DNA from: Halichondria panicea
Lineage: Eukaryota; Porifera; Demospongiae; Suberitida; Halichondriidae
Direction of reading: 5' to 3'
Assembly (NCBI RefSeq): GCF_963675165.1
Contig: NC_087390.1
Location: 5,866,250 to 5,930,249, forward strand
Length of the DNA: 64,000 bases
Within the stretch, counting starts at the first letter, position 1; the number at the start of each line of letters is the position of its first letter. This document shows, in pieces, positions 1-64,000 of this stretch. The notes below the pieces were generated by a model. It had not been told where the DNA came from, did not search any database, and saw only the letters and a program-made list of their open reading frames with translations. Both the position numbers and the translations under genes were made by a program.

Positions 1-131
1 CAACATACTTCACCGGATATTGTACGATCGTGCTTTGATGCTTTAAACAATTATAACTGACCATCACTTAAAATTACCTGGGCACAGACTGTTACATGTA
101 CAGTGTAGGTAGAATGATTGAATGACCTCAC

Positions 132-3100
132 CTATAATGTCGACGTTTGCCTTTGCAATGGAATCTTTTGTGGCCCTCTCCACATGCTTGGAGATATACA
201 GTTCACAGAGTGACATGAGCCGACTCATCACGTATCTGTTGAAGGGGAGGAGTCAATAAGGCATGTGATACACAAGCTCTGAAAATAACAAGGTCTTTAC
301 TTTAATAATAATTATACTGTATAGCGGGTTATTTTCGAAGCACTAAATTTTCGCGGATTGCCCTAACTAAAATATTTTGAGGATAGTGGTTCAAATGACC
401 ACACCCCTACAGTAAACCAATTTTTCGAGGCACTAAATTTTCGTGTTTGTGGGTCATCCTCGAAAATAACCAGCTATACGGTATTTGAGGGGTTGGATGT
501 ACAGTATACGTGCCTATAATTATACGTGCCTATAATTATACGAGCCTATAATTATACATGCCTATAATTATGTACCGTAGACCATTATACTCAAAACCAA
601 ACTCACGGGGCAACACTACTCCTAAACTCAGCAATTTCCTTCACCTGTTGGCCAGCTCCAATATTCCCATAGAGTCCCCCTCCTCAATGGGGGCGTGGTC
701 AGTGTACAGGTACTCTAGGAAACTCACAAACGTGTCCAATGGAATATCAGGGATGGATATCTGAGGAGGGAGTTGATTACTTAAATTCTATTGGAATTCG
801 AAAATAGAAATAAACGCATGGTTGCTAAGCAACTACAGTAGGGCATCTCTGTGACTCTGTGACTTGCGGGTAGAGCTAGCTTTAAGAATATAACGTACGT
901 AGAATGGAACACGAACACAAAGTGCATGCTAACAAACAGAGTCGTCTATTTGGGAGATGCTTCTTGTGTGCTGAATTCTCTGATTCTAGGAATAATAAAT
1001 TCAATTTTTCGAAAGAAGTGAGGTAATAATTAATTTTTGTGATTAGCTATCTGTCGCTATGACAACCTACCTCGTTAGCTGCACTCTCTTGGAAGGCTCC
1101 AGACAACATGGCCGACATGACCTCACATCGTGTGGTCAGTACTAGTCGATGGGCAGGGACAACCACACCCTCCACCAGGAAACACACGTCAGAGAACAAT
1201 CCCTGTGTGTGTGTGTGTGTGGGTGTGTGTGGGTGTGTGTGGGTGTGTGTGTGGGTGTGTGTAGTGTGTGGGTGGTGTGTGTGGATGTGGCAAGTCTTTG
1301 CTTTTTAAAAACACAATATTACAGATCTCTCTAAACGCTGATATATTCGGAACTCAAAATCAGTTAATTACGATAATAAGATGTGCACAAAATTTAATAA
1401 CCAGCACAAAAATGGCAAACCTTGTTGAGAAATAGTTGCTTAGTGACACTGATATTTCGATCATTCAACCACGTTATAATTTTCTGATTCAGAAACTCCT
1501 CCCCTTTACGAACATTCTCACACATGAGCTCCAACTCGGGTAAATTCAGCAGCTGAGAAATCTTGATTGTTTCGTCGAAACCTTCGCTCTCTTTGTCTAG
1601 TTCCACCACTCCAGTGTAGAGGAACGTTAGGGCACGAGATAGCGCCAGCTCTGTCACCATGGAGGGGTCAAAGGTCATCTCTGTCACCTGTTTACCGTCC
1701 GAGTCAGGTCTATAGCAAACAAAAAATTTCATCATACACATTTTTGTGTATGATTTATCGTAAAACGCACTCAAAAACTAAGAATTGATAGACAAAGTGT
1801 GTATATTATTCTCTTAATTACCTGTCTTCAATGTGGAGCATTCCCTCCAGCTGCCCCAAGTTTACCGTCTCCATGGTAACCTTCTTTAGTCGTGCCTTGT
1901 CCCACCCATCACATAGACTATCAACCTGGAGGAGGTGGGAGAGTGGACACAAAGCCATTGCTTAATTGGAACACTGTAATATACAGAGCACTCGGTACTT
2001 TACGTCTCACAACCATATACTGGTAATGATACAGTATTTGAGCCTATAGCAGCAACTACCAGAATTATACAGAGGAAAATAAGATTTGAACGTTATGACG
2101 AGACTTTAAGAACGGTATATAGTGGTGGCATGCAGTCGAACAGCAACTGGAATAAATGCTCAAAGTCTCCATAGCATGTGTTTGGACCTGTGTTAGCAGG
2201 CCACCCTCTAGAATACAGCCAGGTTAATGGGCCCCAAAGTCTCTCCATAGCATGTGTTTGGACCTGTGTTAGCAGGCCACCTCTTTATTACAGCCACTGT
2301 TGGTCTGCCCAAGAGTGACCATCATAGATGTGTGGTATCCACAGCATTTGCCGAGATACGCAGGAACTAAATAGACAAACCTCACCTTAACTTCCTGAGT
2401 CACTCCGAGCAGCTGTCTAAACAAATCTGAAGCAGATGCTAGCACATAGCGATGGGCATGATACGTCTTGCCCTCCAGTCTCAAGACCATGTCCGAATGA
2501 GATGGGTTGTTTATCGTTTTTGCCCGATCAGAGGAAAACGTTGAAATTTGGACTTTTATTGCGGGTGCTTTTTTATGGTCTGGTAGTTGAGGGGGCGGGG
2601 AGGGTCCGCTGACATTTGTTGAAAATGATTGGTCGGATGATTGGGAGCGCCTGTAAGGAAAGTTACAAGGTGACAATAATGTAAACCAGATTTGACTAAT
2701 GCAGTGAAACCTGTCTATAGTGGTCACCCTTGGGCAGACCAACAGTGGCTGTATTCTAGAGGGTGGCCTGCTAACACAGGTCTAAACACATGCTACGGAG
2801 ACTTTGAGGCCCATTACCTAGCGATACCGTTTAGGGGGTTATTTTCGAGGCACTCAATTTTTGCGAATTGGTCAAACTAAACATTCTGCGGATTTCATTT
2901 TCGAGGATAGAGGTTCAAACGACCACACCCCTAGGCGGCAGTAGAAAGGTCATTCAATACCGGAAGTAAACGAGCCACTAAACTTCTGAGGTTCGAGATC
3001 AATCCGCAAAAATAAATATAGTACCTTGCCGCTATACGGCATTATATAGAATGCTTAGGATGACCATAAGGACAATACTCCTACTATTTCACTCACTGTT

Positions 3101-4760
3101 TTCTGCCTGCCCTTGTTAGCCCTGCCCTCACACAAAAGTCCATTGCCTCATTCACACCAGCTCCTGTTAGGGCACTTGTCTCATAGTAACCCACCGCTCC
3201 TGAGGGGAAGAGGGGGGAGGTCATACGGTTATCAGATACAAATAAATGTCACTTTCATACGTAACATTGGATTAAAACGTGCGTTCTTCTAGAAACTTTA
3301 CACACATTAAATAAAGCATCTTTGAACGGCCATAACTTTGTTCTGTTGGTGATATGATTTTTTGAAAAAGTTCAGCCAGGTTAATGGGCCCAAGTCTCCA
3401 TAGCATGTGTTTGGACCTGTGTTAGCAGGCCACCCTCTATAATACAGCCAGGTTAATGGGCCCAAGTCTCCATAGCATGTGTTTGGACCTGTGTTAGCAG
3501 GCCACCCTCTATAATACAGCCAGGTTAATGGGCCCAAGTCTCCATAGCATGTGTTTGGACCTGTGTTAGCAGGTCACCCTCTATAATACAGCCAGGTTAA
3601 TGGGCCCAAGTCTCCATAGCATGTGCTTGGACCTGTGTTAGCAGGTCACCCTCTATAATACAGCCAGGTTAATGGGCCCAAGTCTCCATAGCATGTGTTT
3701 GGACCTGTGTTAGCAGGCCACCCTCTATAATACAGCCAGGTTAATGAGTCCCAAAGTCTCCATAGCATGTGTTTGGACCTGTGTTAGCAGGCCACCCTCT
3801 ATAATACAGCCAGGTTAATGGGCCCAAGTCTCCATAGCATGTGTTTGGACCTGTGTTAGCAGACCACCCTCTATAATACAGCCAGGTTAATGGGCCCAAG
3901 TCTCCATAGCATGTGTTTGGACCTGTGTTAGCAGGCCACCCTCTATAATACAGCCAGGTTAATGGGCCCAAGTCTCCATAGCATGTGTTTGGACCTGTGT
4001 TAGCAGGCCACCCTCTATAATACAGCCAGGTTAATGGGCCCAAGTCTCCATAGCATGTGTTTGGACCTGTGTTAGCAGGCCACCCTCTACAATACAGCCA
4101 CTGTTGGTCTGCCCAAGGGTGACCACTAGAGACAGGGTTTCACTCTAGCAGAAATACGGAAGAATTCCTCACCAAGATCTTTTGCCAGTTGCAGAGCATC
4201 TTCGCGGGGGACCTCAGTGTAGTCACCATTGACCTCTTGACCTCTGAGGTCACACTTGAGCCCCAGTAGCAGCACAGGTGTGTTCGGACAAAAGTGACGA
4301 ACTTCAGGTATCCACTTCTCTTTGATGTTTGCAAATGAAATTGGATATTTTATGGAAAATGCAACAAGTAAAATGTCCGTCTGGGGATAGGAAAGTGGGC
4401 GGAGCCTATCATAGTCTTCTCCACCAACTGTAGAGAATTAGCGTATGTAATAAACCAGCAGATGTGTTTCAAGTGTCGAGAGAGAAAAATTTACACATCC
4501 ATAACTTCACAGTATTTGCTCAAACAGAATCAATATCATAATATATAATTACAAGTGCAAACGACAATCAGGTACGTACCTGTATCAAATGGCACCACTG
4601 TGACTGGTTTTCCGTCGACCATAATTAGAGAATAATAGCTTTCAAACAAAGTGGGGATGTATTCACTGGGGAATGAATTGGTCATCCATTGTATAAGAAA
4701 ACATGTTTTACCCACTGCACCATCTCCAACTATGACCACCTTCAGTTGCATGTGTGACAT
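132..4760 (-). CDS. RhoBTB-like protein, copy A (type 1, 3' end outside window)
   Basis: Leftmost gene of the array. Exons read in reverse from the start codon at 4760: 4580-4760, 4173-4427, 3097-3199, 2386-2650, 1822-1925, 1421-1709, 1071-1202, 645-760 and 132-235. Exons 10 and 11 lie beyond the window, so this is a partial record and not a pseudogene. All visible exons are open and their phases close. The P-loop (GDGAVGKT) is intact. The switch II segment reads [11 protein letters not shown], so glycine replaces the catalytic glutamine of Rho proteins and valine replaces the alanine before it. The guanine-binding motif is LKCD. The exon 6 donor is the weak GTTTGC, whereas B, C, D, G and H have GTATGC. 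The exon 9 acceptor has lost about 10 bases of its pyrimidine tract compared with B. See copy B for the full architecture. Confidence 0.85.
315..483. mobile_element. Foldback MITE in intron 8 (copy A; also in the other copies)
   Basis: Starts TACTGTATAGCGGGTTATTT and ends in the near reverse complement AAATAACCAGCTATACGGTA, about 169 bases, with internal TTCGAGGCACTAAATTTTCG repeats. Orthologous insertions lie at 6485-6653, 13579-13747, 20604-20843, 26310-26478, 32869-33108, 38468-38653 and 44107-44275. D and F carry extra 28-base repeats of a GGTTCAAATGACCACACCCC motif. The insertion predates the array. Confidence 0.75.
1203..1290. repeat. CA microsatellite forming the exon 7 acceptor (copy A)
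   Basis: On the gene strand a run of CA and CCCACACA units ends directly in CAG before exon 7, with no ordinary polypyrimidine tract between. The same arrangement precedes exon 7 in all copies (for example 7352-7403, 14446-14502, 21542-21600, 45070-45130), with copy-specific lengths. Confidence 0.85.
2160..2345. repeat. 72-bp element, intron 4 of copy A (opposite to the intron 3 copy)
   Basis: About two units of the minisatellite motif ending in CACTGTTGGTCTGCCCAAG. The inverted counterpart lies at 2704-2800 in intron 3, so the two arms flank exon 4 (2386-2650) at distances of about 50 bases on each side. The arrangement recurs in all eight copies, for example at 8300-8480 with 8840-8935 in copy B. 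Confidence 0.85.
2704..2800. repeat. Inverted 72-bp element, intron 3 of copy A
   Basis: Contains GTGAAACCTGTCTATAGTGG followed by TCACCCTTGGGCAGACC, the reverse complement of the distal end of the intron 2 array (about 4100-4141). The termini resemble the inverted repeats of a non-autonomous DNA transposon from which the minisatellite may derive. Confidence 0.75.
2825..3041. mobile_element. Related foldback MITE in intron 3 (copy A; also in the others)
   Basis: Starts TACCGTTTAGGGGGTTATTT, ends CCGCTATACGGCA, about 217 bases, with TTCGAGGCACTCAATTTTTG near the left end. It is the same family as the intron 8 element and as the element at 61766-62003 in an unrelated gene. Some copies keep GAAAACAACCCGCTATACGG at the right end, while A, E and F have a short deletion there. 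Confidence 0.7.
3373..4099. repeat. 72-bp minisatellite, intron 2 of copy A (about 10 units)
   Basis: Head-to-tail units of 72 bases, each containing GTTAATGGGCCCAAGTCTCC and ending CCACCCTCTATAATACAGC. One unit has AGTCCCAAAG in place of GGCCCAAG. The array ends in a segment containing GGTCTGCCCAAGGGTGACCA, which recurs inverted at 2720-2750. As 72 is divisible by 3, the array gives spurious open frames of 24-residue repeats. Confidence 0.95.
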
Positions 4761-4909
4761 CTTCGAGAAAAAGAGATAGATCAGAACAGCGAAGTCATGA
4801 AAGTGTAAATACGGTAAAGGTCGACTGGTAAAGGGGTCTGTACATGTACAAGGTACAAGATCAGAACACCAATGTACCAGGAAATCATTTTATGTTTGTG
4901 GTTGAGATA

Positions 4910-4917
4910 TGACGTCA
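4910..4917. promoter_or_regulatory. CRE palindrome upstream of copy A
   Basis: TGACGTCA, the consensus full CREB/ATF site, 150 bases upstream of the copy A start codon in the 298-base spacer to the copy B stop codon. Binding is inferred from the motif only. Confidence 0.5.
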
Positions 4918-5058
4918 CTACATTCCAAGCCTATGATAATTAATTAATATTCAGTGAAAATATTCAGTGAAAAGTGATGGAATAAAAATCAATGGCACAA
5001 AAGTGCATGCTAACACGAACAGAGTAACAGTTTCCGTCTAGTTGATCTACTTGAACAG

Positions 5059-8000
5059 TCAGGAGAGTCCTCGTCTCTTATGGCTCTTGACAGCTGCTCC
5101 ATCTTCTGATGTCCTGGGGGGGTCATCTGTAGTAGCGAGGGGATTGTCATGCATGGTGGGAGGTATATAGTACAGTGTCTACCCCCTGGGCAGATCATGG
5201 CCATGCAACAGTGGCTGCAATAAAGAGGGTCCAAACACATGCTATGGAGAGTCTGGGATCCATTAACCTGGCTGTATTATAGAGGGTGGCCTGCTTATAA
5301 GTTATAGTTATAACGTGGGCACGAGGGCTGAGTGCAATATATGCCATGCATCTCAAGGGCATAGCAACATAACACTGTCTTAGTAACACAATTAATAAAT
5401 AGAACTGCACAAAATGACAGAGACAACGCTATAGACACATCTGCATTTGCAGCGTATACGATTTGCATGCATGGACCAACGAATGGCTTATAGCCTCACC
5501 TCACTATAAAACGGCCCCATTCCACTACTGCTGCAAAACTCCACCGTCAGTACTCGACCAGCCCTCCTATATATATGTACGGTCTACCCTCACAACCAAG
5601 CCAAAGAAGCTCGCCTCTACACTGCTGTAAACAGCTCAAGCCCCCAGTAAAAAAAGCCGCTTCCATAGATGCTTATAGTATTATGGTGAAGCAGAATTAA
5701 AGGACTTATCTAAGCCATGCATCATGCACGAGGACTAGACTAGGAACACAGAATCTTCCACAAAATAAACCTTGGACAATTTTAAAACCTGCATGGTTGC
5801 ACTTTGATACTCGTATTTCTCATCATGCTATTTAATTATGTCAGTCTGACTATAAACCACACCTACCTGACTCCTCCCCCTCAGTATCGAGGTACTTGGC
5901 CTTATACTCATTCATAGCGGCCTCGTAAGGTGGCCATCGATGCTCCTCCACATAAGAGAGGTTGTCTTGGTCCAATTGCAGGAATTGTTCATTTTCCTCA
6001 AAATCAGCATAATTGCTTGATATGAAGTGGAGGCACCAAGTGCTGAGCTGAGACGCGTTGTGCAGCTGTGAGGAGAGCAGGATTCCTGTGTGTGTGTGTG
6101 GGGGGAGTGGGCGTTGGAAATGTGTGGAGTGGGTGTTGGGTGGGTGTGTGTGTGTGGGGAGTGGGCGTTATATTTGGCTGGCAACATATTTGTATGATCG
6201 TGCTTTGATGCTTTAAACAATTATAACTGACCATCACTTAAAATTATTTGGGCACAGACTGTTACATGTAGGTAGAATGATTGAATGACCTCACCTATAA
6301 TGTCGACGTTTGCCTTTGAAATAGAATCTTTAGTAGCCCTCTCCACATGCTTGGAGATATACAGTTCACAGAGTGACATGAGCCGACTCATCACGTACCT
6401 GTTGTGAGGGAGAGGGGAGGAGTCAATAAGGCATGTGATACACAAGCTCTGAAAATAACAAGGTCTTTACTTTAATAATAATTATACTGTATAGCGGGTT
6501 ATTTTCGAAGCACTAAATTTTCGTGGATTGCCCTAACTAAAATATTTTGAGGATAGTGGTTCAAATAACCACACCCCTACAGTAAACCAATTTTTCAAGG
6601 CACTAAATTTTCGTGTTTCTGGGTCATCCTCGAAAATAACCAGCTATACGGTATTTGAGGAGTTGGATGTACAGTATACGTGCCTATAATTATACGTGCC
6701 TATAATTATACGTGCCTATAATTATGCACCGTAGACCATTATACTCAAAACCAAACTCACGGCAACACTCCTAAACTCAACAATTTCCTTCACCTGTTGG
6801 CCAGCTCCAATATTCCCATAGAGTCCCCCTCCTCAATGGGGGCGTGGTCAGTGTACAGGTACTCTAGGAAACTCACAAACGTGTCCAATGGAATATCAGG
6901 GATGGATATCTGAGGAGGGAGTTGATTACTTAAATTCTATTGGAATTCGAAAATAGAAATAAACGCATGGTTGCTAAGCAACTACAGTAGGGCATCTCTG
7001 TGACACTGTGACTTGCGGGTAGAGCTAGCTTTAAGAATATAACGTATGTAGAATGGAACATGAACACAAAGTACATGCTAACAAACAGAGTCGTCTATTT
7101 GGGAGATGCTTCTTGTGTGCTGAATTCTCTGATTCTAGGAATAATAAATTCAATTTTTCGAAAGAAGTGAGGTAATAATTAATTTTTGTGATTAGCTATC
7201 TGTCGCTATGACAACCTACCTCGTTAGCTGCACTCTCTTGGAAGGCTCCAGACAACATGGCCGACATGACCTCACATCGTGTGGTCAGTACTAGTCGATG
7301 GGCGGGGACAACCACACCCTCCACCAGGAAACACACGTCAGAGAACAATCCCTGTGTGTGTGGGTGGGTGTGTGTGTGGGTGTGTGTGTGTGTGTGGGTG
7401 TGTGGTGGTGATAAAACATACGTCTTTGCTTCTATCGAGCAATGTATTTTAAATGGATCTCCCTAAAGATGATATATCTGGACTCAAAAATCAGTTAATC
7501 ATGATAGTAAGATGCACAGGCAAGTACGAGATAACCAGCACAAAAATGGCATACCTTGTTGAGAAATAGTTGCTTAGTGACACTGGCATGTCGATCATTC
7601 AACCACGTTATAATTTTCTGATTAAGAAACTCCTCCCCTTTACGAGCATTCTCACACATGAGCTCCAACTCGGGTAAATTCAGCAGCTGAGAAATCTTGA
7701 TTGTTTCGTCGAAACCTTCGCTCTCTTTGTCTAGTTCCACCACTCCAGTGTAGAGGAACGTTAGGGCACGAGATAGCGCCAGCTCTGTCACCATGGAGGG
7801 GTCAAAGGTCATCTCTGTCACCTGTTTACCGTCCGAGTCAGGTCTATAGCAAACAAAAAATTTCATCATACACATTTTTGTAGAAAAATTTATCGTAAAA
7901 CGCACTCAAAAACTAAGAATTGATAGACAAAGTGTGTACATTATTCTCTTAATTACCTGTCTTCAATGTGGAGCATTCCCTCCAGCTGCCCCAAGTTTAC

Positions 8001-11000
8001 CGTCTCCATGGTAACCTTCTTTAGTCGTGCCTTGTCCCACCCATCACATAGACTATCAACCTGGAGGAGGTGGGAGAGTGGACACAAAGCCATTGCTTAA
8101 TTGGAACACTGTAATATACAGAGCACTCGGTACTTTACGTCTCACAACCATATACTGGTAATGATACAGTATTTGAGCCTATAGCAGCAACTACCAGAAT
8201 TATACAGAGGAAAATAAGATTTGAACGTTATGACGAGACTTTAAGAACGGTATATAGTGGTGGCATGCAGTCGAACAGCAACTGGAATAAATGCTCAAAG
8301 TCTCCATAGCATGTGTTTGGACCTGTGTTAGCAGGCCACCCTCTAGAATACAGCCAGGTTAATGGGCCCCAAAGTCTCTCCATAGCATGTGTTTGGACCT
8401 GTGTTAGCAGGCCACCTCTTTATTACAGCCACTGTTGGTCTGCCCAAGAGTGACCATCATAGATGTGTGGTATCCACAGCATTTGCCGAGATACGCAGGA
8501 ACTAAATAGACAAACCTCACCTTAACTTCCTGAGTCACTCCGAGCAGCTGTCTAAACAAATCTGAAGCAGATGCTAGCACATAGCGATGGGCATGATACG
8601 TCTTGCCCTCCAGTCTCAAGACCATGTCCGAATGAGATGGGTTGTTTATCGTTTTTGCCCGATCAGAGGAAAACGTTGAAATTTGGACTTTTATTGCTGG
8701 TGCTTTTTTATGGTCTGGTAGTTGAGGGGGCGGGGAGGGTCTGCTGACATTTGTTGAAAATGATTGGTCGGATGATTGGGAGCGCCTGTAAGGAAAGTTA
8801 CAAGGTGACAATAATGTAAACCAGATTTGACTAATGCAGTGAAACCTGTCTATAGTGGTCACCCTTGGGCAGACCAACAGTGGCTGTATTCTAGAGGGTG
8901 GCCTGCTAACACAGGTCCAAACACATGCTACGGAGACTTTGAGGCCCATTACCTAGCGATACCGTTTAGGGGGTTATTTTCGAGGCACTCAATTTTTGCG
9001 AATTGGTCAAACTAAACATTCTGCGGATTTCATTTTCGAGGATAGAGGTTCAAACGACCACACCCCTAGGCGGCAGTAGAAAGGTCATTCAATACCGGAC
9101 GTAAACGAGCCACTAAACTTCTGAGGTTCGAGGTCAATCCGCAAAAATAAATATAGTGCCTTGAAAACAACCCGCTATACGGCATTATATAGAATGCTTA
9201 GGATGACCATAAGGACAATACTCCTACTATTTCACTCACTGTTTTCTGCCTGCCCTTGTTAGCCCTGCCCTCACACAAAAGTCCATTGCCTCATTCACAC
9301 CAGCTCCTGTTAGGGCACTTGTCTCATAGTAACCCACCGCTCCTGAGGGGAAGAGGGGGGAGGTCATACGGTTATCAGATACAAATAAATGTCACTTTCA
9401 TACGTAACATTGGATTAAAACGTGCGTTCTTCTAGAAACTTTACACACATTAAATAAAGCATCTTTGAACGGCCATAACTTTGTTCTGTTGGTGATATGA
9501 TTTTTTGAAAAAGTTCAGCCAGGTTAATGGGCCCAAGTCTCCATAGCATGTGTTTGGACCTGTGTTAGCAGGCCACCCTCTATAATACAGCCAGGTTAAT
9601 GGGCCCAAGTCTCCATAGCATGTGTTTGGACCTGTGTTAGCAGGCCACCCTCTATAATACAGCCAGGTTAATGGGCCCAAGTCTCCATAGCATGTGTTTG
9701 GACCTGTGTTAGCAGGTCACCCTCTATAATACAGCCAGGTTAATGGGCCCAAGTCTCCATAGCATGTGTTTGGACCTGTGTTAGCAGGTCACCCTCTATA
9801 ATACAGCCAGGTTAATGGGCCCAAGTCTCCATAGCATGTGTTTGGACCTGTGTTAGCAGGCCACCCTCTATAATACAGCCAGGTTAATGTCCCAAAGTCT
9901 CCATAGCATGTGTTTGGACCTGTGTTAGCAGGCCACCCTCTATAATACAGCCAGGTTAATGGGCCCAAGTCTCCATAGCATGTGTTTGGACCTGTGTTAG
10001 CAGGTCACCCTCTATAATACAGCCAGGTTAATGGGCCCAAGTCTCCATAGCATGTGTTTGGACCTGTGTTAGCAGGCCACCCTCTATAATACAGCCAGGT
10101 TAATGAGTCCCAAAGTCTCCATAGCATGTGTTTGGACCTGTGTTAGCAGGCCACCCTCTATAATACAGCCAGGTTAATGGGCCTCAAAGTTTCCATAGCA
10201 TGTGTTTGGACCTGTGTTAGCAGGTCACCCTCTATAATACAGCCAGGTTAATGGGCCCAAGTCTCCATAGCATGTGTTTGGACCTGTGTTAGCAGGCCAC
10301 CCTCTATAATACAGCCAGGTTAATGGGCCCAAGTCTCCATAGCATGTGTTTGGACCTGTGTTAGCAGGTCACCCTCTATAATACAGCCAGGTTAATGGGC
10401 CCAAGTCTCCATAGCATGTGTTTGGACCTGTGTTAGCAGGCCACCCTCTATAATACAGCCAGGTTAATGGGCCCAAGTCTCCATAGCATGTGTTTGGACC
10501 TGTGTTAGCAGGCCACCCTCTATAATACAGCCAGGTTAATGAGTCCCAAAGTCTCCATAGCATGTGTTTGGACCTGTGTTAGCAGGCCACCCTCTATAAT
10601 ACAGCCAGGTTAATGGGCCTCAAAGTTTCCATAGCATGTGTTTGGACCTGTGTTAGCAGGTCACCCTCTATAATACAGCCAGGTTAATGGGCCCAAGTCT
10701 CCATAGCATGTGTTTGGACCTGTGTTAGCAGGCCACCCTCTATAATACAGCCAGGTTAATGGGCCCAAGTCTCCATAGCATGTGTTTGGACCTGTGTTAG
10801 CAGGTCACCCTCTATAATACAGCCAGGTTAATGGGCCCAAGTCTCCATAGCATGTGTTTGGACCTGTGTTAGCAGGCCACCCTCTATAATACAGCCAGGT
10901 TAATGGGCCCAAGTCTCCATAGCATGTGTTTGGACCTGTGTTAGCAGGTCACCCTCTATAATACAGCCAGGTTAATGGGCCCAAGTCTCCATAGCATGTG

Positions 11001-11845
11001 TTTGGACCTGTGTTAGCAGACCACCCTCTATAATACAGCCAGATTAATGGGCCCAAGTCTCCATAGCATGTGTTTGGACCTGTGTTAGCAGGCCACCCTC
11101 TATAATACAGCCAGGTTAATGGGCCCAAGTCTCCATAGCATGTGTTTGGACCTGTGTTAGCAGGCCACCCTCTACAATACAGCCACTGTTGGTCTGCCCA
11201 AGGGTGACCACTATAGACAGGGTTTCACTCTAGCAGAAATACGGAAGAATTCCTCACCAAGATCTTTTGCCAGTTGCAGAGCATCTTCGCGGGGGACCTC
11301 AGTGTAGTCACCATTGACCTCTTGACCTCTGAGGTCACACTTGAGCCCCAGTAGCAGCACAGGTGTGTTCGGACAAAAGTGACGAACTTCAGGTATCCAC
11401 TTCTCTTTGATGTTTGCAAATGAAATTGGATATTTTATGGAAAATGCAACAAGTAAAATGTCCGTCTGGGGATAGGAAAGTGGGCGGAGCCTATCATAGT
11501 CTTCTCCACCAGCTGTAGAGAATTAGCGTATGTAATAAACCAGCAGATGTGTTTCAAGTGTCGAGAGAGAAAAATTTACACATCCATAACTTCACAGTAT
11601 TTGCTCAAACAGAATCAATATCATAATATATAATTACAAGTGCAAACGACAATCAGGTACGTACCTGTATCAAATGGCACCACTGTGACTGGTTTTCCGT
11701 CGACCATAATTAGAGAATAATAGCTTTCAAACAAAGTGGGGATGTATTCACTGGGGAATGAATTGGTCCTCCATTGTATAAGAAAACATGTTTTACCCAC
11801 TGCACCATCTCCAACTATGACCACCTTCAGTTGCATGTGTGACAT
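5059..11845 (-). CDS. RhoBTB-like protein, copy B (type 1, complete, reference model)
   Basis: Rho-related BTB-domain protein; family members act as atypical GTPases and Cullin-3 adaptors. Exons (minus): 11665-11845, 11258-11512, 9240-9342, 8521-8785, 7957-8060, 7555-7843, 7220-7351, 6794-6909, 6295-6398, 5867-6085 and 5059-5126. They total 1836 nt, 611 residues, and every intron phase closes. Rho-type GTPase domain: residues 1-179, with P-loop GDGAVGKT at 12-19, effector loop YIPTLFESY, switch [13 protein letters not shown] (Gly63 where Rac has Gln61), LKCD at 117-120 and an ETSAL motif. Proline-rich linker: 180-225. First BTB: starts near [10 protein letters not shown] (about 231), is interrupted by an insert encoded largely by exon 5 and resumes in exon 6, as in animal RhoBTB. 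Second BTB: 400-481 ([12 protein letters not shown]). C-terminal region: 482-611, ending [10 protein letters not shown] placed the start at the MSHMQLKVV methionine, which precedes the first beta strand. The last exon is the least certain; reading through its donor would end the protein early (GRCGL). Confidence 0.88.
6086..6170. repeat. CA microsatellite forming the exon 10 acceptor (copy B)
   Basis: CA-rich tract with interspersed CCCCACTC ends directly in CAG before exon 10. It is present at the same site in C (13180-13264), D (20204-20285), E (25911-25995), F (32469-32550), G (38076-38150) and, shortened, H (43717-43775). Confidence 0.85.
9516..11184. repeat. 72-bp minisatellite, intron 2 of copy B (about 23 units)
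   Basis: About 23 units of the same 72-base motif. Variant units (GGTCACC for GGCCACC, GGCCTCAAAGTTTCC, AGTCCCAAAG) recur in a fixed order, indicating expansion by duplication of multi-unit blocks of about 430 bases. Confidence 0.95.
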
Positions 11846-12003
11846 CTTCGAGAAAAAGAGATCGATCAGAACAGCGAAGTCATGAAAGTGTAAATACGGT
11901 AAAGGTCGACTGGTAAAGGGGTCTCTACAATCATGTAATGTACAAGGTACAAGATCAGAACACCAATGTACCAGGAAATCATTTTATGTTTGTGGTTGAG
12001 ATA

Positions 12004-12011
12004 TGACGTCA
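12004..12011. promoter_or_regulatory. CRE palindrome upstream of copy B
   Basis: TGACGTCA about 160 bases upstream of the start codon at 11845, flanked by GATA on the left and CTACATTCC on the right as in the other type 1 copies. Confidence 0.5.
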
Positions 12012-12152
12012 CTACATTCCAAGCCTATGATAATTAATTAATATTCAGTGAAAATATTCAGTGAAAAGTGATGGAATAAAAATCAATGGCACAAAAGTGC
12101 ATGCTAACACGAACAGAGTAACAGTTTCCGTCTAGTTGATCTACTTGAACAG

Positions 12153-15100
12153 TCAGGAGAGTCCTCGTCTCTTATGGCTCTTGACAGCTGCTCCATCTTC
12201 TGATGTCCTGGGGGGGTCATCTGTAGTAGCGAGGGGATTGTCATGCATGGTGGGAGGTATATAGTACAGTGTCTACCCCCTGGGCAGATCATGGCCATGC
12301 AACAGTGGCTGCAATAAAGAGGGTCCAAACACATGCTATGGAGAGTCTGGGATCCATTAACCTGGCTGTATTATAGAGGGTGGCCTGCTTATAAGTTATA
12401 GTTATAACGTGGGCACGAGGGCTGAGTGCAATATATGCCATGCATCTCAAGGGCATAGCAACATAACACTGTCTTAGTAACACAATTAATAAATAGAACT
12501 GCACAAAATGACAGAGACAACGCTATAGACACATCTGCATTTGCAGCGTATACGATTTGCATGCATGGACCAACGAATGGCTTATAGCCTCACCTCACTA
12601 TAAAACGGCCCCATTCCACTACTGCTGCAAAACTCCACCGTCAGTACTCGACCAGCCCTCCTATATATATGTACGGTCTACCCTCACAACCAAGCCAAAG
12701 AAGCTCGCCTCTACACTGCTGTAAACAGCTCAAGCCCCCAGTAAAAAAAGCCGCTTCCATAGATGCTTATAGTATTATGGTGAAGCAGAATTAAAGGACT
12801 TATCTAAGCCATGCATCATGCACGAGGACTAGACTAGGAACACAGAATCTTCCACAAAATAAACCTTGGACAATTTTAAAACCTGCATGGTTGCACTTTG
12901 ATACTCGTATTTCTCATCATGCTATTTAATTATGTCAGTCTGACTATAAACCACACCTACCTGACTCCTCCCCCTCAGTATCGAGGTACTTGGCCTTATA
13001 CTCATTCATAGCGGCCTCGTAAGGTGGCCATCGATGCTCCTCCACATAAGAGAGGTTGTCTTGGTCCAATTGCAGGAATTGTTCATTTTCCTCAAAATCA
13101 GCATAATTGCTTGATATGAAGTGGAGGCACCAAGTGCTGAGCTGAGACGCGTTGTGCAGCTGTGAGGAGAGCAGGATTCCTGTGTGTGTGTGTGGGGGGA
13201 GTGGGCGTTGGAAATGTGTGGAGTGGGTGTTGGGTGGGTGTGTGTGTGTGGGGAGTGGGCGTTATATTTGGCTGGCAACATATTTGTATGATCGTGCTTT
13301 GATGCTTTAAACAATTATAACTGACCATCACTTAAAATTATTTGGGCACAGACTGTTACATGTAGGTAGAATGATTGAATGACCTCACCTATAATGTCGA
13401 CGTTTGCCTTTGAAATAGAATCTTTAGTAGCCCTCTCCACATGCTTGGAGATATACAGTTCACAGAGTGACATGAGCCGACTCATCACGTACCTGTTGTG
13501 AGGGAGAGGGGAGGAGTCAATAAGGCATGTGATACACAAGCTCTGAAAATAACAAGGTCTTTACTTTAATAATAATTATACTGTATAGCGGGTTATTTTC
13601 GAAGCACTAAATTTTCGTGGATTGCCCTAACTAAAATATTTTGAGGATAGTGGTTCAAATAACCACACCCCTACAGTAAACCAATTTTTCAAGGCACTAA
13701 ATTTTCGTGTTTCTGGGTCATCCTCGAAAATAACCAGCTATACAGTATTTGAGGAGTTGGATGTACAGTATACGTGCCTATAATTATACGTGCCTATAAT
13801 TATACGTGCCTATAATTATGCACCGTAGACCATTATACTCAAAACCAAACTCACGGCAACACTCCTAAACTCAACAATTTCCTTCACCTGTTGGCCAGCT
13901 CCAATATTCCCATAGAGTCCCCCTCCTCAATGGGGGCGTGGTCAGTGTACAGGTACTCTAGGAAACTCACAAACGTGTCCAATGGAATATCAGGGATGGA
14001 TATCTGAGGAGGGAGTTGATTACTTAAATTCTATTGGAATTCGAAAATAGAAATAAACGCATGGTTGCTAAGCAACTACAGTAGGGCATCTCTGTGACAC
14101 TGTGACTTGCGGGTAGAGCTAGCTTTAAGAATATAACGTACGTAGAATGGAACATGAACACAAAGTACATGCTAACAAACAGAGTCGTCTATTTGGGAGA
14201 TGCTTCTTGTGTGCTGAATTCTCTGATTCTAGGAATAATAAATTCAATTTTTCGAAAGAAGTGAGGTAATAATTAATTTTTGTGATTAGCTATCTGTCGC
14301 TATGACAACCTACCTCGTTAGCTGCACTCTCTTGGAAGGCTCCAGACAACATGGCCGACATGACCTCACATCGTGTGGTCAGTACTAGTCGATGGGCGGG
14401 GACAACCACACCCTCCACCAGGAAACACACGTCAGAGAACAATCCCTGTGTGTGTGTGTGGGTGGGTGTGTGTGTGGGTGTGTGTGTGTGTGTGGGTGTG
14501 TGGTGGTGATAAAACATACGTCTTTGCTTCTATCGAGCAATGTATTTTAAATGGATCTCCCTAAAGATGATATATCTGGACTCAAAAATCAGTTAATCAT
14601 GATAGTAAGATGCACAGGCAAGTACGAGATAACCAGCACAAAAATGGCATACCTTGTTGAGAAATAGTTGCTTAGTGACACTGGCATGTCGATCATTCAA
14701 CCACGTTATAATTTTCTGATTAAGAAACTCCTCCCCTTTACGAGCATTCTCACACATGAGCTCCAACTCGGGTAAATTCAGCAGCTGAGAAATCTTGATT
14801 GTTTCGTCGAAACCTTCGCTCTCTTTGTCTAGTTCCACCACTCCAGTGTAGAGGAACGTTAGGGCACGAGATAGCGCCAGCTCTGTCACCATGGAGGGGT
14901 CAAAGGTCATCTCTGTCACCTGTTTACCGTCCGAGTCAGGTCTATAGCAAACAAAAAATTTCATCATACACATTTTTGTAGAAAAATTTATCGTAAAACG
15001 CACTCAAAAACTAAGAATTGATAGACAAAGTGTGTACATTATTCTCTTAATTACCTGTCTTCAATGTGGAGCATTCCCTCCAGCTGCCCCAAGTTTACCG

Positions 15101-18100
15101 TCTCCATGGTAACCTTCTTTAGTCGTGCCTTGTCCCACCCATCACATAGACTATCAACCTGGAGGAGGTGGGAGAGTGGACACAAAGCCATTGCTTAATT
15201 GGAACACTGTAATATACAGAGCACTCGGTACTTTACGTCTCACAACCATATACTGGTAATGATACAGTATTTGAGCCTATAGCAGCAACTACCAGAATTA
15301 TACAGAGGAAAATAAGATTTGAACGTTATGACGAGACTTTAAGAACGGTATATAGTGGTGGCATGCAGTCGAACAGCAACTGGAATAAATGCTCAAAGTC
15401 TCCATAGCATGTGTTTGGACCTGTGTTAGCAGGCCACCCTCTAGAATACAGCCAGGTTAATGGGCCCCAAAGTCTCTCCATAGCATGTGTTTGGACCTGT
15501 GTTAGCAGGCCACCTCTTTATTACAGCCACTGTTGGTCTGCCCAAGAGTGACCATCATAGATGTGTGGTATCCACAGCATTTGCCGAGATACGCAGGAAC
15601 TAAATAGACAAACCTCACCTTAACTTCCTGAGTCACTCCGAGCAGCTGTCTAAACAAATCTGAAGCAGATGCTAGCACATAGCGATGGGCATGATACGTC
15701 TTGCCCTCCAGTCTCAAGACCATGTCCGAATGAGATGGGTTGTTTATCGTTTTTGCCCGATCAGAGGAAAACGTTGAAATTTGGACTTTTATTGCTGGTG
15801 CTTTTTTATGGTCTGGTAGTTGAGGGGGCGGGGAGGGTCTGCTGACATTTGTTGAAAATGATTGGTCGGATGATTGGGAGCGCCTGTAAGGAAAGTTACA
15901 AGGTGACAATAATGTAAACCAGATTTGACTAATGCAGTGAAACCTGTCTATAGTGGTCACCCTTGGGCAGACCAACAGTGGCTGTATTCTAGAGGGTGGC
16001 CTGCTAACACAGGTCCAAACACATGCTACGGAGACTTTGAGGCCCATTACCTAGCGATACCGTTTAGGGGGTTATTTTCGAGGCACTCAATTTTTGCGAA
16101 TTGGTCAAACTAAACATTCTGCGGATTTCATTTTCGAGGATAGAGGTTCAAACGACCACACCCCTAGGCGGCAGTAGAAAGGTCATTCAATACCGGACGT
16201 AAACGAGCCACTAAACTTCTGAGGTTCGAGGTCAATCCGCAAAAATAAATATAGTGCCTTGAAAACAACCCGCTATACGGCATTATATAGAATGCTTAGG
16301 ATGACCATAAGGACAATACTCCTACTATTTCACTCACTGTTTTCTGCCTGCCCTTGTTAGCCCTGCCCTCACACAAAAGTCCATTGCCTCATTCACACCA
16401 GCTCCTGTTAGGGCACTTGTCTCATAGTAACCCACCGCTCCTGAGGGGAAGAGGGGGGAGGTCATACGGTTATCAGATACAAATAAATGTCACTTTCATA
16501 CGTAACATTGGATTAAAACGTGCGTTCTTCTAGAAACTTTACACACATTAAATAAAGCATCTTTGAACGGCCATAACTTTGTTCTGTTGGTGATATGATT
16601 TTTTGAAAAAGTTCAGCCAGGTTAATGGGCCCAAGTCTCCATAGCATGTGTTTGGACCTGTGTTAGCAGGCCACCCTCTATAATACAGCCAGGTTAATGG
16701 GCCCAAGTCTCCATAGCATGTGTTTGGACCTGTGTTAGCAGGCCACCCTCTATAATACAGCCAGGTTAATGGGCCCAAGTCTCCATAGCATGTGTTTGGA
16801 CCTGTGTTAGCAGGTCACCCTCTATAATACAGCCAGGTTAATGGGCCCAAGTCTCCATAGCATGTGTTTGGACCTGTGTTAGCAGGTCACCCTCTATAAT
16901 ACAGCCAGGTTAATGGGCCCAAGTCTCCATAGCATGTGTTTGGACCTGTGTTAGCAGGCCACCCTCTATAATACAGCCAGGTTAATGTCCCAAAGTCTCC
17001 ATAGCATGTGTTTGGACCTGTGTTAGCAGGCCACCCTCTATAATACAGCCAGGTTAATGGGCCCAAGTCTCCATAGCATGTGTTTGGACCTGTGTTAGCA
17101 GGTCACCCTCTATAATACAGCCAGGTTAATGGGCCCAAGTCTCCATAGCATGTGTTTGGACCTGTGTTAGCAGGCCACCCTCTATAATACAGCCAGGTTA
17201 ATGAGTCCCAAAGTCTCCATAGCATGTGTTTGGACCTGTGTTAGCAGGCCACCCTCTATAATACAGCCAGGTTAATGGGCCTCAAAGTTTCCATAGCATG
17301 TGTTTGGACCTGTGTTAGCAGGTCACCCTCTATAATACAGCCAGGTTAATGGGCCCAAGTCTCCATAGCATGTGTTTGGACCTGTGTTAGCAGGCCACCC
17401 TCTATAATACAGCCAGGTTAATGGGCCCAAGTCTCCATAGCATGTGTTTGGACCTGTGTTAGCAGGTCACCCTCTATAATACAGCCAGGTTAATGGGCCC
17501 AAGTCTCCATAGCATGTGTTTGGACCTGTGTTAGCAGGCCACCCTCTATAATACAGCCAGGTTAATGGGCCCAAGTCTCCATAGCATGTGTTTGGACCTG
17601 TGTTAGCAGGCCACCCTCTATAATACAGCCAGGTTAATGAGTCCCAAAGTCTCCATAGCATGTGTTTGGACCTGTGTTAGCAGGCCACCCTCTATAATAC
17701 AGCCAGGTTAATGGGCCTCAAAGTTTCCATAGCATGTGTTTGGACCTGTGTTAGCAGGTCACCCTCTATAATACAGCCAGGTTAATGGGCCCAAGTCTCC
17801 ATAGCATGTGTTTGGACCTGTGTTAGCAGGCCACCCTCTATAATACAGCCAGGTTAATGGGCCCAAGTCTCCATAGCATGTGTTTGGACCTGTGTTAGCA
17901 GGTCACCCTCTATAATACAGCCAGGTTAATGGGCCCAAGTCTCCATAGCATGTGTTTGGACCTGTGTTAGCAGGCCACCCTCTATAATACAGCCAGGTTA
18001 ATGGGCCCAAGTCTCCATAGCATGTGTTTGGACCTGTGTTAGCAGGTCACCCTCTATAATACAGCCAGGTTAATGGGCCCAAGTCTCCATAGCATGTGTT

Positions 18101-18943
18101 TGGACCTGTGTTAGCAGACCACCCTCTATAATACAGCCAGATTAATGGGCCCAAGTCTCCATAGCATGTGTTTGGACCTGTGTTAGCAGGCCACCCTCTA
18201 TAATACAGCCAGGTTAATGGGCCCAAGTCTCCATAGCATGTGTTTGGACCTGTGTTAGCAGGCCACCCTCTACAATACAGCCACTGTTGGTCTGCCCAAG
18301 GGTGACCACTATAGACAGGGTTTCACTCTAGCAGAAATACGGAAGAATTCCTCACCAAGATCTTTTGCCAGTTGCAGAGCATCTTCGCGGGGGACCTCAG
18401 TGTAGTCACCATTGACCTCTTGACCTCTGAGGTCACACTTGAGCCCCAGTAGCAGCACAGGTGTGTTCGGACAAAAGTGACGAACTTCAGGTATCCACTT
18501 CTCTTTGATGTTTGCAAATGAAATTGGATATTTTATGGAAAATGCAACAAGTAAAATGTCCGTCTGGGGATAGGAAAGTGGGCGGAGCCTATCATAGTCT
18601 TCTCCACCAGCTGTAGAGAATTAGCGTATGTAATAAACCAGCAGATGTGTTTCAAGTGTCGAGAGAGAAAAATTTACACATCCATAACTTCACAGTATTT
18701 GCTCAAACAGAATCAATATCATAATATATAATTACAAGTGCAAACGACAATCAGGTACGTACCTGTATCAAATGGCACCACTGTGACTGGTTTTCCGTCG
18801 ACCATAATTAGAGAATAATAGCTTTCAAACAAAGTGGGGATGTATTCACTGGGGAATGAATTGGTCCTCCATTGTATAAGAAAACATGTTTTACCCACTG
18901 CACCATCTCCAACTATGACCACCTTCAGTTGCATGTGTGACAT
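12153..18943 (-). CDS. RhoBTB-like protein, copy C (type 1, near-identical to B)
   Basis: Exons (minus): 18763-18943, 18356-18610, 16338-16440, 15619-15883, 15055-15158, 14653-14941, 14314-14445, 13888-14003, 13389-13492, 12961-13179 and 12153-12220. The model is 611 residues. Its coordinates track copy B at a constant offset of 7094-7098 bases, including the 23-unit minisatellite, and I saw only scattered substitutions and a few extra TG repeats. Coding exons look the same as B wherever I compared them, including [11 protein letters not shown] in switch II and LKCD. This is either a very young duplication or a duplicated stretch of assembly. Confidence 0.85.
16614..18282. repeat. 72-bp minisatellite, intron 2 of copy C (about 23 units)
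   Basis: Same unit number and same order of variant units as copy B. This supports a single recent duplication of the whole 7.1-kb segment, or assembly redundancy, over independent expansion. Confidence 0.95.
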
Positions 18944-19101
18944 CTTCGAGAAAAAGAGATCGATCAGAACAGCGAAGTCATGAAAGTGTAAATACGGTAA
19001 AGGTCGACTGGTAAAGGGGTCTCTACAATCATGTAATGTACAAGGTACAAGATCAGAACACCAATGTACCAGGAAATCATTTTATGTTTGTGGTTGAGAT
19101 A

Positions 19102-19109
19102 TGACGTCA
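19102..19109. promoter_or_regulatory. CRE palindrome upstream of copy C
   Basis: TGACGTCA about 160 bases upstream of the start codon at 18943. Confidence 0.5.
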
Positions 19110-19250
19110 CTACATTCCAAGCCTATGATAATTAATTAATATTCAGTGAAAATATTCAGTGAAAAGTGATGGAATAAAAATCAATGGCACAAAAGTGCAT
19201 GCTAACACGAACAGAGTAACAGTTTCCGTCTAGTTGATCTACTTGAACAG

Positions 19251-22200
19251 TCAGGAGAGTCCTCGTCTCTTATGGCTCTTGACAGCTGCTCCATCTTCTG
19301 ATGTCCTGGGGGGGTCATCTGTAGTAGCGAGGGGATTGTCATGCATGGTGGGAGGTATATAGTACAGTGTCTACCCCCTGGGCAGATCATGGCCATGCAA
19401 CAGTGGCTGCAATAAAGAGGGTCCAAACACATGCTATGGAGAGTCTGGGATCCATTAACCTGGCTGTATTATAGAGGGTGGCCTGCTTATAAGTTATAGT
19501 TATAACATGGGCACGAGGGCTGAGTGCAATAATATATGCCATGCATCTCAAGGGCATAGCAACATAACACTGTCTTAGTAACACAATTAATAAATAGAAC
19601 TGCACAAAATGACAGAGACAACGCTATAGACACATCTGCATCTGCAGCGTATACGATTTGCATGCATGGACCAACGAATGGCTTATAGCCTCACCTCACT
19701 ATAAAACGGCCCCATTCCACTACTGCTGCAAAACTCCACCGTCAGTACTCGACCAGCCCTCCTATATATATGTACGATCTACCCTCACAACCAAGCCAAA
19801 GAAGCTCGCCTCTACACTGCTGTAAACAGCTCAAGCCCCCAGTAAAAAAAGCCGCTTCCATAGATGCTTATAGTATTATGGTGAAGCAGAATTAAAGGAC
19901 TTATCTAAGCCATGCATCATGCACGAGGACTAGACTAGGAACACAGAATCTTCCACAAAATAAACCTCTATAAATCACACCTACCTGACTCCTCCCCCTC
20001 AGTATTGAGGTACTTGGCCTTATACTCGTTCATAGCGGCCTCGTAAGGTGGCCATCGATGCTCCTCCACATAAGAGAGGTTGTCTTGGTCCAATTGCAGG
20101 AATTGTTCATTTTCCTCAAAATCAGCGTAATTGCTTGAAATGAAGTGGAGGCACCAAGTGCTGAGCTGAGACGCGTTGTGCAGCTGTGAGGAGAGCAGGA
20201 GTCCTGTGTGTGTGTGGGGGGAGTGGGCGTTGGGTATGTGTGGAGTGGGTGTTGGGTGTGTGTGTGTGTGTGGGGAGTGGGTGTTATATTTAGCTGGCAA
20301 CATATTTCGTACGATCGTGCTTTGATGTTTGATGCTTTAAACAATTATAACTGACCATCACTTAAAATTATCTGAGCACAGACTGTTACATGTAGGTAGA
20401 ATGATTGAATGACCTCACCTATAATGTCGACGTTTGCCTTTGAAATAGAATCTTTTATGGCCCTCTCCACATGCTTGGAGATGTGCCATTCACAGAGTGA
20501 CATGAGCCGACTCATCACGTACCTGTTGTGAGGGAGAGGGAAGGAGTCAATAAGGCATGTGATACACAAGCTCTGAAAATAACAAGGTCTTTACTTTAAT
20601 TTAAACTGTAGAGCGGGTTATTTTCGAGGCACTAAATTTTCGCGGATTGCCCTAACTAAAATATTTTGAGGATAGCGATTCAAATGACCACACCCCTACA
20701 GTAGAGAGGTTCAAATGACCACACCCCTACAGTAGAGAGGTTCAAATGACCACACCCCTACAGTAAACCAATTTTTCGAGGCACTAAATTTTCGTGTTTC
20801 TGGGTCATCCTCGAAAATCTCGAAAATAACCAGCTATACGATATTTGAGGGGTTGGATGTACAGTATACGTGCCTATAATTATACGTGCCTATAATTATA
20901 CGTGCCTATAATTATGCACCGTAGACCATTATACTCAAAACCAAACTCACGGCAACACTCCTAAACTCAACAATTTCCTTCACCTGTTGGCCAGCTCCAA
21001 TATTCCCATAGAGTCCCCCTCCTCAATGGGGGCGTGGTCAGTGTACAGGTACTCTAGGAAACTCACAAACGTGTCCAATGGAATATCAGGGATGGATATC
21101 TGAGGAGGGAGTTGATTACTTAAATTCTATTGGAATTCGAAAATAGAAATAAACGCATGGTTGCTAAGCAACTACAGTAGGGCATCTCTGTGACTCTGTG
21201 ACTTGCGGGTAGAGCTAGCTTTAAGAATATAACGTATGTAGAATGGAACACGAACACAAAGTGCATGCTAACAAACAGAGTCGTCTATTTGGGAGATGCT
21301 TCTTGTGTGCTGAATTCTCTGATTCTAGGAATAATAAATTCAATTTTTCGAAAGAAGTGAGGTAATAATTAATTTTTGTGATTAGCTATCTGTCGCTATG
21401 ACAACCTACCTCGTTAGCTGCGCTCTCTTGGAAGGCTCCAGACAACATGGCCGACATGACCTCACATCGTGTGGTCAGTACTAGTCGATGGGCGGGGACA
21501 ACCACACCCTCCACCAGGAAACACACGTCAGAGAACAATCCCTGTGTGGGTGTGTGTGTGGGTGTGTGTGTGGGTGTGTGTGTGTGTGTGGGTGGGTGTG
21601 GTGGTGATAAAACATACGTCTTTGCTTCTATCGAGCAATGTATTTTAAATGGATCTCCCTAAAAGCTACAAAAGATGATATATCTGGACTCAAAAATCAG
21701 TTAATCATGATAATAAGATGCACAGGCAAGTACGAGATAACCAGCAAAAAAATGGCATACCTTGTTGAGAAATAGTTGCTTAGTGACACTGACATTTCGA
21801 TCATTTAACCACGTTATAATTTTCTGATTCAGAAACTCCTCCCCTTTACGAGCATTCTCACACATGAGCTCCAACTCGGGCAAATTCAGCAGCTGGGCTA
21901 TCTTGATTGTTTCGCTGAAACCTTCGCTCTCTTTGTCTAGTTCCACCACTCCAGTGTAGAGGAACGCAAGGGCACGAGATAGCGCCAGCTCCGTCACCAC
22001 AGAGGGGTCAAAGGTCATCTCTGTCACCTGCTTACCGTCCGAGTCAGGTCTATAGCAAACAAAAATCACAAATAATAAACAGACCGTTTTTAAAAAAAAA
22101 TTTGTCATTACAACAAAATAAATGTTATTTATACAAAGTGTGGTGTACAATTACAGTGGAACCTCTGTTAACAACCACCTCCGAATAAAGGCCAGCTGTT

Positions 22201-24644
22201 ATATAACGGCCATCAGGCACTCAGGTACCAAATGAACAGTTTGTGTACAAAACAACCTCTCAACAAAGGCACCCTCTGTATAGTGGCCAAAACATTATTC
22301 CCCAAAGGTGTCCGTTATAGAGGGTTCCACTGTACCTTTCATCAATGTGGAGCATTCCCTCCAGCTGCCCCGAGTTGACTGTCTCCACAGTAACCTTCTT
22401 TAGTCGTGCCTTGTCCCACCCATCACACAGACTATCAACCTGGAGGAGGTGGGAGAGTGGACATTAAAGGAATCACTTAATTGGAACACTGTAATATACA
22501 GAGCACTCGGTACTTCACGTCTCACAACCATACTGGTAATGATACAGTATTTGAGCCTATAGCAGCAACTACCAGAAGAAAATAAGATTTGAACGTTATG
22601 ACGAGGCTTTAAGAACGGTATATATAGTGGTGGCATGCAGTTGAACAGCAACTGGAATAAATGTGAGAAATATTTTCCAGCTAGTTAAAATAGGCCTCAA
22701 AGTCTCCTAAGCATGTGTTTGGACCTGTGTTAGCAGACAGCCTCTTTATTAGAGCCACTGTTGGTCTGCCCAAGAGTGACCATCATAGATGTGTGGTATC
22801 CACAGCATTTGTCGAGATACGTAGGAACTAATAGAAAACCTCACCTTAACTTCCTGAGTCACTCTGAGCAGCAGTCTAAACAGATCTGAAGCAGATGCCA
22901 ACACATAGCGATGGGGATGATACGTCTTGCCCTCCAGTCTCAAGACCACGTCCGAATGAGATGGGTTGTTTATCGTTTTTGCCCGATCGGAGGAAAACGT
23001 TGAACTTTGGACTTTTATTGCGGGCGCTTTTTTATGGTCTGGTAGTTGAGGGGGCGGGGAAGGTCCGCTGACATTTGTTGAAAATGATTGGTCGGATGAT
23101 TGGGAGCGCCTGTAAGGAAAGTTACAAGGTGACAATAATGTAAACCAGATTTGACTAATGCAGTGAAACCTGTCTATATAGTGGTCACCAACAGTGGCTG
23201 TACTAATAATTATACAGGGTGGCCTGCTAAGTAACACAGGTCTAAACACATGCTACAAAAACTTTGAGGCCCATTACCTAGCGATATCGTTTAAGGGGTT
23301 ATTTTCGAGGCACTAAATTTTTGCGGATAATTATTTTGCGGATCTCATTTTCGAGGATAGAGGTTCAAATGACCACACCCCTAGGCAGCAGTAGAAAGGT
23401 CTTCCAATACCGGAAGTAAACGAGCCACTAAACTTTTTAAGTTCGAGGTCAATCCGCAAAAATATAGTGCCTTGCCGCTATACGGCATTATATAAAATGC
23501 TTAGGATGACCATAAGGACAATACTCCTACTATTTCACTTACCGTTTTCTGCCTGCCTCTTGTTTTTCCCTTGCTAGCCCTGCCCTCATACCAGCGTCCA
23601 TTGCCTCCATCACACCAGCTCCTGTTAGGGCACTTGTCTCATAGTAACCCACCGCTCCTGAGGGGGGAGGTCATACGGTTATCAGATACCCATAAATGTT
23701 CCTTTCGTACGTAACATTGGATTAAAATGTGCGTGCTTCTAGAAATTTTTACACATGTTAAATGAAGCATCTTTGAACGGCCATAACTTTAGTTTCGTTG
23801 GTGATATGATTTTTTGAAAAAGCTCAGCCAGGTTAATGGGCCCAAGTCTCCATAGCATGTGTTTGGACCTGTGTTAGCAGGCCACCCTCTATAATACAGC
23901 CAGGTTAATAGGCCCCAAAGTCTCTATAGCATGTGTGTTTGGACCTATGTTAGCAGACCACCCTCTATAATACAGCCACTGTTGGTATGCCCCAGGGCGA
24001 CCACTAGAGACAGGTTTTCACTCTGCAGAAATACGGCATAAATTCCTCACCAAGATCTTTTGCCAGTTGCAGAGCATCTTCGCGGGGGACCTCAGTGTAG
24101 TCACCATTGACCTCTTGACCTCTGAGGTCACACTGGAGCCCCAATAGCAGCACAGGTATGTTTGGACAAAAGTGACGAACTTCAGGTATCCACCTCTCTT
24201 TGATGTTTGCAAATGAGGTTGGATATTTGATGGAAAATGCAACAAGGAAAATGTTCGTATCAGGATAGGAAATTGGGCGGAGCCTATCGTGGTCTTCTCC
24301 ACCAACTGTAGAGAATTAGCATATGTGATTAAACCAGCAGATGTGTTTCAAGGGTCGAGAGAAAAGATGTTTACATAAATCCATAACTTCACATTATTTG
24401 CTCAAAAAGAATCAATATCATGTTTTATATATTACAAGTGCAAACGACATCATACAGGTAGGTACGTACCTGTATCCCATGGCAACACTATGACTGGTTT
24501 TCCATCGACCATAATTTCGGCGGCATAGCTGTCAAACACAGTGGGGACGTAATCACTGGGGAATGAATTGGTGGTCCATCGAATGTAAAAACATGTTTTA
24601 CCCACTGCACCATCTCCAACCATGACCACCTTCACGTTTTGCAT
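19251..24644 (-). CDS. RhoBTB-like protein, copy D (type 2)
   Basis: Exons (minus): 24470-24644, 24051-24305, 23543-23657, 22845-23109, 22336-22439, 21761-22049, 21410-21541, 20984-21099, 20419-20522, 19985-20203 and 19251-19318. The model is 613 residues. Type 2 start [10 protein letters not shown] is two residues shorter than type 1. The effector loop YVPTVFDSY is closer to canonical Rac than in type 1. Switch II is [11 protein letters not shown], again without the catalytic glutamine. The guanine-binding motif is LQCD, so the usual lysine is glutamine. Exon 3 carries 12 extra bases compared with type 1. Exon 6 has alanine in IKIAQLLN where the others have serine. A MITE lies exactly at the exon 5 donor. 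The 3' part (about 19200-20840) matches copy F more closely than G or H, so the gene is mosaic. Confidence 0.85.
22152..22334. mobile_element. TA-flanked MITE at the exon 5 donor of copy D
   Basis: A 179-base element with terminal inverted repeats CAGTGGAACCTCT and AGAGGGTTCCACTG, flanked by TA on both sides as for Tc1/mariner or pogo-like insertions. On the gene strand the exon 5 donor reads GAAAG then GTACAGTGG, so the GT is the G before the element plus the T of the duplicated TA. The empty site in type 1 copies is GTAATT. Confidence 0.85.
23825..23978. repeat. 72-bp minisatellite, intron 2 of copy D (2 units)
   Basis: Two diverged units; the second has an extra GT and ACCTATGTTAGCAGACC. 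Type 2 copies have not undergone the large expansion seen in A, B, C and E. Confidence 0.9.
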
Positions 24645-24785
24645 CTTCGAGAAAAAGATCTCAGTTGATCAATGTGTAAATACGGTAAAGGCAAACTGGT
24701 AAAGGGTCTCTACATGTACACATTGTAACTTGTACCTTGTACCCAGGAAGTCTGAAGGGCGTTTCTAATGTTTGCGGTTGAGAGA

Positions 24786-24793
24786 TGACGTCA
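24786..24793. promoter_or_regulatory. CRE palindrome upstream of copy D
   Basis: TGACGTCA about 142 bases upstream of the start codon at 24644. The palindrome is kept although the surrounding type 2 promoter differs from type 1 at many bases. Confidence 0.5.
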
Positions 24794-24936
24794 TTACATT
24801 CCAATCTTATGAATATCATTATTTTAATACCACACTACTATAGAAGTGATAATTCAGTGAAAAGTGATGGAATAAAAATCACACAAAAGTGCAACAGTTT
24901 GATCCACTTGTCATTAATGAACAGTCAGGAGAGTCC

Positions 24937-27900
24937 TCATCTCTTGTGGTTCTTGACAGCTGCTCCATTGTCCGATGTTCTGGGGGGATCATCTGTAGTA
25001 GCGAGGGGATTGTCATGCATGGTGGGAGGTATATAGTACAGTGTCTACCCCTTGGGCAGACCATGGCCATGCAACAGTGGCTGCAATAAAGAGGGTCCAA
25101 ACACATGTTATGGGGAGTCTGGGGTCCATTAACCTGGCTGTATTATAGAGGGTGGCCTGCTTATATAAGTTATAGTTATAACGTGGGCACGAGGGCTGAG
25201 TGCAATATATGCCATGCACCTCGAGTGCACCTCCCAAGGACATAGCAACATAACACTAGCTGTCTTAGTAACAATAGAACTGCACAAAATGACAGAGACA
25301 ACGCTATAGACACATCTACATCTGCAGCATATAAGATTTGCATGCATGGACCAATTAACGAATGGCTTATAGCCTCACCTCACTATAAAACGGCCCCATT
25401 CCACTACTGCTGCAAAAACAGCTCCACCTACCACTGCTGCTCATCAGTGCTCGACCAGCCTCAAGCCCCCATTAAAAACAGCCGCTTCCATAGATGCTTA
25501 TAGTATTATGGTGAAGCAGAATTAAAGGACTTATCTAAGCCATGCATCATGCACGAGGACTAGACTAGGAACACAGAATCTTCCACAAAATAAACCTTGG
25601 ACAATTTTAAAACCTGCATGGTTGCACTTTGATACTCGTATTTCTCATCATGCTATTTAATTATGTCAGTCTGACTATAAACCACACCTACCTGACTCCT
25701 CCCCCTCAGTATCGAGGTACTTGGCCTTATACTCGCTCATAGCGGCCTCGTAAGGTGGCCATCGATGCTCCTCCACATAAGAGAGGTTGTCTTGGTCCAA
25801 TTGCAGGAATTGTTCATTTTCCTCAAAATCAGCGTAATTGCTTGATATGAAGTGGAGACACCAAGTGCTGAGCTGAGACGCGTTGTGCAGCTGTGAGGAG
25901 AGCAGGATTCCTGTGTGTGTGTGTGGGGGGAGTGGGCGTTGGAAATGTGTGGAGTGGGTGTTGGGTGGGTGTGTGTGTGTGGGGAGTGGGCGTTATATTT
26001 GGCTGGCAACATATTTGTATGATCGTGCTTTGATGCTTTAAACAATTATAACTGACCATCACTTAAAATTATTTGGGCACAGACTGTTACATGTAGGTAG
26101 AATGATTGAATGACCTCACCTATAATGTCGACGTTTGCCTTTGAAATAGAATCTTTAGTAGCCCTCTCCACATGCTTGGAGATATACAGTTCACAGAGTG
26201 ACATGAGCCGACTCATCACGTACCTGTTGTGAGGGAGAGGGGAGGAGTCAATAAGGCATGTGATACACAAGCTCTGAAAATAACAAGGTCTTTACTTTAA
26301 TAATAATTATACTGTATAGCGGGTTATTTTCGAAGCACTAAATTTTCGTGGATTGCCCTAACTAAAATATTTTGAGGATAGTGGTTCAAATAACCACACC
26401 CCTACAGTAAACCAATTTTTCAAGGCACTAAATTTTCGTGTTTCTGGGTCATCCTCGAAAATAACCAGCTATACGGTATTTGAGGAGTTGGATGTACAGT
26501 ATACGTGCCTATAATTATACGTGCCTATAATTATGCACCGTAGACCATTATACTCAAAACCAAACTCACGGCAACACTCCTAAACTCAACAATTTCCTTC
26601 ACCTGTTGGCCAGCTCCAATATTCCCATAGAGTCCCCCTCCTCAATGGGGGCGTGGTCAGTGTACAGGTACTCTAGGAAACTCACAAACGTGTCCAATGG
26701 AATATCAGGGATGGATATCTGAGGAGGGAGTTGATTACTTAAATTCTATTGGAATTCGAAAATAGAAATAAACGCATGGTTGCTAAGCAACTACAGTAGG
26801 GCATCTCTGTGACACTGTGACTTGCGGGTAGAGCTAGCTTTAAGAATATAACGTACGTAGAATGGAACATGAACACAAAGTGCATGCTAACAAACAGAGT
26901 CGTCTATTTGGGAGATGCTTCTTGTGTGCTGAATTCTCTGATTCTAGGAATAATAAATTCAATTTTTCGAAAGAAGTGAGGTAATAATTAATTTTTGTGA
27001 TTAGCTATCTGTCGCTATGACAACCTACCTCGTTAGCTGCACTCTCTTGGAAGGCTCCAGACAACATGGCCGACATGACCTCACATCGTGTGGTCAGTAC
27101 TAGTCGATGGGCGGGGACAACCACACCCTCCACCAGGAAACACACGTCAGAGAACAATCCCTGTGTGTGGGTGTGTGTGGGTGTGTGTGTGTGTGGGTGT
27201 GTAGTGTGTGGGTGGTGTGTGTGGATGTGGCAAGTCTTTGCTTTTTAAAAACACAATATTACAGATCTCTCTAAACGCTGATATATTCGGAACTCAAAAT
27301 CAGTTAATTACGATAATAAGATGTGCACAAAATTTAATAACCAGCACAAAAATGGCAAACCTTGTTGAGAAATAGTTGCTTAGTGACACTGACATTTCGA
27401 TCATTCAACCACGTTATAATTTTCTGATTCAGAAACTCCTCCCCTTTACGAGCATTCTCACACATGAGCTCCAACTCGGGTAAATTCAGCAGCTGAGAAA
27501 TCTTGATTGTTTCGTCGAAACCTTCGCTCTCTTTGTCTAGTTCCACCACTCCAGTGTAGAGGAACGTTAGGGCACGAGATAGCGCCAGCTCTGTCACCAT
27601 GGAGGGGTCAAAGGTCATCTCTGTCACCTGTTTACCGTCCGAGTCAGGTCTATAGCAAACAAAAAATTTCATCATACACATTTTTGTAGAAAAATTTATC
27701 GTAAAACGCACTCAAAAACTAAGAATTGATAGACAAAGTGTGTACATTATTCTCTTAATTACCTGTCTTCAATGTGGAGCATTCCCTCCAGCTGCCCCAA
27801 GTTTACCGTCTCCATGGTAACCTTCTTTAGTCGTGCCTTGTCCCACCCATCACATAGACTATCAACCTGGAGGAGGTGGGAGAGTGGACACAAAGCCATT

Positions 27901-30900
27901 GCTTAATTGGAACACTGTAATATACAGAGCACTCGGTACTTTACGTCTCACAACCATATACTGGTAATGATACAGTATTTGAGCCTATAGCAGCAACTAC
28001 CAGAATTATACAGAGGAAAATAAGATTTGAACGTTATGACGAGACTTTAAGAACGGTATATAGTGGTGGCATGCAGTCGAACAGCAACTGGAATAAATGC
28101 TCAAAGTCTCCATAGCATGTGTTTGGACCTGTGTTAGCAGGCCACCCTCTAGAATACAGCCAGGTTAATGGGCCCCAAAGTCTCTCCATAGCATGTGTTT
28201 GGACCTGTGTTAGCAGGCCACCTCTTTATTACAGCCACTGTTGGTCTGCCCAAGAGTGACCATCATAGATGTGTGGTATCCACAGCATTTGCCGAGATAC
28301 GCAGGAACTAAATAGACAAACCTCACCTTAACTTCCTGAGTCACTCCGAGCAGCTGTCTAAACAAATCTGAAGCAGATGCTAGCACATAGCGATGGGCAT
28401 GATACGTCTTGCCCTCCAGTCTCAAGACCATGTCCGAATGAGATGGGTTGTTTATCGTTTTTGCCCGATCAGAGGAAAACGTTGAAATTTGGACTTTTAT
28501 TGCTGGTGCTTTTTTATGGTCTGGTAGTTGAGGGGGCGGGGAGGGTCTGCTGACATTTGTTGAAAATGATTGGTCGGATGATTGGGAGCGCCTGTAAGGA
28601 AAGTTACAAGGTGACAATAATGTAAACCAGATTTGACTAATGCAGTGAAACCTGTCTATAGTGGTCACCCTTGGGCAGACCAACAGTGGCTGTATTCTAG
28701 AGGGTGGCCTGCTAACACAGGTCCAAACACATGCTACGGAGACTTTGAGGCCCATTACCTAGCGATACCGTTTAGGGGGTTATTTTCGAGGCACTCAATT
28801 TTTGCGAATTGGTCAAACTAAACATTCTGCGGATTTCATTTTCGAGGATAGAGGTTCAAACGACCACACCCCTAGGCGGCAGTAGAAAGGTCATTCAATA
28901 CCGGAAGTAAACGAGCCACTAAACTTCTGAGGTTCGAGATCAATCCGCAAAAATAAATATAGTGCCTTGCCGCTATACGGCATTATATAGAATGCTTAGG
29001 ATGACCATAAGGACAATACTCCTACTATTTCACTCACTGTTTTCTGCCTGCCCTTGTTAGCCCTGCCCTCACACAAAAGTCCATTGCCTCATTCACACCA
29101 GCTCCTGTTAGGGCACTTGTCTCATAGTAACCCACCGCTCCTGAGGGGAAGAGGGGGGAGGTCATACGGTTATCAGATACAAATAAATGTCACTTTCATA
29201 CGTAACATTGGATTAAAACGTGCGTTCTTCTAGAAACTTTACACACATTAAATAAAGCATCTTTGAACGGCCATAACTTTGTTCTGTTGGTGATATGATT
29301 TTTTGAAAAAGTTCAGCCAGGTTAATGGGCCCAAGTCTCCATAGCATGTGTTTGGACCTGTGTTAGCAGGCCACCCTCTATAATACAGCCAGGTTAATGG
29401 GCCCAAGTCTCCATAGCATGTGTTTGGACCTGTGTTAGCAGGCCACCCTCTATAATACAGCCAGGTTAATGGGCCCAAGTCTCCATAGCATGTGTTTGGA
29501 CCTGTGTTAGCAGGTCACCCTCTATAATACAGCCAGGTTAATGGGCCCAAGTCTCCATAGCATGTGTTTGGACCTGTGTTAGCAGGTCACCCTCTATAAT
29601 ACAGCCAGGTTAATGGGCCCAAGTCTCCATAGCATGTGTTTGGACCTGTGTTAGCAGGCCACCCTCTATAATACAGCCAGGTTAATGTCCCAAAGTCTCC
29701 ATAGCATGTGTTTGGACCTGTGTTAGCAGGCCACCCTCTATAATACAGCCAGGTTAATGGGCCCAAGTCTCCATAGCATGTGTTTGGACCTGTGTTAGCA
29801 GGTCACCCTCTATAATACAGCCAGGTTAATGGGCCCAAGTCTCCATAGCATGTGTTTGGACCTGTGTTAGCAGGCCACCCTCTATAATACAGCCAGGTTA
29901 ATGAGTCCCAAAGTCTCCATAGCATGTGTTTGGACCTGTGTTAGCAGGCCACCCTCTATAATACAGCCAGGTTAATGGGCCTCAAAGTTTCCATAGCATG
30001 TGTTTGGACCTGTGTTAGCAGGTCACCCTCCATAATACAGCCAGGTTAATGGGCCCAAGTCTCCATAGCATGTGTTTGGACCTGTGTTAGCAGGCCACCC
30101 TCTATAATACAGCCAGGTTAATGGGCCCAAGTCTCCATAGCATGTGTTTGGACCTGTGTTAGCAGGTCACCCTCTATAATACAGCCAGGTTAATGGGCCC
30201 AAGTCTCCATAGCATGTGTTTGGACCTGTGTTAGCAGGCCACCCTCTATAATACAGCCAGGTTAATGGGCCCAAGTCTCCATAGCATGTGTTTGGACCTG
30301 TGTTAGCAGGTCACCCTCTATAATACAGCCAGGTTAATGGGCCCAAGTCTCCATAGCATGTGTTTGGACCTGTGTTAGCAGACCACCCTCTATAATACAG
30401 CCAGGTTAATGGGCCCAAGTCTCCATAGCATGTGTTTGGACCTGTGTTAGCAGGCCACCCTCTATAATACAGCCAGGTTAATGGGCCCAAGTCTCCATAG
30501 CATGTGTTTGGACCTGTGTTAGCAGGCCACCCTCTACAATACAGCCACTGTTGGTCTGCCCAAGGGTGACCACTATAGACAGGGTTTCACTCTAGCAGAA
30601 ATACGGAAGAATTCCTCACCAAGATCTTTTGCCAGTTGCAGAGCATCTTCGCGGGGGACCTCAGTGTAGTCACCATTGACCTCTTGACCTCTGAGGTCAC
30701 ACTTGAGCCCCAGTAGCAGCACAGGTGTGTTCGGACAAAAGTGACGAACTTCAGGTATCCACTTCTCTTTGATGTTTGCAAATGAAATTGGATATTTTAT
30801 GGAAAATGCAACAAGTAAAATGTCCGTCTGGGGATAGGAAAGTGGGCGGAGCCTATCATAGTCTTCTCCACCAGCTGTAGAGAATTAGCGTATGTAATAA

Positions 30901-31207
30901 ACCAGCAGATGTGTTTCAAGGGTCGAGAGAGAAAAATTTACACATCCATAACTTCACAGTATTTGCTCAAACAGAATCAATATCATAATATATAATTACA
31001 AGTGCAAACGACAATCAGGTACGTACCTGTATCAAATGGCACCACTGTGACTGGTTTTCCGTCGACCATAATTAGAGAATAATAGCTTTCAAACAAAGTG
31101 GGGATGTATTCACTGGGGAATGAATTGGTCCTCCATTGTATAAGAAAACATGTTTTACCCACTGCACCATCTCCAACTATGACCACCTTCAGTTGCATGT
31201 GTGACAT
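24937..31207 (-). CDS. RhoBTB-like protein, copy E (type 1 body, type 2 last exon)
   Basis: Exons (minus): 31027-31207, 30620-30874, 29038-29140, 28327-28591, 27763-27866, 27361-27649, 27029-27160, 26603-26718, 26120-26223, 25692-25910 and 24937-24992. The model is 607 residues. Exons 1-10 are type 1 ([15 protein letters not shown]), while exon 11 and its flank are type 2: the tail ends VKNHKR four codons earlier than in B. The junction lies in intron 10, between about 25000 and 25560. The exon 6 donor is GTTTGC, as in A and F. An in-frame upstream methionine at 31375 would add 56 residues, but that frame is not kept in A-C and overlaps the promoter, so I kept the start at 31207. Confidence 0.85.
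29314..30546. repeat. 72-bp minisatellite, intron 2 of copy E (about 17 units)
   Basis: About 17 units with the variant-unit order of the first part of the B array, one multi-unit block shorter. Confidence 0.95.
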
Positions 31208-31366
31208 CTTCGAGAAAAAGAGATCGATCAGAACAGCGAAGTCATGAAAGTGTAAATACGGTAAAGGTCGACTGGTAAAGGGGTCTCTACAATCATGTAC
31301 ATGTACAAGGTACAAGATCAGAACACCAATGTACCAGGAAATCATTTTATGTTTGTGGTTGAGATA

Positions 31367-31374
31367 TGACGTCA
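31367..31374. promoter_or_regulatory. CRE palindrome upstream of copy E
   Basis: TGACGTCA about 160 bases upstream of the start codon at 31207. Confidence 0.5.
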
Positions 31375-31515
31375 CTACATTCCAAGCCTATGATAATTAA
31401 TTAATATTCAGTGAAAATATTCAGTGAAAAGTGATGGAATAAAAATCAATGGCACAAAAGTGCATGCTAACACGAACAGAGTAACAGTTTCCGTCTAGTT
31501 GATCTACTTGAACAG

Positions 31516-34500
31516 TCAGGAGAGTCCTCGTCTCTTATGGCTCTTGACAGCTGCTCCATCTTCTGATGTCCTGGGGGGGTCATCTGTAGTAGCGAGGGGA
31601 TTGTCATGCATGGTGGGAGGTATATAGTACAGTGTCTACCCCCTGGGCAGATCATGGCCATGCAACAGTGGCTGCAATAAAGAGGGTCCAAACACATGCT
31701 ATGGAGAGTCTGGGATCCATTAACCTGGCTGTATTATAGAGGGTGGCCTGCTTATAAGTTATAGTTATAACATGGGCACGAGGGCTGAGTGCAATAATAT
31801 ATGCCATGCATCTCAAGGGCATAGCAACATAACACTGTCTTAGTAACACAATTAATAAATAGAACTGCACAAAATGACAGAGACAACGCTATAGACACAT
31901 CTGCATCTGCAGCGTATACGATTTGCATGCATGGACCAACGAATGGCTTATAGCCTCACCTCACTATAAAACGGCCCCATTCCACTACTGCTGCAAAACT
32001 CCACCGTCAGTACTCGACCAGCCCTCCTATATATATGTACGATCTACCCTCACAACCAAGCCAAAGAAGCTCGCCTCTACACTGCTGTAAACAGCTCAAG
32101 CCCCCAGTAAAAAAAGCCGCTTCCATAGATGCTTATAGTATTATGGTGAAGCAGAATTAAAGGACTTATCTAAGCCATGCATCATGCACGAGGACTAGAC
32201 TAGGAACACAGAATCTTCCACAAAATAAACCTCTATAAATCACACCTACCTGACTCCTCCCCCTCAGTATTGAGGTACTTGGCCTTATACTCGTTCATAG
32301 CGGCCTCGTAAGGTGGCCATCGATGCTCCTCCACATAAGAGAGGTTGTCTTGGTCCAATTGCAGGAATTGTTCATTTTCCTCAAAATCAGCGTAATTGCT
32401 TGAAATGAAGTGGAGGCACCAAGTGCTGAGCTGAGACGCGTTGTGCAGCTGTGAGGAGAGCAGGAGTCCTGTGTGTGTGTGGGGGGAGTGGGCGTTGGGT
32501 ATGTGTGGAGTGGGTGTTGGGTGTGTGTGTGTGTGTGGGGAGTGGGTGTTATATTTAGCTGGCAACATATTTCGTACGATCGTGCTTTGATGTTTGATGC
32601 TTTAAACAATTATAACTGACCATCACTTAAAATTATCTGAGCACAGACTGTTACATGTAGGTAGAATGATTGAATGACCTCACCTATAATGTCGACGTTT
32701 GCCTTTGAAATAGAATCTTTTATGGCCCTCTCCACATGCTTGGAGATGTGCCATTCACAGAGTGACATGAGCCGACTCATCACGTACCTGTTGTGAGGGA
32801 GAGGGAAGGAGTCAATAAGGCATGTGATACACAAGCTCTGAAAATAACAAGGTCTTTACTTTAATTTAAACTGTAGAGCGGGTTATTTTCGAGGCACTAA
32901 ATTTTCGCGGATTGCCCTAACTAAAATATTTTGAGGATAGCGATTCAAATGACCACACCCCTACAGTAGAGAGGTTCAAATGACCACACCCCTACAGTAG
33001 AGAGGTTCAAATGACCACACCCCTACAGTAAACCAATTTTTCGAGGCACTAAATTTTCGTGTTTCTGGGTCATCCTCGAAAATCTCGAAAATAACCAGCT
33101 ATACGGTATTTGAGGAGTTGGATGTACAGTATACGTGCCTATAATTATACGTGCCTATAATTATGCACCGTAGACCATTATACTCAAAACCAAACTCACG
33201 GCAACACTCCTAAACTCAACAATTTCCTTCACCTGTTGGCCAGCTCCAATATTCCCATAGAGTCCCCCTCCTCAATGGGGGCGTGGTCAGTGTACAGGTA
33301 CTCTAGGAAACTCACAAACGTGTCCAATGGAATATCAGGGATGGATATCTGAGGAGGGAGTTGATTACTTAAATTCTATTGGAATTCGAAAATAGAAATA
33401 AACGCATGGTTGCTAAGCAACTACAGTAGGGCATCTCTGTGACACTGTGACTTGCGGGTAGAGCTAGCTTTAAGAATATAACGTACGTAGAATGGAACAC
33501 GAACACAAAGTACATGCTAACAAACAGAGTCGTCTATTTGGGAGATGCTTCTTGTGTGCTGAATTCTCTGATTCTAGGAATAATAAATTCAATTTTTCGA
33601 AAGAAGTGAGGTAATAATTAATTTTTGTGATTAGCTATCTGTCGCTATGACAACCTACCTCGTTAGCTGCACTCTCTTGGAAGGCTCCAGACAACATGGC
33701 CGACATGACCTCACATCGTGTGGTCAGTACTAGTCGATGGGCGGGGACAACCACACCCTCCACCAGGAAACACACGTCAGAGAACAATCCCTGTGTGTGG
33801 GTGTGTGTGGTGTGTGTGTAGTGTGTGGGTGGTGTGTGTGGATGTGGCAAGTCTTTGCTTTTTAAAAACACAATATTACAGATCTCTCTAAACGCTGATA
33901 TATTCGGAACTCAAAATCAGTTAATTACGATAATAAGATGTGCACAAAATTTAATAACCAGCACAAAAATGGCAAACCTTGTTGAGAAATAGTTGCTTAG
34001 TGACACTGACATTTCGATCATTCAACCACGTTATAATTTTCTGATTCAGAAACTCCTCCCCTTTACGAGCATTCTCACACATGAGCTCCAACTCGGGTAA
34101 ATTCAGCAGCTGAGAAATCTTGATTGTTTCGTCGAAACCTTCGCTCTCTTTGTCTAGTTCCACCACTCCAGTGTAGAGGAACGTTAGGGCACGAGATAGC
34201 GCCAGCTCTGTCACCATGGAGGGGTCAAAGGTCATCTCTGTCACCTGTTTACCGTCCGAGTCAGGTCTATAGCAAACAAAAAATTTCATCATACACATTT
34301 TTGTAGAAAAATTTATCGTAAAACGCACTCAAAAACTAAGAATTGATAGACAAAGTATGTACATTATTCTCTTAATTACCTGTCTTCAATGTGGAGCATT
34401 CCCTCCAGCTGCTCCAAGTTTACCGTCTCCATGGTAACCTTCTTTAGTCGTGCCTTGTCCCACCCATCACATAGACTATCAACCTGGAGGAGGTGGGAGA

Positions 34501-36741
34501 GTGGACACAAAGCCATTGCTTAATTGGAACACTGTAATATACAGAGCACTCGGTACTTTACGTCTCACAACCATATACTGGTAATGATACAGTATTTGAG
34601 CCTATAGCAGCAACTACCAGAATTATACAGAGGAAAATAAGATTTGAACGTTATGACGAGACTTTAAGAACGGTATATAGTGGTGGCATGCAGTCGAACA
34701 GCAACTGGAATAAATGCTCAAAGTCTCCATAGCATGTGTTTGGACCTGTGTTAGCAGGCCACCCTCTAGAATACAGCCAGGTTAATGGGCCCCAAAGTCT
34801 CTCCATAGCATGTGTTTTGGACCTGTGTTAGCAGGCCACCTCTTTATTACAGCCACTGTTGGTCTGCCCAAGAGTGACCATCATAGATGTGTGGTATCCA
34901 CAGCATTTGCCGAGATACGCAGGAACTAAATAGACAAACCTCACCTTAACTTCCTGAGTCACTCCGAGCAGCTGTCTAAACAAATCTGAAGCAGATGCTA
35001 GCACATAGCGATGGGCATGATACGTCTTGCCCTCCAGTCTCAAGACCATGTCCGAATGAGATGGGTTGTTTATCGTTTTTGCCCGATCAGAGGAAAACGT
35101 TGAAATTTGGACTTTTATTGCTGGTGCTTTTTTATGGTCTGGTAGTTGAGGGGGCGGGGAGGGTCCGCTGACATTTGTTGAAAATGATTGGTCGGATGAT
35201 TGGGAGCGCCTGTAAGGAAAGTTACAAGGTGACAATAATGTAAACCAGATTTGACTAATGCAGTGAAACCTGTCTATAGTGGTCACCCTTGGGCAGACCA
35301 ACAGTGGCTGTATTCTAGAGGGTGGCCTGCTAACACAGGTCCAAACACATGCTACGGAGACTTTGAGGCCCATTACCTAGCGATACCGTTTAGGGGGTTA
35401 TTTTCGAGGCACTCAATTTTTGCGAATTGGTCAAACTAAACATTCTGCGGATTTCATTTTCGAGGATAGAGGTTCAAACGACCACATCCCTAGGCGGCAG
35501 TAGAAAGGTCATTCAATACCGGACGTAAACGAGCCACTAAACTTCTGAGGTTCGAGATCAATCCGCAAAAATAAATATAGTGCCTTGCCGCTATACGGCA
35601 TTATATAGAATGCTTAGGATGACCATAAGGACAATACTCCTACTATTTCACTCACTGTTTTCTGCCTGCCCTTGTTAGCCCTGCCCTCACACAAAAGTCC
35701 ATTGCCTCATTCACACCAGCTCCTGTTAGGGCACTTGTCTCATAGTAACCCACCGCTCCTGAGGGGAAGAGGGGGGAGGTCATACGGTTATCAGATACAA
35801 ATAAATGTCACTTTCATACGTAACATTGGATTAAAACGTGCGTTCTTCTAGAAACTTTACACACATTAAATAAAGCATCTTTGAACGGCCATAACTTTGT
35901 TCTGTTGGTGATATGATTTTTTGAAAAAGTTCAGCCAGGTTAATGGGCCCAAGTCTCCATAGCATGTGTTTGGACCTGTGTTAGCAGGCCACCCTCTATA
36001 ATACAGCCAGGTTAATGGGCCCAAGTCTCCATAGCATGTGTTTGGACCTGTGTTAGCAGGCCACCCTCTACAATACAGCCACTGTTGGTCTGCCCAAGGG
36101 TGACCACTATAGACAGGGTTTCACTCTAGCAGAAATACGGAAGAATTCCTCACCAAGATCTTTTGCCAGTTGCAGAGCATCTTCGCGGGGGACCTCAGTG
36201 TAGTCACCATTGACCTCTTGACCTCTGAGGTCACACTTGAGCCCCAGTAGCAGCACAGGTGTGTTCGGACAAAAGTGACGAACTTCAGGTATCCACTTCT
36301 CTTTGATGTTTGCAAATGAAATTGGATATTTTATGGAAAATGCAACAAGGAAAATGTCCGTCTGGGGATAGGAAAGTGGGCGGAGCCTATCATAGTCTTC
36401 TCCACCAACTGTAGAGAATTAGCGTATGTAATAAACCAGCAGATGTGTTTCAAGTGTCGAGAGAGAAAAATTTACACATCCATAACTTCACAGTATTTGC
36501 TCAAACAGAATCAATATCATAATATATAATTACAAGTGCAAACGACAATCAGGTACGTACCTGTATCAAATGGCACCACTGTGACTGGTTTTCCGTCGAC
36601 CATAATTAGAGAATAATAGCTTTCAAACAAAGTGGGGATGTATTCACTGGGGAATGAATTGGTCCTCCATTGTATAAGAAAACATGTTTTACCCACTGCA
36701 CCATCTCCAACTATGACCACCTTCAGTTGCATGTGTGACAT
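31516..36741 (-). CDS. RhoBTB-like protein, copy F (type 1, short intron 2)
   Basis: Exons (minus): 36561-36741, 36154-36408, 35656-35758, 34945-35209, 34380-34483, 33978-34266, 33659-33790, 33233-33348, 32684-32787, 32250-32468 and 31516-31583. The model is 611 residues with intact exons. The gene is about 1.5 kb shorter than B because intron 2 has only two minisatellite units. Switch II is [11 protein letters not shown] and the guanine-binding motif is LKCD. One exon 5 codon differs from its sisters: CTGGAG instead of GGGCAG context, giving leucine-glutamate where B has glycine-glutamine. Its 3' third is almost identical to that of copy D at an offset of 12265, including two extra copies of a 28-bp intron 8 motif. 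Confidence 0.85.
35932..36080. repeat. 72-bp minisatellite, intron 2 of copy F (2 units)
   Basis: Two units between flanks identical to those of the long arrays, consistent with contraction of a longer type 1 array. Confidence 0.9.
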
Positions 36742-36900
36742 CTTCGAGAAAAAGAGATCGATCAGAACAGCGAAGTCATGAAAGTGTAAATACGGTAAAG
36801 GTCGACTGGTAAAGGGGTCTCTACAATCATGTACATGTACAAGGTACAAGATCAGAACACCAATGTACCAGGAAATCATTTTATGTTTGTGGTTGAGATA

Positions 36901-36908
36901 TGACGTCA
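36901..36908. promoter_or_regulatory. CRE palindrome upstream of copy F
   Basis: TGACGTCA about 160 bases upstream of the start codon at 36741. Confidence 0.5.
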
Positions 36909-37049
36909 CTACATTCCAAGCCTATGATAATTAATTAATATTCAGTGAAAATATTCAGTGAAAAGTGATGGAATAAAAATCAATGGCACAAAAGTGCATG
37001 CTAACACGAACAGAGTAACAGTTTCCGTCTAGTTGATCTACTTGAACAG

Positions 37050-40000
37050 TCAGGAGAGTCCTCGTCTCTTATGGCTCTTGACAGCTGCTCCATCTTCTGA
37101 TGTCCTGGGGGGGTCATCTGTAGTAGCGAGGGGATTGTCATGCATGGTGGGAGGTATATAGTACAGTGTCTACCCCCTGGGCAGATCATGGCCATGCAAC
37201 AGTGGCTGCAATAAAGAGGGTCCAAACACATGCTATGGAGAGTCTGGGGTCCATTAACCTGGCTGTGTATTAACTTATAGAGGGTTATAAGTTATAGTTA
37301 TAACGTGGGCACGAGGGCTGAGTGCAATATATGCCATGCATCTCAAGGGCATAGCAACATAACACTGTCTTAGTAACACAATTAATAAATAAAACTGCAC
37401 AAAATGACAGAGACAACACTATAGACACATCTACATCTGCAGCGTATAAGATGGGCATGCATGGACCAACGAATGGTTTATAGCCTCACCTCACTATAAA
37501 ACGGCCCCATTCCACTACTGCTGCAAAACTCCACCGTCAGTGCTCGACCAGCCCTCCTATATATATGTACGGTCTACCCTCACAACCAAGCCAAAGAAGC
37601 TCGCCTCTACACTGCTGTAAACAGCTCAAGCCCCCAGTAAAAACAGCCGCTTCCATAGATGCTTATAGTATTATGGTGAAGCAGAATTAAAGGACTTATC
37701 TAAGCCATGCATCATGCACGAGGACTAGACTAGGAACACAGAATCTTCCACAAAATAAACCTTGAACAATTTAAAAACCTGCATGGTTGCACTTTGATAC
37801 TCGTATTTCTCATCATGCTATTTAATTATGTCAGTCTGACTATAAACCACACCCACCTGACTCCTCCCCCTCAGTATCGAGGTACTTGGCCTTATACTCG
37901 TCCATAGCGGCCTCGTAAGGTGGCCATCGATGCTCCTCCACATAAGAGAGGTTGTCTTGGTCCAATTGCAGGAATTGTTCATTTTCCTCAAAATCAGCGT
38001 AATTGCTTGATATGAAGTGGAGGCACCAAGTGCTGAGCTGAGACGCATTGTGCAGCTGTGAGGAGAGCAGGATTCCTGTGTGTGTGTGTGGGGGGAGTGG
38101 GCGTTGGGTATGTGTGGAGTTGGTGTGTGTGTGTGTGGGGAGTGGGTGTTATATTTGGCTGGCAACAGGATATTGTACGATGGTGCTTTGATGCTTTAAA
38201 CAATTATAACTGACCATCACTTAAAATTATCTGAGCACAGACTGTTACATGTAGGTAGAATGATTGAATGACCTCACCTATAATGTCGACGTTTGCCTTT
38301 GCAATGGAATCTTTAGTGGCCCTTTCCACATGCTTGGAGATATACAGTTCACAGAGTGACATGAGCCGACTCATCACGTACCTGTTGTGAGGGAGAGGGA
38401 AGGAGTCAATAAGGCATGTGATACACAAGCTCTGAAAATAACAAGATCTTTACTTTAATAATAATTATACTGTATAGCGGGATATTTTCGAGGCACTAAA
38501 TTTTCGCGGATTGCCCTAACTAAAATATTTTGAGGATAGTGGTTCAAATGACCACACCCCTACAGTAAACAATTTTTCGAGGTACTAAATTTTCGTGTTT
38601 CTGGGTCATCCTCGAAAATCTCGAAAATCTCAAAAATAACCAGCTATACGGTATTTGAGGGGTTGGATGTACAGTATACGAGCCTATAATTATGCGTGCC
38701 TATAATTATACGTGCCTATAATTATGCGTGCCTATAATTATGTACCGTAGACCATTATACTCAAAACCAAACTCACGGCAACACTCTTAAACTCAACAAT
38801 TTCCTTCACCTGTTGGCCAGCTCCAATATTCCTATAGAGTCCCCCTCCTCAATGGGGGCATGGTCAGTGTACAGGTACTCTAGGAAACTCACAAACGTGT
38901 CCAATGAAATATCAGGGATGGATATCTGAGGAGGGAGTTGATTACTTAAATTCTATTGGAATTCGTAAATAGAAATAAACGCATGGTTGTTAGCAATTAC
39001 AGTAGCGGATCTCTGTGACTTGGTAGAGCTAGCTATAAAAGCGTATGGAATATAACGTAAGTAGAATGGAACATGAACACAAAGTACATGCTAACAAACA
39101 GAGTCGTCTATTTGGGAGATGCTTCTTGTGTGCTGAATTCTCTGATTCTAGGAATAATAAATTCAATTTTTCGAAAGAAGTGAGGCAATAATTAATTTTT
39201 GTGATTAGCTATCTGTCTCTATGACAACCTACCTCGTTAGCTGCACTCTCTTGGAAGGCTCCAGACAACATGGCCGACATGACCTCACATCGTGTGGTCA
39301 GTACTAGTCGATGGGCAGGGACAACCACACCCTCCACCAGGAAACACACGTCAGAGAACAATCCCTGTGTGTGGGTGTGTGTGGTGTGTGTGTGTGTGGT
39401 GGTGATAAACATACGTCTTTGCTTCTATCGAGCAATGTATTTTAAATGGATCTCCCTAAAGATGATATATCTGGACTCAAAAATCAGTTAATCATGATAA
39501 TAAGATGCACAGGCAAGTACGAGATAACCAGCACAAAAATGGCATACCTTGTTGAGAAATAGTTGCTTAGTGACACTGACATTTCGATCATTCAACCACG
39601 TTATAATTTTCTAATTAAGAAACTCCTCCCCTTTACGAGCATTCTCACACATGAGCTCCAACTCGGGCAAATTCAGCAGCTGAGAAATCTTGATTGTTTC
39701 GCTGAAACCTTCGCTCTCTTTGTCTAGTTCCACCACTCCAGTGTAGAGGAATGTTAGGGCACGAGATAGCGCCAGCTCCGTCACCACATAGGGGTCAAAG
39801 GTCATCTCTGTCACCTGCTTACCGTCCGAGTCAGGTCTATAGCAAACAAAAATAATAAACAGACCGTTTTTAGAAAAAAATTTGTCATTACAATAAAATA
39901 AATGTTATTTATACAAAGTGTGGTGTACAATTACAGTGGAACCTCTGTTAACAACCACCTCCGAATAAAGGCCAGCTGTTATATAACGGCCATCAGGCAC

Positions 40001-42450
40001 TCAGGTACCAAATGAACAGTTTGTGTACAAAACAACCTCTCAACAAAGGCACCCTCTGTATAGTGGCCAAAACATTATTCCCCAAAGGTGTCCGTTATAG
40101 AGGGTTCCACTGTACCTTTCATCAATGTGGAGCATTCCCTCCAGCTGCCCCGAGTTGACTGTCTCCACAGTAACCTTCTTTAGTCGTGCCTTGTCCCACC
40201 CATCACACAGACTATCAACCTGGAGGAGGTGGGAGAGTGGACATTAAAGGAATCACTTAATTGGAACACTGTAATATACAGAGCACTCGGTACTTCACGT
40301 CTCACAACCATACTGGTAATGATACAGTATTTGAGCCTATAGCAGCAACTACCAGAAGAAAATAAGATTTGAACGTTATGACGAGGCTTTAAGAACGGTA
40401 TATATAGTGGTGGCATGCAGTTGAACAGCAACTGGAATAAATGTGAGAAATATTTTCCAGCTAGTTAAAATAGGCCTCAAAGTCTCCTAAGCATGTGTTT
40501 GGACCTGTGTTAGCAGACAACCTCTTTATTAGAGCCACTGTTGGTCTGCCCAAGAGTGACCATCATAGATGTGTGGTATCCACAGCATTTGTCGAGATAC
40601 GTAGGAACTAATAGAAAACCTCACCTTAACTTCCTGAGTCACTCTGAGCAGCAGTCTAAACAGATCTGAAGCAGATGCCAACACATAGCGATGGGCATGA
40701 TACGTCTTGCCCTCCAGTCTCAAGACCACGTCCGAATGAGATGGGTTGTTTATCGTTTTTGCCCGATCGGAGGAAAACGTTGAACTTTGGACTTTTATTG
40801 CGGGCGCTTTTTTATGGTCTGGTAGTTGAGGGGGCGGGGAAGGTCCGCTGACATTTGTTGAAAATGATTGGTCGGATGATTGGGAGCGCCTGTAAGGAAA
40901 GTTACAAGGTGACAATAATGTAAACCAGATTTGACTAATGCAGTGAAACCTGTCTATATAGTGGTCACCAACAGTGGCTGTACTAATAATTATACAGGGT
41001 GGCCTGCTAAGTAACACAGGTATAAACACATGCTACAAAAACTTTGAGGCCCATTACCTAGCGATATCGTTTAAGGGGTTATTTTCGAGGCACTAAATTT
41101 TTGCGGATAATTATTTTGCGGATCTCATTTTCGAGGATAGAGGTTCAAATGACCACACCCCTAGGCAGCAGTAGAAAGGTCTTCCAATACCGGAAGTAAA
41201 CGAGCCACTAAACTTTTTAAGTTCGAGGTCAATCCGCAAAAATATAGTGCCTTGCCGCTATACGGCATTATATAAAATGCTTAGGATGACCATAAGGACA
41301 ATACTCCTACTATTTCACTTACCGTTTTCTGCCTGCCTCTTGTTTTTCCCTTGCTAGCCCTGCCCTCATACCAGCGTCCATTGCCTCCATCACACCAGCT
41401 CCTGTTAGGGCACTTGTCTCATAGTAACCCACCGCTCCTGAGGGGGGAGGTCATACGGTTATTAGATACCCATAAATGTTCCTTTCGTACGTAACATTGG
41501 ATTAAAATGTGCGTGCTTCTAGAAATTTTTACACATGTTAAATGAAGCATCTTTGAACGGCCATAACTTTAGTTTCGTTGGTGATATGATTTTTTGAAAA
41601 AGCTCAGCCAGGTTAATGGGCCCAAGTCTCCATAGCATGTGTTTGGACCTGTGTTAGCAGGCCACCCTCTATAATACAGCCAGGTTAATAGGCCCCAAAG
41701 TCTCTATAGCATGTGTTTGGACCTATGTTAGCAGACCACCCTCTATAATACAGCCACTGTTGGTATGCCCCAGGGCGACCACTAGAGACAGGTTTTCACT
41801 CTGCAGAAATACGGCATAAATTCCTCACCAAGATCTTTTGCCAGTTGCAGAGCATCTTCGCGGGGGACCTCAGTGTAGTCACCATTGACCTCTTGACCTC
41901 TGAGGTCACACTGGAGCCCCAATAGCAGCACAGGTATGTTTGGACAAAAGTGACGAACTTCAGGTATCCACCTCTCTTTGATGTTTGCAAATGAGGTTGG
42001 ATATTTGATGGAAAATGCAACAAGGAAAATGTTCGTATCAGGATAGGAAATTGGGCGGAGCCTATCGTAGTGTTCTCCACCAACTGTAGAGAATTAGCAT
42101 ATGTGATTAAACTGTAGAGAATTAGCATATGTGATTAAACCAGCAGATGTGTTTCAAGGGTCGAGAGAAAAGATGTTTACATAAATCCATAACTTCACAT
42201 TATTTGCTCAAAAAGAATCAATATCATGTTTTATATATTACAAGTGCAAACGACATCATACAGTTAGGTACGTACCTGTATCCCATGGCAACACTATGAC
42301 TGGTTTTCCATCGACCATAATTTCGGCGGCATAGCTGTCAAACACAGTGGGGACGTAATCACTAGGGAATGAATTGGTGGTCCATCGAATGTAAAAACAT
42401 GTTTTACCCACTGCACCATCTCCAACCATGACCACCTTCACGTTTTGCAT
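37050..42450 (-). CDS. RhoBTB-like protein, copy G (type 2, sister of D)
   Basis: Exons (minus): 42276-42450, 41829-42083, 41323-41437, 40625-40889, 40116-40219, 39548-39836, 39233-39364, 38810-38925, 38278-38381, 37857-38075 and 37050-37117. The model is 613 residues. From exon 1 to intron 5 it matches D at an offset of 17780 with very few changes, and it shares the 12-base longer exon 3, LQCD and the exon 5 donor MITE. Switch II reads [11 protein letters not shown]. Intron 1 has a perfect 28-bp tandem duplication at about 42084-42140. Downstream of exon 6 it diverges from D: exon 8 encodes DISLDTF, shared with H, where the others have DIPLDTF. Confidence 0.85.
39932..40114. mobile_element. 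TA-flanked MITE at the exon 5 donor of copy G
   Basis: Same insertion at the same base as in D, sharing its internal sequence, so it was inherited through duplication of a type 2 ancestor. Confidence 0.85.
41605..41755. repeat. 72-bp minisatellite, intron 2 of copy G (2 units)
   Basis: Two units matching those of copy D except for a GT difference in the second. Confidence 0.9.
42084..42140. repeat. 28-bp tandem duplication, intron 1 of copy G
   Basis: ACTGTAGAGAATTAGCATAT plus TGTGATTAA occurs twice in tandem and duplicates the exon 2 acceptor (CTACAG on the gene strand). Copies D and H have one unit. Confidence 0.85.
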
Positions 42451-42589
42451 CTTCGAGAAAAAGATCTCAGTTGATCAATGTGTAAATACGGTAAAGGCAA
42501 ACTGGTAAAGGGTCTCTACATGTACATAGTAACTTGTACCTTGTACCCAGGAAGTCTGAAGGGCGTTTCTAATGTTTGCGGTTGAGAGA

Positions 42590-42597
42590 TGACGTCA
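42590..42597. promoter_or_regulatory. CRE palindrome upstream of copy G
   Basis: TGACGTCA about 140 bases upstream of the start codon at 42450. Confidence 0.5.
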
Positions 42598-42740
42598 TTA
42601 CATTCCAATCCTATGAATATCATTATTTTAATACCACACTACTATAGAAGTGATAATTCAGTGAAAAGTGATGGAATAAAAATCACACAAAAGTGCAACA
42701 GTTTGATCCACTTGTCATTAATGAACAGTCAGGAGAGTCC

Positions 42741-45700
42741 TCATCTCTTGTGGTTCTTGACAGCTGCTCCATTGTCCGATGTTCTGGGGGGGTCACCTGT
42801 AGTAGCGAGGGGATTGTCATGCATGGTGGGAGGTATATAGTACAGTGTCTACCCCTTGGGCAGACCATGGCCATGCAACAGTGGCTGCAATAAAGAGGGT
42901 CCAAACACATGTTATGGGGAGTCTGGGGTCCATTAACCTGGCTGTATTATAGAGGGTGGCCTGCTTATATAAGTTATAGTTATAACGTGGGCACGAGGGC
43001 TGAGTGCAATATATGCCATGCACCTCGAGTGCACCTCCCAAGGACATAGCAACATAACACTAGCTGTCTTAGTAACAATAGAACTGCACAAAATGACAGA
43101 GACAACGCTATAGACACATCTACATCTGCAGCATATAAGATTTGCATGCATGGACCAATTAATGAATGGCTTATATGGCCTCACCTCACTATAAAACGGC
43201 CCCATTCCACTACTGCTGCAAAAACAGCTCCACCTACCACTGCTGCTCATCAGTGCTCGACCAGCCTCAAGTCCCCATTAAAAACAGCCGCTTCCATAGA
43301 TGCTTATAGTATTATGGTGAAGCAGAATTAAAGGACTTATCTACGCCATGCATCATGCACGAGGACTAGACTAGGAACACAGAATCTTCCACAAAATAAA
43401 CCTTGGACAATTTTAAAACCCTCATGGTTGCACTTTGATACTCGTATTTCTCATCATGCTATTTAATTATGTCAGTATGACTATAAACCACACCCACCTG
43501 ACTCCTCCCCCTCAGTATCGAGGTACTTGGCCTTATACTCATTCATAGCGGCCTCGTAAGGTGGCCATCGATGCTCCTCCACATAAGAGAGGTTGTCTTG
43601 GCCCAATTGCAGGAATTGTTCATTTTCCTCAAAATCAGCGTAATTGCTTGATATGAAGTGGAGACACCAAGTGCTGAGCTGAGACGCATTGTGCAGCTGT
43701 GAGGAGAGCAGGATTTCTGTGTGTGTGTGGGGGGAGTGGGCGTTGGGTATGTGTGGAGTGGGGAGTGGGTGTTATATTTGGCTGGCAACATACTTCACAG
43801 GATATTGTACGATCGTGCTTTGATGCTTTAAACAATTATAACTGACCATCACTTAAAATTACCTGGGCACAGACTGTTACATGTACAGTGTAGGTAGAAT
43901 GATTGAATGACCTCACCTATAATGTCGACGTTTGCCTTTGCAATGGAATCTTTAGTGGCCCTCTCCACATGCTTGGAGATATACAGTTCACAGAGTGACA
44001 TGAGCCGACTCATCACGTACCTGTTGTGAGGGAGAGGGAAGGAGTCAACAAGGCATGTGATACACAAGCTCTGAAAATAACAAGGTCTTTACTTTAATAA
44101 TAATTATACTGTATAGCGGGCTATTTTCGAAGCACTAAATTTTCGCGGATTGCCCTAACTAAAATATTTCGAGGATAGTGGTTCAAATGACCACACCCCT
44201 ACAGTAAACCAATTTTTCGAGGCACTAAATTTTCGTGTTTCTGGGTCATCCTCGAAAATAACCAGCTATACAGTATTTGAGGGGTTGGATGTACAGTATA
44301 CGTGCCTATAATTATACGTGCCTATAATTATACGAGCCTATAATTATACGTGCCTATAATTATACGTGCCTATAATTATACATGCCTATAATTATACGAG
44401 CCTATAATTATACGTGCCTATAATTATACGTGCCTATAATTATGCACCGTAGACCATTATACTCAAAACCAAACTCACGGCAACACTCCTAAACTCAACA
44501 ATTCCCTTCACCTGTTGGCCAGCTCCAATATTCCCATAGAGTCCCCCTCCTCAATGGGGGCGTGGTCAGTGTACAGGTACTCTAGGAAACTCACAAACGT
44601 GTCCAATGAGATATCAGGGATGGATATCTGAGGAGGGAGTTGATTACTTAAATTCTATTGGAATTCGAAAATAGAAATAAACGCATGGTTGCTAAGCAAC
44701 TACAGTAGGGCATCTCTGTGACTATGTGACTTGCGGGTAGAGCTAGCTTTAAGAATATAACGTACGTAGAATGGAACATGAACACAAAGTACATGCTAAC
44801 AAACAGAGTCGTCTATTTGGGAGATGCTTCTTGTGTGCTGAATTCTCTGATTCTAGGAATAATAAATTCAATTTTTCGAAAGAAGTGAGGCAATAATTAA
44901 TTTTTGTGATTAGCTATCTGTCGCTATGACAACCTACCTCGTTAGCTGCACTCTCTTGGAAGGCTCCAGACAACATGGCCGACATGACCTCACATCGTGT
45001 GGTCAGTACTAGTCGATGGGCGGGGACAACCACACCCTCCACCAGGAAACACACGTCAGAGAACAATCTCTGTGTGGGTGTGTGTGGGTGTGTGGTGTGT
45101 GTGGGTGTGTGGTGTGTGTGTGTGTGGTGGTGATAAACATACGTCTTTGCTTCTATCGAGCAATGTATTTTAAATGGATCTCCCTAAAGATGATATATCT
45201 GGACTCAAAAATCAGTTAATCATGAAAGTAAGATGCACAGGCAAGTACGAGATAACCAGCACAAAAATGGCATACCTTGTTGAGAAATAGTTGCTTAGTG
45301 ACACTGGCATGTCGATCATTCAACCACGTTATAATTTTCTGATTAAGAAACTCCTCCCCTTTACGAGCATTCTCACACATGAGCTCCAACTCGGACAAAT
45401 TCAGCAGCTGAGAAATCTTGATTGTTTCGCTGAAACCTTCGCTCTCTTTGTCTAGTTCCACCACTCCAGTGTAGAGGAACGTTAGGGCACGAGATAGCGC
45501 CAGCTCCATCACCACAGAGGGGTCAAAGGTCATCTCTGTCACCTGCTTACCGTCCGAGTCAGGTCTATAGCAAACAAAAATCACAAATAATAAACAGACC
45601 GTTTTTAGAAAAAAATTTGTCATTACAACAAAATAAATGTTATTTATACAAAGTGTGGTGTACAATTACAGTGGAACCTCTGTTAACAACCACCTCCGAA

Positions 45701-48088
45701 TAAAGGCCAGCTGTTATATAACGGCCATCAGGCACTCAGGTACCAAATGAACAGTTTGTGTACAAAACAACCTCTCAACAAAGGCCACCTCTGTATAGTG
45801 GCCAAAACATTATTCCCCAAAGGTGTCCGTTATAGAGGGTTCCACTGTACCTTTCATCAATGTGGAGCATTCCCTCCAGCTGCCCCGAGTTGACCATCTC
45901 CATGGTAACCATCTTTAGTTGTGCCTTGTCCCAGCCATCACACAGACTATCAACCTGGAGGAGGTGGGAGAGTGGACACAAAGCCATCGCTTAATTGGAA
46001 CACTGTACTATACAGAGCACTCGGTACTTCACGTCTCACAACCATACTGGAATGATACAGTGTTTGAGCCTATAGCAGCAACTACCAGAATTATACAGAG
46101 GAAAATAAGATTTGAACGTTATGACGAGGCTTTAAGAACGGTATATAGTGGTGGCATGCACTCGAACAGCAACTGGAATAAATATGAGAAATATTAGTTA
46201 TTAAGTCTCCATAGCATGTGTTTGGACCTGTGTTAGCAGGCCACCTCTTTACTACAGCCACTGTTGGTCTGCCCAGGAGTGACCATCATAGATGTGTGGT
46301 GTCCACAGTACTTGCCGAGATACGCAGGAACTAAATAGACAAACTTCACCTTAACTTCCTGAGTCACTCCAAGCAGCTGTCTAAACAGATCTGAAGCAGA
46401 CGCCAACACATAGCGATGGGCATGATACGTCTTGCCCTCCAGTCTCAAGACCACGTCCGAATGAGATGGGTTGTTTATCATTTTTGCCCGATCAGAGGAA
46501 AACGTTGAACTTTGGACTTTTATTGTGGGCGCTTTTTTATGGTCTGGTAGTTGAGGGGGCGGGGAGGGTCCGCTGACATTTGTTGAAAATGATTGGTCGG
46601 ATGATTGGGAGCGCCTGTACAGAGAGTTACAAGGTGACAATAATGTAAACCAGATTTGACTAATGCAGTGAAACCTGTCTATATAGTGGTCACCAACAGT
46701 GGCTGTACTAATAATTATACAGGGTGGCCTGCTAAGTAACACAGGTCTAAACACATGCTACAAAAACTTTGAGGCCCATTACCTAGCGATATCGTTTAAG
46801 GGGTTATTTTCGAGGCACTAAAATAATGTTTGCAGATAAATAATTATTTTGCGGATCTCATTTTCGAGGATAGAGGTTCAAATGACCACACCCCTAGGCA
46901 GCAGTAGAGAGGTCTTTCGATACTGGAAGTAAACGAGCCACTAAACTTTTGAGGTTCGAGGTCAATCCGGAAAAATATAGTGCCTTGAAAACAACCCGCT
47001 ATACGGCATTATAGAATGCTTAGGATGACCATAAGGACAATACTCCTACTATTTCACCCACCGTTTTCTGCCTACCCTTGTTAGTCCTGCCCTCACACAA
47101 AAGTCCATTGCCTCCATCACACCAGCTCCTGTTAGGGCACTTGTCTCATAGTAACCCACCGCTCCTGAGGGGAGGAGGGGGGAGGTCATACGGTTATCAG
47201 ATACAAATAAATGTCACTTTCATACGTAACATTGGATTAAAACGTGCGTGCTTCTAGAAACTTTTACACACGTTAAATGAAGCATCTTTGAACGGCCATA
47301 ACTTTAGTTTCGCTGGTGATATGATTTTTTGAAAAAGCTCAGCCAGGTTAATGGGCCCAAGTCTCCATAGCATGTGTTTGGACCTGTGTTAGCAGGCCAC
47401 CCTCTATAATACAGCCATTGTTGGTATACCCCAGGGTGACCACTAGAGACAGGGTTTCACTCTAGCAGAAATACGGAAGAAATTCCTCACCAAGATCTTT
47501 TGCCAGTTGCAGAGCATCTTCACAGGGGACCTCAGTGTAGTCACCATTGACCTCTTGACCTCTGAGGTCACACTGGAGCCCCAGTAGCAGCACAGGTATG
47601 TTCGGACAAAAATGACGAACTTCAGGTATCCACCTCTCTTTGATGTTTGCAAATAAGGTTGGATATTTGATGGAAAATGCAACAAGGAAAATGTTCGTAT
47701 CAGGATAGGAAATTGGGCGGAGCCTATCGTAGTCTTCTCCACCAACTGTAGAGAATTAGCATATGTGATTAAACCAGGAGATGTGTTTCAAGGGTCGAGA
47801 GAAAAGATGTTAATTTACATAAATCCATAACTTCACATTATTTGCTCAAAAAGAATCAATATCATGTTTTATATATTACAAGTGCAAACGACATCATACA
47901 GGTAGGTACGTACCTGTATCCCATGGCGCCACTCTGACTGGTTTTCCATCGACCATAATTTCGGCGGCATAGCCGCCAAACACAGTGGGGACGTAATCAC
48001 TGGGGAATGAATTGGTGCTCCATCGTATGAAAAAACATGTTTTACCCACTGCACCATCTCCAACTATGACCACCTTCACGTTTTGCAT
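42741..48088 (-). CDS. RhoBTB-like protein, copy H (type 2, most divergent)
   Basis: Rightmost complete copy. Exons (minus): 47914-48088, 47491-47745, 47062-47164, 46350-46614, 45851-45954, 45276-45564, 44938-45069, 44512-44627, 43917-44020, 43498-43716 and 42741-42796. The model is 605 residues. It is type 2 (MQNVKVV, LQCD, donor MITE in intron 5) but lacks the 12-base exon 3 extension of D and G. The effector loop is changed to PTVFGGY, where D and G have PTVFDSY. Exon 7 begins RLFSDV in place of GLFSDV. Intron 2 keeps a single 72-bp unit, which could be the state before expansion. The tail ends VKNHKR, as in E. Its promoter carries an inserted zinc-finger-like fragment. Confidence 0.85.
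44299..44442. repeat. 16-bp tandem repeat, intron 8 of copy H (9 units)
   Basis: Nine units of TACGTGCCTATAATTA with minor variants (ACGAG, ACATG). The same site has about 4 units in A (507-570), 3 in B, C and D, 2 in E and F and 4 in G. Confidence 0.9.
45667..45849. mobile_element. TA-flanked MITE at the exon 5 donor of copy H
   Basis: Same insertion as in D and G with a few substitutions (GGCCACC for GGCACC). Confidence 0.85.
47340..47416. repeat. 72-bp minisatellite motif, intron 2 of copy H (1 unit)
   Basis: A single unit followed by CAGCCATTGTTGGTATACC. Confidence 0.85.
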
Positions 48089-48127
48089 ATTCTAGAAAAA
48101 GATCTCAGTTGATCAATGTGTAAATAC

Positions 48128-48195
48128 GTCACATCGTCGATTGCACGGGAGAGAAGCCTTACCTCTGTGAGAAGGATGACTGTGACAAGGTTGTA
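48128..48195 (+). other. Zinc-finger-like coding fragment inserted upstream of copy H
   Basis: Relative to D and G, about 65 bases replace a few bases of the promoter. On the plus strand one frame reads TGEKPYLCEKDDCDKVV, matching the linker and first cysteine pair of C2H2 fingers; a second frame just upstream reads SHRRLH, the preceding helix end. The two frames are offset as if two bases were lost. No open gene surrounds it, so it is probably a captured, decayed piece. Confidence 0.55.
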
Positions 48196-48281
48196 AGGCA
48201 AACTGGTAAAGGGTCTCTACATGTACATAGTAACTTGTACTTTGTACCCGGCGTTTCTAATGTTATGTTGCGGTTGAGATA

Positions 48282-48289
48282 TGACGTCA
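48282..48289. promoter_or_regulatory. CRE palindrome upstream of copy H
   Basis: TGACGTCA about 194 bases upstream of the start codon at 48088. The larger distance reflects the insertion at 48128-48195. Confidence 0.5.
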
Positions 48290-48433
48290 TTACATTCCAA
48301 TCCTATGAATATCATTATTTTAATACCCCACTACAGAAGTGATAATTCAGTGAAAAGTGATGGAATAAAAATCACACAAAAGTGCATAACACAAACAGAA
48401 TAACAGTTTGATCCACTTGTCATTAATGAACAG

Positions 48434-48597
48434 TCAGGAGAGTCCTCGTCTCTTGTGGTTCTTGACAGCTTCCGATGTCCTGGGGGGGGGTCATCTGTAG
48501 TAGCGAGGGGATTGTCATGCATGGTGGGAGGTATATAGTACAGTGTCTACCCCCTGGGCAGATCATGGCCATGCAACAGTGGCTGCAATAAAGAGCA
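48434..48597 (-). pseudogene. Relic of a ninth RhoBTB copy (last exon only)
   Basis: The block 48434-48494 aligns with RhoBTB exon 11 and is followed by the same downstream intron sequence to about 48597, where similarity to the array stops abruptly. Relative to the other copies it has a 9-base deletion and two extra G in the G run, giving 61 bases instead of 68 and breaking the reading frame. No other RhoBTB exon lies to its right. It marks the breakpoint of the tandem array. Confidence 0.75.
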
Positions 48598-48831
48598 CTC
48601 GTTATAATTATGTTAGCTATGAACACACAGCTTGTTTGCTGCATTACATTACTAGCGATAACAGAATTTGTTCTATTAACAGTCCAAGCATTTGAAAAGG
48701 TGACAATACTATAGGCTAGCTATATAGGGACTGAGTAATTAACTAAAATTGATATACTGATATCTAAGAGCGTAAGTCTCATAATAATAGTCTCAGTCTC
48801 AAATTGTCAATATGCACTATATAATTATAGT
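48598..48831. other. Spacer between the RhoBTB array and the hydrolase gene
   Basis: Unique AT-rich sequence with no exon or repeat that I recognise. The array similarity stops at its left edge. Confidence 0.5.
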
Positions 48832-53991
<5,160 letters not shown>

Positions 53992-54062
53992 TGTCACCTA
54001 GCTTGTGGTTTCTTTACAACCAGCCCTTTTTTTGGAGGTGGGTCTTGTCGCCGCAGACGTTA

Positions 54063-54074
54063 TGCGCATGCGCA
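54063..54074. promoter_or_regulatory. NRF-1-type palindrome upstream of the hydrolase gene
   Basis: TGCGCATGCGCA, a perfect match to the NRF-1 consensus palindrome, 72 bases upstream of the hydrolase start codon at 53991. Confidence 0.5.
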
Positions 54075-54270
54075 CTAGACAAAACGTAAAAAATTATCAT
54101 GTCAACTTTGTCTTTTCTTTTTAGCGATGAAACATTTATATTCACATCACGACACTTGAGGACTCGTTAAATAGGCATGATCGGAATTAAACACATACGA
54201 AGTATGTACATGAAGACAGATTAAAAATGATCCAATGATATTAGCTCTAAGAGAATAAGACATTACTCTA

Positions 54271-55626
54271 TTATGAGTTGTTTAGGTTGAATAGAGTTTG
54301 TGATATTCCTTCTAATCGTTTCTTCAAATCTTTTTTCTGTTGCTTGAGTTGCTCCTCAACTTCCAGGGCTTCTTTCAAGAGCTCGTCTATTCGAGTCGGA
54401 CAAAAGGTCTCAAAGGATTCACTCTCACTAACAGGGAGAGGAGGGAACACTGATCACAGGTCTAACGATAAAATGCTAGACATTATAGTTATACGGGCAT
54501 GAATGTTATAACAGTGTACCTCACCATAACGTAGGATAGCCATAGATATATACTGAATGCACATGATCTAACCAGGAGCACACATATCTGATAATTAGTC
54601 TTCATTGTTATAAAGTATACCGTTCTCAAGTAGCTAGTTACAATATTAGCTTTAGAAACAATGTTGCACAGACACTAATGCTACGCTTGACTCTTGAGAC
54701 CAAAACTGTACTAATACCTGATACACGGCAGACCATGTGTTGAACTTACAGCAATCCTTCCTTCCATTTGAGTAATAGATGTTTGAGCTCGTCCGACACA
54801 CGACCCATACACTCGGTCACACCCTCCACTCTCCTCACACCCTCACCGCCCACGGAGGCACTGTCTCCACTCCCAGCACTAACATCTATATACAGGATAA
54901 ACCACACAATACAATCAAGCCCTTTTTATACAACAAGCACAATCTGAGGGAAAATTGTTTTAGCTGTTATACGTGTGTACAAGAGGTGACCTTTGTTGAG
55001 GGTTGTCTTGTACATACAAACTGTTCATTTGGGACCTGGGTATCTGGCCTTTAATTATATCACAGTTGACTAGCTGTTAAAAGCTAGATATACTGCACAT
55101 TATTTAGCTGAGTAAAGCAATGTGATACATAGCATAGGATTAGGTACGGTAGAGCAGCACTTAAAAATTTCCACGAGTCCCTCACTTGAATCTCCCTCTC
55201 CGCCCATCACAGCAAACTGAACACTCTTTCTCTTCTTCCTGACTGGACTGGCACCATCTCCCGGGTAATTGGCAGACAGTTGAGTATCATCGTAGCTCCT
55301 ACAGCAGAAATATACCACACAATTACTTCCATTTATCACGTAGATAGTCATAATTCCCAGCAATTCATTAGCATAATGTAACCATAAATTTAGGTGTGAA
55401 AAAAGGCCTTGCATTAAACATAGAATTCGCTTTATCTGTAGATTAGAAAGAAACCATACAACCCCACCTAGTAACCTAAGGAGCACATGAGGAGATATGT
55501 GCTCCTGCTAGACTAGACATGATCATGTAATTACTTTAATGAACCACTTGAGCTGTCTGCCTGCTCTATGGGAGTATCAGTAGCTCCTCCACCAAGCTCT
55601 GTCTCCACCTCTTCAGTCAATGGCAT
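54271..55626 (-). CDS. Unrecognised small coiled-coil protein, 165 residues
   Basis: Four exons (minus): 55535-55626, 55186-55298, 54750-54885 and 54271-54427. Donors and acceptors (AAA/GTAATT, CAA/GTGAGG, GCT/GTAAGT) fit in phase to 165 residues. The N-terminal half is acidic and serine/glycine-rich (MPLTEEVETELGGG; YPGDGASPVRKKRKSVQF, a possible nuclear localisation signal). The middle segment ends DELKHLLLKWKEGLL. The last exon contains FCPTRIDELLKEALEVEEQL followed by a lysine-rich heptad region, a clear coiled coil, and ends LFNLNNS. The size and shape would suit a small subunit of a kinetochore, spindle or meiotic complex, but I cannot name one. It is divergently paired with the DNAJB6-like gene, 202 bases between start codons. 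Confidence 0.65.
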
Positions 55627-55696
55627 CCTGTGCAGTGCTCAGAAGCTCTTTAGCAAGTCAAAAGTACATGTAGTCTGTAACCAAGCAGTTGGACAA

Positions 55697-55716
55697 TGCG
55701 CATGCGCAATGCAAAT
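55697..55716. promoter_or_regulatory. Bidirectional promoter: NRF-1-type palindrome plus octamer
   Basis: TGCGCATGCGCA (55697-55708) is followed at once by ATGCAAAT (55709-55716), the POU octamer. They lie between the divergent start codons at 55626 and 55829. No TATA box is evident nearby. Confidence 0.5.
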
Positions 55717-55828
55717 TAAGTTTTTTCAAGGGAAAACCCCTTTTCCTATAGAAACTTCCAGCGTTTTTGTGGGATGAGAAACTGAAAGTACACAAGCGCA
55801 GCTAGCTAGCTAGAGAGAGAGCCTAGCT

Positions 55829-58544
55829 ATGGCTAAACGAGACGCCTGGGATGACATCTCTTATTATGAGCTACTTCAAGTAGAGCCAAATGCCTCCACA
55901 GATGACATCAAGAAGGCGTAAGACTCTTATGGAATGATTATGTTTACACGTACATGTCTAGTCTAGCGCCTGTACTGTAGTCTCAGATTGCTAAAGTCCT
56001 ACGTCAGGTTGTATTATGACAGCTGCCTTTATAGACGTAGACTAGAGCTAGATCTATTTATGTACGTAGCAACAGCTAGCTGTCCTGTTTTTAATAATTA
56101 ATTAGGGTGGATCTATAATAATTTTATTAATACTTAATTATGTGTTATGCGCACCCGTACCCCAGGTACAAGCGTATGGCCCTCAAGTGGCACCCGGACA
56201 AGAACCCCGACAGTGTGGAGGAGGCAGACAAAGTGTTTAAACTAGTGGCCCAGGCCTACGAGGTTCTGTCAGATCGTGAGTGTGGCTACTATTATTGCCA
56301 GTGAAGTGGATCAACTGGCTTGAACAGTACCGGATGTGTAAACGTCCTAAAAACTATCACTATCACTTTGCTAACTCGGACCCCTCTCTGTCCACACCCA
56401 CACCTACTAAATCAACATCCGGTGCCGTACATATCAGTTGACCCAGTGAAGCTAGCTATGTGTAATAATAATAATAATATTAGCAGCCAGCCGATAGAAA
56501 GTTTCCATTCCGTTTACGTAATACGTGCGTAGTATGCTGATACGGCACAAATATAAACAATAAACATTATATCCCGTTGCTACGTTGTTGCCAAGTGCAA
56601 TATAAAGCATATTGCACTGCTGAAAGTCATATTGCACTGACCGCAAAGTCATATTGCACTGACCGCAAAACGCCCCTCTGGCAATTAGACAGACAATTAA
56701 ATTAAAATTAAATTAATATGCATGAGAAATAACAAGTATCAAAGTATGTCCAGCCATGCAGGAATGAATGTTCAGCACTGCTGGAGTTTCTTCTTGCAAC
56801 CATGCAGGTTTTAAAATTGTCCAAGATTCATTTTGTGGAAGATTCTGTGTTCCTAGATCGACCTAGTCCTCGACATCGTGATGCATGTCAATTCTGCTTC
56901 ACCGTAGCACTAGAAGTGGCTCTTTTTGCTGGGGGCATGAGCTGTTTTGCAGCAGTGTAGAAGCGAGCTTTCTTGGCTTGGTTATGAGGCCGAGCGTAGA
57001 CCAGCAGCTAATACCATGTATTCACTGAGTAGTGGGGTGGGGCTGTTTCTTTGCAGCAGTAAGTGGGGCGGCGCTGTTTTGCAGCACCAGAAGTGGGGTG
57101 GGGCTGTTTTACAGATTTCAGTTGAAACTCCAACAATTTTGTGTCAAGCCATTCGTCGGTCATGCCAATCTTATACGCTGCAGATACTGGCGTCTAGAAG
57201 AGAGAAGAGATGGAGCTGTGTCTAGAGTTGTCTCTGTCTTTTTTTGTGCTGTTTATATTGTGTTACTAGGACAGTGTTATGTTGCTATGCCCTCGGGATA
57301 TAAACTAGTTATAACACGTGCACTCGGGCTGCATGGCATATATTGCACTCAGCCCTCGGGGCTGGCGCCCTCGTGCTTCAGTGCAATATATTCCATACAT
57401 CCCTCGTGCCCGTGTTATAACTATAACATAAAGTACGCTCAGCGGTTTTTTTTTCCATTGTTAAATTTACTCTGGCTACACCCATGCAGCTCTGTATGCA
57501 GCTACTGTGAACTTTTGCAGCAGCTAGCTGTTCGATTATAGCTAGCTAGCTAGCCTTTTATAACAGAGATAGCTAACGTCCTTTTTGGCTGAGAAAGTTG
57601 TGAATGGTTCGTTTTATGTCTTTGTTGTAGATCTGGAGCTAGGCTTACAGCTAGACATAGCCATAGCCAAGGAACTAGTCCAGCCTATGATACTCGAGAT
57701 GACTAGGATAGTCTCTTTGTGTTGCTTACAACAGTTTCTGCAAAATGTACTTACAACGTGCAACGATAAATTGCAACGCTTTTACTACGGTGTCAAAATC
57801 TGAAATGTAAAACGACGCACTACGTAAACGGAACGGGAGCTTTATATTGACCAGTACTGTATGCCCCAATAAGTGGTATATACCAAGTACTTGAGTGGCG
57901 TTCGTTTTAATTGAGACAAGTATAATTCCTTTTGCCTAGATACCTTGGGTTAAGGTTTGCCAAGATTTTAGAACATACAATAGCTAGTTCTAAATGGCCT
58001 TGAAAGCTTCACCATTAATTTGAGTCTTCAGCTGAGATGATGAATGAAATTATTATATTTATTGAAGCCAAAAATTGTGCATTTTGCCCAATTTTATAGC
58101 CTTACTTCCTCAATTAAATCCCGCGATTTCAATGGAGACTGTACATGTCTCGAATATTTGCGATACAGAAGAATGTGACATGATAGCCACTCGCATCATT
58201 TTTAGCACTACAATATCGTATATAATTATTGATGATTATGTTCTCTCCCTGCAGCTCAAAAGCGTGATGTATATGACAGATATGGGAAGGAGGGGCTTCA
58301 GGATGGTGGGGGTAAGTTATCCTCATTCACAATGCGTTCCCTTCGACTAGTTGACAATGCAATGTAATCGTAAAGCATACTCAGCAGTAATTTTATAGCC
58401 ATAATTTTAGTAGCTTATAAGCATAGAATGATAATTATGTGTTTCATAATGTACAGTAGCCAGTATTAATTCAATGCTCCCCCCCCCCCCCCCCACCAAC
58501 ACATCCACACCCACCCACCCACACACACACACACACACACATCC

Positions 58545-58588
<44 letters not shown>

Positions 58589-59773
58589 GGTGGAGGTCAT
58601 GGATTCCACTTCACATCTGCAAACGACATTTTCGAGCAATTTTTTGGAACAAACGATCCATTTGCAGATTTTGGTTCCATGTTTGGTGGTGGTGGTGGTC
58701 AGTCCAATAGAGGTGGCGGTGGTTTCTTTGGAGGGTTTGGAGGATTCGGAGGATTTGGTGTCGATTTTGGGGATGGTTTTGGTGACGGTGGAAGCAGTTT
58801 CGCTACGTGAGTTATAAAAATAATCATAACTGTCAACATTGTGGTTATTATTTTGTTTGCTGTATGCTTTCACTATGGACTTGCTTATTGGCTATTACCA
58901 AGGGCGTATAAAAGAAGAGAGAGCATGCAACTCTATATAGTTCAAACGTGGGCAGATGAATGTGCATGACTGTGCATGAAATGCTAAAAAAATATACATT
59001 TCTATTTTTAGCACTTTATGCAAATGCACACATTCCTCCGCCCACGTTTGAACTCTGCTAGCTACGTGTACTGATAGTGGAGTTGCATGCCCTCTCTTTA
59101 TACTTGTGTAATAATTTCAAGGATTGATCATTACCTTATGGACCAATTAGATTGCAGAATTCTACTGCATTGGGATTCGCCATGCACATCAATGCACTCC
59201 AGTTTCTTACAACAGCAATGCAAGCTAATAGGGCTGTGGGCGGTGCTTTAGGTTGAATCAGTCTGCATCTTCGTATCAGAGGAGGTACGACAGGCTGGAG
59301 TAATTACGTTTGATTGATTACATACCGTTCACGTATAGGCCTAGGTTTATTAATGCTGAGTCAGCTAATCAAGTAGAAAATCAAGTGTAATTGATCCTAC
59401 ATGCAGTACCTCCTCTGGTTATACTGTAACAACGGTGCAATCATTTGGTGTCTGACCACAATAAGCAATATATGTGTGTCCAACTAGGTCACTAAATTAA
59501 TCGTATATTAATTTTAATCTCACATTAATTTTAATTAGTATGCTTGTTATGGAAAGAAGTTTCTGGTAATCACAAACTTCATTCTTGGCTGCCTAGCAAC
59601 AAAGTTATAATTAGCAAATTAACCTGTGGAACTGGTTTCAGTTAGACATCTAACATTCTTAGAGCACTTAGTTAGGGTTCAATCTAGAACACTTAACAAG
59701 AGTCCACTCACCACTATGCATCTGGCCCAATCAAGGGTTCTAACATACCCCCACATGCACACACACTCCTCCC

Positions 59774-59807
<34 letters not shown>

Positions 59808-60422
59808 CTCCCACACATACACACACACCTCCCACACACACACAAACTCCTCCCCCCCCCCCACACACACACACAGTTTCAGCAGTGGCAGTGGTAGTGG
59901 GGGGTTAACGAGCATGTCATCTTCTCAAACATACTCTCGAGGCGGAAAAACCATCACCAAGAAAACGTACGTCAGTCAGTACTGTGTTATTGACCTTCTG
60001 CCTAGATTCCATGTGCTTCGTGGCCTTTAGAGCAGCCTAGATTATATATTGTGGTCTGTGGGGTGCATGTCAAAGGTGAGACTGTGATGATATGCTGCAA
60101 AGAATTTGTGTTTTCCTGGGATTATCATGATGTTCATTATCTGTGATGACTCCTATGTAAACAGTAGCTCCCTTTTTTTGAGGTGACTATTTTAATTAGG
60201 ATTTAGAGATGGATGCCTGTTATTATTATTATCACATTGCATTGCTCTCACACACCATGCATTTTACACAGTTCTACACAGAATGGAGTGAAAACTGTGG
60301 AAGAATTTGAAAATGGGCAACTCGTGTCTAAAACTGTTAATGGTCAAGCAATGGCTGTCGAAGGAGGAGAAATACCTGCTATAAGCATCGGATCTAAAAA
60401 GAGCTCGAAACGAACAAAATAG
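55829..60422 (+). CDS. DNAJB6-like J-domain co-chaperone
   Basis: Type B (class II) J protein that recruits and stimulates Hsp70; human DNAJB6 and DNAJB2 suppress aggregation. Exons: 55829-55917, 56166-56275, 58255-58311, 58587-58806, 59877-59966 and 60272-60422, total 717 nt, 238 residues, all phases closing. The J domain spans about residues 10-75, with KWHPDKNP carrying the HPD triad at 39-41 and YEVLSD. A G/F-rich region follows ([20 protein letters not shown]) with the family motif [13 protein letters not shown]. Then a short serine-rich stretch ([15 protein letters not shown]) and the conserved C-terminal segment TITKKT...[21 protein letters not shown]. It ends in a lysine-rich tail (KKSSKRTK), resembling the short nuclear isoform of DNAJB6 (241 residues). 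Introns 3 and 4 end in CA microsatellites, and intron 2 holds a 1.3-kb element. Confidence 0.9.
56503..57839. mobile_element. 1.3-kb inverted-repeat element in intron 2 of the DNAJB6-like gene
   Basis: Left terminus CCATTCCGTTTACGTAATAC and right terminus with GCACTACGTAAACGGAACGG are near reverse complements. Internally, 56700-57435 is the reverse complement of RhoBTB intron 10 sequence (5290-5850 in copy B): shared blocks include TTTGTGGAAGATTCTGTGTT and ACAGTGTTATGTTGCTATGC. No transposase frame is seen, so it is non-autonomous. Confidence 0.65.
57286..57430. repeat. Palindromic block within the 1.3-kb element
   Basis: GTTATAACACGTGCACTCGG with CATGGCATATATTGCACTCA on the left is mirrored on the right by TGCAATATATTCCATACATC and GTGCCCGTGTTATAACTATA. 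The RhoBTB introns carry only one arm. Confidence 0.6.
58470..58586. repeat. C-run and CA microsatellite ending at the exon 4 acceptor of the DNAJB6-like gene
   Basis: A run of C, then CACCCACA and CA units, ends directly in ACACAG/TTGGTGG, the 3' splice site of exon 4. No other pyrimidine tract is available. Confidence 0.85.
58900..59108. mobile_element. Foldback MITE in intron 4 of the DNAJB6-like gene
   Basis: Left arm AGAGAGAGCATGCAACTCTA with GTTCAAACGTGGGC; right arm GCCCACGTTTGAAC and GAGTTGCATGCCCTCTCTTT in reverse complement. Confidence 0.7.
59273..59422. mobile_element. Second foldback MITE in intron 4 of the DNAJB6-like gene
   Basis: TATCAGAGGAGGTAC on the left pairs with GTACCTCCTCTGGTTATA on the right, about 150 bases apart. 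Inner arms (AATTACGTTTGATTGATTAC and AATCAAGTGTAATTGATC) also pair. Confidence 0.6.
59750..59876. repeat. CA microsatellite ending at the exon 5 acceptor of the DNAJB6-like gene
   Basis: CA units with CTCCCACA and one C-run end directly in ACACAG/TTTCAGC, the 3' splice site of exon 5. Confidence 0.85.
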
Positions 60423-60604
60423 AAACTGTAAACTGTGACTGTGTAGTTACTATAATCTGTTTTTGTTTAACGGCAGTTTAGACTTATGGCTTAGTACAAT
60501 AGTTTAGAAGTACACAAACACATCTGTTCCTTATGAACTTTAATTATAAGATGCTTATCAAAAGAGTCTTCCCTGTGTATAAACTTTGTGGGCTGAAGTC
60601 CTAT

Positions 60605-60610
60605 AATAAA
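60605..60610 (+). terminator. Possible polyadenylation signal of the DNAJB6-like gene
   Basis: AATAAA 183 bases after the stop codon, in the 310-base spacer before the next gene. It is the only canonical hexamer I saw there. Confidence 0.4.
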
Positions 60611-60732
60611 GTGCCACTAATGATATTCATTAGCCCGCTAATTGTAAAATCCACGTGTAGCTATCTTGTCTTTCATAACCTGTATAATACCTGTAGACTT
60701 GTTATTGAACATAAGTTAGATTTAGCAGCAAA

Positions 60733-63058
60733 ATGGCCCGTGAAGCTGCTATGTGTATCCCACTAAACTGCAGAGGCCTGCAAGTGCTAGGGTTTCCTAT
60801 CAAAGATAAGATCTTCCTTAGCGTACATCAGCTAGCTATTGAATTGTGGAAAGCATACGACACTCCCCGAGTTTCGGTGCAAAGAAAAATCAACGATCTA
60901 GGGATTAAAATTGTGATCAGCGATCGAAGCATGATACGTCTGTTACGTGCTGCAGGAATAATAGAGAACTTCAGAGCCACAATGATACTGCTCAGAGATG
61001 CTGAGATATTGTGTGATGCTCTAGACTACTCCAGGAAGAAACGAGGACTCGCGAAGCATGCATTGCAATCCAAACACAAACCTGGAGAGAGGTCAACACG
61101 CCGTGAGGAGCTAAGTGCGAAGAAATTCACAGAAAAATTCACCAGCCTCTACGATGTGGATGTTTTGCAAGCACATTCTGTCGACAGCGTTTCCTTGACG
61201 AGATCTCAAATTGAACCACAACATGATAATCATGACCGAGAGTGTTCATCATTTAGAGACACACTTTCACCTGATCTTCACTTGGAACTTCATATAGACA
61301 CTCTTCTTGTTGCAAATGAGCCTGTCATTCTGGGAGAAGATCCTTATGAAGAAATAAAACTGGTGTCATTAGAAGCTTGGAAATTGTCCATTCATCGTTC
61401 TATGGATTTGCCGCCTCAGCTCCATCTTTATCATTCGCCGACAAATCAACCAATTAGATTACAGACAAGTAAATTCATGCACACAGAAGCAAGCTACGAA
61501 GAAGATACCTATAAACCGCTAAGTTCACCAAATACGGAAACTAGTGAATTTGACGAAATTTATTCGTCTCCGAGCACAAGATCAGGACATCCCTCAAGAA
61601 GCTCTGACACACCCGAGCGATTTCTGTACCTCCAGGGCAGCAGCAGCGATTCTGAAGAGGACATTAGCAGAGAGGTCAAAGTTCACGGAGGGACTTTTCC
61701 ATTGATTGATTCTGACGAGAGGACATTTAATTATGGTGGTACGAGTACTTGTATATCGATGATTGTACCGTATAGCGCAAAATGTTCGAGGGGCTTAATT
61801 TTCGCGGATTTCGTGGGTTAGAATTCTATACAAAAATTAAGTCCACGAAAAGTGTTCTTTAATTAGAATTACCTGCTTTCGTGCAAATATTTAAAGGCGT
61901 GGCTTCCGGTAAGCAGTCATCCCGCGAACATTGTGCAACGAAATGGTTTTTAGAGGCCAATCCACGAAATATAAGTGCCTCGAAAATTTCGCGCTATACG
62001 GTATCTAAGCTAGACTTTAGTTGCTATTTGCGTACCATAATAATTAATTCCTAGATATTTGATACAAGATTATAATTAATAAACTTAATTTCTCCAAACG
62101 TTTTCCGTTACAAGATTGTATATGTAAAATTATTCACCTTGTTATTCTTTCTTTCTGACAACTGGGTGAAAAACATTAGGGACGATATACTAAGCAGATC
62201 TAAAGTATACCGATGATGCCTGTACTTGTGTAAATTACTTATGATTATTATACTGTTTTTGTTCTCACTGCAGACAAGCATCCTTCCAAGCGCATAGTGG
62301 GTACCAAGCTGAGACACTTTGCACAAACGTCGTCACCACGGACAATTGCCAATGACCCCTCCCCCAACTCTCTCTCCATACCTAGTGCAACTCAAATCCC
62401 TTCCACTTCACGAATTGAGCCGACCATCGTGACTGGAAAAAAAAAGAGAGGCCGTCCACCGAAAGTGAAACATCCAAGACCGACAGCACTCAGCACATTT
62501 GCAACCAAGAAACGTCCAATCAGTCGAACTCCGACCCCCCTCGAGGATGGTGATAGACAATTAAGAAGAATGGGCGAATTTCAAGGGGAGCCTCCTTCAT
62601 TAAGAGCTGATATTGACAAACAGACTGAAGTTACCAAACGTCAAGCGCCGTCTTTGCTACAACTATCCACTGCTCATAACTTATACACTGACTCAACGAA
62701 CACGCCCGCTAATTCAGTTTTGGACGATGATATCGGTTCTGTCGCAAGTGTATCGACCAATAGCTCGGGTCAAAGGTCATCTACAAGGGTCACCAGACGT
62801 ACTAGAGCGAGTGAAAAAGAAAAACAGGCTCCGTTTAGATTCAACGATTTGTTTAATTTCTACCCCCCAAAACTTATAGTTCGAGACGGTGAATTGGTAC
62901 CCGAGCAAAGCCTCTCTGTAAAACATATGGATAGAGTTTCAATAAGCAATCTCCCTGAGTCACATCCGTTCATGAATTGGCGGGTGGGGGAACCCGTGTC
63001 TGAGAACGAGGAGGAGTCAAGTAAGAACAACAGTCGGAAGCGAAAAACTTTTACATAA
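60733..63058 (+). CDS. SKI/DACH-like domain protein with AT-hook
   Basis: Two exons, 60733-61735 and 62274-63058, joined in phase 1 (TATG/GTGGTA, CTGCAG/ACAAGC), give 595 residues. Residues about 10-105 resemble the SKI/SNO/DAC domain: RGLQVLGFPIKDKIFLSVHQ corresponds to the start of that fold, and ILLRDAEILCDAL matches the end (compare DAE.LC.AL in Ski). The rest of exon 1 is polar, with an acidic serine cluster (SSSDSEEDIS). Exon 2 contains KKKRGRPPK, a canonical AT-hook, at about 390-398, then a basic region, and near the C terminus FRFNDLFNFYPPKLIV. I infer a nuclear chromatin or transcription factor, possibly similar to SKIDA1-type proteins. The domain call is from pattern memory. A MITE sits in the intron, so the exon 1 frame reads on into it before stopping at 61821. 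Confidence 0.65.
61766..62003. mobile_element. Foldback MITE in the intron of the SKI/DACH-like gene
   Basis: Starts TACCGTATAGCGCAAAATGT and ends TTTCGCGCTATACGGTA, inverted repeats of about 26 bases, total 238. Internal TTCGAGG and TTCGCGGATT motifs make it the same family as the intron 3 and intron 8 elements of the RhoBTB genes. Confidence 0.8.
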
Positions 63059-63293
63059 ATCTTTTTTGTATAATACTTTCTATATGTGGCACTCCTCTGC
63101 AATCTCTTGTATTTGTATAATTATAATCATCCATCATGCATATGCTTATGCTTAATTGCCTCTAATTATAAGCACTGCAACATGCATGCCTTTATTATCG
63201 CTAAGCATAACATTTTTTGTTTATGAAAATGACGACCAATACCATGAAGGGTGCACTTAGAAACAATAATTAATTTCATAATTAAATGTTCAA

Positions 63294-64000
63294 TCAGTGT
63301 GTTTGTAATGGGGGGTCAAAGTGCACTGTTCTAGGAGGTGTGGCTTGCATTTGCCGTCCTGGGATGTGACGAGGGGTCGGGGTGGGTGTGGGTACCGGGG
63401 GAGTGTCCAGGAGGGAGTGTCCAGCTACCCCTGCAATTAGGAAAACAATAACATCATAATTATTGAACTCCACTCAAATTTTGCATGGACAGACAGTAAA
63501 TTATTGCTACTAGTACGGTACCTGATTCATGTGATGTGAAGCAAGAGCTTGTTTCTGATTCTCTGAAATTAGCCACTTTTATGTTTGGCTGCAGGAAAAA
63601 ATCAGCAACAGCTAGAGCAATGCTTATAGATCAAGTATAGGCTAAGACTGATTTAGGGGCAGTTCCTAACACACAATGCATGTGTGGTGTGCCTATAACA
63701 AAAGGCTCGCTGTATAGAATTGCTGAGCACAACGTACCAGTGCTTGTCTTGACTTTTGTCCATGGTTCTGTATGTAGAAGACAAACTATAGTACAACCAA
63801 CACAGCTCTTCTCTCACTCTTGTAGATACCTAGCTAGTCTAAGAATGAGGCTAACTATAATTATAACAAGTCGAACGGAAGCTTTCAGATTTTACTAAAG
63901 TAGTTGTGACTTACGGCGTATCCGACTGCTGCATGGTGGAGAGAGGTGGCTTGTCTCTGGAGACTGTGTCTCACATAGAACTCATCTCTCAGAGCGTGGA
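63294..64000 (-). CDS. 3' end of an unrecognised gene (runs off the right edge)
   Basis: Three exons fit in phase on the minus strand: 63915-64000 (partial, encoding HALRDEFYVRHSLQRQATSL and ending GYA before GTAAGT), 63522-63588 (PNIKVANFRESETSSCF) and 63294-63430 (ending PRTVHFDPPLQTH). The last exon has a proline/threonine run (TPPVPTPTPTPRH). No domain is recognisable. It converges with the SKI/DACH-like gene, stop codons 236 bases apart. Confidence 0.55.

Follow-up and report, generated by a model that had tools for sequence, protein, structure and literature searches.

The stretch of DNA considered here (C14:5866250-5930249, 64,000 nucleotides of the 131.5 Mb genome of the sponge Halichondria panicea, referred to as the window) carries part of a head-to-tail array of minus-strand genes with 11 exons each. 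The array was traced by tblastn over 124 kb around the window, using as queries the peptides of the 11 exons of copy c3, which served as the reference model. Copies c1-c7 are whole in the window, together with exons 1-9 of c8; to the left of it were found the end of c8 (at -1127), a truncated relic copy, c9, retaining exons 1-4 only, and the complete copies c10 and c11, so that the array reaches window coordinate -14328. All 11 exons are present, in order, in each of the ten complete array copies. The original prediction of an eight-copy array was thus right as to the arrangement, strand and exon number, but not as to the count, because the edge of the window cuts the array. Spacers between the stop codon of one copy and the start codon of the next measure 276-308 bp from c1 through c9. 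None of 220 shuffled exon peptides gave a match at E ≤ 1e-3, so that a chance or frame artefact was rejected.

At the right edge, a relic at 48195-48595 (minus strand) consists of exon 11 (48487-48437) and the flanks of a copy lost upstream of c1. This relic, also part of the original prediction, was recovered by tblastn and by its matching flanks, the block 48595-48195 being 85-88% identical to the corresponding block in its eight longest matches among the other units. About 0.8 kb beyond exon 11 of the relic, past the 5' end of the array and within a GA repeat, lies a 200-N assembly gap (49370-49569), there being no other run of Ns in the joined 124 kb; given this gap, the 5' end of the array could be incomplete. 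The copies fall into an A type (c3, c4, c6, c7 and c8) and a B type (c1, c2 and c5). From right to left they are c1 (42741-48088, 605 residues, with a B-type exon 1), c2 (37050-42450), c3 (31516-36741, 611 residues), c4 (24937-31207, 607 residues), c5 (19251-24644, 613 residues, B-type in its 5' part), c6 (12153-18943, 611 residues), c7 (5059-11845, 611 residues) and c8 (1-4760 for exons 1-9, with exons 10-11 outside the window).

Three complete members lie outside the array, namely a tandem pair, C4a and C4b, on C4 (G000:C4:1710892-1727899) and a single gene on C8 (G000:C8:5676596-5683263), bringing the total to 13 complete 11-exon structures. The exon-1 peptide gave 24 matches in the genome, of which 14 correspond to these genes and the truncated c9 (11 in the array, two on C4 and one on C8); the other ten were judged by position only, and each of them lies more than approximately 30 kb from any BTB match listed. 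All counts from the genome searches are lower bounds.

The length of the coding sequence is divisible by 3 in 13/13 complete models and all internal junctions carry AG/GT, in agreement with the closing phases originally predicted. No splice junction was moved in c1-c8; in c10, c11, C4a, C4b and C8 the consensus is partly by construction, since some junctions were set at the nearest fitting AG or GT. The earlier statement that no open frame is broken in any copy does not hold for c2, in which an in-frame TAG is present in exon 6 (39613-39611, codon 380 of 614). The other 12 of the 13 complete structures are free of internal stops, and the predicted proteins of the intact genes comprise 605-632 residues, those of c1 and c4 being shortened by four residues each by a stop within exon 11. 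Mass pseudogenisation, against which the original prediction had also argued, was rejected by taking into account these intact frames and the purifying selection acting on the BTB and C-terminal half (dN/dS about 0.2-0.4).

The predicted proteins start with a G domain whose best PDB match is Rac1 (E 2.1e-58 for c3; 5.1e-68 for the G domain of c11). Pfam matches of c3 are Ras (4.7e-39), BTB in two stretches, and BACK. The alignment places a proline-rich linker (SPPPQLP, SPPPQMP, PPPPELP or PPPPQPP) between the G domain and the first BTB domain (BTB1), which is encoded by exons 4-6 and is bipartite with an insertion, the c3 segment scoring 45.4 bits over two stretches. The second BTB domain (BTB2) of c3 scores 74.5 bits, and BACK 23.2 bits as a fragment and 19.9 bits in the whole protein, the Pfam cut-off being 20.9. 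The BACK-like tail presumably resembles that of the human RhoBTB proteins. A CAAX prenylation signal is absent from all 13 complete copies, which end in HKR, GLS, RLFK, WIK or KSH. For BTB2 plus tail the best PDB matches are SPOP chains, aligned over 147 residues, with FQE opposite the MEE of SPOP; no RhoBTB chain is among the PDB matches listed for c3 and for BTB2 plus tail. The F-x-E sequence, which we take to be the phi-X-E Cullin-3 motif, is kept in 13/13 complete copies. Exons of cullins, of any cullin type, were found at five loci of the genome.

This order of domains (a Rac-like GTPase, then a proline-rich linker, the split BTB1, BTB2 and a BACK-like tail, without CAAX) fits that of RhoBTB, and together with the structure of the array it supports the original prediction of a lineage-specific tandem expansion of an atypical GTPase. 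The order, the split BTB1, the linker and the absence of CAAX are as described for RhoBTB in two articles (PMC4931677, PMC7600811). The latter also gives for RhoBTB a Cys for Asn/Thr in G4 and an altered G5. Neither change was found as a family-wide feature here, G4 being L-K/Q-x-D in all 13 complete copies and G5 retaining TSA in 11 of them. Such G4/G5 changes are here treated as a sub-trait of the described RhoBTB members, not as part of the architecture.

Within the G domain, numbered as in Rac1 from the PDB-match alignments, every copy retains Thr/Ser17, Asp57 and the Lys of the P loop, and only C4b and C8 lack the SAL of G5. The P-loop Gly is lost in C4b, and switch I is altered or partly deleted in C4a, C4b and C8. 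The Gln61 position is occupied by Gly in c1-c9, by Gln in c10, c11, C4a and C8, and by His in C4b; the simplest reading would be that Gln61 was lost once, before c1-c9 were amplified. In Ras and Rho GTPases the absence of Gln61 predicts weak GTP hydrolysis. By analogy, the G domains of c1-c9 would hydrolyse GTP slowly and stay GTP-bound.

The two halves of the protein differ in the selection that acts on them. Pairwise dN/dS values, calculated for five overlapping groupings of copies, were 0.78, 1.25 (A- versus B-type), 0.56, 0.84 and 1.30 (among C4a, C4b and C8) for exon 1. They were 0.56-0.86 for exons 2-3, 0.23-0.69 for the linker, 0.22-0.33 for the first part of BTB1, 0.30-0.43 for the insert and second part of BTB1, 0.19-0.26 for BTB2 and 0.20-0.39 for the tail. 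Nonsynonymous changes were in excess in the G domain as compared with the BTB/tail half (Fisher test) in three pairs picked by us as separate, c3-c5 (p 0.008), C4a-C4b (p 0.005) and c11-C8 (p 0.003); with exon 1 alone the corresponding values were 0.015, 0.06 (not significant) and 0.013.

Site models (M0, M1a and M2a) were fitted with our own code to eight, six or five sequences of the 13 complete copies. M0 omega was 1.22 for exon 1, 0.97 for the G domain, 0.49 for BTB1 and 0.41 for BTB2 plus tail. M2a was favoured over M1a for the G domain with 2dlnL of 46.0 (eight copies), or 24.1 after removal of gap-flanking columns. The value was 22.8 when C4b and C8 were left out, 20.5 when this set was also gap-masked, and 16.9 for the array only (five copies). 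For the BTB/tail half no positive class was favoured (2dlnL 0.27). Recombination among copies can inflate these tests. In 25 null simulations of the gap-masked eight-copy set, the only set simulated, 2dlnL did not exceed 7.1. With each part on its own tree, the site test was significant for exon 1 in 3/3 taxon sets and for exons 2-3 in two of three (array alone, p 0.15). Selected sites include positions in switch I and the beta2-beta3 strand as well as residues 56 and 61, with no significant concentration in the switch regions (15/46 versus 14/75, p 0.12). The G-domain half shows a signal of diversifying selection, and the BTB/tail half is under purifying selection. Of the 'dosage or divergent functions' put forward in the original prediction, divergent functions are the better supported because selection differs between the halves, and dosage the less so.

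These data suggest, with a probability that we would set at about 60%, that the locus encodes a tandem family of paralogous Cullin-3 E3 adaptors in which the docking half is held fixed and the faces of the G domain have been diversified. Judging by the motif and the similarity to SPOP, BTB2 plus the BACK-like tail would dock Cullin-3, and the surface of the Rac-like G domain may decide which partners are bound or in what way the adaptor is switched. Selection would hold the docking half nearly unchanged while diversifying the G domain, and the array would amount to a set of E3 adaptors with different G-domain faces. The putative docking through BTB2 differs from the situation in mammals, where the first BTB of RhoBTB is the one reported to bind Cullin-3 (PMC4931677).

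The most serious alternative, although a doubtful one, is ordinary birth-and-death duplication in which the G domain, as a pseudo-GTPase, decays under relaxed constraint and importance attaches to the BTB adaptor half alone. The turnover that it implies is documented by the one stop-bearing copy and the one truncated relic, and the substitution of Gln61 by Gly in c1-c9 and by His in C4b, the changed P-loop Gly of C4b, the lost or altered switch I of C4a, C4b and C8, and a G-domain M0 omega close to 1 are all in line with decay. However, M2a outperforms M1a while about a third of the G-domain sites are held at omega 0.06, and the P-loop Lys, Thr/Ser17 and Asp57, which persist in all copies, and the G5 SAL, which persists in all but two, also speak against decay.

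Also in favour of the diversified-adaptor reading, the copies are mosaics: c3 and c5 have identical exons 9-11 and introns 9-10, yet 24 nonsynonymous changes separate their first exons. The 5' flanks of c3 and of c1, c2 and c5 are separated by K2P distances of about 0.45-0.6 over 235-262 aligned bases, so that the A and B types possibly represent two promoter classes. At its downstream end the array has c10 and c11, which group with the C4 and C8 genes, apart from c1-c8, with support of 100 in the G-domain tree and 93 in the BTB/tail tree. Intron 2 contains a 72-bp minisatellite of between about 2 and 23 units, depending on the copy, located at 3373-4100 in c8 (10.1 units), 9516-11185 in c7, 16614-18283 in c6, 29314-30547 in c4 and 35932-36081 in c3; the unit is present on C1 and C17 as well, with at least 248 matches in the genome, array included. 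This minisatellite may have aided unequal crossing-over, which, along with gene conversion, would have enlarged the tandem RhoBTB family.

That the number of copies is partly an assembly artefact, with haplotypes or repeated overlaps inflating the count, is improbable, and the suspicion falls especially on c6 and c7. Their units differ by only two substitutions and two indels over about 7.09 kb and their coding sequences are identical, so that the pair either arose by duplication very recently or reflects a fault in the assembly. The remaining copies are too divergent from one another for such an explanation: exon 1 differs by up to 29% of residues (c3-c5), introns differ in length and at up to tens of percent of their sites, truncation and the stop codon each occur in a single copy, and no N gap interrupts the array. 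An artefact would presumably take away one or two copies at most. We regard as equally improbable a dosage expansion, in which near-identical copies boost the output of one protein, since the identity of the c6 and c7 proteins and the 97.5-100% mutual identity of c3, c4, c6, c7 and c8 are set against A-type, B-type, c10 and c11 proteins that differ most in the G domain, with selection for difference.

A further possibility, of similarly low probability, is that the array serves as a repertoire of integrated decoys of an immune type, in which the Rac-like domains would mimic Rho GTPases targeted by microbial effectors and the Cullin-3 adaptor would tag whatever grips them for destruction. It fits because of the Rac-like face, the selected sites, the conserved ubiquitin half and the tandem turnover, and it has a precedent in principle in mammalian pyrin and NLRP3, which guard Rho GTPases according to PMC11781737.

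Whichever use the proteins are put to, the array is a real lineage-specific RhoBTB expansion, larger than was originally noted, with a known architecture and new features. As in human RhoBTB1/2/3 and the cnidarian and bivalve proteins, a Rho-type G domain is followed by a proline-rich linker, two BTB domains, the first of them split, and a BACK-like tail, and CAAX is lacking, as stated for RhoBTB1/2. The differences are that 13 complete genes are present here as opposed to one to three elsewhere, that the G domain is close to Rac with a canonical TSA in G5 in 11/13 copies, that the Rho insert is shortened in the alignments, and that Gly replaces Gln61 in c1-c9. So strikingly Rac-like a G domain is expected if RhoBTB split early from Rac. 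Dictyostelium RacA, which combines a Rho-family G domain with two BTB domains, is described as RhoBTB-like in PMC8305917, but it is a single gene and not a multi-copy array. SPOP and other BTB-BACK Cullin-3 adaptors share the BTB2-plus-tail region; unlike SPOP, c3 has no MATH domain among its Pfam matches, the place of which is taken by an additional BTB and the Rac-like G domain.

In one review (PMC7600811) RhoBTB is stated as not found in sponges, placozoans and ctenophores, and the absence from sponges is repeated, by citation of that review, in a second (PMC8305917). Among the titles and abstract openings listed from the RhoBTB literature there was no report of a sponge RhoBTB or of a tandem RhoBTB array, which does not prove that none exists. 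Because these two reviews give none in sponges, 13 complete RhoBTB-type genes in a sponge would shift the place of the family in animal history. What is new is the signal of diversifying selection in the G domain, the Gly for Gln61 in c1-c9 and the purifying selection on the BTB/tail half. A Rho GTPase with a diversifying switch half and a fixed ubiquitin half is unusual, and the copies of the array are natural variants on which the control of Cullin-3 adaptors by RhoBTB G domains can be directly tested.

Some other loci came to attention during the genome searches. On C6 a 37-residue peptide (L047) has Ser at the position of the catalytic Cys, its best PDB match being silicatein alpha (E 1.5e-10, versus 2.9e-8 for cathepsin L2), and a second silicatein-looking peptide is found on C2; silicatein-like genes are in keeping with a sponge. 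Another candidate silicatein (L036, G000:C9:2570213-2570782) was rejected as looking cathepsin L-like; it reads SSWAFS, Ser taking the place of the expected catalytic Cys, and is possibly an inactive homologue. Seven papain-family peptidase matches on one strand form a tandem cluster of about 28 kb (G000:C8:493345-521186). A COX1 fragment (L050, G000:C1:5280527-5280718) with two in-frame TGA, read with table 4, is probably a nuclear copy of mitochondrial DNA, and the assembly yielded no fuller match to COX1. Finally, the window contains on the plus strand, at 50699-52018, a 439-residue open frame in which a single hydrophobic stretch and a long repeat region, rich in Asn and resembling a coiled coil, can be recognized by eye.
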